In this document: piece after piece, positions 1 to 64,000 of the stretch
How the letters are laid out: each line of letters starts with the position of its first letter
How positions within the stretch are numbered: position 1 is the stretch's first letter
Assembly: GCA_943736015.1 (NCBI GenBank)
Contig: OX031064.1
Coordinates: 37,437,361 to 37,501,360, forward strand
Source: Tridacna crocea
Lineage: Eukaryota; Mollusca; Bivalvia; Cardiida; Cardiidae
Direction: 5' to 3'
DNA length: 64,000 bases
Notes under the pieces: model-generated
The model's input: only the letters and a program-made list of their open reading frames with translations
Database searches by the model: none
Told to the model about the DNA's origin: nothing
Position numbers and translations under genes: made by a program

Positions 1-2
1 TC

Positions 3-416
3 TCCGACGATATTAAATCCTTGCAATCTTTGTCGCAATTTAAATCTCGTATCCTACAGACCTTTCATGTTTCTGATGTTCCTAAACACTTTTTCGTCGG
101 TAAACGCCATCTCTCTGTTGTACATACAAGAATTCGTAACAGGTGCAGCAATCTGAACTATGACCTTTTCTCGAATTATATATCTCAAAATGCAAGCTGT
201 AGGTGCGGTTACGATCAAGAAGATGCTGAACATTATTTCTTCAGATGTACGCAATACGCAATACAGAGAAATAATCTCTTTCAAACTTTACGTCGATTTC
301 ATCCATTATATATCAACATTCTATTGTATGGATCTGATACTCTCAGTTTCGATGACAACTCATTGATATTTAGGACTGTACAAACTTATATAAAAGATAC
401 AGGACGATTCAAGTAA
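3..416 (+). CDS. C-terminal end of a LINE (non-LTR) reverse transcriptase, open at the window edge
   Basis: The frame is open from the first bases of the window to a TAA at 414-416, giving about 137 residues with no internal stop, so it is the 3' part of a longer ORF beginning upstream. The run HLSVVHTRIRNRCSNLN, followed by a zinc-binding pattern C-x-C-x8-H-x4-C (CRCGYDQEDAEHYFFRC), is the familiar tail of reverse-transcriptase polyproteins of molluscan LINEs, downstream of the catalytic domain. No catalytic motif (such as the YxDD box) lies inside the window. The frame is intact here, but whether the element is active cannot be judged. It is unrelated to the transporter gene further right and is mobile DNA. 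Confidence 0.72.
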   Translation, partial: SDDIKSLQSLSQFKSRILQTFHVSDVPKHFFVGKRHLSVVHTRIRNRCSNLNYDLFSNYISQNASCRCGYDQEDAEHYFFRCTQYAIQRNNLFQTLRRFHPLYINILLYGSDTLSFDDNSLIFRTVQTYIKDTGRFK

Positions 417-858
417 TCCTGAAGCAGCAATCGATAATTTATTTGACCAATTCGCCCGGATCTTGGGACCCCACTGACTTACGATTAATCTACAGTAATC
501 ATTTAGTTAAAGTCTAAAATCTGAGTGTTTTTTTTTTTTCCTTCATTTTCTTTTATTTAAAAATGTCCTAATTTCTTTTCCAATTCGATTTATCAATTTA
601 TCAATTGCCATTACGATGTTAGTGCGTAACTGGAACAAAATTGTCGTCAAAAATCAAATGAAAACTTAATGCATATTAAAAAGCCAAAAGCAAAAACGGG
701 CGACTCTAAAAAAATGTAATTTCATTAAGGGAATGACCGAATCTAAGTTGAGAGAACTTGTGGTCAGACCCTTTTGCCTTGTCCTTTGATTGTGTATATT
801 GTTCTATGTTGTAAATTATATTCTTGTAAAATACTTGGCAATAAAATATGTTTAAACT
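417..858 (+). mobile_element. LINE 3' untranslated region
   Basis: Directly follows the reverse-transcriptase stop codon. It is AT-rich, holds a T-run near 528, and ends with GGCAATAAAATATGTTTAAA, which includes a polyadenylation-type AATAAA. The same final motif, AATAAAATATGTTTAAACT, recurs on the minus strand near 62.8 kb, which supports this being a LINE 3' terminus. The exact right boundary is not fixed by a target duplication. Confidence 0.5.
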
Positions 859-2300
859 ACGGACGTGTTTCCTGGCTTCCTCATACCGGTAGATTGACAT
901 AACTCATAACTTTCTCTCCCCAAACCCTCCCCCCCCCCCCTTCTCCCATCCCCCAAGCCGCCGACTACTTTTCTCACATGCATCAGAGATGAGGGGCTAA
1001 AAGTTACCGGAAATGAAGTTTTCCTCAACTGTGTATATATAGATATATAGATACTTTCGTTCATGAGTCAGATACTCAAATCGCTCAGCTACCCGACTTG
1101 GCTGCATTGATGGGATCATTGGTGACGGGTAAAATATGGTTGCAAAAGGAGAAAAGGCTGTTTTAAAGGCCTCTTTACGGATAAGGGTTTATAGGTCTAT
1201 TTATAATTTAAGAAAGAAAAAACATTTTGGCAAAGGAAAAATCCAAACCACAAGCCATGTAGATCTAGATCTCCTGTAAGTCTTTAACACACTAAAATAT
1301 TCAACTGCTCCATATTGACAGCATTTGGGGACGACGAGTTGAATGTGGAAAAAAAAAAAGGTTTGTTTTGAACTCGGTATTATGTGATAACTATTTAACC
1401 AAGTTGTTTTCTTAAGAGAGGTCAATGTGTTGACACCCGTGGGTCCACCATACCTTCCCATGCCGCGTGTATAAACCCTATGTAAAAGCCTTGGGGAGGA
1501 GCTAAAAATTTCCTCGACATTCGGCAAAACTCGGTAAACACATTAGATAACGTTACGAAATCGACCGATTAGCGACGAGTGAATCTGTAGGTCTCTTCGG
1601 AGCTGTGACGTCAGCGGTAGAAAAAGTGTTTAACATCAACTCACTTACCGGTACAACACGACTAACGTAACATTTCGCTCAACTGATTGAAAACCTCTTC
1701 GCTGAAGTGACAGGACAGGAACTACAGCGATTCACATAGACCTACTGCGAGTTTGGCATTCTTCTGTGAGCACTGTCTGAGTTTTGTTATTCCTTTGTAA
1801 CTGAAAGGCACTCGATTACTTCAGTCTGTTAAACAGCATTGTGCGAACCGAGATTTACCTGCTATACAATGCCTAGTTCGATTCCGTAACTGCATCCAAC
1901 CACTAGCGCTCGGTCATAGCTTAATATTGTTGCATGTTTTTAACCTTATATGGGCATGTGTGAAGACCTCATAATGTTACACACATGCAACGATATTAAA
2001 TAAAAATGAGTGCCGATGCTTCTAATAAAAAAAAAAAATGGCGTCTGGCGCGACACGTGGCACGAGATATCCTACCCCCTAATTCGGGGACTAGCTCCGA
2101 TGTTATTCTTATGATTGTTTCTCTACGGAGACCCAATTACAAAAGTAACATGGGAGCAACCCGTAAGACTGAAGATAAAGCTGTCCGATCAGTGCATCAT
2201 TCCACACTGGAGATCACAGTTACATTTCAACTTCAGATTCCACATACATGTATTATCCAGCTCCGAGAAATTTTAAGAAAAAAAACCGAGTTTCTTTTTT
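859..2300. other. Segment without a recognised gene; CpG-richer stretch and a poly-C run
   Basis: No conserved coding frame was recognised. A C-rich run lies at about 925-942. From about 1500 to 2100 CpG dinucleotides are clearly more frequent than elsewhere in the window (for example cgaccgattagcgacgag), which may mark an unmethylated promoter or recently unmutated sequence. A 107-residue ORF at 2006-2329 (MSADASNKKKKWRLARH...) has no recognisable domain and is not called as a gene. Confidence 0.4.
1606..1613. promoter_or_regulatory. Consensus CRE octamer TGACGTCA
   Basis: A perfect palindromic TGACGTCA, the CREB/ATF binding consensus, lies in the locally CpG-richer stretch. No TATA box or initiator was assigned and no transcript start is known, so a promoter role is inference. 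A second TGACGTCA at 35344-35351 lies inside mobile DNA, showing the octamer alone is weak evidence. Confidence 0.25.
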
Positions 2301-2301
2301 T

Positions 2302-2534
2302 TACCTTTTCCAACAATCCCAACTTTTAAATAGACTACACTGAGTAAAATTTCTTAAGAAAACATTGCGGGTAGAAAAGAAAATGCCTGTTATCACCTTT
2401 TTTTTTTTCTCATTTTCCCACAATGTTTTCTGACCTATCATAGACAATGCCACATTTTGAGCCACATTTCAGTTGTTGTCTAGAAATGCTATCAATTTGG
2501 ACAAGTCTGAATTCTAAGATTTGTGATCAGTTAA
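2302..2534. mobile_element. TTAA-MITE family 1, degraded copy
   Basis: Left short arm (caacaatcccaactttt), then GAAAACATTG..., a degraded core, and CCCACAATGTTTTCTGACC, ending with the long-arm remnant (caatttggacaagtctga) and TTAA at 2531-2534. That TTAA is also the left end of the following family 2 element. Confidence 0.6.
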
Positions 2535-2759
2535 CCCTTTACTCCATAGATACTCATTTCTACGCATTGCTTGTAGGAACCTTTGGAAAACATTGTGGCA
2601 AAAGGTGAAATTGCTCGTGACAAGCAATTTCACCTTTTGTCACAATGTTTTCAATGCTATCAAAAGGTGTCATATAAATATCAGAAACAGCTTCATCCTC
2701 GCTGTTTACTAGGGTCAATTAGAGATACCAAAGAAATGCCTTATGGGGTAAAGGGTTAA
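2531..2759. mobile_element. TTAA-MITE family 2, complete copy
   Basis: Begins TTAACCCTTTACTCCATAG and ends GGGGTAAAGGGTTAA. The central palindrome has arms AACATTGTGGCAAAAGGTGA and its complement around GAAATTGCTCGTGACAAGCAATTTC. The outer arms differ from family 1, but ends and layout are the same. Other copies start at 4063, 21088 and 26897. Confidence 0.8.
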
Positions 2760-2842
2760 AGAAATAATTATTTGTAAAAAAAATGAAATTGGCGATATCA
2801 TTTTTACATCAGTGAATCACTAGGATTTTTCATTGTATTTTT

Positions 2843-3119
2843 TGAGCTTGCCTGAGCACAAAGTGCTTAAGGTGAGCTTTTGTTATCACCAAAATGTCTG
2901 TAGTGCTTCGTCTGTTGTCAATCGTCCACAATTTCTTTAAACATCTATTTTCTCTACTGTTTTAGATGAGAACACAGAATTAATGTCTTGGCCCTGGTGT
3001 CTTCCTCATCATTGTTACCATCCTGCCAAAACTTTCTTTGACATTTTGTAATATCTCCATTACTTTTGAAGATATTTACTTCAAACTTGAAAAAATTGTT
3101 TATCGAAATGGGAACTCAT
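2843..3119 (+). repeat. 5' fragment of a pearl/Helentron-like repeat with terminal hairpin
   Basis: Starts with a hairpin-forming GAGCTTGCCTGAGCAC / GTGCTTAAGGTGAGCT pair, the 5' hallmark of a repeat very common in molluscs. Related 5' ends occur at 15262 and 25986. It is cut off by the MITE starting at 3120. Confidence 0.5.
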
Positions 3120-3399
3120 TTAACCCTTTACCAAACGACAAAATTTTAGACTGGTCCAAATAAAAGTATTTGCAGATGACAAAATGAATGTGACTAAATA
3201 ATCAAAATTTGTTTTAGGAAGGGAAGAAAACATTGTGGAAAAAGGAGAAAATGCTGGTAACCAGCATTTTCTCCTTTTCCCACAGTGTTTTCTATCCTTC
3301 CCGGAACAAATTTCAATTTTTCAGTCACCTTTATTTTGTGGCCTGCAAATGCTTTCAATTGAAATCCATCTAAAATTTTGGCATGTGGTAAAGAGTTAA
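3120..3399. mobile_element. TTAA-MITE family 1, full foldback form (two long arms)
   Basis: A 280-bp element flanked by TTAA at 3120-3123 and 3396-3399. Both halves carry the long arm (CAAAATTTTAGA..., then the ATTTGCAG/ACAAAAT module, then GGGAAGG.AGAAAAC), so the whole element is one imperfect palindrome of about 140-bp arms meeting at GCTGGTAACCAGC. Most other copies have one long and one short arm. Confidence 0.85.
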
Positions 3400-3572
3400 T
3401 TCTATTCAAATGATCTGCTTTGCTTTCATACAAGTAGAAAACATTATGAGAAAAGGAGAAAATGTTGGTTACAAAGGAGAAAATGTTGGTTACCAGCACT
3501 GCCCGCAATACTTATAAAAAACATTATTTCTTGGGGTTTATTAAAAATCTGGATTGTGTGGTAAAGGATTAT
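3400..3572. mobile_element. TTAA-MITE family 1, degraded copy with a duplicated core piece
   Basis: Contains AGAAAACATTATGAGAAAAG, then GGAGAAAATGTTGGTTAC twice in a row, and a right end ATTGTGTGGTAAAGGATTA. The core palindrome is lost, with one arm partly duplicated. Confidence 0.55.
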
Positions 3573-3612
3573 ATGAGTATTATAATTATTTGTTTTTGTC
3601 CGTTTTTGTGCA

Positions 3613-3748
3613 GAATCCACTGAAGTAGAGGATAACTTTAATCAGAAGTGAGACAGCGAATTCGGTCACATTTTGATAACACCACTGGAAATATTGTGGT
3701 CCGGGGCAGACATATGAGAAGCTGGAGAAAGCTGATACATGCAGAAGG
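3613..3748 (+). other. Possible non-coding or decayed exon with splice-like borders
   Basis: Bounded by a good acceptor (tttttgtgcag) and donor (gcagaag/gtaagc). All three forward frames hold stops, so it would be untranslated, decayed or not an exon. One frame shows ESTEVEDNFNQK and another YEKLEKADTC, faintly like the linker of ABCG2 proteins, but this is not convincing. Confidence 0.15.
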
Positions 3749-3772
3749 TAAGCCCATTATTTTTATGAACAG

Positions 3773-3955
3773 TTAACACCTAGGCTGCTAAGCGCAACTC
3801 ACTGACCTTTTGTGGATAGTGTAGTCTGATCTTTGATCTAGACTGTCCGATAAGTAGATAACATTCCCCTGAACATAACTTTGAAATAGCAATCTTCGGG
3901 TTTTTACTATGGAATTGAAAATTTCAGTTTAGTTATCCAGTAGGATAAGGGTTAA
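3773..3955. mobile_element. TTAA-flanked MITE family 3 (GATCAGACTGCA core)
   Basis: Flanked by TTAA at 3773-3776 and 3952-3955. Starts TTAACACCTAGGCTGCT and ends GGATAAGGGTTAA. It contains GTAGTCTGATCTTTGATCTA, one half of the palindromic core seen complete at 11307 and 37349. A close relative lies at 37299-37510. Confidence 0.65.
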
Positions 3956-4062
3956 CAAAAGTTTTTGCTGACTCCATAGATCTAGAATAGTCTTTTGGAA
4001 ATGTCTTGATCTTAGAAGACTTTGATTGTCCACCACATGGATGACATCTTGTAATTTCTGCA

Positions 4063-4292
4063 TTAAACTCTTTACCCTATACGGCAGTTCTATGGCATCT
4101 CTAATTGACCCTAAATATCAGCAAGGATGAAGCTGTTTTTTATGTGTATAGGACACCTTTTGATAGCATAGAAAACATTGTGGCAAAAGGTGAAATTGCT
4201 CGTCACTAGCAATTTCACCTTTTGCCACAATGTTTTCCAAAGGTTCCTACAAGCAATGTGTAGAAATGAGTATCTATGGAGTAAAGGGTTAA
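4063..4292. mobile_element. TTAA-MITE family 2, complete copy, inverted relative to 2531
   Basis: TTAAACTCTTTACC... to GAGTAAAGGGTTAA. The core GGCAAAAGGTGAAATTGCTC faces its complement with a few central bases. Outer arms match the 2531 copy in the opposite order. Confidence 0.8.
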
Positions 4293-4339
4293 AAAAAAAA
4301 ATGTTTAGCATATTAAAAACTATTCATATAATTTCACCT

Positions 4340-4567
4340 GTAACTCTTTACTACACAATCCCAACTTTCAATGACCCAGAGAAAGAAAGTTTTGAAAACA
4401 TTGTGGGAAAAGGAGAAAATTCTGGGGAGCAGCATTTTCTCCTTTTCCCACAATGTTTTGTACCCTTTCCATATCAAATTTTCAATTTTTGATTCACATT
4501 CATTTGTTGTCTGCAAATGCTTTCAATTTGGACCAGTCTAAAGTTTTGTCGTTTGGTAAAAAGTTAA
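4340..4567. mobile_element. TTAA-MITE family 1, short arm plus long arm
   Basis: Left short arm (ACACAATCCCAACTTTCAAT, then GAAAGAAAG), central palindrome of about 60 bp (ACATTGTGGGAAAAGGAG with its complement), right long arm ending GTTTGGTAAAAAGTTAA. The left TTAA has mutated to GTAA. Confidence 0.8.
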
Positions 4568-4729
4568 AATACAAGGCATAACTTTGGATAGCTTTGTATG
4601 GAAGAAAAGATCAGACTGCACAGGTTCGGTAATTGGGTAATTATTATCCACCATCCACCACCACCATAGGGTGGGGGGGGGGGGTTTAATAATACTGGCA
4701 TTTTCTGTCAATCTCTCTATTGGTAAGTT

Positions 4730-5453
4730 TTCCGGTAAATATCTCTTCTCAGAACCCTTATGAAAACTGGATGAAACTTAATAATACATGTGTTCCTTAT
4801 GGTTGTCTAAGACCAGCTTGAAAATTGGTTATGTTGGGTTAAAAATGGATGCTAGGTCAGAGCTTAGAAAAACATTGTGTATATTCCACATTTTCAGTTA
4901 GGTGTTTTTGAAAGTTGGGCAGTATACTTGCCTTAACCCTTTCCCAAACAATCCCTGGTTTTTACGGATCTGGAAACGTAGCCTTTTGAAAACATTGTGG
5001 GAAAAGGAGAAAATGCTGGTAAACCAGCATTTTCTCCTTTTCCCACAATGTTTTCTACCCTATCATAGACAGAAATCATCCTTTCAGCAAGAGTTGAATT
5101 GTCGTCTGCAAAATGCTTTCAATTTGGTCTAGTCCAAAAGTTTGTCGTTTGGGAAAGGGTTAATAATATCTCAGATTAGTTTGAAAATAAATTATGTCAG
5201 GTCAAGAATGAGGTGAAAATGTGGGTTATGTTCCGACGAAAACTAGGTCAGAAGATCAAATTTTAGAAAAACCTTGTGTACTCTTTAGGCTGCATTGTCA
5301 GTCAAATACTTATTAAAGTTGGTCAGAATTATTGTTTTGATGATGTCTTGGATGAGTTTGAAAATGGGTCACATCAGGGCAAAAACAAGGCCACTTGGAA
5401 CTGTGTGTGAAAAAACTTGTTTATGCTCTAGATGCAACATTACCAGTCCAATA
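4730..5453 (+). repeat. Degenerate tandem array (AAAGTTGGTCAG units), left part
   Basis: Successive units share GTTGGTCAG, GATGAGTTTGAAAATGGGTC, AACTAGGTCA and AAAAACCTTGTGTA with about 150-bp spacing. The array is interrupted by a MITE at 4933 and by the pogo-like element at 5454, and resumes at 8081. This repeat type is widespread in molluscs. It is non-coding. Confidence 0.65.
4933..5163. mobile_element. TTAA-MITE family 1, CCCAAAC-ended subfamily
   Basis: Ends are TTAACCCTTTCCCAAAC and GTTTGGGAAAGGGTTAA. The left arm carries CCCTGGTTTTTACGG. The core is the standard GGGAAAAGGAG palindrome, with three central bases (GGTAAACC). Inserted in the 150-bp tandem array. Same subfamily: 10604, 14983, 17240, 36739. 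Confidence 0.85.
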
Positions 5454-6473
5454 CAGTAAAACTCCTCTATTAAGACCACTCACGGTACTTTTAAATTTGG
5501 TCTTATTAGTGGGGTGGTCTGATTTCCGGGTTTCACACGCCTACATTTTGATATAAACCCAGGCTCTGAGTAGACTTGTGCAGGCTAAATGACGCGAGTA
5601 GTAAATGCATTTGACATAGGGAAGTATACAAATGAAAATGACAACAGCATTTTCATGTTCACTGAAAAGTATTATTTTTCCTTAAATTTGTGAAATAAAT
5701 CCACCTGTAAAAGCCTGTCAATTCATAATTGCCTATTTAAAACAATCAAAACCAGGTATGTACATTAACTAAATGCATCTGAAGACTAAAGGATCTTATG
5801 TTAGTTCTGATAGAATTTATGCTTTTTCACCTCGTGTAGTCTTAAAAACTCATACTCCAACTGCCGAATTTCATTCTAAAACAAAGATTTTCGAATACGG
5901 GCCGATCTTTGAACGATTAACGTATACGGACTCCCCGCCCCTCTATTTTTTCATCCGAATTGAAAATTCGAACAGGCTTGCTAATCGTCGCTCTTACTGT
6001 TTTCGTGTTCACCTGTTAACAATCGCATATTCGTTACGGTATAATTACAGTATGTAAAGTTCCAAATTCAAAATGATAATCCCATCTCGATCACCGCTAA
6101 ACCCAAATTTCGTAAATTACATCAGTCAGCTAGAGCAATGTCTCCTAACTTCGACCCTCTCCTATCATCGACACTGCAGCCTTTCTCTGTTTACATATTA
6201 TGTCATCTAATTACATCGGGAAGTTTAATAATGATGTCACACATGTTTTACTTCGTCGGTGCCATTTTGGAATGTGTATAAACAAGAAAAGAAAAATTTT
6301 GCGTTTTTGTCGGCGTTCTTACATACCTGGCTAAGGTGACATGATTTTTTATAGGTACACCATGTTGTAAATCAAGCTGTAAAACATGCATTATTGAATT
6401 TTTTGGGATGTAAATGTCCTGTTATACCTCTGTCCACTTGTTTTAATTATAACCACGCTCTGTTTGGCAAATA

Positions 6474-6704
6474 TTGAGGGTGTTGATAATAGGTTATGGT
6501 ATTAACATCACTTTCCTATTATCGACACCCCTCTGTGACATGTGTCCAGTATGGTGCAAGGGAGACCGGTATCCATCCTGTTGGGTTATATGTGAAATAT
6601 GCGATACACGGTGGCGTTTCATGTGCCCACATCGCCCAGAATACGAGCTACCATACGAGGATAAAAGGGAAAAATGTGAATTTGTCTGTCCAATGTGTCA
6701 CTGA
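6474..6704 (+). pseudogene. PHD-like zinc-finger relic, probably the C-terminus of the element's transposase
   Basis: An open frame ending at TGA 6702-6704 encodes a cysteine pattern of PHD type: C21-x2-C24, then WVICEICDTRW with C40-x2-C43 and W47, C51, then FVCPMC with C72-x2-C75. The expected histidine after the tryptophan is a phenylalanine (F49), so a zinc ligand seems lost. Invertebrate pogo-type transposases often end in a PHD finger, which fits the surrounding element. The first 20 residues run through a GGGTGTTGATAATAGG inverted repeat and are probably not original coding sequence. Residue numbers count from the TTG at 6474. An unrelated host zinc finger cannot be excluded. Confidence 0.4.
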
Positions 6705-6860
6705 TTTGAATATCAGTGGAGATTTCTTCCCATCAAAAGTGTAAAGTATTACCTTGCTTCAGCTAGGCCTCATTTTACTACGGTAGTTACGAACAAAATT
6801 TGTCTAAGTTTTATGTAAGCATATCATAGCACTGGTATCAATCTGAGCAGCACCAGGAGA

Positions 6861-7013
6861 TAACTACATGTATCATGATTATTTAAAGAAAACTACTGCG
6901 ACAAATCAAAGTTTCCTGGAAATTGTATCTATTCATCTTATGTAGGTCAAACTTTCAGGAAACTTTGATTTGTCACAATAGTTTTCAAAAGTAGGCTAAG
7001 CATGATAGTTGTC
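6861..7013. repeat. Long imperfect inverted repeat inside the pogo-like element
   Basis: Arms contain GACAAATCAAAGTTTCCTG preceded by GAAAACTACTG (left) and the complement followed by CAATAGTTTTC (right). The flanking TAACTA...TCATG is also inverted. The layout recalls the TTAA-MITE cores (GAAAACATTGTG...), but the sequence differs. Confidence 0.65.
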
Positions 7014-7188
7014 TCGTATCTTGTGACAGAAATGTGTAGCCAGACTGTAGTTGCGCAAATTTGTACGTAATTTTATTAATTAAACTGGGCCCTGGCAGGA
7101 AACATTTTTGTTAGAAGATGTTTCAATGAGGTAGAACGGCTGTTTAAATACAATTGAACTTTGTTTTGGAATTAACGTAAATTACTGA

Positions 7189-7290
7189 TCAAGCTCTTTA
7201 CCTGACGGCAAAATTTTGGACTAGACTGACTTGAAAGCATTTGTAGGCTACAAAATCATGAAATAAATGATGATGGAAAGGGTTTAAACT
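7189..7290. mobile_element. Remnant long arm of TTAA-MITE family 1
   Basis: CTCTTTACCTGACGGCAAAA, TTTGGACTAG, GAAAGCATTTGTAGGCTACA and GATGGAAAGGGT follow the order of the long arm. Core and right half are absent. Confidence 0.5.
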
Positions 7291-8080
7291 GTTTTGTAAA
7301 GAATTCTTGTGGGTGTCGATAATAGGAGTTAAATGGTGTCGATGATAGGAACCTTTTTTGAATTCCTTAAAATTGAGTGTAGCTGTTTCAAGGCATTTCA
7401 TTGGATGAGTTTTCTTCGTATTCTTGTCATGGCATGAAATATCCAATGAAATCTTGCTTTATAAACAAGGTTGTTTTCCGATCAGAAAAACGTATTGTGT
7501 GCCGAAATTCACGTTGGAGTGCTTAACGTGTCGATAATAGGGTACCTTGCTCTATAAACAATAAACCTGGTCACCCGGATGTAGACATGTTTGTTATCCG
7601 GGTCAGAGACGTGTGATAAACGCTTGATAGCCGTGTAAAACCAAATCGATGATTTAAACATACCCATTCACAGGTCATTTGATTATGTTACATAACATCC
7701 TGATTAATTAACACAATCACGTTACAATCAAATGTCAGTGGACATACAACAGACCGATAATTGATCGTCATTTCCATCGGACCCAAGAATATTCGTACAT
7801 GTGGCACAGTCTATGGTTCGCGATTACGGACGCGTGAAAATTAGCTGCTTGTAAAGATGTTATGGAAATCGAGCGGTCGTTTTTCTCGGGGTGAAAATCC
7901 ACAGGTAAATTCATATTGGTACTGAAAACGGTGGTCGTAATTTCGGAATAGCGGGTTTTCGTATTTCCGGGGTTATGATCATTGATCTTGAAGAAGGAAA
8001 AATTCCGTTCTGGCAAAAATCGTTCTTAATAGCGGGTTGCTCGTACTGTCGGGGTGGTCGGGAGGAGAGGTTTTACTGTA

Positions 8081-8245
8081 TTTATGAAAGTTGGTCAAGA
8101 TGTTTTTTCTTGATAACATCTTGGATTATAAATGGGTCATGTCTGGTCAATAACTAGGTCACTTGGCTAGATCTTTCAAAAACCTTGTTTATGCTATAAC
8201 TCTTTACCTCACAAACCCGACTTTATCAAATACCACTACTGATTA
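8081..8245 (+). repeat. Continuation of the tandem array after the pogo-like element
   Basis: GAAAGTTGGTCAAGAT, CTTGGATTATAAATGGGTCA, AACTAGGTCACTTGG and AAAAACCTTGTTTATGCT follow the unit seen at 5325-5450. A MITE left end (ACTCTTTACCTCACAAACCC) begins at about 8198. Confidence 0.6.
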
Positions 8246-8364
8246 TTTTTCTAAAACAGTCAAACAAAACTGACAGTATGTACAAGGTGTTTCATGATCT
8301 GTTGCAAAGATGCAACAATGTATATCCTCCTTTGTTCTTTTTCAGATTGTGTACTGCAATTTGA

Positions 8365-8412
8365 GAACTGAGAAAAAATTTGGTCAGAAATCCAGCTGTA
8401 TCAAATTTACAG
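8365..8412 (+). CDS. ABCG2-like: ABCG2-like exon: end of the linker and elbow before TM1 (ELRKNLVRNPAVSNLQ)
   Basis: KNLVRNPAVSNLQ aligns with the KNLLGNPQASIAQ segment of human ABCG2, just before TM1, and ends at a phase-0 donor CAG/gtaaga. The polypyrimidine acceptor (ctttttcag) is at 8345, but reading from 8346 in this frame meets TGA at 8362-8364. The zero frame instead reads VYCNLRTEKK across the same bases, so the homology seems to switch frame near the A-run at 8371-8376. Either an indel broke the exon (or the assembly), or the cryptic AG at 8364-8365 is used. Confidence 0.6.
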
Positions 8413-11400
8413 GTAAGATCCATAATCATTTTATTGTTACAGTAAATAAGTGAAATCATGGCAGCCGATGTAACTATTTATGCCTTATTGCAGTTTGAAC
8501 ACGGTATTCTTTCAAAGTCACTGACTGCTTTCCCACATCACTAGCATGGTAACAACCATCAGTGGCGAGAGAAAACTGTATCTTACTGCAATACCTATCA
8601 TGTGTGAAAAGACAATGGCAGAACTGAGCGGGATTCAAATCCATTTCAAATCCTATTATGTTACAGAGTAAATGAGCTCTTTTACCCAAGTATGATAAAT
8701 GAATACATTTTGACAATTCTTTTCTGTCTGAATTTAATCCTATTGTTCCTGGCCACATGGCTAATTGAAAGTATTTGCAGACAAACAATTGAATTTTACA
8801 CATATAAAGGAGTGAGTCTTTGAAAGGGAAGAAAACATTGGTAAAAGGAGAAAATGCTGGATACCTGGATTTTGTCCTTTACCCACAATGTTTTCAAAAG
8901 TCCTTTACCTCTGGGTTGTTGAAATTCTGGATTGTTGCATAAAGGGTTTTACCTTTCATGATATATTACTAACAACTATTGTTTCATCTAGGTGTTGACT
9001 ATGATTATATTTGGTGTTGTTGTTGGTGCCATCTACTGGCAGATTGATGACTACAGTCCCTCCGGACCTCAGAGCAGGTCAGTACATGTATTTGTACGCT
9101 TCTTATCAGCCATGATGATATTGCCACGATCAGGTTGTGCCTAGAGTATGTTACTTCATTTACAATATCTTAACTCTTTACCACATGATAAAATTTTAGA
9201 CTGGTCCAAATTGAAAGCATTTGCAGACGACAAAATAAAGGTGACTGAAAAATTGAAATTTGTTCTAGGAAGGGTAGAAAGCACTGTGGGAAAAGGAGAA
9301 AATGCTGGTTACCAGCATTTTCTCCTTTTCTCACTGTGTTTTCAAAAGGCTTCTTTCTTAGGGGCGTCAAAAGTAGGGATTGTGTGGTAATGGGATAAGT
9401 TATTGAATTTTTCACAGAACTCTTTACAGAATGACAAAATTTTAGACCTGTGTGAACTGAGAGCCTTTGCAGATAACATTTTAAATGTGACCCAAATTCT
9501 AGAGTTTTTATGTGAAAGAGTAGAGAACACAGCTGGAGAAAATGTTGGTTAACAGTAGGTCTTCGTATTCCCAAAACCTTTTCCAGTACCTTCTCTTTTC
9601 AGGGATGTTAAAACATGAGATTGTGTGGTAAAGGGTTAAAGAACCCAGAGCAGATTTTCACAAAATGAATTGGATGAAGAGAAAGATTTGGAAAACCCAG
9701 AAGTAGTGAAACATTTGTAAAATACAAAAACATATTATTTACTGATTGGTTGAGGAGGGTCCTCTGTAGCTTAGTTTTAAGTTACAGAATTATCAAACTG
9801 TAACCTAGCCTGGCATACAGGCCCTGCATTTAAGTCATTCTAATAAAAAAGGTTCACAACTATAGCAAAGTCACAGAAATATGTGTTGTTATTTGCCTTT
9901 CTTCTGAAATACAGGTTAAATCAGGTATCAGAACATTGAGAACAATGTTTTTCATTTGGCAGTTTTACTGGATGATTTTGTTTTAATGAAAAGGCTCTAT
10001 TTAACAGACTGACACCAGTCTAGCTGTAACCTTACTTGAAGCTATGGGCTTTTCTCAGAAAAAACTGTCAAGAGCCATAGTCTTGTACTGGTGGAACCCA
10101 GGACATACATGGATAAGTGAGCAGTTTCAGTGATCTGTCTGAAATTATGTTGAAAGTGGTGAGAAATACCATTCAATCAATCAATCAAGAAACTTTTTGA
10201 TTTCAGGGTTGGAACTTTCTTCATCATAGTGAACATGGTATTTTGCAATTTGTCAGCTATGGAAGTGTTTAAGAACAGAGCAGTTTTCTTGTAAGTACAG
10301 TGTTTTCAGAGTCAAGAAATGCATTGCCTTTCTCTTACTTCATTGCATTCTTTAAAGAGCATTAATCCTTAGAGCACCATACTTTTAAAAATTAAACCTT
10401 ACCGTGCCAAATGAATCTAACAGACTTGTTAACCTTAGGGCGCCCAATAAACAGACCTTTTCATCTAAGAAACACAACCCAAATAATGACAGTTTTGCAG
10501 TTGGTTTCTTCTATAGAGCTTCACCAAAGCAGGTGTTTTGTTCAGCCTGATCTTGATCTACACTGTTTTCAAAGGTAACTATAGTTGTTAAAGAATCTAA
10601 GGGTTAACCCTTTCCCAAATGACAAACTTTTGGACAAGGCCAAACTGAAAGCATTTGCAGACGACAAACTCTTGCTGGAAAGATGATTTCTGTCTATGAT
10701 GGGGTATAAAACATTGTGGGAAAAGGAGAAAATGCTGGTTAGCAGTATTTTCTCCTTTTCCCACAATGTTTTCAAAAAGCTACTATTCCAGACCCATAAA
10801 AACCAGGGATTGTGTGGGAAAGGGTTAAGTGTACAAATTAGAGCAAAATACTTACAAAATTATGACTGCTTTTGTCTATAGTGTTTCAGGAAGGCAGACT
10901 GTAGATCGAAGATCAGACTGCACATTTTGTACATTATGATATTAATCTTCACTAGCTGCAAAGGCAACTGTGTTTGTTAACTCATTACCAAATGACAAAA
11001 TTTTAGACTGGTCCAAATTGAAAGCATTTACAGACGACAAAATAAAGATGACTGAAAAATTGAAATTTGTTCTGGGAAGGGTGGAAAACATCGTGGGAAA
11101 AGGAGAAAATGCTGGTTACCAATATTTTCTCCTTTTCCTACAGTTTTTTCAAAAGGCTTCTTTCTCAGGGGTGTCAAAAGTTGAGATTGTGTGGTATTGG
11201 GTTCAAGCCTTTAAGGGTTATGTTTACAAATAAGAACAAAATAGTTACAAAATCATGAAAGATTTTTGAAAGTTTCTTGTCTAAAGTGTTTCTGGAAGCA
11301 GACAGTATAGATCAAAGATCAGACTGCACATTTTGTGCAGTTTGATCTTGATCTACACTGGCTACAATGATAAATGTTGTCACAAATATTGTCACAAAGG

Positions 11401-14160
11401 TTTTTTTTTAATGAAAATAATAAATAAAGAACAGACATTAGCAAGACTGTGCTCTTTTTCAGAAATGAGAATGTGAGTGGTTTCTATGGAATGTCCTCCT
11501 ATTTCATCTCCATTGTGGTCTGTGACATTATACCAATGAGATTCCTACCTATGGTCTGCTTCTCAGCTGCGATCTACTCTATGTTGGGTAAGGTTCCATA
11601 ACTATCCCAAGTTAAATACCATAGTCTACTGAATACCATAGCTTTTAGAGTATGGTAGCTTATGACATGATATGATATACAGTTCCCTTTTCAGATAAGG
11701 GAGTTCCAAGATCATGCTACACAAAATAAACAGCCTGAAGAAAAGGAGAAAATGTTGGTGACCAGTATTTCCTCCTTTTCCCACAATATTTCCTACCCTG
11801 TGACGGAAAAATATCAAGATGCGTTGTACGTTCGATTTGTCATCAGTAAACACTTTCAGTTTGGACAAGTCCAAAATTTTGTCATCTGTTGAGTGTCCTT
11901 GAAGTATATAGATAATCAATATGTATCAAGATTTGCTCTAAAAAAGAAAACATAATTTTTAGAAAAATCTATCATGGAAATTTCACAGGCAACTAGTGAA
12001 TGTGGCTCAAAAAGCTAGGGTAGAAATTTTTTGAGAAAAAAAAAAAGATGGGAAATGCATATTCAAGCATATTCTCCTATATCTCATTACCAAATGACTA
12101 TATTATAGACGTGTCCAAATTGAAAGCATTTGCAGACGACAAAATAAAAGTGACTGAAAATTTGAAATTTGTTTTGTGAAGGGTAGAAAACATTGTGGGA
12201 AAAGGAGAAAATGCTGGTTACCAGCATTTTCTCCTTTTCCCACAATGTTTTCTAAAGGCTTCTTTCTCAGGGGCGTCACAAGTTGCGATTGTGTGGTAAT
12301 GGGATATACACCATTTTTCAAATGCCTTCTTTCTTGGGGTCTTTAAAAAGATGAATAGCAGCGATCTAGTGAAAAATGAAATCTGTTTACAGGGTACAGA
12401 TCTAAGTGTGACAGATTCCTGCTGTATTTCCTGTCCCTTTTCCTGGTGTCCCTATCTGCTTTGGCCCTTTCATTCCTGCTGAGCGTCATCATTAGAATAT
12501 TTTCTATTGCCAGCCTGCTTATTGCCATGTGCTATGTTATCATGCTGGTGAGTGAGAGGTTTATCTACTTTATTTTTATACGCCCGTCAAAGACGGGACG
12601 TATTATGGGATCACCCGTGGCGGGCGGGCAGCATCCAGTTCTTTGTCCCGTGCATATCTCCAAAACTATTCTAGCTAGGGTTATGAAATTTCATGGGTGG
12701 ATAGATCTCATCAAGGGGGAGTGCAGTGCACAGAAACCATAACTCTTGCTCGCTTAATTTTTGAGTTATTGCCCTTTGTCGTTTTTCATACTTGAATTTT
12801 GTCCGGAGCACATCTCCAAAACTATACTAGCTAGGGTTATGAAATTTCATGGGTGGATAGATCTCATCAAGGGGGAGTGCAGTGCACAGAAACCATAACT
12901 CTTGCTTGCTTAATTTTTTAGTTATTGCCCTTTGTCGTTTTTCATACTTGAATTTTGTCAGGTGCATGCCCCAGCTTTACAACTTGGGGTAAGACGGGCG
13001 TATCTTGCGACAATTTGCCGCTCTTGTTCATATTCTAGAGCACATGAATGTATAATTTTCCTAAAAATTCAGTTAAAACTTTAGAGCACCAAATAAATCC
13101 AATAGACATTTTCAGTCAAAAATAAAACTCGGATAACTGTAATTTCAGTATTTTTCTGTTCTAGACTGTCTCTCTGCAAAGCCAACAGCGTAGATCAAAG
13201 ATCCGACTGCATTGTTTGTGTAGCTTATCTTGATCCATACTTAATACAAAAGTAACTATAGTTGTGAAAGATAATTTGATTTTAGAATTAACCTTGTAAT
13301 TCATTTACTCATGAAACAAGCCAAATGCAGGCAAGATTAAGAACTTCTCTGTAGTAAATGGATTTTTTGATGTTTGGTAAAAAATGTACAGAATAAAAAA
13401 AAAACGCCATTGTGAGATCGCTATATAAATTTTGCTGAAATGACTGAGGATCATGGTGATCCTCCAACATGGTACCTAATACATACATCTTTCAACTAGA
13501 TACTTACTTAAAATAGTTACTTAGGCTGGAAAGTGGGAATGAATACTCATTTACAGACGTGTGTATCGAAATCTTGTTGCGCAGAATGTCGATAGGTGAG
13601 TGCAACACTATTCTAAATGCCTGTACATTGTACAGGCACTTAAAATAATGTTGCACTCACGTATCGATGTGTAGTGTGATCTTTGATCTGGCATCCTTTC
13701 TGAAATGGCAGGATTTTTCCAGGCAAAAATACCTTCCGAAATTAGGGTAGATATTGTGTTTTTTATTACTTTCAGGTGAAATTTTCAGTTTAATTCATTT
13801 TTCAGGTTGACTGTTTACTAAACGACAGAATTTTACTCAGGTTCAACTTGAAAGCTTTTTGTAAACGCCAAATAAATACAGTTTAAGATGTGAAATTTGT
13901 CCAAAAGGATGGGTAGAAAACATTATGGAAAATACTGATTTCTCGTATTTCCTCCTTTTCTAACAATGTTTTTAGAACTCAAGGTTGTTTAGTAAGGGTT
14001 AAAGGTCATTAGTTTAAGTACATTTATCTTCAAATTCTTTTACTACAAATTTGATATTTGTATATTTCAGGTGTTTAGTGGTTTACTGGTGAACCTCGTT
14101 CCACTTCCTGTTTTCCTGAGATGGCTGAAATATTTCAGTATCTTCAGATACAGTTTAAAT
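8365..14160 (+). CDS. ABCG2-like: ABCG2-like ABC half-transporter, transmembrane-domain exons (partial gene, possibly a pseudogene)
   Basis: Six exons, about 8365-8412, 8992-9077, 10207-10290, 11463-11587, 12393-12547 and 14071-14160, join in one frame with matching phases and GT-AG borders. The product follows ABCG2 from KNLVRNP through VVGAIYWQ (TM1), VGTFFIIVNMVF (TM2), the SGFYGMSSYF loop, DIIPMRFLP (TM3), ALALSFLLS (TM4), and IASLLIAMCYVIML then FSGLLVNL (TM5), to LKYFSIFRYSLN. ABCG proteins are plasma-membrane efflux half-transporters that dimerise, with an N-terminal ATPase and six membrane helices. Missing here are the ATPase (Walker A, signature, Walker B), which should lie upstream of the window or be lost, and the third extracellular loop with TM6. 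An in-frame TGA at 8362-8364 interrupts the first exon. Introns are crowded with MITEs. Human exon borders fall at equivalent residues. Confidence 0.75.
8771..8952. mobile_element. TTAA-MITE family 1, degraded, in the ABCG2-like intron
   Basis: GGGAAGAAAACATTGGTAAA, GGAGAAAATGCTGGATACC, a damaged right core (TTGTCCTTTACCCACAATG) and the short arm ending ATAAAGGGTTTTACC. It ends about 40 bp before the TM1 exon. Confidence 0.6.
8992..9077 (+). CDS. ABCG2-like: ABCG2-like exon: TM1 (VLTMIIFGVVVGAIYWQIDD)
   Basis: Acceptor ttcatctag, donor AG/gtcagt. Phase 0 in, phase 2 out. GVVVGAIYWQIDDYSPSGPQ matches the LGLVIGAIYFGLKNDSTGIQ segment of human ABCG2 residue for residue in length. The final AG joins G of the next exon to make arginine. 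Confidence 0.85.
9170..9398. mobile_element. TTAA-MITE family 1, long arm plus short arm
   Basis: Starts TTAACTCTTTACCACATG and ends GTGTGGTAATGGGATAA. The core GGGAAAAGGAGAAAATGC with TGGTTACCA centre is almost intact. The right TTAA is mutated. Confidence 0.8.
9418..9639. mobile_element. TTAA-MITE family 1, degraded copy
   Basis: Left ACTCTTTACAGAATGACAAA, a shortened core GGAGAAAATGTTGGTTAAC, right short arm with ATTGTGTGGTAAAGGGTTAA at 9636-9639. Confidence 0.65.
10000..10192 (+). repeat. SINE-like repeat, 3' part with (CAAT)n tail
   Basis: Ends ATGTTGAAAGTGGTGAGAAATACC followed by CAATCAATCAATCAA. The same 3' domain with CAAT repeats is at 62985-63152 and, inverted, at 34573. No clear A/B box remains in this copy. 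It abuts the acceptor of the TM2 exon. Confidence 0.5.
10207..10290 (+). CDS. ABCG2-like: ABCG2-like exon: TM2 and following loop (VGTFFIIVNMVFCNLSAMEV)
   Basis: Acceptor tgatttcag, donor TT/gtaagt. Reads R-VGTFFIIVNMVFCNLSAMEV-FKNRAVFL, aligning with AGVLFFLTTNQCFSSVSAVE-LFVVEKKLFI of human ABCG2. Hydrophobic first half, basic end, no stop. Confidence 0.85.
10429..10607. mobile_element. TTAA-flanked MITE family 3
   Basis: TTAACCTTAGGGCGCCCAAT at the left and GAATCTAAGGGTTAA at the right. Contains AGCCTGATCTTGATCTACAC. Its right TTAA (10604-10607) is also the left end of the next MITE. A related stub (TTAATCCTTAGAGCACC) precedes it at about 10363. Confidence 0.65.
10604..10828. mobile_element. 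TTAA-MITE family 1, CCCAAAC-ended subfamily, inverted relative to 4933
   Basis: TTAACCCTTTCCCAAATGAC to TGTGTGGGAAAGGGTTAA, with TTAA on both sides. Core TTGTGGGAAAAGGAGAAAAT with centre GCTGGTTAGCAG. Right arm carries AAAAACCAGGGATTG. Confidence 0.85.
10890..10976. repeat. MITE family 3 core fragment
   Basis: GTAGATCGAAGATCAGACTG followed by CACATTTTGTACATTATGAT. The right half of the palindrome has decayed. A sister copy with an intact palindrome lies at 11290-11360. Confidence 0.5.
10977..11205. mobile_element. TTAA-MITE family 1, long arm plus short arm
   Basis: TTAACTCATTACCAAATGAC at the left. The core has decayed on the right (CCTACAGTTTTTTC). Ends GTGTGGTATTGGGTTCA, where TTAA is mutated. 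Confidence 0.8.
11290..11360. repeat. MITE family 3 palindromic core
   Basis: TAGATCAAAGATCAGACTGC, ACATTTTGT centre, then GCAGTTTGATCTTGATCTAC. A near-perfect palindrome of about 26-bp arms. Confidence 0.65.
11463..11587 (+). CDS. ABCG2-like: ABCG2-like exon: re-entrant loop and TM3 (SGFYGMSSYF...DIIPMRFLP)
   Basis: Acceptor gctctttttcag, donor G/gtaagg. NENVSGFYGMSSYF and CDIIPMRFLPMVCFSAAIYSML match HEYISGYYRVSSYF and SDLLPMRMLP...YFML of human ABCG2, including the conserved D-(L/I)-(L/I)-P-M-R. This is the most diagnostic exon. Confidence 0.9.
11735..11893. mobile_element. TTAA-MITE family 1, truncated right part
   Basis: GAAAAGGAGAAAATGTTGGT, ACCAGTATTTCCTCCTTTTC, then the long arm (AAACACTTTCAGTTTGGACA, GTCCAAAATTTTGTCAT). 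Left arm missing. Confidence 0.6.
12080..12306. mobile_element. TTAA-MITE family 1, long arm plus short arm, intact core
   Basis: Left end ATCTCATTACCAAATGAC, perfect core (TTGTGGGAAAAGGAGAAAAT and complement around GCTGGTTACCAGC), right short arm ending GTGGTAATGGGATA. Both TTAA sites are mutated. It ends about 90 bp before the TM4 exon. Confidence 0.8.
12393..12547 (+). CDS. ABCG2-like: ABCG2-like exon: TM4 and start of TM5
   Basis: Acceptor ctgtttacag, donor CTG/gtgagt. Reads GYRSKCDRFLLYFLSLFL, VSLSALALSFLLS and IASLLIAMCYVIML. Same length and hydrophobic pattern as the human TM4-TM5 exon. A pearl-like element starts only about 30 bp beyond the donor. Confidence 0.85.
12578..13026 (+). 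mobile_element. Pearl/Helentron-like element A, two 156-bp units
   Basis: 5' end ATACGCCCGTCAAAGACGGG, then CGTATTATGGGATCACCCGT, then two internal 156-bp units starting with GTCC (12645, 12801), and 3' end AAGACGGGCGTATCTTGCGA ... GCCGCTCTTG. It lies just inside the intron after the TM4-TM5 exon. Longer copies occur at 45588 and 55243, and a diverged one at 38788. Confidence 0.8.
13073..13291. mobile_element. TTAA-flanked MITE family 3
   Basis: TTAAAACTTTAGAGCACCAA to GATTTTAGAATTAA. Contains GTAGATCAAAGATCCGACTG and the opposing TATCTTGATCCATAC. Right arm AACTATAGTTGTGAAAGA matches the 10429 copy. Confidence 0.6.
13588..13668. repeat. Near-perfect zero-loop palindrome
   Basis: Left arm GAGTGCAACACTATTCTAAA then TGCCTGTACA. 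Right arm is its complement with about four mismatches, centred on a single T at 13628. Flanking TCGATAGG and GTATCGA extend the symmetry. It is followed at 13669 by a family 3 half-core (GTGTAGTGTGATCTTTGATC). Confidence 0.75.
13806..14004. mobile_element. TTAA-MITE family 1, degraded copy
   Basis: TTTACTAAACGACAGAATTT, GTAGAAAACATTATGGAAAA, TATTTCCTCCTTTTCTAACA, TTTAGTAAGGGTTAA. Core partly deleted. Confidence 0.6.
14071..14160 (+). CDS. ABCG2-like: ABCG2-like exon: end of TM5 and cytoplasmic-facing segment (VFSGLLVNLVPLPVFLRWLK)
   Basis: Acceptor tatatttcag, donor AAT/gtaagt. Exactly 30 codons, phase 0 both ends. VFSGLLVNL...WLKYFSIFRYSLN matches IFSGLLVNL...WLQYFSIPRYGFT of human ABCG2, after which the next exon should begin A-L-x-x-N-E. 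No convincing candidate for that exon was found to the right. Confidence 0.87.
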
Positions 14161-14255
14161 GTAAGTACCCAAATTTCACACACTATTATAAATAAATAAT
14201 TCAAAAACTTTAAGAGTGGAAGCAAGAAACAAACTGTAGTAGCTTTTACAGACAG

Positions 14256-14311
14256 CAAAGATCAAGATCAGACTACACTTTTTGTGCAATTTGATCTTGG
14301 ATTTACATAGT
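14256..14311. repeat. MITE family 3 palindromic core
   Basis: AAGATCAAGATCAGACTACA, centre CTTTTTGTG, CAATTTGATCTTGGATTTAC. About 24-bp imperfect arms. Confidence 0.6.
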
Positions 14312-14507
14312 TCACTACATTTCAAAATCGACAGGACACTGATCTGAACCCATATTTATCAGCCATTCTTATCGACACCCCTTGTCTAATTCTCAAGAAG
14401 TTTTGAAAATTTCAAAGTAGTGTAGTTTCTGATTGGCGAAAACCAAATGGTTCAGCTAATCAAAGTTTTCATGAAATACTTTTTATTATCCCTTGCCGAA
14501 GGTGGAG

Positions 14508-14601
14508 GGATATAGTTTTAGCGTTGTCGGTCCTTCCTTTTCTGTCAGACTCTCTACCAAGCAATTCAACACAGAATTGTGGATCCACAAAATCCGTTTA
14601 A
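14508..14601 (+). repeat. 5' end of another pearl-like repeat, truncated
   Basis: TTATCCCTTGCCGAAGG with the imperfect return GGAGGGATATAG makes a 5' hairpin, followed by GCGTTGTCGGTCCTTCC. This 5' layout (hairpin, then pyrimidine-rich stretch) matches elements A, C and D in the window. No 3' end was found. Confidence 0.4.
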
Positions 14602-14835
14602 TTAACTCTAAACTATACCGAACAGCAAAATTTTAGACTAGTCCAAATTGAAAGCATTCGCAGACGACAATATTAATGTGAATCAAAAATTGAAATTTGA
14701 TTCGGGAAGGGCAGAAAACATTGTTGGAAAAGGAGAAAATGCTGGTTACCAGCATTTTCTCCTTTTCCCACAATGTTTTCAAAAGTTTTCTTTCTCAGGG
14801 TTGTTAAAAGTCGGGATTGTGTGACAAAGGGTTAA
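14602..14835. mobile_element. TTAA-MITE family 1, long arm plus short arm
   Basis: TTAACTCTAAACTATACCG to TTGTGTGACAAAGGGTTAA. Core AGAAAATGCTGGTTACCAGC complete, with one mismatch (TTGTTGGAAAAGG). Confidence 0.85.
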
Positions 14836-14982
14836 ACATACAACTTAATTGTGTGAAAGGATGGTCCTCTGACATGCAGAAAAATGACCTATGATAATTT
14901 TGACTCATGTCGGCGCCAATATTTTTCCGCATTGCATTAAGTCTCCTTTTTTGTCAGGGTGTGGCTTATATCATTTGTTATC

Positions 14983-15178
14983 TTAACCCTTTCCCAAACA
15001 AGCTCTGGTTTTTACGCGTCTGCAGTAAAAGTCTTTCGAAAACACTGTGGGAAAAGGAGAAATTGCTCATAATGAGCTTCTTGAGAACTTTCTGGCCTTT
15101 TCTCCAAATGTTAAATTGTCGTCTGCAAACACTTTTGGTTTGGAAGAGTCCAAAATCTGTCATTAGGGAAAGGGTTGA
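14983..15178. mobile_element. TTAA-MITE family 1, CCCAAAC-ended, rearranged core
   Basis: TTAACCCTTTCCCAAACAAG, GAAAACACTGTGGGAAAAGG, then GAAATTGCTCATAATGAGCT, where family 2-like GAAATTGCTC replaces GAAAATGCTG. Ends CATTAGGGAAAGGGTTGA. Confidence 0.7.
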
Positions 15179-15261
15179 AAAAATGGTATACCATGTAGTT
15201 GATGGGCAGCAACATTTGAAGCGTCTTCCTAGTCTCAATGCTCTGATAATTTTGGATACCT

Positions 15262-15400
15262 TTTTAGCTTACCTGAGCACAACTTGCCCAGGGGGAGCTT
15301 TTAGGATCACGGTGTGTCTGTCGTGAGTCATCAACAATTTCTTTAAATATCTCCTCCTTCTAAATCACTGGGCTGATTTTTTGGGAAAGGGTAAAAAAAT
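15262..15400 (+). repeat. 5' fragment of a pearl/Helentron-like repeat (TTTTTAGCTTACCTGAGCAC)
   Basis: Hairpin AGCTTACCTGAGCACAACTT / GCCCAGGGGGAGCTT, followed by CGTGAGTCATCAACAATTTC. Compare 2843 and 25986. No 3' terminus nearby. Confidence 0.5.
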
Positions 15401-15425
15401 GCTAAACATACATATTACTGAAAAG

Positions 15426-15610
15426 TTAACTCTTTATCACACGACCATATTTTAGACTCGTTCAAATTGAGAGCATTTACAGATGACAAAATAAAGGTGA
15501 CTGAAAAATTGAAATGCTGGTTACCAGCATTTTCTCCTTTTCCCACAGTGTTTTCAAAAGGTTTCTTTCTCAGGGGCTTCAAAAGTAGGGATTGTGTGGT
15601 AATTGGTTAT
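15426..15610. mobile_element. TTAA-MITE family 1 with left inner arm deleted
   Basis: TTAACTCTTTATCACACGAC, then the long arm runs directly into GAAATGCTGGTTACCAGCAT, skipping the left GGGAAAAGGAG. Ends GTGGTAATTGGTTAT. Confidence 0.75.
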
Positions 15611-15760
15611 TGATACATTTGGGTAAAAGAATTGTTTTAACTGAACGAAATGGAATATGCTTAACCTTTTCTCATAGGTATATTTTATTTATTTTTCCAG
15701 ATAACAGAGTAAAATTTTACAATGTCGTATGAATTGGGTGAGTTTCATTTTTTAGCATTG

Positions 15761-15973
15761 TTGACTCTTTACCAGACATTAAAACTTAGGTTTTGTCAAA
15801 ACTGTGGCTCATTTGGTTGAACTTTTCTTTTAAAGGGTAGAGAATATTGTAGGAAAAGGAGAAGATGCTCATGAGGGAAAATTAAAAAATACTTTGCCTC
15901 CGTTTCCTACAAGGTTTTCAAAAGCTGTCTTACTAAGAGTTGTTAGAACTCAGGATGTTTGGTAAAGTGTTGA
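15761..15973. mobile_element. TTAA-MITE family 1, degraded copy
   Basis: TTGACTCTTTACCAGACATT, GAATATTGTAGGAAAAGGAG, CCGTTTCCTACAAGGTTTTC, TTTGGTAAAGTGTTGAC. Arms decayed, order preserved. Confidence 0.6.
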
Positions 15974-16054
15974 CTCATTACCCCTTACTCCCTTCAATGA
16001 TAGCATGCCCGTTGTCCATCTCTCAGTGTATATAATTACATTTATTTTTTTATG

Positions 16055-16230
16055 CCCAGCCAGTTAGTTCAGTAGTTAGTATATCTGACTAATGAATTAT
16101 TGATTGCAGGTTTGTTACATGGTTGAGACAAATTTTCTCTCCGCCAATTTTTCACCTGTTATCTCTGCTGCATGTGAGAAAAATAGTCAGTAGCTTGGAA
16201 AATAAATTGGATCAGCACTGGTGTGAGAAA
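16055..16230 (+). repeat. tRNA-derived SINE, degraded
   Basis: Head resembles a tRNA: CCAGTTAGTTCAGTAGTTAG (A-box region), CTGACTAATGAAT, then GATTGCAGGTTTGTTAC (weak B box). The body shares CAGTAGCTTGGAAAA with copies at 32570 (CAGTGGCTTGGAAAG) and 58011. It is a fossil and not a functional tRNA. Confidence 0.5.
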
Positions 16231-16235
16231 CAGAG

Positions 16236-16391
16236 GATAATCAACTGGTTATTTTTGATATGAAAAATATCTCGCGAGGATGCGTTGTTAGGCGTTGAAA
16301 AAACTAGTGCCCAGCACGAGTTTTTTCAACGCCTTATGACATATCCGAGTGAGATATTTTTCATATCAAAAATAACTAGTTGATTATTCTA
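16236..16391. mobile_element. Palindromic MITE of about 156 bp
   Basis: Left arm GATAATCAACTGGTTATTTT, TGATATGAAAAATATCTC, GGCGTTGAAAAAACT. The right arm is the complement (GTTTTTTCAACGCC, GAGATATTTTTCATATCA, AATAACTAGTTGATTATTC), around a short centre (agtgcccagcacg). No clear target duplication could be fixed. Confidence 0.75.
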
Positions 16392-16509
16392 TTTATTACA
16401 TACCTTATTAATATTATTGTTTTTAATTTTTCGTTTGAAAGTCGGGTGAAAAAAATGTAGTCAAAAAAAAGTAGTTCCTAAATTACGGCAGGAAGTGAAA
16501 GCAAAAGTT

Positions 16510-16533
16510 GATATCATCACAAGTGATGATATC
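16510..16533. repeat. Perfect short palindrome GATATCATCAC-AA-GTGATGATATC
   Basis: Two 11-bp arms separated by AA, 120 bp right of the palindromic MITE and perhaps part of the same element. Confidence 0.7.
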
Positions 16534-17042
16534 AAAATGTATTACACTGGGATTTCAATGCTAGGTTCCCTATGGGGTCCCGGGTTTTTTTTACTGTATA
16601 GAATAGGACCTCGGCCTTTCTGTATGGCATGTCGTAGAAGGCAACTAAAATTAGAGACAAACGGCTGCTTTCCTCATAATTCGTAGGATTGCAGCAGGCT
16701 GGGTAGTTCTTATTCTAAATCCTATATTTTTTTCTTGATGTAAACAGGGTTTGGAATGGGAATCAATTGGCCTGTGGGACCCGGTGTGGGTTAATCAGGG
16801 GTATAAGAATAAACTACTGCAGTCCCGCGATCTTCACATCTGCCATTTCATGTGACTGAACAAACATGACAGCATGCATGTCGTAAAAGGCGACAAAAAG
16901 GAGCATCATTTTGTGTTTTGTCCATTCCTCATTTATCATGTTTGTCTTATGTTGTTGCACATGTATGTTGTTTTCACCATACACAATTGTTTACTTAGTA
17001 AGTGCGCCCAATATGACCTAAGTTGTCGATGGGCCTTAAAAC

Positions 17043-18473
17043 TAGGGCTGTAACGATACAGGAGGTCACGAATACGAATACACATCACGATACAGGGGCA
17101 CGAATACGAATATTTATTCATGAATATAAATTTTTTCCAGGCACAAAATGAATTATTTTTTCAATACTTTGGATTTAAAAAAAAGTCATATCAATATTAA
17201 TAAAGTAATGAAAAAAGCCTACCTGGCTTAAATATTGATTTAACCCTTTCCCAAAGGACAGATTTTAGACTCTTCCAAACTGAAAGATTTTGCAGAAGAC
17301 AATTTCAAATTTGATATAAATGGCAGAAAGTTCTTCAAATGGGTAGAAAACACTGTGGGAAAAGGACAATTTGCTGGTAACCAGCATTTTTTTCTTTACC
17401 CACAATATTTTCTGCTCTATCAAAGACATAAATCATCAATTTAGCAACATTCATTTTGTCTTCTGCAAATGCTTTCAATTTGGACAAGTGTAAAATTTTG
17501 TCATTGGGTAATGGGTTAATCAACTCTACTGCTTGATACTATGAAATTTTTTAAAATTGTAGGAAACATCTCACATATACTTCATGCACACTCTTAATCA
17601 TTTAAATCTGTAAACCTAAACATTGATATACCAATCATTTGTCATCTTCATACAAACTGGCCTCCAAATTAGTCTCAGAAAAAATATAAATAAATATCAA
17701 AGAAATATCTTTATAAGTTCATATATTTGAAAAAGTATACTAAAACAGGGCCAAATTGCCCATTTCTGGGCTTGACCGGTTATATTTTTCATTTAAGAAT
17801 GGTGCCGATTTGACTTCTTGTCACGTACGTTTGACAGACCGAGGCCGTTTTGACTAGGGGCCAACTTCATATTTGGCCAGTTTGACCTATTAAAATTGAT
17901 TGATATTTAGCTTGATATACTTTATTTCATGACTGCATAGAGATTTCTATTTTTATGACCTTGTCCCCCTCCTTTGCTCGTGGAAACCCGAAATATTTCC
18001 AAACGGGGAACTTAAATTTTGCCGGTGGACTAACAATCACGTCTGACATTTTGCGGGAAATACGAGCGACTCCTTTACAGCATGTCGCTATATTAAATGT
18101 TAAACCTGTACACAATGACGATAGAAAAAAAACTTTTATTTCTTAAATTCTTATAATTAATATTTAGAATAAAAAACCTATTTTCAATTGTTAATTCCAC
18201 TTCGTTTAGTTTACGACATATTGTGCCACAAAGCGTCATACAGACCTCTCAGAGTTGTTTCGCTTTCAATCATTGTTTACATCTACGTAAAATTGCCGAG
18301 ATTAGTTCTTCGGGCAAAATTTTGTTGAATTTGACCGAGCTGTAAGCATTCCGTATTATTTATGTTTGTTGTATTCGCCAATATTCGGTTCTCGGACAGA
18401 CGAATACGATACGTATTCGCCGGGAAAAAAATATTCGGTGCACCGAATATTCGAGTGTATCGTTACAGCTCTA
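17043..18473. mobile_element. hAT-like non-autonomous element with perfect 8-bp target duplication
   Basis: 1431 bp. Left end TAGGGCTGTAACGATACA; right end inverted TAGAGCTGTAACGATACA (17 of 18 match). Flanks are CTTAAAAC at 17035-17042 and again at 18474-18481, an exact 8-bp duplication as made by hAT transposases. The copy of the host repeat at about 20868-20886 shows the empty site (ggccttataacgctattc). Subterminal CGAATACG/CGTATTCG motifs cluster at both ends. No transposase frame is evident. A TTAA-MITE is nested at 17240. Confidence 0.85.
17240..17519. mobile_element. TTAA-MITE family 1, full foldback form, nested in the hAT-like element
   Basis: 280 bp with TTAA at both ends: TTAACCCTTTCCCAAAGGAC and GGGTAATGGGTTAA. 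Both halves are long arms (TTGCAGAAGACAA left, TTGTCTTCTGCAAATG right). Core GTGGGAAAAGGACAATTTGC / AGCATTTTTTTCTTTACCCA is partly diverged. Confidence 0.8.
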
Positions 18474-18699
18474 CTTAAAACGCTATTCATTATTATTCAT
18501 TTCACCGTTAGGTATATAATAAAACTAGGAAACACATGTATGTGTTGTTAAGGTGCACTGACTGCCGTGATATGATCTAAGCTATATAAAAAGGGAGGTA
18601 AAAACGTAGTATTTGTCTCACCAGTACACTTGGTAGATAAATTTGTGGCTGGATTTTCATGGAGTCAAGTATATTATTGATGGTCAACAGTTTGAATTG

Positions 18700-19310
18700 T
18701 ACTTAATTTTTTCTTTGTAGAAAGATTTTTTCCTCGACCAAATTTAAGGCAATTGAAGGCAAAAAATCAAAGCTAGGTCCAGTGACAATTTCTGTCTTTG
18801 ATAGGGTTGAAAACATTGAGGGAAAAGCTATGCTGTTACAACTCATTAAACTCAAATACATATTTTTTTACACATAAAAGATAATTTGTATTTAGATTTA
18901 TTTGTTCAAGTATGAAGTAGATATCTTCAGTAATTACAGAGATACAAAATGTCAAAGTTTTCACAAAATGGTGATGCGGATGGTGCCAGGACAATGACAA
19001 TAGATCGTCATTTTCTGTGAATACAGCCAAGCTAAAAATCATGCATGAACAGGCTGGAAAAGATTGTTTGAGAAGGAGAAAATGCTGGTTACCAGCATTT
19101 TATCTTTTATCACAATGTTTTCCTAAGCTTTCTATTACAGGGTTATGCCTCTAGATTATAATTTTTTTTTTTACCTGGACTAAATGAAAGGCATCTGAAG
19201 ACAAAAAGTCAAATCTAGCTCAAACAATGATTTCAGTCTTTGATAGGATAAAAAAACATTGCAGGAAAAGTAGAAAATGCTGGCCTCATCCACTTTTCTG
19301 AGATTTTTGT
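18700..19310. mobile_element. Cluster of decayed TTAA-MITE family 1 pieces
   Basis: Three pieces: 18718-18835 (long arm, GAAAACATTGAGGGAAAA), 19040-19160 (GAGAAGGAGAAAATGCTGGT and TATCACAATGTTTTCC) and 19175-19300 (long arm, AAACATTGCAGGAAAAGTAG). All lack intact ends. No gene is seen from 18500 to 19790. Confidence 0.5.
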
Positions 19311-19789
19311 GGTAAAAATATTATTGAAAGTCAAATTATGTGTCTCTTCTAGACTGAAAAGTGTCAGTTGAGTTAATCATGGTGGTAGAGATTGATTAGG
19401 GCCGACTATTAAGGGTAGACATAATTTTTTTCATGCTGTTCTATCAGGACAACCACTATGAAAATGCCATTACTATGGAAGGTGCAATATTGTGATGCAT
19501 TATAATTCTATCAAAGATTAATTTTCTAGGATTCTTTATTCAGTATTAGAAAAGATGATAATTATCACTCTGTAAATATTTACATAACAGAAATAACGTT
19601 CTGTCTCTGTGTTCAAAAGAATGGCACCAAAAACTTGCCTTTCAGCTTTCAAACATGAGAGAAAAAAAATATCTGATGATTATATTTAACTCTGAAGTTT
19701 TTATATTCTAAATGAGCAATAAGAAGTGTACTTAAAATTCTGCCATATATGCATGGATTGAAAGTGAAAATCTTAAAATCTTCTGGTCC

Positions 19790-20330
19790 CTCCTAAAAGG
19801 GCCTAGGGCTACTAACTTGGCCATGTAGCTTTGTCAAGAGGGCATCTACCTAGAGTGTCCAAAATTATAGCCCTAGGGTCAAATTTGGCCCTGTCCCGGG
19901 GTCACAAGTTTTACATGGGCTTATATAAAGAAACTTTAAAAATATTTTTGTACCTAGACATAAGGCCAAGGGCTTCCAAATTTTGCATGTAGCTTTACCT
20001 AGTGGACCTATATTAAGTTTTTGTCAAATTATAGCCCTGTGGTCAAAGTTGGCTTGGGGATCACAATGTTTACATGGGCTTAAATAGAGAAAACTTAAAA
20101 ATTCTTTTGGTACCTAGCTATAGGGCCTTGGGCTACCAAATTTTGCATGTAGCTTTATCTAGTTGGCCTCAACCAAGACTGCTACAATTATGATCTTGGG
20201 TTCAAGTTTGGCCCCACCCTAGGGGGTCACAAGCTTTATGTTGGCTTTTATAGCGAAAACTCTACAAATCTTGTGACTAACCATAAGACCTAGGACTGCT
20301 TAATTAGCCCTGTTGTAGGGATTTTATTTT
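19790..20330 (+). repeat. Tandem array of about 162-bp units, three copies
   Basis: CATGTAGCTTT recurs at 19822, 19986 and 20146. Each unit holds TTATAGCCCT..GGTCAA, TTGGCC, GGGGTCACAAG, TTTACATGGGCTT and TACCTAG. Degenerate and non-coding. Confidence 0.75.
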
Positions 20331-20398
20331 TTAGGGCCTTTTTGTTTATAACCACACCTTCTGAACCTGTATTATTTGGTATGGGATTTCATCTTGTG

Positions 20399-20896
20399 GT
20401 CCCCATGGGGTCCCGTTTTTTTTTTTAACAGTATAGAATAGGACCTCGGCCTTTCTCTATGGCATGTCATAGAAGGCGACTAGAATAAGAGACCAACGGC
20501 TGCTTTCCTCATAATTTTTAGGAATGCAGCAGGCTGGGCAGTTCTTGTTCCAAATCCTATATTTTTTTCTCCATGTAAATAGGGTTTGGAATGGAAATCA
20601 ATTGGCCTGTGGGACCCCGTGTGGTTTAATCGGGGGTATAAGAATAAACCACTGCAGTCCCGCGATCGTCACATCTGCCATTTCATCTGTCGGAACAAAC
20701 ATGACAGTATGCATGTCGTAAAAGGCGACAAAAGGGGCATCATTTTGTGTTTTGTCCATTCCTCATTTATCATGTTTGTCTTACATTGTTGCACATGTAT
20801 GTTGTTTTCACCTCGCATTATTGTTTACTGAGGAAATGCGCCCAATATGACCTAAGTTGTCGACGGCCTTATAACGCTATTCATTCATTCATCTTG
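20399..20896 (+). repeat. Dispersed repeat, uninterrupted copy
   Basis: Same order of blocks as 16560-18495, ending GGCCTTATAACGCTATTCATTC. It preserves the site into which the hAT-like element inserted in the other copy. Two CATGTCGTA(A/G)AAGGCGAC-type modules lie about 240 bp apart. Confidence 0.8.
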
Positions 20897-20949
20897 TGGA
20901 GCCCCACCACGAGTCAATAGTACCATTGTGGTCAAAAATGGCTCTCCCT

Positions 20950-21775
20950 GGGGTCATAACTTTCTCGTAGGATTTTATGGAAAAGATTCTGTATGTCTTA
21001 TGTATATACTATAGCCTTTTTTTAATGATTAAAATGTCTATAATTCAAGCCACTCACTGATTATTACATGTATATACCCTAACTCCGTTAACCCTTTACC
21101 CCCTAAGGCATTTCTGTGGTATCTCTAATTGACCCTAAATAACAGCAAGGATGAAGCTGTTTCTTATGTGTATATGACACCTTTTGATAGCATAGAAAAC
21201 ATTGTGGCAAAAGGTGAAATTGCTCCTACAAGCAATGCGTAGAAATGAGTATCTATGGAGTAAAGGGTTAATCATTAAAATTTGCGTCAAAATATCTGTA
21301 ATGGAAAATACTTATAATTACATGTAGATACTTTTGCCTCTTTTAATACTTTTAAAATGTCTATAACTGATCCCACTTATGGATAATTACACATATTTTT
21401 ACGATAGCTTCTCCATATAATAAAAGTGTCTAAAACTGAACCCACTCATGGATGATAAGATATAAATATTATACATGTAGCTTCTTATCACAATTAAATG
21501 TACATAACTGAATCACCTCATGGATAAAAACATTTCAACCCACTCAATGATAATTATTAACTATTGCTTCTTTCAACAATTAAAATATCCATGAATGAAC
21601 TCACTTATTGATATTTTTATACTATTGCCTCTCCTGTTAATAATTAAAATATCACTGAACACATTCATTTATAATGGTATACTACTATCACTTTAAATAA
21701 TTAAAATATCCATAACTGCATACACTCAGAGATATTTATTGATGCCAACAAAGAGATATTTATTGATGCCAACAA
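20950..21775 (+). repeat. Minisatellite of about 75-80 bp units, interrupted by a MITE
   Basis: Units share AATTAAAAT(G/A)TC(T/C)ATAA, CTGAACCCACTCATGGATAA and a TATTGCCTCTTT-like block; about eight degenerate copies. A family 2 MITE sits at 21088-21271 at a TTAA. Confidence 0.7.
21088..21271. mobile_element. TTAA-MITE family 2 with one core arm deleted
   Basis: TTAACCCTTTACCCCCTAAG to GAGTAAAGGGTTAA. GGCAAAAGGTGAAATTGCTC runs directly into CTACAAGCAATGCGTAG, so the second core arm is missing. TTAA intact on both sides. Confidence 0.8.
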
Positions 21776-22249
21776 AGCCAATATTCAAACCCCTAGTTAT
21801 GTTGAGATCAGTAACTTTGTCTTGTTTTTTTTAAGATATATTTCATCACACCGTTGATGCTTTTTCACATAATCAATATGTAGTTGTGCATAGAGTCGGC
21901 CTGTCCCTATGCAATGAGTTTTGCAGTGTATAGTCCTCCATATATAAAATGTTACTTTCGATTTGCTGCTCCTCTCTTCTTAAATTCCTTGCCCATTTTC
22001 AGTAAAATTTTACAGGAGTTCACAGACGATAACTAATTGTGAATAATGTCAGTATATCCCTTTGTAATGAATATTTGCAGAGTTATGGCCCTTTCTATGC
22101 TACATTTGATTTTTCAGTTTTTTTTTTTTCTCACAACTTTGCTCAAGTCAATAATCTTTGAAAAGGTTAGATTAGCACTAGTATATCTGCCTTTCATGGT
22201 TAGAACGATAAAAAAGCAAAGTATTTTATGTGCTACTACTGGTTTAGGT

Positions 22250-23400
22250 GTTGGAAAAATTCTTCAGAAAGGACATGACATTGTGCTTTACATTAAATGG
22301 TAGAACTTGCAACCATGAGTACAAGTATTAGGTTCTGAACAAGGGCCAATGTCAGCTACTCTAATACTGGTCATGGTAAAGGTTTTATCCGTAAATATTG
22401 GGAAAAAGGCTGGATTCTCATTATCATAGGTCATGGTTACAACAGTTAAATCCAAGTTTTTATCTATATGAGCTGTTCACTAGTCTTGATCTCGGAAAAT
22501 TTCTTTGTAAAGCATGTGTTTTACATTAAACGGTAGAGATTGCAACCATGGAGACAACTATGTTTATTACTAGGGCCAATGTCCACTACCAATGTATTGA
22601 AAAAGGTTCAGTTTTATCCAGAAATTTTTGGAAGGTTCAATTCTCACTGGTATAGGTCATGGCTAGAACAGTAACACTTACAAGCAAGATGTCACTGGTT
22701 TCAAACCTTGAACAGACCCTCATAGATCATGTGCTTTTTACAGTAAAAGGTAGGATTTGCAACCAATTGAAATAAGTGTATGGATATTAAGAGAATAGAT
22801 ATGAGATACCCTAATAGTTGCTAGAGTTAATGTTTTATACATGTATATTTGGAAGAGTTGAGGCAAGTGTAAGGTAATAATGAGGGCCAATGTCAGCTAT
22901 CCTAATACTATTTATGGTCTAGGTTTTATCTGTAAATTTTGAAAAGGTTGGATTCTCACTAGTATGGGTCATGTCTAGAACAATTGCAAGCATTTTATAT
23001 GTGAGACTTACTCGTTTGGGTCAAGTAGATTCTTCGAAGAGCACATGTTTTACATAAATTGGTATATTCAGAACCATGGTGACAAGTACTGGGTTATAAT
23101 AAAGGCCAGTTTCAGCTACCGTAATACTTGTAAGGGTCAATATTTTATTCATTAATCTTTGTAAAGGTTAGATTCCCATGAGTTTACAAGTTGTTCATTG
23201 TTAGAACAATTAATACCAAGATTTTTATTAGGTGAGCTACTTACTTGTTTGGGTCAAGGAAAAATTCTTGATACAGCATGTACTAAGTAGTGGAAGTTGC
23301 AACTATGGGGAAAGGTCACTTGTAATTATTTAACTTGCAGTCATAAAGGCAAGTGTAATGTTAATACAAGGGGCACTGTCAGCTACCCTAATATTGTTGA
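22250..23400 (+). repeat. Degenerate tandem array, about 220-230 bp units, five copies
   Basis: Recurring blocks: GTTTTACATTAAACGGTAGA + TTGCAACCATGG (near 22290, 22524, 22740, 23052, 23281), AGGGCCAATGTCAGCTACC, and TTTTATCC(A/G)TAAAT with GGTT(A/G)GATTCTCACT. Resembles other molluscan tandem repeats. No coding signal. Confidence 0.65.
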
Positions 23401-23424
23401 TGTTGTAGGTTTTATCCATAAATA

Positions 23425-24165
23425 AAAAGGTGGTGAGGGTTTGGCTGTAGGGGAGGAGGAGGACATAATATTTTCACGAATTATGACGAGAAAAACAATT
23501 AAACAACAAAACTTAAAATACAAATAATAAACAAATGACATTTGGTAGGGGAAAAAAGGTGGTAAGGGTTTGGGTGTAGGGGAGGAGGAGGCCATAATAT
23601 TTTCCTGAATTATGACAAAAAAAACAACAAAATTTTAAATACAAAGAGTAATACAAAGACAGTTGGTAGTGGAAAAAAGATGATAAGGGTTTGGCTGTAG
23701 GGAAGGAGGAGGCAAGTGTGTATCCCTGCATTGTCATACCATTATGACAAGAAAATAGAGCCAAAATATATAAAAAAAAAAAACCAAGTTGTCATACATA
23801 ATATATATATATAAAAAAGAAACAAGTAGTAATACATGATATATATATAAAAAAACAAGTAGTAATACATGTACAATGACAATTAATAGTGAAAAAAGGT
23901 GGTAAGGTTTGGCTGTAGGGGAGGAGGAGGCAAGTGTGTATCCCTGCATTATGACAAGAAAATAGAGCCAAAATATATAAAAAAAAAACACGTAGTAATA
24001 CATAATATATATATAAAAAAGAAACAAGTAGTAATACATAATATATATATAAAAAAAAAAAACAAGTAGTAATACATGTACAATGACAATTAATAGTGAA
24101 AAAAGGTGGTAAGGGTTTGGCTGTAGGGGAGGAGGAGGCCATTATATTTCCCTGAATTATGACAT
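23425..24165 (+). repeat. Tandem array with G-rich block and AT microsatellites
   Basis: Five units with AAAAAAGGTGGTAAGGGTTT, GGCTGTAGGGGAGGAGGAGG and an (AAAT)-rich spacer (near 23443, 23569, 23692, 23910, 24120). Later units gained ATATATATAT tracts and the AAACAAGTAGTAATACAT block. Minus-strand ORFs here are low-complexity artefacts. Confidence 0.8.
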
Positions 24166-24459
24166 ATATGATTTTAAGCACTCATCCAACATGTTACAGT
24201 ATAAATGGTTGGCAATGGGAAAGGAGGAGGCCAACAGATGTCATTGCAAAATACAAAAAATAAGGTAATTTGGTTTTAGTCAGGGAAAAAGTCGGGGAAA
24301 TTTGCTTTAATCCAATTGTAGACAGACACCATGAGAAGGTTTCAAAGTTATTGCATAGTTAGGTTGTTCCATTTCGGTCTTTTTTTTTATTAGACTTCAT
24401 TCCTATCATTCCTAGGTCATTTCCTATACATGTAGTCAAGTTGATTTAGTAACAATAAA

Positions 24460-24650
24460 GACTTGACCAAAATAGAAAGCATTTGCAGAGTACAAAAATA
24501 AATGGTACTCAGATGATGGAAGGGTCACATTGTAAAAGGAGGAAATGTTGGCTGTGAGCATTTTTTTCTCTTTTATTTCCACAATTTTTTTAGTCTTCTT
24601 CTGTAGGTTTAATACATCTTCGGTTTTTTAGGTAAGGGGGTAATTATCAT
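24460..24650. mobile_element. TTAA-MITE family 1, degraded copy
   Basis: GACTTGACCAAAATAGAAAG, CATTTGCAGAGTACAAAA, GTAAAAGGAGGAAATGTTGG, TTTATTTCCACAATTTTTTT, AGGTAAGGGGGTAA. Core badly decayed. Confidence 0.5.
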
Positions 24651-26265
24651 TCCTGTCATGTTTTCCCCACAGTTAATTTTGTACCCATTTTGGTAGTTTT
24701 GTGCCTTTGATTACTCACTTCAAACTGAATGTTGAGTGGTTAAAACAGAGGATTAGAAAATCAAAGTTGAACTTTGAGTTTGTCATCCCTTACTTAGCTT
24801 TATCAGCGCGGAATTTCAGGTTATGTATTTACATATTTATGTGATCATTATAACAAGTTTGTAAAATTTTTACATGTTGCTATCACATATCATAAACTGT
24901 GGATTGCTTCCATTACTTGTAAGAATGAGATATGATAAAGGACAACTCTACCTGACTTGAAGGGTTTGGGCCTGTCTGTAACATCCAGCCCTAGCCTGTC
25001 CATGTCATCTGGCTAAAGGTATCTTCTCAAACCTTGGTTATCCATACTTGCCTGTGTGAGACACAGGAATGTTATCTGTCACCCAGCATATGTGCAATTG
25101 TATAATAATGTGAGGTCTTAATGTTCACACTCAACAAAGAAAACTTTTGTCAACCATAATTGCCCATGAAGTAACAAAGGTATATGTTATATGACAGTGA
25201 GAATATGTGAAATTACATGTGAGATTACAGTGCTTGCATGTACAAAAAGAAAACATGACTTTTAGGAGTTGTGATTATGTGGTTCCCATGCATGCTATAC
25301 AGACAAAAACAATGACTGGCTGTGACCAATGCTAATGTGTATATTTCAGTGCTAGAATTATAAATTTTGATAGGATGTGATATTCGTAATTTGATAAGAG
25401 TAAGTGGTCCACAGAAAGGTTTGAGATGTATATTTGTTACTCCATTAAAACCATCTGTTGTTACTCCTAAAGTAACTGTATTCCTATAGTCACACAGTGT
25501 GCAAGGGTTGTCCCATTGAATCATAGACATTTGATATAAAAAGATTTCGTAATGTCTGCAATAATTTTACAAGTATATATATTGTAGAGCAGTGATGCGC
25601 TATATTTTACAGCAGTGATGTGCTGTTTTAAAGAACATAAACTTACAGTTACATGCATTTGTTAACTTCACAATTTGCAGTGGTGGGCAATTTGTGATAG
25701 ATTTCAGAATTGTTTAAGTTAATGACTATACTTTATATCTTAATGATGTTTTCAGCAAATAGTAAGCTTAGTTTAATAAAATGATGAATAGAATCTCTTT
25801 AAAACTGTACCCCTCAGTATCATTGTTACTCCCATTGTCTATGATTTAATGGGACAGCCCTCGTAGACGAAGATCAGGCTGCACAGGGATGCAGTCCCAA
25901 CTCTGATGTACGCTTTTATATTTTGTGAGGTTTTCTGGTGAGAGCAGCCTTGAAACTGCTTTAATTATACCTTCTCTACCAATAAACTCACCTGAGCATG
26001 AAGTGCTTCATGTGGGCCATTGTGATTGCTTATTGTCCAATTGTCCAACAACAGTATATCTGTTCAACCACAATTTAAAAATCTCCCCCCCCCCCCCTCG
26101 ACATATATGGATGAAAGAAAATTGAATTGAATATAATGTCCAAACTCCTCTTGACATGTCAATCAAAAGTTGATTCAAAATGATTTTAATGATGTGAACA
26201 ATTTACTACTCATGGTGTTGGCATCTGTGTTGAAGGCAGCATTTACATTTACATTTTTTTTTCAC
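24650..26265. other. No gene recognised; small repeat fragments
   Basis: AT-rich sequence without conserved frames. A family 3 MITE core (GTAGACGAAGATCAGGCTGC ... GATGTACGC) lies at about 25864-25915, and a pearl-like 5' hairpin (ACTCACCTGAGCATGAAGTG) at 25986. A C-run occurs at about 26085-26097. Confidence 0.4.
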
Positions 26266-26269
26266 ATGT

Positions 26270-26890
26270 TTAAGAGCTTACACTTTCCAAACCATATGGG
26301 TTGGTTCATATTTGTTACGATGATAGATATACTGGTAGGTTCAAAGTTTCTGTTGGCAGTGCAGTGCCCAGGTTGTAGACTTTAACACTGTATATCAAAG
26401 TTATAATTTCTGTTAGAACTCGTATTTTCCAAAATGAATGATGGATTAGCTTCAAATATGGCTTGGTAACAGATATAGGTCCAAAGTTCTATTGAGCCAT
26501 TCCCAAGCTATCCCCATACACACTATCTTGAAGTCAAAATCACCAGTTTTGAAATTTAGTGTTGAAGTTTCCTTTTCAATCATTCCATAGGTTTGTTAAC
26601 TCTACATTGTTGGGTTGAGCTTTATGTTTATTTTTGTCATACCCATTCTTAACTTTGTAAATTTTGAGTAGTTTTGTAAAGGTCTTCACATGCTAATCAT
26701 TTCCAACTGACTTTTGAATTTCATATTGGTCATTCATAGTTTACTTTAAATTTTTTGAAGAACCCACATCCTCAAAACTGTATGATGACTTTGGTTCATA
26801 TTTGTGATAGAGATCCAAAGTTTCTTTCAGCAATATACCCCTCCCCACACCTATGATTTTAAAGTCTAGGTCATGGACAATTTTTAAATT
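26270..26890 (+). repeat. Degenerate tandem repeat, about three units
   Basis: Blocks TTGGTTCATATTTGTTACGA / TTTGGTTCATATTTGTGATA and TCCAAAGTTTCT(G/T)T(T/C) recur at about 26310, 26450-26490 and 26790, with shared CAGTGCCCA/ATATACCCC ends. Ends at the TTAA of the following MITE. Confidence 0.45.
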
Positions 26891-26896
26891 TCATGT

Positions 26897-27120
26897 TTAA
26901 CCCTTTACCCCATAAGGCATTTCTATGGCATCTCTAACTGACCCTAAATAACAGCAAGGATGAAGCCGTTTCTTATGTGACACCTTTTGATAGCATAGAA
27001 AACATTGTGACAAAAGGTGAAATTGCTCGTCACGAGCAATTTCACCTTTTGCCACAAAGTTTTCCAAAGGCTCCTACAAGCAATGTGTAGAAATGAGTAT
27101 CTTTGGAGTAAAGGGTTTAG
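26897..27120. mobile_element. TTAA-MITE family 2, complete
   Basis: TTAACCCTTTACCCCATAAG to GGAGTAAAGGGTTTAG. Core GACAAAAGGTGAAATTGCTC facing GAGCAATTTCACCTTTTGCC with CGTCAC between. Right TTAA mutated to TTAG. Confidence 0.8.
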
Positions 27121-27268
27121 TTGTTTTAGAGCCTTTATTTTCTCAAAATTAAATGTTTAACTTCTTACATATTTAGTTTGGTGATTGATATTATTCTTAC
27201 CCTTGCTAATGAGTTAGTCTTGGGTTTTCTTTCCTAGGCTGGGACCCTGTAGCTGTTTTAGGGCACTG

Positions 27269-27290
27269 CCCCCCCCCCCCCCCCCCCCCC
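27269..27290. repeat. Poly-C run of 22 bases
   Basis: Uninterrupted C22 between GGGCACTG and TTCCC. Such a run could form a G-quadruplex on the minus strand and is prone to length error in assemblies. No gene was seen in 27120-28260. Confidence 0.9.
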
Positions 27291-28261
27291 TTCCCATGAT
27301 AAATTAACTTATACAGGCAAACTGTGCTGTATGATGATAGTTCTTTTTTGTGGGATTCTACGTCCTGTGCTACATATGTATAAAAAACTTTGAAGGTTTT
27401 CTTTTCTAAGACCACAAAACCTGGAATGTTGATACTTGATATTAAGCATGATAGGATGGTTGTTAGTCAAAGTTCTTCATTATATGTCCATGTTGTAAAT
27501 TAATGTCTAGCCATATTGGTCACAGGTCAGTAACAAGAGGAAAACGGTAGGAAAAAATCTTGCTTGATACCCAAAAGCATAGAATGTTGATGTTTGGTAT
27601 GTGTCTACTACATAGGTTGATCCATTCTCAAAGTTGTTCAGAATGTACCCAAAGATGTTAAAGATTGTCCTGTCCCAGGGGTCTCATGTTTTACATCGTG
27701 TTCTGTTGGAAGAACTTCAAAATTCTTCCTTTGGTCCGGTAGTTTTTAACATTCTATGACTTATGTCTGTTAAACTTCACTGTGATATAGATCTTTATAT
27801 GCAGCTGATGTGCACACCTTCATTGACGTAAAACTTTGTCATGTGCACTCACATTGTTACTATGAACAGGAAGAGTGAAACCTGCAGTTTCTTTAACACT
27901 GTTTGTGCTATGTTTGTAGAATTCGAGTTGGCAATAGGTTTTAGCAGGTAGATTATAACAGTGCTATTCATTTAAATCTCATTTTGCTATTTCTTAAACA
28001 AAGATAGAACAATCAAGATTCAAACACTGAGCTAATGTGAGTCTTACCTTTTGTCATGCAGTTTTAGCTCTTATTAAGTAGGTGAGCGATGTTTGACAAC
28101 CATGTTTTTCTTCTTGTCATTTTATTTATATAGCAGGCACTTAAACCCTTCTCTGGTGAAAGCAGTCTTTTATTGGGGCCAAAAAGGAGATACACCTTGG
28201 TAATTTGGAAATAAATTGAATCATCTCCAGGGGCACAGTCTGTTTTGATCACCTGTAAATG

Positions 28262-28500
28262 CCAGCAAGTCAACGGTGTGGCACCCACACACCAGTGTGG
28301 TGAGATGGGACGACTCTGTCAATCTTTGGAACATCACCGGCGGCAAACCTGCGGTAGTCTGTCACAAACTAGGGCTGAACCTTGGCAGTCTTTGGCCACA
28401 ACATGCAATCCAGCTTCTTGAACTGGGACAAAACCAGGTAACATTGGGTCTATGAGAATGTTACCCCATTTTTTGGGGGGGAAATGCCCCTGGTATATGT
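28262..28500 (+). repeat. Dispersed repeat, plus orientation (second copy inverted at 37970)
   Basis: GGAACATCACCGGCGGCAAA, CTGAACCTTGGCAGTC, GGCCACAACATGCAATCCAG, CTTCTTGAACTGGGACAAAA and TATGAGAATGTTACCCCATT align in order with the complement of 37970-38235. GC-richer than its surroundings, but frames are broken in both copies, so it is mobile or repeated sequence. Confidence 0.65.
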
Positions 28501-28647
28501 GCTACCCTTCACTATCAGGAATTCAGACCATTATCATGACCCATGAGTGTTAGAATGGGATTTAATTGGTGACTTAGGATGATCTTTAGTAAAGTAGATT
28601 TTGAATTTTTTAGAGTCAAGTACAACTTTTAGTTCCTATTGCAGAGT

Positions 28648-28702
28648 GTAGATTAAGATCAGACTGTACAGAACATGCAGTCCCATTTTTGATGTACACT
28701 GT
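28648..28702. repeat. MITE family 3 palindromic core
   Basis: GTAGATTAAGATCAGACTGT ... CAGTCCCATTTTTGATGTAC around AGAACATG. Right arm decayed. Confidence 0.5.
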
Positions 28703-28950
28703 TTGACAGTTTGTGAAGAATGATGGTGAAAGAAACCTTGAAGTTGCAATATCTGTGTCTTGTCTAAAAATTTGGTTTAAGATGTCCTTTTCATATTTGG
28801 CAGGCATTTTAACTCTTTTCAAACAATTCCATCATCAAAAGTGAAAGTATTTGTAAATATAAAAATCCTGGTGATTCCATTGATAAGCTTGTCTTTCAAA
28901 AGGAAGAAAACAAAACATAAGCAAATAAAACACTGTCTACTGTCAATTTT

Positions 28951-30105
28951 TAGCTCTGTCGGTCAAAGGCTAGTAGAGCTAATTATATCATGGCGTGGTT
29001 TTCTTGGTCATTCTGTCCATTCATTTGTAATTCTTTTTCATTAATCATAACAGATTTTCATGGAAATTATACAGTTTCTTGCTACAGTCAACAGCCTAAA
29101 CGCTATTGATTTTGAAAACAAATATCCCAATTACGGAAAAGTAGCCATAAAAAGTTGCAAACTTAGAATTCTTGTTGATGGAATCAGGTGCACATATTGA
29201 AGCTGGATTTTTGTGAAATGTGCACAGTTTCTTTATATTATCATTAGCTTGAACCCTGTTGAGTTTGGGGAAAACAAAAACCTGATGATGAAGGAGGGTA
29301 AATTAGCCATTTGAGGTAGTACATTTGCTTTTCTTGTTTTCACAATAAAGTCTGCCTTTGGGGTCAGATTTTTGTATAACTTTCACAGATCAGTTGTAAT
29401 ATCGATCGCTTTAACAATATTGATTTGGAAAAAAATGTGACCATTAGGAAGGGAAAGGTAGCCATTTATAGTTTAACATCATCTTTCTTTCCTACACAAT
29501 TTAAGACCACATCAATTTTGTTGTCATTTTTTCTTGAAACTTGCAAAGGTTATTTATTATCATCAATCCAAACCCTATTAGGAAAAGTACCCATTTTTAG
29601 TTTCACTTCTTGTTTACTTGATTCAGTAGGCAATTTTGATCCAGGTTTTTAAAACTTACAAATAACTTGTATAATCATCAAGGAATTTTATGCTTTCGAA
29701 TATGAAGAAAATCCAGCATCATTTAAGGTAAAGCAGCCATTTTGTGACTAAGTCTTGTTTATTTAACAAAGTCCACATTTTTGGTTCATGTAAACTGCAT
29801 GAAATGCAAAACTTTTGTCGTAATAAGCAGCAGTCTAACAAGTATGAAATCCTTGTTGGATTTCCAAAAAAGTGGTTTCAACAAATTTTACTTGGATTAT
29901 TTCACTAATTGTTCAATTCTTCATGCCTACTTATCGTGCTGTATTAGTGGCTTCAAGCCCAATTACAGCCCCGCCCCCTTTCCCATCATGTTTTGTTGGT
30001 GTTTTTGTCTTTTTTCTTTTAACATCAATGATTGTATGCTGGAAAATACTTGCAAGCAAAGCTTACAGCCAGTAGAGCAGTTCAGGCCCTCAAGGGCCTC
30101 TAGTG
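28951..30105 (+). mobile_element. Pearl/Helentron-like element B (TTTTTAGCTC 5' end) with internal tandem units
   Basis: 5' hairpin TAGCTCTGTCGG ... GGCTAGTAGAGCTA, then TCATTCTGTCCATTCATTTG. Inside are about four degenerate 170-190 bp units with AAAAGTAGCCATTT-type and ACCCTATTAGGAAAAG-type blocks. 3' end GTAGAGCAGTTCAGGCCC, TCAAGGGCCTCTAG. The ORFs here are short and unrelated to known proteins. Confidence 0.6.
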
Positions 30106-30154
30106 TCCTCAACCTCCTTACTTAGGATTTTAAAATGAAAAATTATTCTGTAAA

Positions 30155-30298
30155 GGGTTAACTCACAACCAAATGAAAAAAAAACTAGATCTGTTCACAG
30201 ACAAATTGAAATTTTGATGGATTTTTCTTTGCAATGGTAACCAGCATTTTCTTTTCTCACAGTTTCTTCAAAGTTTTATTTAGTAAAGGATTAAGAGT
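30155..30298. mobile_element. TTAA-MITE family 1, reduced copy
   Basis: GGGTTAACTCACAACCAAAT, ATCTGTTCACAGACAAATTG, GGTAACCAGCATTTTC, TTTAGTAAAGGATTAA. Left core arm lost. Confidence 0.5.
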
Positions 30299-30689
30299 AA
30301 GGAGGTCAACCTTATACCATTATCACCACAATTTTTTTGTGTACTCTGATTTTTATTCTGCCAGAGAAATGCAGAGTAAGTTTGTATCTGTTTTACCTAA
30401 AATGAAGACATTATTATAAATAAAAATACATGCAGGCAAAAATGGAAAAAATATTCGCCTAGAAGTGTTTCCTTTTGTAATGGCAGAGACAGCCAATGGA
30501 AACTTCTCTCTGTTGTCAAATGTGATTGCTTGTAGTCATTGCATTTGTCCACCCTTAGTTACATAAATTGCCTAACTTTAGAAACAAATGAACCAAATGA
30601 AAGTAGTGTTAAAACTCAAAGGTAAATTATAACAAGTTATTCTTATTCAGGGCAAAAACCAAGATGATTCTGGTGCTAAAATTGCAAAA

Positions 30690-31078
30690 ACCTTGGCCCA
30701 GTTTCACAAAAACCTAAACTCTTATTTTGCTCTAGTCCACTAACAGACTCAGTTTCTGATTTCTGTTGAATTGGTCATTTCAGTCAAATTTCTTTAAATT
30801 TGCTGGCTTTAGAAATATTCTCCAATCGTAAGTTGACTCTAGGTTTCAGACTCTGGTTGTCAAGATAGTTGACCTAAGTCATTTTAACAGGCTTGATTCC
30901 ATTATTTTGCTGAAATTGACTGAAAAATGTTGTGTCAACTTAGGATTTTAGATTGTGTCTAAAGGTCGTTAATATGAGTAAAATGGATAGATCTCCACTC
31001 TCAAGTAACAGACTTACCATAAGCTGGAAATTGGCTCCTTCAACAGAGACTTAAGTTTTTGTGTGAAACGGGGCCCAG
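30690..31078. mobile_element. Non-autonomous element with GGCCC(A/C)GTTTCACA terminal inverted repeats
   Basis: Left end GGCCCAGTTTCACAAAAACC, then TAAACTC. Right end complement GGCCCCGTTTCACACAAAAA, then CTTAAGTCTC. About 390 bp, AT-rich inside. A partial second copy starts at once (CCCAGTTTCATGCAAAAATT, 31078-31150). Target duplication not resolved. Confidence 0.6.
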
Positions 31079-31291
31079 TTTCATGCAAAAATTAAGGTCT
31101 CTTTTTGTACTCAAATCAACTAACTTATATTCCAGCTTAGGTTGAGTTTATTATTTGTCTTGTTTATAAAAAACTTGACAGTGTCATGAAAAAATACAAA
31201 TATACATTTCATTTTCTTTTTAATGCCGCCAAAGTCAAACTAGCGAGTTATATCTACATAAATCCATAGGATTTTCATACTGTGAACAGAA

Positions 31292-31705
31292 AAGTTGAAA
31301 TAGACTGTCACCAATGATGGATCAAGGCACACCAGAAAGCTTGTTGACCTATTAAGGGGCAGATAATTGTAGGAAAGTAATCCCAGCATGATTTATTTGT
31401 CTCTATTCAATGCAGATAATTTTAGAGAATTCATTACAACAGCCCTTATCTTTCTCTATCCATAAATTTTTGGGAGGGTAAGATTTTCACCAGAACAAGT
31501 CAAGGTTTGTACAGTTAGCAAGATATTTCATACAAGTTAGACTAGCACTGGCTGAAGTCCAGGACAATGGTAGATTGCAACTGCCCACAGATGGGGTGAG
31601 GATGCTGTCACCAAAGACGGATCAAGGCAAGCTAGAAAAGTTGTCGGTCTATTCAGGGGCAGCTATATTCCAGTGTACAGTCAATCTTACACATCTGAGG
31701 TATTT
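31292..31705 (+). repeat. Dispersed repeat (GTCACCAATGACGGATCAAG type), two pieces
   Basis: CTGTCACCAATGATGGATCA at 31307 and CTGTCACCAAAGACGGATCA at 31605, each followed by AAGTTGTCGGTCTATTCAGG-type sequence. A third copy is at 60772-60998 with CTATCCATGAATTTTT at its start. No gene in 31705-32560. Confidence 0.6.
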
Positions 31706-32569
31706 CCTCAAAATGAAGAAAAGTAAATCACCCATGGGGCAGACCATTTTTACAGACCACATCAGTGGATTCTTTTCACCCTCTAATCAAAGGTTTAGAT
31801 AAATTTAACATATCACAGAGATCAAGACTAGAATGCGAAAACTGTGTAAAGACCAGTACTTGGCTAGTTATAACCAAATATATTTTTCAGGGGATCTTTG
31901 TCCTGAACCTTGAAAAGTAACTAGCTTGTGTGACAAATCTTGCCTAAAATTTTCCAAACCAGGACTTAAAATGGCGTAACTTTAACTCTTCCTTAACTGT
32001 ATGGATAGGACCTAGACTCTTAACAGTATTAGAGTAGCTGACATTGGCCCTTGTTATAACCCATCCTCGGATACCCTGGGGTCTCCCTAATACTCCTACC
32101 AAGTTCAAATACATCTTACATGAAGAGTTTTTCCCATATCCAAATCGGTATATAGCTTGCATATTTTTACTTGGCTATAGCACTTACTGTTTGGATTCTA
32201 ACCCTCAAATAATTTCTTTTTAAACTACATGGCTGGAGACAATGTATTAGGAGCTTTGATGTCTCTGATAGAGAAGATAAAGCTTGAAAGGATGATTTTT
32301 TTTACAACGATCTGCCCATGAAAGATCAGTAACCATTCCGGTTTGTTTTGAACCAACTTTTGAGGCAGTAATCTCCTCATTTGTTCGGAAAAACCGAAAA
32401 TCTTGGTCTTTTCACGGAAGACATAAGACTTCCACTATTCTGTCAGCCGTTAGGTAATTAACTCAGCATTTTTTCTGACTGGAATTTCCCTGATATTAAA
32501 TAGAGCAAATGAGAGTTTTGGAAAGTTTTTGTGAAATTGATAAAAATTTGTCTACCTTTTGTTCCGTTT

Positions 32570-32770
32570 ACAACATACTTTTAAGATTTTTTACAACTTT
32601 ACGACCCCACACCCGGCTCAGCAAATTTCTTTCTGAGGATTCATTCCTCTCTCACAGCTGACTATTTTTTTCAAAGATGATTGTGTGTGAAAGCAGCCAG
32701 TGGCTTGGAAAGAAGATTGTGCGAATTACTGGTAAAAAGAGACTCCAGGAAAGCATTGATAGGTGGGTAA
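32570..32770 (+). repeat. SINE-like repeat, related to 16055 and 58011
   Basis: Body blocks TCATTCCTCTCTCACAGC and GCAGCCAGTGGCTTGGAAAG, then GATAGGTGGG, follow the order in 58011-58220. The tRNA-like head is weak (CGACCCCACACCCGGCTC). Confidence 0.45.
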
Positions 32771-33471
32771 TTCTACAAAAACTGTCCAGATTGAGCCAGG
32801 AAAATTTTTAATATCGGACTTTTCGCAATTTGCATAAAATGTTTCTTGGTGTCAACGTTGAACACTCTAGAATCAATATGTAATATACGCTACCGGACAA
32901 CATACCATAGCATTGTATGGCTTGAAACTTTTAAAGGGTGCTATTTTTTTCACTACCGTAACAAATGTTTAAAAGGTGAAAATCGTGCTTAATATTAACT
33001 GTACGACATGGAAGTTTGCGGTTATAATAAAAGTTCAGTTTGAAAAATAGTTTTTTATGATGCAGATCTGACAGATCTCGCCTGCATTTGAATTAATTTC
33101 ACAAACAATGTGACAGAATGAAATTTTTACATATTATTGGTCTTTAACATAGCGCTAAAAAACTTAATCGTCTTTAAATGGTAATAATTTTCACAATGTA
33201 TGATGGGTCATCATTGAAAGTATTCTATCAGCTTGACAAGAGCGACATTCAAATGATAGTTTACAATTAAATTACTTATTTAGTGGCTGTTATGGTAGTG
33301 AAGTCAGTGTTACGGTAGAGAATATGTTACGGTAGTGAAATAGCTGGAAAGGAACAATAATAAATGTGATAATTTCAAACATGTTTTATTCATTCGAACT
33401 TCATTTAGATCTAAAACAACAAAACAAATAAACTATGCAGAACAATGCATAAAGAGAAAGTGAAGCAAAAT

Positions 33472-33740
33472 TCATAGATCAAGCACATCCTCAATGATCT
33501 CCCAAAGCTTTGGTTGAATCTGGTAGTGGCGTGACCCAACCTTGGCTGGAGGCGGAATTAGAGTGACAAATTTATCATGGAAATACCACAATACATCTTG
33601 CATATGAGGCCATAAAGAAGAAACAGTTCGGCCCTATATTGTGAATAACATTGACCTCTATCTCCTCTTCGTCTATGTCTATGTCTGATAATGCCTGGGT
33701 AGGGCATCCTGTCATATGTGACTACGCAAAACCAGTCTAT
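33472..33740 (-). pseudogene. Minus-strand coding relic, probable transposon protein C-terminus
   Basis: Frame ending at the stop at 33472-33474 reads ...LWPHMQDVLWYFHDKFVT, LIPPPAKVGSRHYQIQPKLW, EIIEDVLDL from 33633 down. Just upstream (33634-33740) another frame reads DIDIDEEEIEVNVIHNIGPN. The style (acidic stretch, V-x-V-x-H/M-x-x-G-P, then D-x-x-W/V-x-Y) resembles C-terminal regions of transposon-encoded proteins in aquatic invertebrates, with a frameshift between the parts. Exact family not identified. Confidence 0.4.
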
Positions 33741-33879
33741 GAGGCATCAAATTGATCTGGTCCTTTCAAAAAAGAGAAAAACAAAAATCTTTACCACCAG
33801 TACAATACGTTTAAAGCAGCCGATTGTAAATAAACCTGGCACATGACAGACCTTCATATAATAAATATATAAATGCTGC

Positions 33880-34012
33880 TTAACCCTTTATCATACACTG
33901 CTGACTTTAATGACCCTAAAAAGAAGCCTTTTTGAAAACATTGAAGGAAAAGGAGAAGATGCTGGTAACCAGCATTTTCTTGTTTTCGAACATTGCCACA
34001 TGACACCTATAG
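33880..34012. mobile_element. TTAA-MITE family 1, truncated
   Basis: TTAACCCTTTATCATACACT, short arm with AATGACCCTAAAAAGAAGCC, GAAGGAAAAGGAGAAGATGC, GGTAACCAGCATTTTCT. The right arm is lost after CGAACATTGCCA. Confidence 0.65.
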
Positions 34013-34572
34013 GCAAAATTGGATTATTTCGTTGACAATGAATTTAAATATTACATCACGAAAACTTAGGTCATCGATTTTACATTTTTGTTTGTAACTG
34101 ATAAAACTTTCTTAATGCTCTAAATTTAGACTGGTAACGTTAAAACTAAGCTCTTTAAAAATGTTTTTAGACCCAGATTCTAAACTCCGGCTTGTAATTT
34201 AGAAATGCGAGTTCTCCATTTTTTTTTTGCAGCTATTACGACCTGATTCAATGTCTTTCACTACGTACGATAGGCCTACTAGTAGGCAGTGGCTATGTGA
34301 GAAGCTTGGGAAAAACAAGAAACAATTTTTAAAATATAGTCGCTAGACTTTAATAACAGAGCGTTTATTGTATTTCACTCAGTCAAAACTCCCATTTATA
34401 TATGAGACATGCTCTGTATAAAGGGGGCTTAATGAATCTGGAAAAAGTATGGATCTGGATCAGTAGACTGTGCAGTTAACATTGGTCAAATCAGTTTGCC
34501 ATTGGTCAATTTTCTACATGCCAAAGGTCCGGTCTACCTCATGATTTTCTTAGCTTTCAGGCAGTATTTATA

Positions 34573-34765
34573 AAATGGTGTTTTATGGCGCTTTCAATAT
34601 TATTTCAGTCATATCATGGCAACAGCTCACATATTCATGCTCTGAGGTGCCTTGCCCAAGGACACCCCCCAAAAAACCCAGAGGATCGAGTGCAGCTCAA
34701 ATCCGGGGCCTCCAGGTTACGAGTCTGGCACTGTACCACTGAACCACTCTGGACCCCTTGCTTTC
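34573..34765 (-). repeat. tRNA-derived SINE, near full length, minus strand
   Basis: Read on the minus strand: head GTCCAGAGTGGTTCAGTGGT (A box), then GGATTTGAGCTGCACTCG (B-box position), core GTGTCCTTGGGCAAGGCACC, then GAGCTGTTGCCATGATATGA and CTGAAATAATATTGAAAGCG. The core is of the conserved kind found in several animal SINE superfamilies. The 3' half matches 62985-63152. Confidence 0.65.
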
Positions 34766-35984
34766 AGGCAAACAGGATTTTATGGATCCACAATCATGTG
34801 AGGAGTCTGAGGACTTTGAGATCTATTATTCTAATGCACCACGGAGATACATAGACCCCCATTTTTCAGAGCATGATCCATATAGATCAAGATCTATTTA
34901 ATTATTTTTTCTCTTGATCTAATCAATAAATGTAGACTTTATTGTTTCATTAGAATCTTGATAATCAATATCTTTTCCTTCCTTAAACTGTAAGATTTTA
35001 AGCATTTTTTCACTACCGTTACGAATCCTTCACTACCGACACGAAAATGACTGTTGCGGTAGTGAATCGTTACGGTAGTGAGTTTTCTTCTTAAGTTAAG
35101 CGTTTGGAAAAGTCTGATAATAAACAAATACGCATAAATCAACATATTAATATCTCTTCCTCTTACAAAATTCAGTTGTATTGAAATGAGGTTAATATAT
35201 ACATGTATAAATAACTTATATAGCGTTCGGTAGTGAACTATCAAAAGTGTACGGGGCAAAATTACTTACCTTTATCTGCTTTTCCCGCGTTTTCTGTGCT
35301 GCATCTTCACCTTAAACTTCCCGCCTTGAAAACTCGATAAAAATGACGTCATTACATACCATGTGATTCGCCAAAATGTAAGTCACACCCAATTCATAAA
35401 CGAAATAGATGACTGTGACGGTAGTGAACTTAAAATACATGGACATTCTTCAGACGCCAATATTTTTGAACAAGTTAAGAATATACTTATGGAAAAGATC
35501 TTTATTCACTCTATGTTGCATGTAAATTGCAATTATGTAACCATTTTACTTGTAAGTGTTTTTAGTGATTTAAAAAAAGTTATCTTCTTGGGGATAACAG
35601 AGGTATGGGACAAGGCAAAATATACCAGGTGGCAACATTTTAGGATGAAAAAAGATTAAGAAATGAAAACAAACCCGAATAACTCTTATACTGACTTATG
35701 CAGAATAAAATAAAGATTCAGATAACGCAAATTTCACTTTGATATCTTTTTTAGTAAAATAAATATATGTGTTTTTATCCGAGGGACTCAATTTGCCCAT
35801 TTTCTGTAGAAATACCCAGGTACTCTAGCAGCAGCAATATAACTGAAAGAAAAGTGGCATCAAACACCATACAATCATAAGGGTTTATTTACAAAATTCA
35901 TTTATAACTGCACTTAATTGAAATTATTTTCAAATTTGTATTTAGAGAGTTATTATGAGAAAAAAAATTCAAGGAGTGGATTGT

Positions 35985-37040
35985 TTAGCTCTACAGGCCT
36001 AAGGCCAGAAGAGCCGGTGCCAAGGCAAGGTTTCTGTCATCTATCCATCCATCTGTCCATTGATATACATTATTTTAAATTTTGTGATATAGTCTACATT
36101 TGTAGTTCAATCTTTCTAATAAAATATGCACATTACTCAATTAATCCAGAGAGTGAAACCCTTTGAACTAGAAAATCTAACATGTATGAAAAGTTTGATT
36201 TTTTCACACAATAAGGTCTACATTTTTTGGATTTTTTTTTTGGATATTTCTGCAACTTGCTCAGATTATTTGTATTTACTCTTTACCAAACAACATGATT
36301 TTTAGACACAATCAAATTTAAAGGATCTTTAGAAAACAATTTGAGCATGGCTCTAATAGTGAAAATTATCTTTAAAATTGGGATAAAATGTTGTAAAAAT
36401 GTTTCCAATCATGTTCCTTTTTTCCCTCGATATTTAATGGCTACTGTATTTGCTGACTGAATCTTGTGTACAAAATAGTAGTCCAAATTATTTGTCGCAC
36501 ATTGTTTAAAGCTTGATGCTATTGTGTGTTACAGTGATTAATAAAACCCTGTTGAATTTTGACTGATTTTGAAAGATTTGAGGATTTTCTTAGATTATTG
36601 CCTTATGTGTCCCTTGCAAGATACGTTTTAGGCCGATTTTATCCTGTTACTCCGACTAGCATGCATTTTTTTTTTTGTATTTTGGCATTGGTGACTAATG
36701 GATGTTAAAAAATGGCAGAAATTTCCTGAAATATGCCTTTAACCCTTTTCCCAAACAATCCCTGGTTTTTACGGGTCAGGAATAGAAGCCTTTAGAAAAC
36801 ATTGTGGGAAAAGGAGAAACCAGCATTTTCTCCTTTTCCCACAATGTTTTCTACCCTGTTATATAGGAAAATCTTTTTAGCAACCGTTAATTTGTCATCT
36901 GCAAAATACTTTCATTTTTGTCTGGTCCAAAATTTGCCGTTTGGGAAAGGGTTAAGCTGATGATACTGTTGGAAAGTTTAGCAAATTTAGCTGGTCAGTA
37001 ATTGCTGGTAGAGCGATTTAGGCCCTCACTGGCCTCTTGT
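35985..37040 (+). mobile_element. Pearl/Helentron-like element B, second copy
   Basis: 5' TTTAGCTCTACAGGCCTAAG with return GGCCAGAAGAGCC, then TCATCTATCCATCCATCTGT. Internal blocks GTCTACATTT(G/T)T repeat. 3' GTAGAGCGATTTAGGCCC, TCACTGGCCTCTTG. A TTAA-MITE (36739-36955) is nested inside. Confidence 0.6.
36739..36955. mobile_element. TTAA-MITE family 1, CCCAAAC-ended, nested in element B
   Basis: TTAACCCTTTTCCCAAACAA to CGTTTGGGAAAGGGTTAA. Core arms GTGGGAAAAGGAGAAACCAG and complement, shortened by loss of the AAATGCTGGT centre on one side. Confidence 0.85.
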
Positions 37041-37083
37041 TCCATTTGTTGAACATTATTTGTATGTATAAGTCTCTCTATAT

Positions 37084-37302
37084 TTAACCCATTACCACAC
37101 AATCCATACTTTTGACGCCCCTGAGAAAGAAGCCTTTTGAAAACAAAGTAGGAAAGGGAGATAATCAGCATTGTCTCCTTTTCCCACAGTGTTTTCTACC
37201 CTTCCCAGAACAAATTTCAACTTTTCAGTCACCTTTATTTTGTCGTCTGCAAATGCTTTCAATTTGAACCAGTCTAAATTTTGTCATTTGGTAAAGAGTT
37301 AA
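37084..37302. mobile_element. TTAA-MITE family 1, short arm plus long arm
   Basis: TTAACCCATTACCACACAAT to GTCATTTGGTAAAGAGTTAA. Core partly decayed (AAGTAGGAAAGGGAGATAAT left, CTCCTTTTCCCACAGTG right). Its right TTAA is shared with the next element. Confidence 0.8.
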
Positions 37303-37510
37303 CCCTTAGGCTGCTGATTGTGACTCACTGACCTTTTTGGGAAAGTGTAGATCAAGATCAGACTGCATTAGAACGTGCAGTCAAATCTTTGATCCATACT
37401 GTCCGAAAACGATACAGTGTTTCACCAAGAAATTAACTTTGAAAAATCACAATTTGGGTTTTTATTATCGACTGGAAAGTTCAATTAGTTATATAGCAGG
37501 ATAATGCATA
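37299..37510. mobile_element. TTAA-flanked MITE family 3 with palindromic core
   Basis: TTAACCCTTAGGCTGCTGAT; core GTAGATCAAGATCAGACTGC with returning GCAGTCAAATCTTTGATCCA; right end AGTTATATAGCAGGATAATG then CATAA. Parallel to 3773-3955 throughout. Confidence 0.7.
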
Positions 37511-37715
37511 ACATATGCAAGTTTTATCTTAATTTCTGTAGCAGTGTAGAAGTTAGAGTAGTTGAAATTTTCTAAAGGGGGTGGGGGATAATGGTATAAG
37601 CTTGACCCTTGAAAGTGCCTGCCAAATAAGAAAAGGACCATTAATATTAATAGAACAGACATAGATTGTGTAATTTCAAGGTTGATTTCACCAGAACACC
37701 GAACAAACCGTCAGG

Positions 37716-37775
37716 CATTGCACATCACAGATGATACTGCATGCTCTGTGCAGTCTGAACTTGATCTACCATATC
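37716..37775. repeat. MITE family 3 core fragment
   Basis: CACATCACAGATGATACTGC ... GCAGTCTGAACTTGATCTAC. Left arm decayed. No gene in 37510-37970. Confidence 0.45.
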
Positions 37776-37969
37776 TGCAAAATGAACTTTAAGTTGTAGT
37801 TGGCTCATGATTTTTAGCAACCAGTCTCTTTTATGCAATTTAAGAAAGGTCAAATAATACAAATTTAGAATCTACTTTAAGTAAGATCTGCCTAAGTCTC
37901 TTGTTAAAGCCCCCACCCTCACAGTCATCACAGTGTTTGCTGGGTTCCTCCTGGTGAAGTGTAGCTGGT

Positions 37970-38235
37970 AATCAGAAGGTGTTTTCACCCTAAAAATGGG
38001 TTAACATTCTCATACACCTGATGTTTCCTTGGTTTTATCCTGGACAAGAAGATGTATTGTGTGTTGTGACCACGGACTGTCGAGGTTAGGCCCCACTTTG
38101 GGATGGAATACCAACGGCTTGTCGTCAGTGACGTTCTGAAGATTGCCAGAATTGCCTCATCACACCCCACTTGTGTGATAGTGACATGCCAATGTCATGC
38201 TGTCATCAACAGGTTACCAACACAGGGTATGTTCC
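37970..38235 (-). repeat. Dispersed repeat, inverted copy of 28262-28500
   Basis: Its complement reads GAACGTCACTGACGACAAGC, GGGGCCTAACCTCGACAGTC, GTGGTCACAACACACAATAC, CTTCTTGTCCAGGATAAAAC, TGTATGAGAATGTTAACCCA, in the same order as the plus copy. Frames in both are interrupted. Confidence 0.65.
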
Positions 38236-38397
38236 TAGAGGTGATTGAACTTGCTGCCAAATCACCAAGGTTTATAGTGATTTTGGTCCTGATAGATAAT
38301 GCAACTTCAAGGCTATTCTCACAAGAATACATCACAAAATATATTGTACATTAGAGATTATGCCACTTGAAATATTCTCCTGATGTGGCTGGCCTTG

Positions 38398-38527
38398 GTT
38401 TATCCTTTACCTTTCAATCCTGTTTTCCCTGAGACAGGGTTTATGAAAACACCATGGAAAAAGGAAAAACCAGCATTTTCTCAAATTTCCAACGATGTTT
38501 TCTGCCCAATCAGTGAAAAATTCAAAT
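38398..38527. mobile_element. TTAA-MITE family 1, right side lost
   Basis: TTTATCCTTTACCTTTCAAT, GAAAACACCATGGAAAAAGG, AAAACCAGCATTTTCT, GCCCAATCAGTGAAAAATTC, ending where element C begins. Confidence 0.55.
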
Positions 38528-40205
38528 TTTTTAGTCCCCTGCCGACGAAGTGGGACGGGACTTTAGGTTTGCACTCTGTCAGTCTGTCTGTCCATCAGTC
38601 CAGCAAATCAGTGTTCCGGACTTTTTTTCTAAACGCTGGCAGATATTAAGCTGATTTTTGGTGGGTAAATCAACCACCATGACTTACAGATCAAATTTGA
38701 GTTTCGTTCCGGTCTACAGATTTTTAACGAAATTACAGGCCTTGGACTTAGAAATTTTCATGGAAAAAACAGTTTTCCAGACTTCTTATACGTCCTTCTA
38801 AGACGGGACGTATTATGGGATAGCCTTAGCATCCGGGCGGGCGGCGTCCCCATCTTTTTCCGGAGCATAACTTTGTCAACTCTGGTCCGATTGACTTGAA
38901 ATTTTTTTTTTGTTTGTTGCAATAATACGTGCAGTGTGAAAGAACCGTAACTCTACCTCGTAGTGTCCAAGTTATTTCCCTTTGATCGTCATTTTAATAG
39001 CATTTTCTGCTTGTCTGGAGCATAACTGTCATCTCTGATCCAATTGACTTGAAACTTGGCAATTGTGTTTGTTGCAATAATACGGAGTGCAGTGCGAAAG
39101 AACCGTTACTCTACCTTGTGTTGTCTTTGAGTTATTTCCCTTTGATCATCATTTTAACAGCATTTTCTGTTTGTCCGGAGCATAACTTTGTCATCTCTGG
39201 TCTGATTGACTTGAAACTTGGCAATTGTGTTTCTTGCAGTAATACGGAGTGCAGTGCAAAAGAACCATAACTCTACATTGTGCTGTTTTTGAGTTATTTC
39301 CCTTTGATCTTTATTTTAATAGCATTTTCTGTTTGTCCACAGCATAACTTTGTCATCTGAAGTCCGATTGACTTGAAACTTGGCAATTGTGTTTGTTGCA
39401 ATAATAGGGAGTGCACTGCAAAAGAACCGTAACTCTACCACATGCAGTTTTTGAGTTATTTCCCTTTGACTGTCATTTTAACAGCATTTTCTGCATGTCT
39501 GGTGCATACCTTTGTCATTTCTAGTCCAATTGACTTGAAACTTGGCATTTATATGTTTGTTGCAATAATGCATAGAGCAGTGCGAAAGAACTGTAACTCT
39601 ACCTCATGCTGTCTTTGAGTTATTTCCCTTTGATCGTCATTTTCACAGCATTTCTGCTTGTCCGGAATGTAACTTTTTTATTTTCAGTCTAAACATCTTC
39701 AAATTGTTATGCATGATTGTTGAAAAATTATGTAATACAGTGCATAAGAATCAAAATCTGCTGCACTGCTATTTTCCTCTACCTGCCCTTTACGATTAGT
39801 ATTCCCCCTTGACAACTGGCAGTGTGACTGGCGTATCTTGTGACAATTTGTCGCTCTTGTTTCCAAACTGATGGTGGATATTGACCTGATTCTGTAGGTC
39901 AACCACTATCACTTACAGATCGAATTCAACATTCGTTCCGCACCACTGATTTTTCATAGTTTTACGGGCCTTCGACTTTAAAATTTTCACTGATAAAACA
40001 CTTCCACCCTTTTTTTCTAAACCCTGGTACATATTCACTTCATTTTTGGTGTCTAAGTCAACCACCATGACTTACAGATCAACTCCCAGTTTTGTTCCAC
40101 TCCACTGCTTTTTCTCGGATTTACAGGCATTTGACTTAGAATTTTCACTGATTAAACAGTTTTCCACACTTTTTTTCTAAACGCTGGGTACATATTCACT
40201 TCATT
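38528..40205 (+). mobile_element. Pearl-like element C (TTTTTTAGTCCCCTGCC), split by element A
   Basis: 5' TAGTCCCCTGCCGACGAAG with return GTGGGACGGGACTTTAGG, then CAGTCTGTCTGTCCATCAGT. Tandem units of about 160 bp hold CTTTTTTTCTAAACGCTGG, AACCACCATGACTTACAGAT and TTACAGGC(C/A)TT(G/T)GACTTA. Element A (38788-39859) interrupts the first unit; units resume at 39860. The 3' end was not identified before element D. Confidence 0.6.
38788..39859 (+). mobile_element. Pearl/Helentron-like element A, diverged copy with about six units
   Basis: 5' ATACGTCCTTCTAAGACGGG then CGTATTATGGGATAGCC. Units of about 156-160 bp with TCCGGAGCATAACTTTGTC, GATTGACTTGAAACTTGGCA, GAAAGAACCGTAACTCTACC and GAGTTATTTCCCTTTGATC. 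3' GACTGGCGTATCTTGTGACA, TTTGTCGCTCTTG. Same ends as the other A copies, but different unit sequence. Confidence 0.75.
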
Positions 40206-40525
40206 ATACCCCTGCATAACAGTTTTTCATGGTATACTGGAATCAGCCTGTCTGTCCATCCGTCTGTGTGTCGGTCCATGTGCCCATCTGTGTACAAAAT
40301 ACTAGCAATTTTGTGTCACGAAGTCCTCCCACAGTTTTTCTTAAATTGTATTGGAACTTTGCACATATACTGATCATATATTGAAGATTTCCAAGAAGCA
40401 ATTTTAAGTGCAACTTCCCCAGGTTGAGGAATTATCTCCCCTTGAACTTGATATTTTTTTAATGTCAAAGCACTGGTGTTAGAATTAAAGTCACATTCAG
40501 TGACAGCTCTAGTTTTTCCTGTGTC
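40206..40525 (+). mobile_element. Pearl-like element D (ATACCCC 5' end)
   Basis: 5' ATACCCCTGCATAACAG, then GGTATACTGGAATCAGCCTG and a run of TCTGTCCATCCG-type repeats. 3' AAAGTCACATTCAGTGACAG then CTCTAGT, shared with 56807-57010. Frames inside are broken. Nothing recognised in 40526-40930. Confidence 0.5.
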
Positions 40526-40933
40526 AGTCATCCACCATGACATACTTCTGTGGGTTCTATGTCCGAGGTCAAGCTAAAAAGAATTTAACCCTTATTATGA
40601 AAACTTGTCCTCAAAACTTTTCAGAGTAATTTCTCTGTATATTCAAAGTACTTAAGTTATATATGCTTGTTAAGCTGGTACACACCTGCTGATGCTAAGG
40701 TCAAGGTCATCTCACAAGATAAAGATAATTTTTCCAAAGATTTGCCTTTATAGGGGCATTTGTGTTTCACAAACATATCTTGTCCAAGTAAAAGTTCTAT
40801 GAACTTTAACAAGGAAAAGTGTTTTTATATCTGGCTTCCACTAAAGCATTGCATACAAAGGCTGGCACAATGCTTATAATTCTGAAAGGGGGTCAAATAT
40901 ATTTTTTCGCCTCCACAGAGTTTCACTAACTAT

Positions 40934-42185
40934 ACATACCACCGATACGTACGGCCGGTAGGGGACTGGGTATTGCTATGCAATACTATTAGAATGCTTG
41001 TTATCTATACATTCAGGGGTTTAAAGCCTGATCACTGTTGTTCGTTCAAATTGTGCAAAATTCTATTTGTGAAAAGTGCAGTCTGATCTTAAATCCATGC
41101 TGTCTGTTGCTTCGTTCTGGACCAAGATTAAATTAGAGATTACCTTTATTTTTACCTCCATCACAAAATTGATGGGGGTATACTGGAATTGCCATGGCTG
41201 TCCGTCCGTCTGTCCATCTGCGGAAATTTGCGAAATTTTAATTAAAAAAAGCATGACATAAAACTTTTCATTGTCATAGTTGAATGTCTAATTTTATTTC
41301 AGAGCTTTTTGGAAAAAGATTCTAAGAAGAATAACACTGACAATGTTTTGGTTTGATCATTTTTTCTCAGTCGTTGCCCTTAAATTTTATGGTTTCTTAA
41401 GTTTTTTTCCATGCTGGGCCCCCGCCATACGGGGCCCTAGAAATAATTGGTTGCCTTCGCCTCTGTGGCATATGGGTGGTAAGAGTCCCCAGAAACAGAG
41501 GAGACCGATATGGAGCATCACCCTTCTCCACCAGCTCTTCTTTGGTAGAGTTATCTGTCTATCAGGGCACCTGTCTAAACAAAGTGGGGGGAGGGTTCTA
41601 CTGGAATCACCATTACTGTCCGTCCGTAGACACAAATTTGCCTGCCAAAATAGTCTGACAGTTTTTCAGGTACTGAATTCATATTTACACATAGGGTTCC
41701 TATCTATATGAATTATATTCCCTTGAACTTTTTCAAGTCTTACTTTTGTACTTTACCATTCAGCTTTCTGTGACAAAGACCTGTTTTGTGATGTGTCATG
41801 AAACAAGGGGTTTTGATGTATACTCTCTTTGTTTTCATTTAATGAAATGCCAGGTATTGGAAAAAAGAGACTCAATGTACAATCCCATTATGGACCTCAT
41901 ATATTTTTTCATACTGCTTGCTATAAAAAAAAAAGACAAAAAAAAAAAAATCTATAAAATGTATATGAAAAAGTCCAAAAAGATTGAAATATTTTACATA
42001 AAAGAAAAGAAAAATAGAATTAAAAAAAAAAAAAAAGAAAAATGAATTTAAAAAAAAGAGCAAGAAAAAAGAGAGAAATAATTAGAGTAATAAATAAATG
42101 ATTATAAAAAAGGAAAGAAGAGAAAAAGAAAATGATACATTTTATGGGGAAAAAAGGATTTATGAAAAAAACTCTATCAAGAAAC
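40934..42185 (+). repeat. Segmental tandem duplication, unit 1 (about 1.26 kb)
   Basis: Starts ATACCACCGATACGTACGG, GGGGACTGGGTATTGCTATG. Includes a family 3 half-core (GTGCAGTCTGATCTTAAATC), GATGGGGGTATACTGGAATT, CCATGCTGGGCCCCCGCCAT, GTCCCCAGAAACAGAGG, GGTTCCTATCTATATGAATT and ATGTGTCATGAAACAAGGGG, and ends in an A-rich tract (41926-42170). The forward ORF at 41343-41711 is not conserved across the units and is not called as a gene. Confidence 0.85.
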
Positions 42186-44150
42186 CATGACACATACCAG
42201 CGATACATACGGCCAGTAGGGGACTGGGTATTGCTATACAATACTATTAGAATGCTCGTTATCTATACATTCAGGGTTTTCAAGCAAGAAAAAAGGCTTT
42301 CAGCCTGATCACTGTTGTTCGTTCAAATTGTGCACAATTCTATTTATTTGAAAAGTGCAGTCTGATCTTAAATCCATGCTGTCTGTTGCTTCGTTCTGGA
42401 CCAAGATTAAATTAGAGATTACCTTTATTTTTACCTCCATCACAAAAAAAAAAGCATGACATAAAACTTTTCGTTGTCATAGTTGAATGTCTAATTTTAT
42501 TTCAGAGCTTTTTGGAAAAAGATTCTAAGAAGAATAACACTGACAATGTTTTGGTTTGATCATTTTTTCTCAGTCGTTGCCCTTAAATTTTATGGTTTCT
42601 AAGTTTTTTTCCATGCTGGGCCCCCGCCATACGGGGCCTTTGAAATAAGTGGCTGCCTTCGCCTCTGTGGCATATGGGTGGTAAGAGTCCCCAGAAACAG
42701 AGGAGACTGATATGGAGCATCACCTTTCTCCACCAGCTCTTCTTTGGTAGAGTTATCTGTCTATCAGGGCACCTGTCTAAACAAAGTGGGGGGAGGGTTC
42801 TACTGAAATCACCATTACTGTCCATCCGTAGACACAAATTTGCCTGCCAAAATACTGACAGTTTTTCAGGTACTGAATTCATATTTACACATAGGGTTCC
42901 TATCTATATGAATTATATTCCCTTGAACTTTTTCAAGTCTTACTTTTGTACTTTACCATTCAACTTTCTGTGACAAAGACCTGTTTTGTGATGTGTCATG
43001 AAACAAGGGGGTTTGATGTTTACTCTCTTTGTTTTCATTTAATGAAATGCCAGGTTTCGGAAAAAAGAGACGCAATGTACAATCCCATTATGGACCTCAT
43101 ATATTTTTTCATACTGCTTGCTATAAAAAAAAAAGACAAAAAAAAAAAAAATGAAAAAAAAAATATATAAAATATACTTGAAAAAGTCCAAAAAGATTGA
43201 AATATTTTACATAAAAGAAAAAAAGAATTAAAAAAAAAAAAAAACGGAAAAAAGAATTTAAAAAAAAAAGCAAGAAAAAAGAGAGAAATAATAAGAGTAA
43301 TAAATAAATGATTATAAAAAAAGAAAGAAGAGAAAAAGAAAGTGATACATTTTATATGAAATAAGGATTATGAAAAAAAGTGTATATATGAAGATGTGAT
43401 AGTTTGTGTGTTTTGTGTGTGTGAAGTAACTAGAGACCATTATGGATTTAATTTTACAAAAAAATTAATTATGCTTATCCCTAGTCTAGGAGATTTCAGG
43501 CCCTTCACATCCAAATCATTCATGTTTCAGATCTGAAACCAAAACATGAAGAGTAATCATCATGTCATGCAATGGCAGATGGTCAGGAGTTTTGTTCCAG
43601 AAATATATAAGTAAAAAAGTCCTAAGAGACTTTTGTAGATTGTTAAAGAAGGAAAGCTCAATTTCTAATATCCAAATGTAACACAATGTTTTTGTTAGAA
43701 GTCCATAATTCAGAAATGAAAAAAGAAATGATTAAATGGTTTAGACTTTGTCGGATGTTCTTGTGTGAGACCATACTTGTTATATTTTGTATGCAGTAAC
43801 ATTTGATGAACCTTTCTACCAGGATTGTTGAAATTATAGCTGTTGTTTGAAAGAAATCCTGCTTTAGGAAGGACTGCAATATAGCCCTTGTATCAAATGT
43901 TATGAAATGAGAAACATATTTTCATTTAGTCAATACTTTAATAATATTTTATTCACAATCAAATAATTATTACAATTTAATGAGGCATGCAAAATCAAAT
44001 GTATGAAATGGATTAGAACGAAAGCTGAAAGCTTATTAAATTCTTCTCCAATAGAAATTAAATCCAGAGCCCCATCTTTAAACTTTTACAATTTAATCTT
44101 GATTGAAAGTCAAGCTTAAAATCTCACAGTCAATACTTTTACAACTCTTT
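42186..44150 (+). repeat. Segmental tandem duplication, unit 2
   Basis: Same block order as unit 1 to 43370, but about 75 bp (GATGGGGG... to AATTTTAATT) are deleted at about 42444. From 43371 a further 780 bp follows, starting GAAGATGTGATAGTTTGTGT, which reappears near 49410 and 50290, so it may belong to the ancestral unit. A minus-strand LINE 3'-end-like piece occupies about 43905-44060. Confidence 0.8.
43905..44060 (-). mobile_element. LINE 3'-end-like fragment
   Basis: The complement reads AAGCTTTCAGCTTTCGTTCT, AATCCATTTCATACATTTGA and GTGAATAAAATATTATTAAA. A parallel fragment is at 62806-62960. Assignment rests on the shared 3' AATAAAATA motif and is tentative. Confidence 0.35.
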
Positions 44151-44845
44151 CAAGAAACCATGACACATACCAGCGATACATACGGCGGGTAGGGGACTGG
44201 GTATTGCTATGCAATACTATTAGAATGTTCGTTATTTATACATTCAGGGCTTTCAGCCTGATCACTGTTGTTCGTTGAGATTGTGCACAATTCTATTTAC
44301 GTGAAAAGTGCAGTCTGATCTTAAATCCATGCTGTGTGTTGCTTCGTTCTGGACCAAGATTAAATTAGAGATTACCTTTATTTTTACCTCCATCACAAAA
44401 TTGATGGGGGTATACTGGAATTGCCATGGCTGTCCGTCAGTCTGTCCATCTGCAGAATTTTGCAGAGTTCTAATTAAAAAAAGCATGACATAAGACTTTT
44501 CGTTGTCATAGTTGAATGTCTTATTTTATTTCAGAGCTTTTTGGAAAAAGCTTCTCAGAAGAATAACACTGACAATGTTTTGGTTTGATCATTTTTTTCT
44601 GTCGTTGCCCTTAAATTTTATGGTTTCTAAGTTTTTTTCCATGCTGGGCCCCCGCCACTCGGGGCCCTAGAAATAAGTGGCTGCCTTTGCCTCTGTGGCA
44701 TATGGGTGGTAAGAGTCCCCAGAAACGGAGGAGACCGATATGGAGCATCACCCTTCTCCACCAGCTCTTCTTTGGTAGAGTTATCTATCTATCAGGGCAC
44801 CTGTCCAAACAAAGTGGGGGGAGGGTTCTACTGGAATCACCATTA

Positions 44846-45530
44846 CAGTATTGCATCCAGGGCGCGCGATCGCGCAAATCCTGCTTTTTTTACTTTAAAT
44901 CCCGCAATTTTAGATTTTCACGGGTGGCAACTCCCGCAGAAACGGATATAATCCCCCGCTCTGTAATAGTCAGTGCACAACAAAATTCATGTATGGAAAA
45001 CGCTCAGTGTACTCGATTCCTGCCAAAAATAATAACCCGCATATCAGTTTTGTAGCGAAATAAGGTCGTAACCATAAGAGTCTACAATTTCACTTACACC
45101 AGTTAACCGATAACATTTTGGGGAAATACCCGTATGACGTAATCGACAAGAGGGATACATGGCATTGTTCAATTCTTCGGATTACGTAATTGACTTGTGT
45201 TGGGATATGTCCTATTGAGGAATACCCCGGTAGTAATTTCAACACGTGTAGGATTAAATTGTGTACCAAATTTGAACGCGGAATATATTTAAATTCATCA
45301 GTTCTCCTGGATTATGCCACCTAAACGCATTACGGACTTTTTCAAGACGGTATTGATATTTTCTTTTTTCAAAGGTAAATATGCTACATAATCTCAAAGT
45401 TATATTCATGCAAAATAAAGTTAATTTAGATAAGTTTTTATCTGTGGTGCACTAGAATTGTTCACTCCCCCATTTTTATAATATGATGGGGGATCTCCCC
45501 CTCTCTGAGGTCATCCTGGATGCAACACTG
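44846..45530 (+). mobile_element. Non-autonomous DNA transposon with CAGTGTTGCATCCAGG ends
   Basis: 685 bp. Left CAGTATTGCATCCAGG, right inverted CAGTGTTGCATCCAGG (15 of 16). Absent from units 1, 2 and 4, where caccattactgtccgtcc is continuous. A clean target duplication is not visible (ccatta against ctaata). GC-rich, CpG-retaining sequence follows the left end. A short ORF at 45314-45391 begins MPPKRITDFFK, like the N-terminus of some transposases, followed by a donor-like AAAG/gtaaat. hAT membership is possible but unproven. Confidence 0.7.
45314..45391 (+). pseudogene. Short transposase-N-terminus-like ORF (MPPKRITDFFK)
   Basis: ATG CCA CCT AAA CGC ATT ACG GAC TTT TTC AAG opens a 25-residue frame ending TAA. 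KRITDFF resembles the PCNA-binding PIP-box-like starts (x-x-I-x-x-F-F) seen at the N-terminus of some DNA-transposon proteins. The rest of the protein is absent, so this is at most a leftover first exon. Confidence 0.25.
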
Positions 45531-45587
45531 CTAATACTGTCCGTCCGTAGACACAAATTTGCCTGCCAAAATACTCTGACAGTTTTT

Positions 45588-46670
45588 ATACGCCCGTCGA
45601 AGACGGGACGTATTATGGGATCACCCGTGGCGGGCGGGCGTCCGGGCGGGCGTCCGGGCGGGCGGGCGGCGTCCAGTTCTTTGTCCGGAGCATATCTCCA
45701 AAACTATTCTAGCTAGGGTTATGAAATTTCATGGGTGGATAGATCTCATCGAGGGGGAGTGCAGTGCACAGGAATCATAACTCTTGCTTGCTTAATTTTT
45801 GAGTTATTGCCCTTTGTTGTTTTTCATACTTGAATTTTGTCCGGAGCATATCTCCAAAACTATACTACCTAGGGTTATGAAATTTCATGGGTGGATAGAT
45901 CTCATCGAGGGGGAGTGCAGTGCGCAGGAATCATAACTCTTGCTCACTTAATTTTTGAGTTATTGCCCTTTGTCGTTTTCCATACTTGAATTTTGTCCGG
46001 AGCATATCTCCAAAACTATACTAGCTAGGGTTATGAAATTTCATGGGTGGATAGATCTCACCGAGGGGGAGTGCAGTGCGCAGGAATCATAACTCTTGCT
46101 AGCTTAATTTTTGAGTTATTGCCCTTTGTCGTTTTCCATACTTGAATTTTGTCCGGAGCATATCTCCAAAAGTATACTACCTAGGGTTATGAAATTTCAT
46201 GGGTGGATAGATCTTATCGAGGGGGAGTGCAATGTGCAGGAATCATAACTCTAGCTTGCTTAATTTTTGAGTTATTGCCCTTTGTTGTTTTTCATACTTG
46301 AATTTTGTCCGGAGCATATCTCCAAAACTATACTACCTAGGGTTATGAAATTTCATGGGTGGATAGATCTCACATAGGGGCAGTGCAGTGCACAGGAATC
46401 ATAATCCTTGCTTGCCTAATTTTTGAGTTATTGCCCTTTGTTGTTTTTCATACTTGAATTTTGTCTGGAGCATATCTCCAAAACTATACTAGCTAGGGTT
46501 ATGAAATTTCATAGGTGGATAGATCTCATCAAGGGGGAGTGCAGTGCACAGGAATCATAACTCTTGCTCGCTTAATTTTTGTTTTTCATACTTGAATTTT
46601 GTCCAGTGCATGCCCCAGCTTTACAACTTGGGGTAAGACGGGCGTATCTTGCGACAATTTGCCGCTCTTG
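45588..46670 (+). mobile_element. Pearl/Helentron-like element A, six 156-bp units
   Basis: ATACGCCCGTCGAAGACGGG, a GGGC/GGGCGTCC repeat tract, then units starting with GTC(C/T) at 45683, 45839, 45995, 46151, 46307 and 46463 (exactly 156 bp apart), the last shortened by 18 bp, and 3' end ATTTGCCGCTCTTG. Inserted in unit 3 at gacagttttt/cagg, which is continuous in unit 1 (gacagtttttcaggtactg). Confidence 0.9.
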
Positions 46671-47200
46671 TTCAGGTAGTGAATTCATATTTACACATAG
46701 GGTTCCTATCTATATGAATTATCTTCCCTTGAACTTTTTCAAGTCTTACTTTTGTACTTTACCATTCAGCTTTCTGTGACAAAGACCTGTTTTGTGATGT
46801 GTCATGAAACAAGGGGGTTTGATGTATACTCTCTTTGTTTTCATTTAATGAAATGCCAGGTTTTGGAAAAAAGAGACCCATTGTACAATCCCATTATGGA
46901 CCTCATATGTTTTTTCATACTGCTTGCTATAAAAAAAAAAAGACCCCCCCAAAAAAAAAATCTATAAAATGTGTATGAAAAAGTCCAAAAAGATTGAAAT
47001 ATTTTACCTAAAAGAAAAGAAAAATAGAATTTAAAAAAAAAAAAAAAAAAAGGAAAAAAGAATTTAAAAAAAAGAGCAAGAAAAAAGAGAGAAATAATAA
47101 GAGTAATAAATAAATGATTATAAAAAAAGGAAAGAAGAGAAAAAGAAAATGATATATTTTATTGGGAAAAAAGGAATTATGAAAAAAACTCTTATAAAGA

Positions 47201-47950
47201 AACCATGACACATACCAGCGATACATACGGCCAGTAGGGGACTGGGTATTGCTATACAATACTATTAGAATGCTCATTATCTATACATACAGGGCTTTCA
47301 AGCAAGAAAAAAGGCTTTCAGCCTGATCACTGTTGTTTGTTCAAATTGAGCACAATTCTATTTATGTGAAAAGTGCAGTCTGATCTTAAATCCATGCTGT
47401 CTGTTGCTTCGTTCTGGACCAAGATTAAATTAGAGATTACCTTTATTTTTACCTCCATCACAAAATTAATGGGGGTTTACTGGAATTGCCATGGCTGTCC
47501 GTCCGTCTGTCCATCTGCAGAATTTTGCAGAGTTTTAATTAAAAAAAAGCATGACAAAAACTTTTCGTTGTCATAATGAATGTCTAATTTTATTTCAGAG
47601 CTTTTTGGAAAAAGCTTCTAAGAAGAATACCACTGACAATGTTTTGGTTTGATCATTTTTTTCTCAGTCGTTGCCCTTAAATTTTATGGTTTCTAAGTTT
47701 GTTTCCATGCTGGGCCCCCGCCACTCGGGGCCCTAGAAATAAGTGGCTGCCTTCGCCTCTGTGGCATATGGGTGGTAAGAGTCCCCAGAAACAGAGGAGA
47801 CCGATATGGAGCATCACCCTTCTCCACCACCTCTTCTTTGGTAGAATTATCTGTCTATCAGGGCACCTCTCTAAACAAAGTGGGCGGTGTGGTGGTTAAA
47901 CTGGAATCACCATGACTGTCCATCCGTAGGCACAAATTTGCCTGCCAGAA
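47201..47950 (+). repeat. Segmental tandem duplication, unit 4, partial
   Basis: Follows unit 1 from the CGATACATACGGCCAGTAGG start to CACAAATTTGCCTGCCAGAA, then diverges. An in-frame reading of the GTGGCATATGGGTGGTAAGA block is broken relative to other units. Confidence 0.8.
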
Positions 47951-50885
47951 TATTCATAGTGTTCATATCTATATGAAATTGTGCGTGTATAATTTTCATG
48001 ACCCTGGTGCAATTTGTTGACATGTGTACACTAACCCATTCCACCAAAACTTAGTGTTTTCTTTCCTTGATTCCATGCAAATTCCCAGCCTGGGAGGGAT
48101 TTTAAGTAAAACGGTCAAGATGTATTTTTGATGTTTTGAGTCTTATCTTAAGAACTGTTTTACAGATTGTGTACATTGAACTTGTCACATCTGTCAACTT
48201 CCATAAGGAAATGTAGGGAACAAAGTTCCCCCAGATAAACCAAGCAACACCACAGATATATACATGTATATATGCTCTTGTTTTTTGTAGTGCTGTGTCA
48301 TAGAAAATTAAGGGGCTTAATAAATACCTCCCAAAAGGGACCAATATCTCTTACCATAACAAAATGGTGCAAAACTTCATTTTTGAGTTGTTTATAGCAA
48401 GCCACAGAAAATGATTAGTTCATCAAATACCACATTGTGAAGGAAGGGGGCTGAATGTTTCATTGCATGATGGACCAATGACCATCTGGCTGTATGTCTT
48501 TCCAGGCAGATATCTTCTGAAATCCATTGGAAAAAAAACAATGGAAATTCATTCACTTGTTTCTTATGATGTCTGCAGAGTTATTTTGCTGTTTTGATAT
48601 TCAATATTGTGTCATAGAAAAATGGGATACCCCTTTAACTCAGAATTCTACATGAACATTTATGAAACTTCATATGGTTTCCTTATGATAATCCACCAAT
48701 ATTATTATTTCAGCCTTTTTCATTGAATGTTATGTCACGGCGAAAAGGGAGCTTGATGCATATTTTGTTATGGACAATATCTCATTAACTACAGGACAAA
48801 ATGTTGTAAAACTTTATTTTTATGTTGTTTATCATAAGACACAGACAATAGTTTTTTTTTAATGAAATGCCATGTCATGAAAAGAGGGGGCCAAATTTAT
48901 AATTTCACATTGGACCAGTAATGGTCTGTTTGCCCATCTGTCTGCCCGAACTGATATCTTGTAAAGTCCTACTTGAGACTTTATGAAACTTCATGCATGT
49001 CTTCCATTGGATAGTTGTTGATACTATTTTTTTCTCTTTATATAATGACTTTTCATTTCATCAATATGATTGCTATATAAAAAGACAAAAAAAACAGCAA
49101 AGTTGAAAAAAAAAAGAAAAAAAACTATAAAATGAGTAAAAAAGAGTCCAAAAATATTGAAATATTTTATGAATTAAAAAAAATAATAAAAAATAAGAAT
49201 AGATCTAATAATAATAGAAAAAAAGAAAAAAAAAAAGATATATTTTATGGGAAAAAAGCGAATAAAGGAAAAAAAAAGATTGAAATATTTTATGTATCAA
49301 AAAAAAACCAAACTTATTGTTATAATAAAAAAATGGAAAAAAAAGAGAAAAAAAAAAGATACAGTTCATGGGAAAAGAAAACAAACGAATAACGGATTTA
49401 TGTGTATATATTATGATGTGATAGTTTATGTGTGTGTGAAGTGACTAGAGAACACTATGAATTTTATGTTAAAAAAAGTTGTGTTATCCATTTGTGCTTG
49501 CGATGGCTGTCTGTCCATCTGTCTGTCCTGGTATCCGTCTGTCCTTCTGTCAATAGACACAAACTTGTCTGGTGAAATACTCTGACAGTTTTTCAGGCAC
49601 TGAACTCAAATTTACATACCTAGTGCAATTTGCTGCAGAATTATCTTCCCTTGAACTTTTTTCAACTCCTACTTTTGTACTAAACCATTCTGCTTTACAT
49701 GACAAAGACCTGCTTTGTGAAATTTAGCTGGTGGGGGTATGATCATGATGGTCCAATAATAGTCTGCCCATCTGTCTGCCCCGAGCGATATCTTTTAAAG
49801 TCCTTGACGAAAATTAATGAAACTATGCATGTCATTCATTGGATAGATTGATACTATTCTATTTGTACAATGACATGTTGTGGAAAAAGGGGCTTTGATG
49901 CATATTTGCTTAGTTTTTATTTGATGAAATGGCCATGTAACAGAAAAAGGAGACTTACTGTACAATCCCATTATTGAACTTATTATATATATATTTTTTT
50001 ATCATACTGCTTGCTATAAAAAAGACAAAAAAACCAGCAAAGTTGGAAAAAAAAATAAAATATTGGAGAAAAGTAAAAAAAAAGATTGAAATATTTTACA
50101 CAAAAGAAAAAAAAAGGTAAAAAAAAATATAGAAATAATGGTAATAATAATTATAATAATATTGTAAAAAAATTGGCAAAAGGAGAAAAAGAAAATGATA
50201 TATTTCATGGGAAGAAAACATATTTGTTTAGAAAATGTTTGTATTTACATGTAAATGTATGCATTTACAAAAATGTTCGTATGTATACTAAGATGTGATT
50301 GTTTGTGTATGTGAAGTGACTAGAGAACATTATGAATTTAATGTAACCGAAAGTTTGTATTCATCCATTTGTACTGGCCATGGCTGTCTGTCCTTCTGTC
50401 TGTCGATCTGAAGTTGTGCATGTGTAATTTTGGTGACCCTGGAGCAATTTGTTGTGGAATTATCTTCCCTTGAACTTTTTCAACTCTTACTTTTGTACTT
50501 TACCGTTCAGCTTTCTGTGATAAAGACCTGTTTTGTGATGTGTCATAAAACAAGGGGGTTTGATGTATACTCTCTTTGTTTTCATTTAATGAAATGCCAT
50601 GTTTTGGAAAAAGAATCTCAATGTACAATCCCATTATGGACCTCATATATATTTTTTCATACTCCTTGCTATAAAAAAAGACAAAAAAAAACTATAAAAT
50701 AAATACACGGAAAAGTCCAAAAAGATTGAAATATTTTACATAAAAGAAAAAAGAATTGAAAAAAAAAAAAGGAAAAAAAAAAAAACAAAAAAGGAAAAAA
50801 GCAAGGGGGGAAAAAAATGAGAAATAATTAAATTAATTAATAAATGATAATAAAAATGGAAAGAAGAGAAAAAGAAAATTTTTAG
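47951..50885 (+). repeat. Degraded relatives of the segmental unit
   Basis: Pieces of the unit's second half recur: GACAGTTTTTCAGGCACTGA (49575), CTTCCCTTGAACTTTTT (49637, 50465), TTCAGCTTTCTGTGA-type, AATGAAATGCCATG (about 48862, 50582), and A-rich tracts at 49076-49390, 50020-50200 and 50680-50880. Between about 48000 and 48850 only short shared phrases such as GGGGGCTGAATGTTTCAT remain. No gene. Confidence 0.65.
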
Positions 50886-51289
50886 TCATACCAACTTTTT
50901 TCAAAATCAATCAGTGATTCTAAAGGCAGTTCACTGGAACCACAGGCCATTGTTAAGTAGTCCTTTTTTTCTCATTATTGCTTTACATTCTGTTATTATT
51001 CTTTGCTTTTCTTCAGGCTGAATGTGGGACTTGTTTATAAGAAAGGGATTCTGGAAATTGTAGAACCCTGGTTTTGATTTCTGCACCTGAGCCTGATTAA
51101 TTAAATCTAAAGAATACTGGAACCACATGTCATTTTACTCTATTGCGCTGTGTATGTGAAATTTAATTTTTGAGGGTTCCAGTAGGGGCGGGAATGGATG
51201 GGTTTGGGGTTTTGAGGGGTAGTACATACATGTAGGTGGGTAGCGCGACTGGTTGTAACCATGAATTAGCATTACATATAATCAGCCAT

Positions 51290-51640
51290 TATTTTCAGTT
51301 AAATTACAAAGCATGACATTAAAATGTTCGTTGTTATAGCTGAATTTCTAATTCTATTTCAGAGCTGTTTAGAAAAAAAAGTTTGTGGAAAGAATGACAT
51401 TTACATTGTTTTGGTTTGATCATTTTTTTTTCAGTCAGGGCCCTTAAATTTTAGTTTCTAAGTTTGTTTCCATGCTGGGCTCCTGTCACTCGGGGCCTTA
51501 GAAATATGTGGCTGCCTTCACGTCTGTGGCATATGGGTGGTAGAAGTCCCCAAAAACAGTGGAGACTAATACGAAGCATCACCCTTCACCAGCTCTTCTT
51601 TGGTAGAGTTGTTTATTTGTCAGCGAGAGCGCCCATCACA
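51290..51640 (+). repeat. Fragment of the segmental unit's first half
   Basis: AAAGCATGACATTAAAATG, ATTCTATTTCAGAGCTG, TTTCCATGCTGGGCTCCTGT, GGCATATGGGTGGTAGAAGT, CACCAGCTCTTCTTTGGTAG. Ends by about 51620. Nothing recognised in 51640-52025. Confidence 0.7.
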
Positions 51641-52025
51641 TTTTTTGTGCATGCTTCGAAGTCCCAGATATATAACCTAAATTTTGCATATATGTCACTT
51701 AAATAACAGCCTTAATACACAAGCATGCAAGACTGAGGGTTTATATACCACTACACACAAGGTTAAGGTCACAGCAAGGTGTTAAAGTTCTAAGTAAAGT
51801 CCTTGTCCCTGGTTGAATTGTTTTACATGGATTCCTTTTCTGTCTCATCTGTTGAAAAAAGTTTCATAGTGATAGCTCTACTTTCTCTGTTTGAAGAGCC
51901 CATACCATATTGTGATTTTGGAGTCAGACTGTCATGAAAAAAATAATACATATAAACAATGTTGGACACCAAATCTACTAATTTCTTAGAAAAACAGAAC
52001 ATTTTTGAATGTTTCGGGAAAACCC

Positions 52026-52254
52026 TTAACCCTTTACCAAACAACAAAATTTTAGACTGGTCCAAATTGAAAGCACTTGCAGATGACAAAATAAATATAA
52101 CTCAAAAATTGAGATTGGTTTCCAGCATGGTAGAAACATTGTGGGAAAAGGAGATAATGCTGGTTACCAGCATTTTCTCCTTTTCCTACAATGTTTTCTA
52201 AAACGCTTCTTTCTCAGGGTCGTAAAAAGTCAGGATTGTGTGGTAAAGAGTTAA
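52026..52254. mobile_element. TTAA-MITE family 1, long arm plus short arm
   Basis: TTAACCCTTTACCAAACAAC to TTGTGTGGTAAAGAGTTAA. Core TTGTGGGAAAAGGAGATAAT, GCTGGTTACCAGC centre, complete. Good reference copy. Confidence 0.9.
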
Positions 52255-52269
52255 GAATTATAACACCAA

Positions 52270-54790
52270 TATTGCATCTTTGATAAGGAATTTGATCTGT
52301 ATATTATTAGGGTAACTCTGATTTTTCAATAGAATATTGTTTGGAACCGATGTACCACTGTTTGAAGTAGAGTATTAGTGAGAGTAATTTTCTGTTTTTT
52401 TTTTCAATTGAATATTGTTCTCAACCAATGTAACACTGTTTGAAGTAGTGTATGATTGAGGGTAGTTTTAGGATTTTTTAGAAGAAAACTGGCCAGAAAC
52501 GAAGTATCAGTGTTTGAAGAAACGAAATGAATGAGGGTACTTTAAGGATTTTTTAATGCAATACTTTCTGGAACAATGTACATGTATCTGTTTTTGAAGT
52601 AGCATATAAATGGAGTACTCTAAGAATGTTTTATAAGAATACTTTCCAAACCCTATGTATCGGTGATTGAAGTAACATATGAATGAGGGTATTTTTAGGA
52701 TTTTTTAATGAAATACTGTCCAGCATCAATGTATCTGTGTTGGAAAAAGTACATGAATGAGGGTATTTTTAGGATTTTTTTTTTTAAAATAGAATATTGT
52801 CTGGAACCAATGTATCACTGTTTGTAGTATGGTATGTGAGGGTATTTTGGGCTTATTTTTTTTTTAATAAGAATACTGTCTGAAGCCAGTCTGTCAGTGT
52901 TTGAAGTATCATTGAATTGAAACATTTCATAGAATTTTTCAGTGGAATGCTGTCTAGAACCGATGTATCGGTAATGGAAGTTATAATGAATGAAGGAATT
53001 TTCAGGATTTTTTGGTGGAAAACTGTCTGTTACTGATGTATCATGTGTTGGAAGTAACATGTGAATGAGGGAATTTCTAGGATTTTTTTTAAATAGAATA
53101 CTGTTTAGAACAGAGGTATCTGTGTTGGAAGTAACATAATAATGAAAATAAAATTCAGGATTTTTTAATGACATGCTGTCTGGAACCGATGTATCATGTG
53201 TTGGAAGTAATGGATATGTATGAATGAAGGAATTTTTAGGATTTTTTAATAAACAACTATTTAGATCAGAAGTATATGTGTTTGAAGTAACCTATGAATG
53301 AAGGAAATTTCGGGATTTTTTAGTAGAATACTATTTGGAACTAATGTATCATGTGTTGAAAATAATGTATAGTTGATGGAATTTTTATAATTTTATAATA
53401 GAATAGTGTTTAAAACAAAAGTATCTGTGTTGAAAGTAAAGTATGAATGAAGGAATTTTCGGGATCTTTTAGTGGAATACTGTTCGGAACCAATGTATCA
53501 CGAGTTGATAGTAGCATATGAATGAATTTCTAGGGTTTTTTAAAACAGAATACTCTTTAAAACAGAAGTATCCATGTTTGAAGTAACACAGGAATGAAGG
53601 AATTTTCAGGATTTTTTATTGGCATACTGTCTTGAACCAATGTAACGTGTGTTTGAAGTAACATATGAATGAGTGAATTTTTAATAGAATACTGTTTAAA
53701 ACAGAAATATCATTGTTGGAAGTAACATGTAAATGAGAGTATTTTTAGGATTTTTTAAAAGATTTCTGTTTGGTACCCAAGTGTCTATATTAGAAGTAGT
53801 GCATATTAGGAGTATTTTTAGCATTTTTTATAGAGTGCTGTCTGAACCGATGTGTCTGTGTTGGAAGTAACATGAGTGAGAGTAGTTTTTTTTTTTAATT
53901 TTATAAGAAAACTATCTGGAACCAATGTATCAGTGTTTGAAGTAACACATGAGTGAGAGTATTTAAGGATTTTTATATGAAAACTATCCAGAACAATATA
54001 CCAGCATTTGAAGAAACAAAATTAATGACGAAACTTTTAGGATTCTTTCAATGGAATACTGTTTGGAACTATGTATCTGTGTTTGCAGTAGCATATGAAT
54101 GGGCTATTTTTAGAATGTTTTATAAGTATACTTTCCAAACCCTAAGTATCAGTGATGAATGAGGGAATTTTTTAGGATTTTTTTAATAGAATACTGTTCA
54201 GAACAGAAGTATCTCTGTTGGAAGTAACATATAAATGAAGAAATTTTCAGAAATTTTTACTGGAATACTGTCTGAAAGTAACATACAAATGAAGGAATTT
54301 GTTGGATTTTTTTGATAGAATACTGTCTAAAACAGAAGCATATGATTGGGGTATTTTTAGAATGTTTATAAGAATACTTTCTGAACCCTATGGTTCAATG
54401 ATTGAAGTATGATATGAATGGGGGTATTTTTTAGGATTTTTCAATGGAAAACTGTCCAGATTCAATGTGTGTGTGTTGGAAATAGTGCATATATGAGGGT
54501 ATTTCTTGGATTTTTTTTAAATAGAATATTGTCTGGAAGCAATGTATAACTGTTTGAAATAGCATATGAATGAGATACTTATAGGGTTTCTTTATTAGAA
54601 TACTGTCTGGAGCCAATTTATCAGTGTTTGAAGTAACACATAATTGAGAATATTCTCAGGATTTTTCAGTGGAATGCTGTGTAGAACCAATATATCTGTA
54701 TTGGGAGTGACATAATGTATTATAAATGAAGGAATTTTCAGGAATTTTTAGTGGAATACTGTCTGGAACCAATGTATTATGTGTTGGGAG
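52270..54790 (+). repeat. Minisatellite of about 75-bp units, roughly 33 copies
   Basis: Consensus blocks: GTATCAGTGTTTGAAGTAAC, ATATGAATGAGGGTATTTTT, AGGATTTTTTAATAGAATAC, TGTCTGGAACCAAT. GAATGAGGG occurs at 52681 and 52755, 74 bp apart. Units are diverged. Minus-strand ORFs here are repeat artefacts. Confidence 0.9.
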
Positions 54791-55242
54791 ATTTGGGTAA
54801 GTATAAAGCCACATATAATCATTTTCAACCTTAAATGTGTAAGTCTTGCACATGGGGTCAAAGATGGCCCTATGGCCAAGATCTGTTGTCTGTCGTTGTT
54901 CTGCAAGTTTTTTCTTTTTTTTGGCTGAAACTATGAAGATGTTGGTCCGAAGAATCTAGATATAAGTTTTTAGCATCAAAAAATTATTATTCATAGAAGT
55001 TATTTAAGTCCTGAACATGGGGTCAAAGATGGCCCTGTTCCCAAAGTCTGTTGCCTGTTGTTGTTGTGTAAGTTTTTATTTTTTTGGCCGAAACTATGAA
55101 GATGTTAGTCTAAAGAGTCTAGATAATAAGTTTTTAGCATCAAAACATCATTAATCATGGCAGTTGTTCAAGTCCTGCACCTGGGGTCAAAGATGGCCCT
55201 GTTCCCAAGGTCTGTTGTTGTACTTGAGGGTCTATGATTTTT

Positions 55243-56682
55243 ATACGCCCGTCGAAGACGGGACGTATTATGGGATCACCCGTGGCGGGCGGGCGTCCGG
55301 GCGGGCGGGCGTCCGGGCGGGCGGGCGGGCGGGCGGGCGGGCGTCCGGGCGGCGTCCAGTTCTTTGTCCGGAGCATATCTCCAAAACTATACTAGCTAGG
55401 GTTATGAAATTTCATGGGTGGATACATCTCATCGAGGGGGAGTGCAGTGCACAAGAATCATAACTCTTGCTCGCTTAATTTTTGAGTTATTGCCCTTTGT
55501 TGTTTTTCATACTTGAATTTTGTCCGGAGCATATCTCCAAAACTATACTAGCTAGGGTTATGAAATTTCATGGGTGGATAGATCTCATCAAGGGGGAGTG
55601 CAGTGCACAAGAATCATAACTCTTGCTTGCTTAATTTTTGAGTTATTGCCCTTTGTTGTTTTTCATACTTGAATTTTGTCCGGAGCATATCTCCAAAACT
55701 ATACTAGCTAGGGTTATGAATTTTCATGGGTGGAAAGATCTCATTGACGGGGAGTGCAGTGCACAAGAATCATAACTCTTGCTTGCTTAATTTTTGAGTT
55801 ATTGCCCTTTGTTGTTTTTCATACTTGAATTTTGTCCGGAGCATATCTCCAAAACTATACTAGCTAGGGTTATGAAATTTCATGGGTTGATAGATCTCAT
55901 TGACGGGGAGTGCAGTGCACAAGAATCATAACTCTTGCTTGCTTAATTTTTGAGTTATTGCCCTTTGTTGTTTTTCATACTTGAATTTTGTCCGGAGCAA
56001 ATCTTCAAAACTATAGTAGCTAGGGTTATAAAATTTCATGGCTGGATAGATCTCACCGAGGGGGAGTGCAGTGCACAGGAATCATAACTCTTGCTTGCTT
56101 AATTTTTGAGTTATTGCCCTTTGTCGTTTTTCATACTTGAATTTTGTCCGGAGCATATCTCCAAAACTATACTAGCTAGGGTTATGAAATTTTATGGGTG
56201 GATAGATCTCATCGAGGGAGAGTGCAGTGCACAGGAATCATAACTCTTGCTCGCTTATTTTTGAGTTATTGCCCATTGTTGTTTTTCATACTTGAATTTT
56301 GTCTGGAGCATATCTCCAAAACTATAGTAGCTAGGGTCATGAAATTTCATGGCTGGATAGATCTTACCGAGGGTGTGTGCAGTGCATAAGAATCATAACT
56401 CTTGCTTGCTTAATTTTTGAGTTATTGCCCTTTGTCGTTTTTCATACTTGATTTTTGTACGGAGCATATCTCCAAAATTATAGTAGCTAGGGTTATGAAA
56501 TTTCATGGGTGGATAGATCTCATCCATGGGGAGTGCAGTGCACAGGAATCACAACTCTTGCTTGCTTTATTTTTGAGTTATTGCCCTTTGTTGTTTTTCA
56601 TACTTGAATTTTGTCCGGTGCATGCCCCACCTTTACAACTTGGGGTAAGACGGGCGTATCTTGCGACAATTTGCCGCTCTTG
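55243..56682 (+). mobile_element. Pearl/Helentron-like element A, eight 156-bp units
   Basis: ATACGCCCGTCGAAGACGGG, a long GGGC tract (about 55284-55352), then eight units from 55366 to 56612 (1247 bp, 156 each), then the GTCCGGTGCATGCCCC exit and ATTTGCCGCTCTTG. Longest A copy in the window. ORFs on either strand across the GGGC tract are artefacts. Confidence 0.9.
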
Positions 56683-56806
56683 TTTAAAATCTGTTTAGCT
56701 AACATTATTGAGATTATAGACCTAATATTCTGAATATCTAGTATATAAAATAAAAAGATAACTATTAACCTAAGTTGTTCAAACAAGTTTAGAGATTGCC
56801 CTGTTT

Positions 56807-57010
56807 TTATACCCCCACAAAAAAGAATGTTTTTTTGGGGGGGGAGGGGGATTATACTGGAATCAGCGTGTCTGTCCGTGTGTCTGTCCCTGCATATGTC
56901 CATCCGTCCATCTGTGTGGCTATCTGTGTGTCAGTCCATGTGTCTGTGTCCAAAATATTGTCAAAATGCTGGCGGGGGTATAAAGTCATATTCAGTGACA
57001 GCTCTAGTGT
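56807..57010 (+). mobile_element. Pearl-like element D, short copy
   Basis: TTTTTATACCCCCACAAAAA, TTATACTGGAATCAGCGTGT, TCTGTCC-rich stretch, GCGGGGGTATAAAGTCATAT, TTCAGTGACAGCTCTAG. Inserted in the 164-bp array between ccctgtt and tgtccaatgtctg. Confidence 0.6.
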
Positions 57011-57039
57011 CCAATGTCTGTTGTTGTACTTTGGGTTCA

Positions 57040-57250
57040 ATGAGGTTTTTTTATATGTTATCAGAGGCAATGTATATTGGTGTCATCTTCTGTCAGTCCT
57101 TCCATCTGTCCGTCCCTTTGTTTGTCCTAACATAAGTCTATTTCTTTCCAACGCAACTTCTCCAATACTTCTAGACGGATTTGGAAATTTGGATTTCTGA
57201 AATTTTTACAATGTTTCTTATCATGTCACCTTATCACATATTGTGAGGTT
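57040..57250 (+). repeat. Dispersed repeat, second copy at 63215
   Basis: GTATATTGGTGTCATCTTCT, GTCCGTCCCTTTG, CAACTTCTCCAATACTTCTA, GACGGATTTGG, TTTCTTATCATGTCACC. Each block has a counterpart in 63215-63450. Confidence 0.6.
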
Positions 57251-58010
57251 TTTTTTTTTGTGATGCGACGGCGTTTATTGTGATGATGACATTTTTGTTG
57301 TTCATGTTTTTGGCTGAAACTATGGAGATATTACACAGAAGAGTCTGAATACCTAGTATATAAAATGGAAAGATAATTATTCTAAGAGTTGTTCAAGTCC
57401 TGCACATGGGGTCGAAGATTCTCAAGGTCTGTTTTCATGCATGTACATTGGGGGTTCTATCATTACTTTTGAATCTTTTTTGCTGAAACTGGAATGATAT
57501 GTCAAAGACTGAGTATTCAGCATAAAGCATCAAAAGATACTTATCAAAGTGTTCTAGTCCTGCACATAGGGTCAAAGATGTCCCATCCCTAAAGTCTATT
57601 TTTGTATTTGGGTTTATATATCTTTTGTCTTTTTTAAAACTATGGTGATGTGTGGGGAAAAGCTCTGAATATTAAGTATGTAGCATCAAAAATAAATTAT
57701 TCATTATTATTTAGTTGTTCAAGTCCTGCACCAAGTGTCAGAAATGACACTGTTCTGAAGGCCTATTGTTGTACATGTAGTCCTAAATGGTTGGTTTTTG
57801 TTTTTTCAATCTTCTTTGCTGAACTGTGGAGATGTTAGGCCAAAGCCTGAACATCTAGTGTATAGCATCTAAAGATCAGTATTCATCTAAAATTTGTGCA
57901 AGTCTTGCATCCTTGGTCAAAGATGGCCCCGATCCAAATGTCTGTCATTGTGTATGTACATGTAGTTCTGTAAGTTTTAAATAGTTTTTGCATGGTCTGT
58001 ATGGCCATCT

Positions 58011-58222
58011 ATCCGCTGAGCCCTATTTGCATACAGGAATCAAGAATAATGGGTTGCTGCATTGATCCCCAGCTCTGCCAATTTTTCTGAGGATTGATGA
58101 TAATCATTGTTACTGATTCATTCCTCATTCACCGCTTATCATTGTTTCAATAATGGTTATGTTGCAAAGCAGCCAGAGGCTTTGAAAAATATTGTGCAGA
58201 GTACATGAAACCATGGATAGGT
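58011..58222 (+). repeat. SINE-like repeat related to 16055 and 32570
   Basis: TGCATTGATCCCCAGCTCTG (B-box-like), GATTCATTCCTCATTCACC, GCAGCCAGAGGCTTTGAAAA, ATGGATAGG. Same block order as 32570-32770. Confidence 0.45.
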
Positions 58223-58379
58223 GCTTGGCAGAAGCTATATAACTGACATAAATGTATTGATGAAAACTGCATCTTATACCAATATTATACAATTAAACTG
58301 TCCATCCATCCTGACAGATATCAGATCTTCTATATCCACTGACAAAAATTACTGAAAAGAGATATATGAGATCCTTTTC

Positions 58380-58600
58380 ATAGTTTGCCATTAAATGCCC
58401 TGTCATGGAAGAAGGGGCCTTGATGTACATTTCCATTATGCTCCAATGACTCTTCCTACAGCACAAGATTTTATGATCCTTCATGTTTTTATTGTTTATC
58501 ATAAGCATAAGACAACCACTATTTATTCGGATCTAATAAAATGTCATGTCATAGAAGAAGGGGGCTTAATGTATAACAGGGCATTCTATATGTTTTAATA
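58380..58600 (+). repeat. Two copies of a CATGTCATGGAAGAAGGGG-type repeat
   Basis: CTGTCATGGAAGAAGGGGCC and ATGTCATAGAAGAAGGGGGC, about 145 bp apart, each followed by TTGATGTAC/TTAATGTAT. Same type as blocks in 48400-50650. No gene recognised from 58600 to 60390; short phrases near 59040 (CAAAGTTGTTCAAATTATGC) echo the 164-bp array. Confidence 0.5.
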
Positions 58601-60393
58601 ATTTTTTCCCTCAAGCAGCCAAGAGCACCAAAATTTTGTACGTTGCATCAATGGATAGTCATTAAAATTATAAAGATTGGTCATATGCTATAAAAGTTGG
58701 CCATGCCAAGAGTAACCATATTTCCAAAAAAAAAAAATAGTTACACATATTATACAAGAAACTAAAACCTCCTCTGAAGCCATTAGGCCTGGTGTGTCAT
58801 GTGGCATCACATGGTCTAGTATAAATAAAGTAAACATTAAAACAGGACCTGTGTCAGTTATTTTGCAGAGTTTCAATTTCATATTCTTTTTTACTTTCCT
58901 TCTCTTGAACTATGAGCCACGGGTCACCTGTTTTCCTTTGTGTTCTGTAGGAATCTGTTACAGAATTATTTTTGTCCTTGTCTGAGACCATGGAGCCTAA
59001 AGCATGATAAATACGGGAGTATCATAATGGATTCCCTAGTCAAAGTTGTTCAAATTATGCACTTTGGGTCAAAGCTGGTCCTGCCCCAGGTACACATATT
59101 TGCAGAAAGAAACGTATGGGTACAAACATTTTACAGAAAGTGACGTAAGTAACCATTCTAAAAGAAGCATCTCTCTTAAGACCATAAAGTCTGATGTATA
59201 GATATATGCTACATGTACATAGCATCATACTGTTGTCCTGCATCAAATCTGCATGTCAGTGTCAAGTCTGCCAGGAGATAAAGGTCTGCTCTCATACCTT
59301 TTGAACCCTTTGCCTAGTCTTAATAGTATTCCACACATACCACTCTTGATTCTTGATGGCATGTAGAGTTAAAGTTTTGCATACCTGTTTGTAAGGTTGA
59401 AGTCAAAGCGGCAGTTTGAAAACACAGAAAGTGATGCAGATTAATATCTTTTGAACTTTATCCAATTCTGAAGATCAGTCACACTCAGCATGTCATCAGT
59501 TCCTACACTGCTTATAAAACTTCACAAACAGGCACTTGTACTGAATAGATATTTATAATGTAAGCAGCACTCTTGGGAAAGGGGGCTTAATTCAACATTG
59601 TGATGCATTACACACAAAGCCGTCACATAGTTTGTCTAAATACCAGATGAATCATGAGGAAGACTACCACAATTTGACCCATAGCCAAAGTCTGAACCCT
59701 GGTAAGGCCTCGCATACTAAGATGGTAAAGTCTGCATAAGATAATGTTAGATCTACATTGTATATTAAAGATTGTATCAAATATTATATCATGGAAATAG
59801 ACCATCATTTTATAACTATGTTGACATTATTTAGCTGAAGTAGACTAGCTCATACTAGTACTCAATATATGAACCAGTATTGTTTCCAGAGGCATTTGTT
59901 CCAATGACAAGTTAGTTACATACATGTAGCTATGTCTCCCATGAATTTATTTTGGAAAGACATGTTGATCGCTTTGACTTTGACTATATTGCTGTCTGTC
60001 TGTCCTTGGTCATAATTTTTGTTTACCCTCCATAATCTCTTCAACTGTTCTACTGCTTACCAAATCATAAAAAAAAAATCATACAAATGTCTACTATAAT
60101 CAGATGACACAGAGGTCTCAAAAAACATGAAATCATCCTTTATCATCATACTGATGGAAGATTTTATTCAGACAAGTATCTAGTTGAAATGAAAATCATA
60201 ATTGTATTATATGGTAACTATAACTACACAAAAAACTTCTAGCTAATTTCTACATGTAGCTGAAATACAGTTGTAATGTAATTAAAACTACGTAAAAGAC
60301 TTCTGGCTCTTCTTTACATGTGACACGCACATACATAGCTTAAGTAAAGCTTCACTTGTATAGATTAGATTCTATTCCTTTAGTAACATCATT

Positions 60394-60614
60394 CACATCT
60401 TTACCAATCAACAAAATTGTACACAAGTCAAAATTGAAAGCAAATGCAGACCACAAAATATACATAGCTCGAATGGTGAAATTTGTCCTGGGAAGGGTAG
60501 AAAACATTATGGTTAAAGGAGAAAATGTTACCAGCATTTTCTCCTATTCCTACAATGTTTCCAAAAAGCTTCTTTCCCAGGGTTGTTAAAATGACGGTTG
60601 GTTGATAAGATTAG
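60394..60614. mobile_element. TTAA-MITE family 1, both TTAA decayed
   Basis: ACATCTTTACCAATCAACAA, GGGAAGGGTAGAAAACATTA, GGAGAAAATGTTACCAGCAT, TTTTCTCCTATTCCTACAAT, GGTTGATAAGATTAG. Core shortened at the centre. Confidence 0.7.
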
Positions 60615-60771
60615 AAAATATGGGAAAGACCTTATTGCAATAAAGTGTCTTTGAAATGAATTGCTCAGACAAGTTGTCATGGCCAAATGGGTGATTTTGC
60701 TGCACTTGTAAGTATACATGAAATATACATTTGATTAAGAATTCATACCAGAAGTGTACTTTTGGCTTTTT

Positions 60772-60998
60772 GTTTCTCTATCCATGAATTTTTTGGAAGA
60801 TTAAGATTCTCACCAATGTGAGTCAATAGTTAGAATAACTGTAGTCAAGATATTTTATACAAGCTACCCTAGGACTAGCTGAAATCCAGGTAAATTTCAG
60901 GTTGAAAGTAGTCTACAAATAAAGAGTTTATGCTGTCACCAATGACGGATCAAGGCAAGCTAGAAAAGTTGTCGATCTATTCAGGGGCAGCTGTTTTT
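60772..60998 (+). repeat. Dispersed repeat related to 31292-31705
   Basis: CTATCCATGAATTTTTTGGA, AAGATATTTTATACAAGCTA, GTCACCAATGACGGATCAAG, GAAAAGTTGTCGATCTATTC, AGGGGCAGCTG. No gene in 61000-61710. Confidence 0.65.
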
Positions 60999-61711
60999 AA
61001 TATGCAAAGTCAATGAAAACTACTTATTATGCTTGAAATGGTATATAAAAGCTACTTTATGTTGCCTTTTCTTGTTGAGAGGTAAAAATAAGTTCATTGA
61101 TGTAGCATTTAACAATCTGACAAAAAAGCTTAACCCAAGTTTGTCAGAAGTATAGCATAGCTCATTATGGTGCTGGATCCATACCAGAAATAAAGGACAT
61201 TATGATGCATGTTTGCCTGGACCCATACCTGTAATTACCGGTAGCTTGCATAAAATGATGCTACAGTTGTCTAAACATGACTTACATGGAAGGGAATATA
61301 AACACCCTCAAAGATTTATAGATAAAAACCTTGACCCCTTTCAGAATTAGGCTATGCTATAACTTAAAAATGGGAGAATTAAAGTTGTACTTTGTCTATG
61401 TTACAAGAGAATGTTGCCTTAACCAAAGCCAGTGTTTTTTTTTGCTTAGTTCTCGCCTACCAATGTCTACAACACCACCTTAATTTCCTGGATACTAAAC
61501 AGTGCAAGGAAACTACCCATTCAGGTAAAAAAAGTCTGAGCAATTCATTTTTGGAATATTTTTGTGTCATTCATACAGTCTTACTTTGATTTGAAATTTT
61601 GCCAAAATTTATTAAATATAAGACTATAACTTTGATGAAATCCACCAGAGGCTTTTATTGTGAGATGCTGACTTAAAATTTTATTGGAATCGAGCTATAT
61701 GAAGTCAATGT

Positions 61712-61940
61712 TTAACCCTTTACCACACAATCCCGACTTTCAATGACCCTAACAAAATAGGCCTTTTGAAAACATTGAGGGAAAAGGAGAAAATCCTGGT
61801 AACCAGCATTTTCTCCTTTTACCACAATGTTTTCTCCCCTTACAAGGAGAAATTCCATCATTTGACCCACACTGTATTGTTGTCTGCAAATGCCTTCAAT
61901 TTATAAAAGACAACTTTTTTGTCGGTTGGTAAAGAGTTAA
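61712..61940. mobile_element. TTAA-MITE family 1, short arm plus long arm, intact
   Basis: TTAACCCTTTACCACACAAT to TTGGTAAAGAGTTAA. Core GGGAAAAGGAGAAAATCCTG with complement around GGTAACC. TTAA intact on both sides. Confidence 0.9.
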
Positions 61941-61943
61941 CTT

Positions 61944-62047
61944 TTAACAAAATAATGAAAATTTTAGACCAGTCCAAATTGTACTTAGAGATTATAAAAT
62001 TATATTAATTAACATAATGGTAAATACCAAAACCAGCATTTTTCATG
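61944..62047. mobile_element. TTAA-MITE family 1, deleted copy
   Basis: CAAAATAATGAAAATTTTAG, ACCAGTCCAAATTG, then a short stretch and AACCAGCATTTTTC. Middle lost. Confidence 0.45.
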
Positions 62048-62399
62048 GAGGCCCTCAAAGTCCATTTGAGATGCTTCTTACGTCTGTCTGTCTATCTGTC
62101 TCACTGTGGTTTTTCTGTGCACTCCATGTCACTTGTTCCTTTACTTTATAAGATAATTCATACATGTTTCCCTAGATGTGACTACATACAAAGCAGGGTA
62201 TCACAAGCTAAAGTTTGTTTTTAAAGCTAACATTCACTACAATAATATTTCTTGAACCCCTTTTCCAACAGTGAAAATGTTTCACAGACATCTCTCATTA
62301 ATTATCCGACATGAAATGATATGCAGAGTGAAGGCAGAATTTTATTGGAAACTAATTTTCTTGTTCCAGTGATGTTTATTTGGTAGCAGATGATGTTTT

Positions 62400-62660
62400 C
62401 TCCAGTCTGCCACCTTGTATTTTTTAGGACTACTTTCTTTCTAAACCTGCTAGCTGCTTTCCTTCATAAACAAATGACATACTGCAAATTATAATAATTT
62501 TTAGGCACTGTACTCTTTCTAAACATGCCAGCAACTTTCCCTCATTAGCAAATGACAGATTGCACATAAGAATTCATTTTTAAACACTCTATTCATTCTA
62601 GATCCTGTAGGTGCTTTCCTTTATAAACAAATGACAGATTACAAATAACAGCACATTAAC
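62400..62660 (+). repeat. Tandem repeat of about 97 bp, nearly three copies
   Basis: TTTCTAAACCTGCTAGCTGC, TTTCTAAACATGCCAGCAAC and TTCTAGATCCTGTAGGTGCT, each followed by TTTCC(C/T)T..., AACAAATGACAGATT and AAATAA. Non-coding. Confidence 0.7.
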
Positions 62661-62805
62661 TTTCCAACAATGCAATTAAACAAATATCTTTTATACATTA
62701 CTGTATGGATTGTCTAAACATTACAATGATAAGATTTTTTTTCATCATCCTGAGGCCTCAGATTATCATGCTTTTTTCTTTTTATAATTCTTTAACATAG
62801 TTTAG

Positions 62806-62960
62806 TTTAAACATATTTTATTTGCAACATTTTACATACAAAATATAATAAGATAATTACAAAGTATACTTAGAATATGCTACAAAATGGATTGGAACAA
62901 AAGCATAAGCTTATACTGTTCCTTTCCATGGATTCTAGATGGTATCAGTCCTATTTTATT
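62806..62960 (-). mobile_element. LINE 3'-end-like fragment
   Basis: The complement ends TTGCAAATAAAATATGTTTA then AACT, matching the LINE 3' terminus at 840-858. Upstream AAGCTTATGCTTTTGTTCCA, ATCCATTTTGTAGC parallels 43905-44060. Confidence 0.45.
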
Positions 62961-62984
62961 CATTTATTAATTGAATTTTAACAT

Positions 62985-63152
62985 AGTTTCACTGATTGTA
63001 GTTTTTTTTTACATAGTTTTACCACTTCAGAGCCCTTAAGCTTAATACTGGTGAAAACCAGGAAAATATGAATTATTATATGAGCTGTTGCCATGATATG
63101 ACTAAAGTAATGTTGAAAGCGGCATGAAACACCATTCTTTCAATCAATACAT
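62985..63152 (+). repeat. SINE 3' half with CAAT tail
   Basis: GAGCTGTTGCCATGATATGA, CTAAAGTAATGTTGAAAGCG, GCATGAAACACCATTCTTTC, then CAATCAAT. Matches the minus-strand SINE at 34573. The 5' part is unrelated or decayed. Confidence 0.6.
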
Positions 63153-63214
63153 AGTTTTACCATACATTATGTGCATTAAAGTATTACTGGCATACAAATA
63201 CATGTACATATACG

Positions 63215-63450
63215 CAGTTAGTGGAGAAGTATATTGGCACCATCTTCTGCATCCATACATCCATCCATTTTTCCGTCCCTTCGTCCATCTGTAAGTGTAT
63301 GTCTATTTCTTGTGGATTCAGCTCCTCCCACGTTTCTTGACAGATTTGGATGAAATTTTAACGGACTGTTTCTCATCATGTGATCAAATTGTGTATTGTC
63401 AGGATTTTGTGATGTGGTGGTATGTATTGTGACAGTGGCACTCTTGTTTT
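63215..63450 (+). repeat. Dispersed repeat, second copy of 57040-57250
   Basis: GTATATTGGCACCATCTTCT, TTTTCCGTCCCTTCGTCC, GCTCCTCCCACGTTTCTTGA, CAGATTTGG, TTTCTCATCATGTGATC, ending GTGGCACTCTTGTTTT, which has the CTCTTGTT ending seen in element A. Confidence 0.6.
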
Positions 63451-63679
63451 AGTAAACATGATTCACATTAGCATTATATACAATGACAATAATTTCATGA
63501 TGACAAATTACTGTATGTACACACTGTCCTAAAGCTGGCTACAATGAGTTGGATGGTATCCAATGACACCCCTGCAATATTTATACAGATAATAATACAT
63601 TGTGACCATACATTGATATTTTACATGAAAAGTTTTCAATGTATGAGCATGAAGGGGGACCAGTATCCGTGGACATGCA

Positions 63680-63742
63680 TCATCCTTTTACCAGACGACA
63701 ATATTTTAACTTTATCCAAATTCAAACATTGCAGATGACAAT
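63680..63742. mobile_element. TTAA-MITE long-arm stub interrupted by another copy
   Basis: CTTTTACCAGACGACAATAT, TTTAACTTTATCCAAATTC, TTGCAGATGACAA, then a fresh MITE begins at TTAA 63743. Confidence 0.6.
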
Positions 63743-63971
63743 TTAACCCTTTACCAAATAACAAAATTTTGGCCTGGTCCAAATTGAAAGCATTTGCAGA
63801 TGACAAAATAAACTTGACTCAAAAACTGAAATTTGATTTGGAAAGGGTAGAAAACATTGTTGGAAAAGGAGAAAATGCTGGTTACCTGCATTTTCTCCTT
63901 TTCCCACAAAGTTTTCTGAAGGCTTCTTTCTCAGGGGCATCAAAAGTAGGGATTGTGTGGTAATGGGTTAA
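63743..63971. mobile_element. TTAA-MITE family 1, long arm plus short arm, intact
   Basis: TTAACCCTTTACCAAATAAC to TTGTGTGGTAATGGGTTAA. Core TTGTTGGAAAAGGAGAAAAT with GCTGGTTACCTGC centre. Inserted into the truncated copy just to its left. Confidence 0.9.
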
Positions 63972-64000
63972 TGTGTATGAGCATTAAGGGGGACCATTAT

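Follow-up and report, generated by a model that had tools for sequence, protein, structure and literature searches.

We describe a MITE family in which changes of a 67-bp palindromic core are mostly mirrored on both arms between lineages, and in which the decay of resident copies proceeds mostly one arm at a time. Mirrored lineage changes together with one-arm decay argue that palindromy is selected or restored in the source lineages, and hint that symmetry itself helps the element to spread. From the comparison of sequences we lean, on balance, towards a family of piggyBac type whose palindromic core would be cis-acting and whose new lineages would have been founded mainly by symmetric sources.

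The window, the whole stretch of 64,000 nt that was analysed, was searched by nhmmer, using profiles of the three subfamilies and an E-value limit of 0.01. This returned 42 non-overlapping segments of one MITE family in 39 merged places, together 7,510 of the 64,000 nt (11.7%), compared to 0 matches in a block-shuffled window; three of the 42 segments are weak (E 0.003-0.007). The many TTAA-flanked, palindrome-bearing MITEs described in the initial annotation are thus borne out. The exact pattern TTAACCCTTT[AC]CC occurs 10 times forward and 5 times inverse in the window, and pairs of ends with up to 3 mismatches per end are found at 19 places. Over 353 kb of sampled sequence the same end-pair scan gave 83 places versus 12 with a reversed pattern, with 4 of the 83 showing no likeness to any subfamily. 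Genome-wide, TTAACCCTTTACC was found at 133,483 places (66,634 + 66,849, versus 28 + 20 when the pattern is reversed); inverted pairs of it with a length of 216-246 bp lie at 5,696 places, and the exact 30-base centre of the core at 191,599 places. Scanning the window for the core gave 25 places, of which 23 belong to the family; the remaining two, at 13628 and 16312, are other dyads. The family is a jumping element without genes, present in very large copy number in the genome. A Pfam search with 10 of the 46 listed window ORFs gave no match, Rfam gave 0 matches, and the core pattern was found 0 times in both the viral and the prokaryotic collections. In the literature, the letters of the element gave one short match each in four papers, all unrelated by title.

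The standard element is 229 bp long with TTAA at both ends and is asymmetric, with 107 bp on the left, a core of 67 bp and 55 bp on the right. It is short and non-coding, being below transposase coding size. In the sample, duplicates included, 229 bp is the commonest length (22 of 70 elements with both ends, and 8 more at 230); the range of 180-280 bp given earlier is explained at its upper limit by the 280-bp copies at 3120-3399 and 17240-17519, which consist of two left halves. The core is made of two 33-nt arms around a 1-nt centre, so that a near-perfect palindrome with almost no loop is confirmed while its central placement is not, the core lying at positions 108-174 of 229. Copies in the window include the following.

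2531-2759, minus strand: subfamily B copy, 229 bp, TTAA at both ends, core at 2586-2652
3120-3399, plus strand: left-left copy, 280 bp, two left halves flanking the core, TTAA at both ends, 102-nt arms
4064-4292, plus strand: subfamily B copy, 229 bp, TTAA at the right end only, core at 4171-4237
4340-4567, minus strand: subfamily A copy, TTAA at one end only
4933-5163, minus strand: subfamily C copy, TTAA at both ends
9170-9398, plus strand: subfamily A copy, 229 bp, core at 9277-9343, C at site 8 of both arms
9418-9638, plus strand: subfamily A copy, left end degraded
10604-10828, plus strand: subfamily C copy, TTAA at both ends
10977-11205, plus strand: subfamily A copy, 229 bp
12079-12307, plus strand: subfamily A copy, perfect 33/33 core at 12186-12252, ATAT ends instead of TTAA
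14607-14835, plus strand: subfamily A copy, core at 14714-14780, left end degraded, right end TTAA
17240-17519, minus strand: left-left copy, 280 bp, TTAA at both ends
21088-21271, plus strand: subfamily B copy, 184 bp through internal deletion, TTAA at both ends
26897-27119, plus strand: subfamily B copy, core at 26998-27064
36739-36955, minus strand: subfamily C copy, TTAA at both ends, core centre altered (27-nt arms, 7 nt between)
37084-37302, minus strand: subfamily A copy, TTAA at both ends
52026-52254, plus strand: subfamily A copy, 229 bp, TTAA at both ends
61712-61940, minus strand: subfamily A copy, 229 bp, TTAA at both ends
63743-63971, plus strand: subfamily A copy, 229 bp, TTAA at both ends, core at 63850-63916

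Intact TTAA is present at both ends in 11 of the 24 long copies inspected in the window. Among the copies that the initial annotation singled out as best, those at 3120, 4933, 10604, 52026, 61712 and 63743 have TTAA at both ends, while both ends of 12080 read ATAT and 14602 retains TTAA only on its right. The ends start with CCC or CTC, and the counts of TTAACCCTTTACC and of its inverted pairs agree with the CC[C/T]T tip and the terminal inverted repeat of 12-19 bp expected of a piggyBac-type MITE; in the sample, the left tip of subfamily A is by majority CTC, not CCC. The left end of subfamily C carries TTTGGACTAGTCCAAA, a candidate subterminal palindrome (p 0.013 before correction, from six tests), and in A 6 of its 8 pairs are formed. 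No such palindrome was found at the right ends or in subfamily B.

When elements were chosen by termini and length alone and both 80-nt ends were inspected, a core arm was found in exactly one end in 39 of 39 and the left-half signature in the opposite end in 37 of 39. Genome-wide, with patterns that fit A and C and not B, we counted 52,861 left-right, 215 left-left and 77 right-right elements; a sample of 122 contained 88 left-right, 3 left-left and 0 right-right elements, with one side unclassified in 31. We propose that the element requires two unlike ends, left and right. Frequent exchange of halves through the core was considered and dismissed, left-left and right-right forms amounting to only 292 of 53,153.

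Absence of TTAA duplication from empty sites was a refuting condition set in the initial annotation; the outcome favours the annotation, with a single TTAA in three clean paralogous empty sites. The insertion in locus L054 compared to the empty L012 gives 50 of 50 joined nt identical with one TTAA; L047 versus L050 is gapless with 89% identity over 54 nt and one TTAA, and L004 versus L041 is gapless with 94% over 36 nt and one TTAA. These three were picked by eye among the matches listed (79 junctions, 167 spanning matches), many of which pair one MITE with another or contain gaps. L009 and L045 have TTGA at the L054 site, and the window copy at 4933-5163 has a gapless paralogous element-free site in L049 (79%) where TTAA is not intact.

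The genome contains 118 piggyBac transposase matches, 61 of which are covered by 50 loci (L009-L058). Six families are well delimited there and a seventh (L038) tentatively, all with TTAA and CCC tips; several other families in these loci are not delimitable. We infer, from the termini and these matches, that the MITE transposase is probably of piggyBac type. Kolobok or another TTAA-targeting superfamily could instead supply the transposase, since Kolobok also targets TTAA (PMC6004289). Judging by the ends, we give this almost no credence: Kolobok ends are described as starting with RR, AG in the Xenopus copies (PMC6004289), and the RR or AGGRR motif is not found at the MITE ends, whose CCC or CTC starts are near the CC[C/T]T reported for piggyBac ends (PMC2872659). 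The non-autonomous, TTAA-targeting, piggyBac-like character claimed for the elements is thus upheld by the empty sites and the transposase matches, and an autonomous relative with the same termini was not found in the 50 loci, which lowers the claim of a named parent and not that of the piggyBac class.

The same-genome piggyBac transposons share TTAA, CCC tips and a terminal repeat of at least 12 bp with the MITE. They differ in their length of 2.6-3.7 kb, in having a transposase frame and in terminal repeats that diverge from those of the MITE soon after CCC. A palindrome of 14-18 bp lies just inside one end only in 5 of the 7 families (L038 included), and the 67-bp core is absent from the first 300 bp at either end of the delimited families. 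The 3' end of L057 resembles the MITE, matching the right half of A with a score of 21 against at most 12 after shuffling. The match coincides with MITE hits inside the L057 element, and we take it for a nested MITE copy; the 5' end of L056 (score 12 versus shuffle 11) was not retained. A preference of piggyBac for MITE edges was likewise set aside for small numbers: 2-3 of 15 delimited insertions adjoin a MITE end, compared to 143 of 2,252 TTAA sites at MITE ends.

The core is the best-conserved internal block and is common to the three subfamilies. It lies at 108-174 in the A and B consensus alike, where 57 of 67 positions are shared, compared to 41 of 94 in the left flank (p 0.31) and 21 of 40 in the right flank (p 0.009). 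Non-CpG mismatch, measured on 45 A copies, amounts to 7.3% for the core against 15% for the flanks (p 3e-7); within A the ends show 10-11%. Identity is 100% in the core and 88% at the ends between A and C, 85% and 75-81% between C and B, and 85% and 81-88% between A and B. In all these comparisons the ends had formed part of the search. Being common to three subfamilies and the most conserved internal block, the core looks ancestral and maintained, and the earlier view of an interior that has become a foldback is not supported. We do not claim that the core arms are copied from the terminal repeat, since the lowest p among 12 comparisons (0.008) was non-significant after correction. The candidate diverged core at L046:780-848 lies within another inverted repeat, of larger size.

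The A and B consensus sequences differ at five arm positions, of which four are mirrored; the fifth, site 13, is altered on a single arm and varies within B. At arm site 8 we counted genome-wide 155,762 T/T, 37,481 C/C and 16,974 mixed cores, while 71,832 mixed are expected under independence. The two-site variant that separates A from D is matched in 191,599 and 10,018 cores and unmatched in 10, a count that excludes cores changed at one of the two sites only. The mirrored variants represent few lineages (A, the site-8 variant, D, B and some minor ones), independent mirrored events are few, and the large counts are mostly descent. This limitation to few lineages fits a history of descent only, in which the founder was palindromic by chance, subfamilies were few and the mirrored differences are coincidental; we find this highly improbable given four of five A-B differences mirrored and the near absence of unmatched A/D cores.

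Within the resident copies most changes affect one arm. In 126 A cores we counted 327 one-arm changes, 20 mirrored changes and 12 unmatched double changes. The 20 exceed the permutation mean of 6.5 (0 of 1000 permutations as high), with the site-8 variant accounting for 9 of them. The excess is weak in B (5 in 20 cores; 39 of 1000 as high), and none was seen in the 6 D cores (208 of 1000 as high). Single-arm variants are also shared within A (G>T at site 12, seen on the right arm of 8 copies and the left arm of 7), so imperfect cores can propagate or recur.

One explanation is mutation only, in which the core has no function and template switching in replication copies arm onto arm, so that symmetry maintains itself. 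Template switching predicts multi-base mirrored changes (PMC8794818), and the 215 left-left and 77 right-right elements suggest occasional exchange through the core. This would account for matching arms, but not for a core kept between subfamilies when their left flanks resemble each other no more than shuffled sequence does, and the ratio of 327 to 20 in resident A cores indicates that arm correction is not frequent in standing copies. We regard mutation alone as possible, though on the unlikely side.

In the reading that we favour, transposase supplied in trans would act on the CCC or CTC tips and insert the element into TTAA, with the duplication seen at the empty sites. The core would be a cis-acting part, either bound by a protein with two-fold symmetry, for instance a dimer of the transposase, or folding into a DNA hairpin during propagation. 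If it works best when two-fold symmetric, mainly symmetric sources would found lineages, and template switching between arms is a likely route by which a change on one arm would be copied onto the other. The piggyBac and piggyBat dimers are described as binding palindromes of unlike sequence, of 14-19 bp and near a tip (PMC7351741, PMC11707139), while the MITE core is 67 bp and interior. It is conceivable, although we consider it unlikely, that a propagation step reads the interior symmetry, with a cruciform, a hairpin or a dimer-bound core licensing transposition or copying. Such a DNA transposon would have an interior structural checkpoint, beyond the near-end recognition described for piggyBac in these sources.

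Alternatively, transcripts through the core may, as the initial annotation suggested, form a hairpin with a 33-bp stem from which small RNAs are produced, symmetry then being kept for that reason. The core of the copy at 12079-12307 (71 nt) has a predicted RNA folding energy of -54.6 kcal/mol compared to a shuffle mean of -12.0, but any palindrome of this kind folds, and 1 nt between the arms means that a designed loop is absent. Mismatches in A cores that would be G-U on one strand versus the other number 86 and 93, about equal, so strand-specific wobble tolerance is not evident in resident copies. We judge the hairpin RNA explanation very unlikely.

Constraint at the lineage level appears to act on an internal block and not on the ends only, and the mirrored core changes amount to a natural mutational scan of what the core must preserve. 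The enormous copy numbers that some MITEs reach despite rare presumed parents are an open question. The very many copies of this family provide material for measuring the correction or loss of palindromes in an animal genome.

The nearest precedents, among the descriptions in the sources cited here, are the coral CMITEs and a repeat of Lucina pectinata. The T2-MITE of Xenopus is likewise long-lived and TTAA-targeting with many subfamilies; it differs in its Kolobok-type AGGRR ends, and its main text has no word beginning with "palindrom" (PMC6004289). The CMITEs of Acropora corals, compared by description only, share TTAA duplications, CCCT tips and the relation to piggyBac, and like the MITE keep an internal region across families with different ends. 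They differ in length (about 100 bp) and in copy number, estimated at 1,600 for A. millepora, and the CMITE text also has no word beginning with "palindrom" (PMC2872659). For repeat 1 of the Lucina pectinata haemoglobin genes, whose likeness to the MITE is one of description and not of sequence, the published account identifies no target duplication, assigns no transposase and gives no genome-wide count (PMC4732748). It lies in bivalve introns and promoters, and its 210-bp consensus has terminal inverted repeats of 30 bp and, like the MITE core, a central self-complementary region, of 77 bp (96%) (PMC4732748).

The initial annotation described a dense family of short non-autonomous TTAA-flanked elements (MITEs) in the window (C9:37,437,361-37,501,360), and this holds: nhmmer finds 42 segments covering 11.7 % of its length, and the block-shuffled control gives no match. 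Other loci totalling 244 kb, picked for piggyBac genes and thus not a random sample, carry the family at 110 places (8.0 % of their length). Scaled to the entire genome (1.05 Gb, 31 contigs), this coverage would extrapolate to several hundred thousand copies. Exact patterns, whose counts are floors, locate GAAAACATTG with its inverse 40-54 nt off at 155,762 places genome-wide, the mirrored C variant of this pair at 37,481 and the core centre (30 specified bases) at 191,599, while the reversed-pattern controls for all three give 0. Our sample outside the window comes from this one genome and is skewed to piggyBac surroundings and the first MITE ends of contig C1.

Consensus sequences were built for three subfamilies, A (229 bp, 54 copies including some near-identical duplicates), B (229 bp, 8 copies) and C (228 bp, 8 copies). 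The 67-bp palindromic core has the same position in each, between a left part of 106-107 bp and a right part of 55 bp; in A it consists of GAAAACATTGTGGGAAAAGGAGAAAATGCTGGT, one base and the inverse of GAAAACATTGTGGGAAAAGGAGAAAATGCTGGT. A genome search that required just both 13-bp ends, spaced to give an element of 216-246 bp, returns 5,696 places. Among the matches listed, each of the 39 elements with both 80-nt ends available has the core arm at one end and not at the other, and the left-half signature occupies the opposite end in 37 of them. Genome-wide, exact A/C-type patterns identify 52,861 left-right junctions, 215 left-left and 77 right-right, the latter two types having two like halves around the core. 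Two left-left copies lie in the window:

3120-3399, 280 bp, two left halves
17240-17519, 280 bp, two left halves

The core is better conserved than its flanks. A and B share 57 of 67 core positions and 81-88 % of their ends, while the similarity of their left flanks does not exceed that of shuffled sequence (41/94 shared, p 0.31) and their right flanks show a weak likeness (21/40, p 0.009). A and C have identical cores (67/67) and flanks that are 77-79 % shared. Across 45 A copies with duplicates removed, the core departs from the A consensus at 7.3 % of non-CpG positions, the ends at 10-11 % and the flanks at 15 %; the core-flank difference has the same direction in seven B copies and is not significant there.

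Where lineages differ in the core, the change is in most cases mirrored. Of the five arm positions that distinguish A from B, four are altered on each arm; the remaining one, site 13, is changed on a single arm and is variable in B. The core variant D carries two of the four mirrored changes. At these two positions the genome holds 191,599 A/A cores, 10,018 D/D and 10 mixed, cores changed at a single site being outside this count. At another arm position, site 8, we count 155,762 T/T, 37,481 C/C and 16,974 mixed cores, compared to about 71,800 mixed expected if the arms were independent; we think that the mixed cores mostly reflect later decay of symmetric copies.

Individual cores were tallied after putting aside 46 of 198 as too decayed or shifted. 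The 126 A-type cores, taken from the sample and from the genome-wide GAAAACATTG-pair search (the latter fixed at the outer ten bases by the search), contain 327 changes on one arm, 20 that are mirrored and 12 unmatched double changes. The permutation mean for mirrored changes is 6.5, and the site-8 variant accounts for 9 of the 20. The excess is weaker in 20 B cores (5 mirrored, a number matched or exceeded in 39 of 1000 permutations), and six D cores show none (208 of 1000). Since one-arm changes dominate in individual copies while lineage differences are mostly mirrored, decay in standing copies mostly hits one arm at a time, and the spreading lineages, on a subfamily history drawn without a rooted tree, are largely symmetric.

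Symmetric cores may propagate better; alternatively, one arm may have been copied onto the other in the source element. Template switching is a known route to multi-base compensatory changes in a single event (PMC8794818). It would account for the matching arms and not for a core that outlasts its flanks, and we therefore favour, from sequence comparison, a cis-acting role for the two-fold symmetric core, with template switching supplying the mirrored changes. Coral CMITEs pose the same puzzle, as they are reported to combine ends of piggyBac type with an interior that is conserved from family to family (PMC2872659). In a repeat of the bivalve Lucina pectinata, terminal repeats are reported to flank a 77-bp palindrome (PMC4732748). 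A literature search of titles and opening abstracts, with most subscription papers outside it, found no description of mirrored arm changes in a MITE among the matches listed.

The proposed duplication of TTAA on insertion is borne out by three MITE insertions with clean paralogous empty sites (filled locus first):

L054 vs L012, 50/50 nt identical, single TTAA
L047 vs L050, 89 % of 54 nt, single TTAA
L004 vs L041, 94 % of 36 nt, single TTAA

The L054 site reads TTGA in two further relatives, L009 and L045. The window copy at 4933-5163 is matched in L049 by a gapless paralogous site without the element (79 %), where the TTAA is not intact. Another window copy, at 12079-12307, combines a perfect core with ATAT in place of both outer TTAA, reflecting either matching mutations at the two ends or insertion at a site other than TTAA.

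Matches to piggyBac transposases number 118 in the genome, and many of them have an open frame. A search called for by the initial annotation, for an autonomous piggyBac parent with the MITE termini, found none in 50 loci holding 61 of the 118 matches. Six families were delimited by a matching TTAA-flanked repeat pair, two of them from a single copy; a seventh, L038, is tentative, as a rival repeat pair scored equally. All delimited families begin TTAA CCC, and the terminal repeat of each is unlike that of the MITEs. Five of the seven families have a palindrome of 14-18 bp just inside one of their two ends and not the other (p <=0.033, uncorrected, 14 ends tested), and a sixth has one at p 0.06. 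The five palindromes (L011 3', L020 3', L032 5', L057 3' and L038 3') are unlike in sequence. At the MITE left end a candidate palindrome of this kind is seen in C (p 0.013, one of six tests, uncorrected), with a weaker one in A and none in B. The one-end palindromes agree with published accounts of piggyBac, in which a pair of C-terminal domains binds a palindrome close to one tip and the ends must be arranged asymmetrically in cells (PMC7351741, PMC11707139). Such a need would predict the scarcity of left-left and right-right MITEs.

Transposase matches, mostly partial or broken, cluster at C13:4.48-4.61 Mb (~130 kb) and C8:56.71-56.76 Mb (~50 kb). Loci L025-L029 and L034 are alike across their entire 4 kb and contain inserted MITEs and a piggyBac reading frame that is open; the ends of this repeat extend past the loci. 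The window also contains three separate minisatellites of 156-bp units with very similar consensus, at 12642-12966 (2.1 copies), 45680-46581 (5.8) and 55363-56623 (8.1), and a degenerate 74-bp tandem array of ~25 units at 52400-54273. An inverted repeat at 16220-16404 (91-nt arms, 81 % complementary, 3-nt spacer) is unlike the MITE family in appearance, and a dyad at 13589-13667 (39-nt arms, 90 %) does not belong to it. A perfect palindrome at L046:780-848 (34-nt arms, 1-nt centre), inside a larger multi-hairpin repeat, bears some resemblance to the MITE core.
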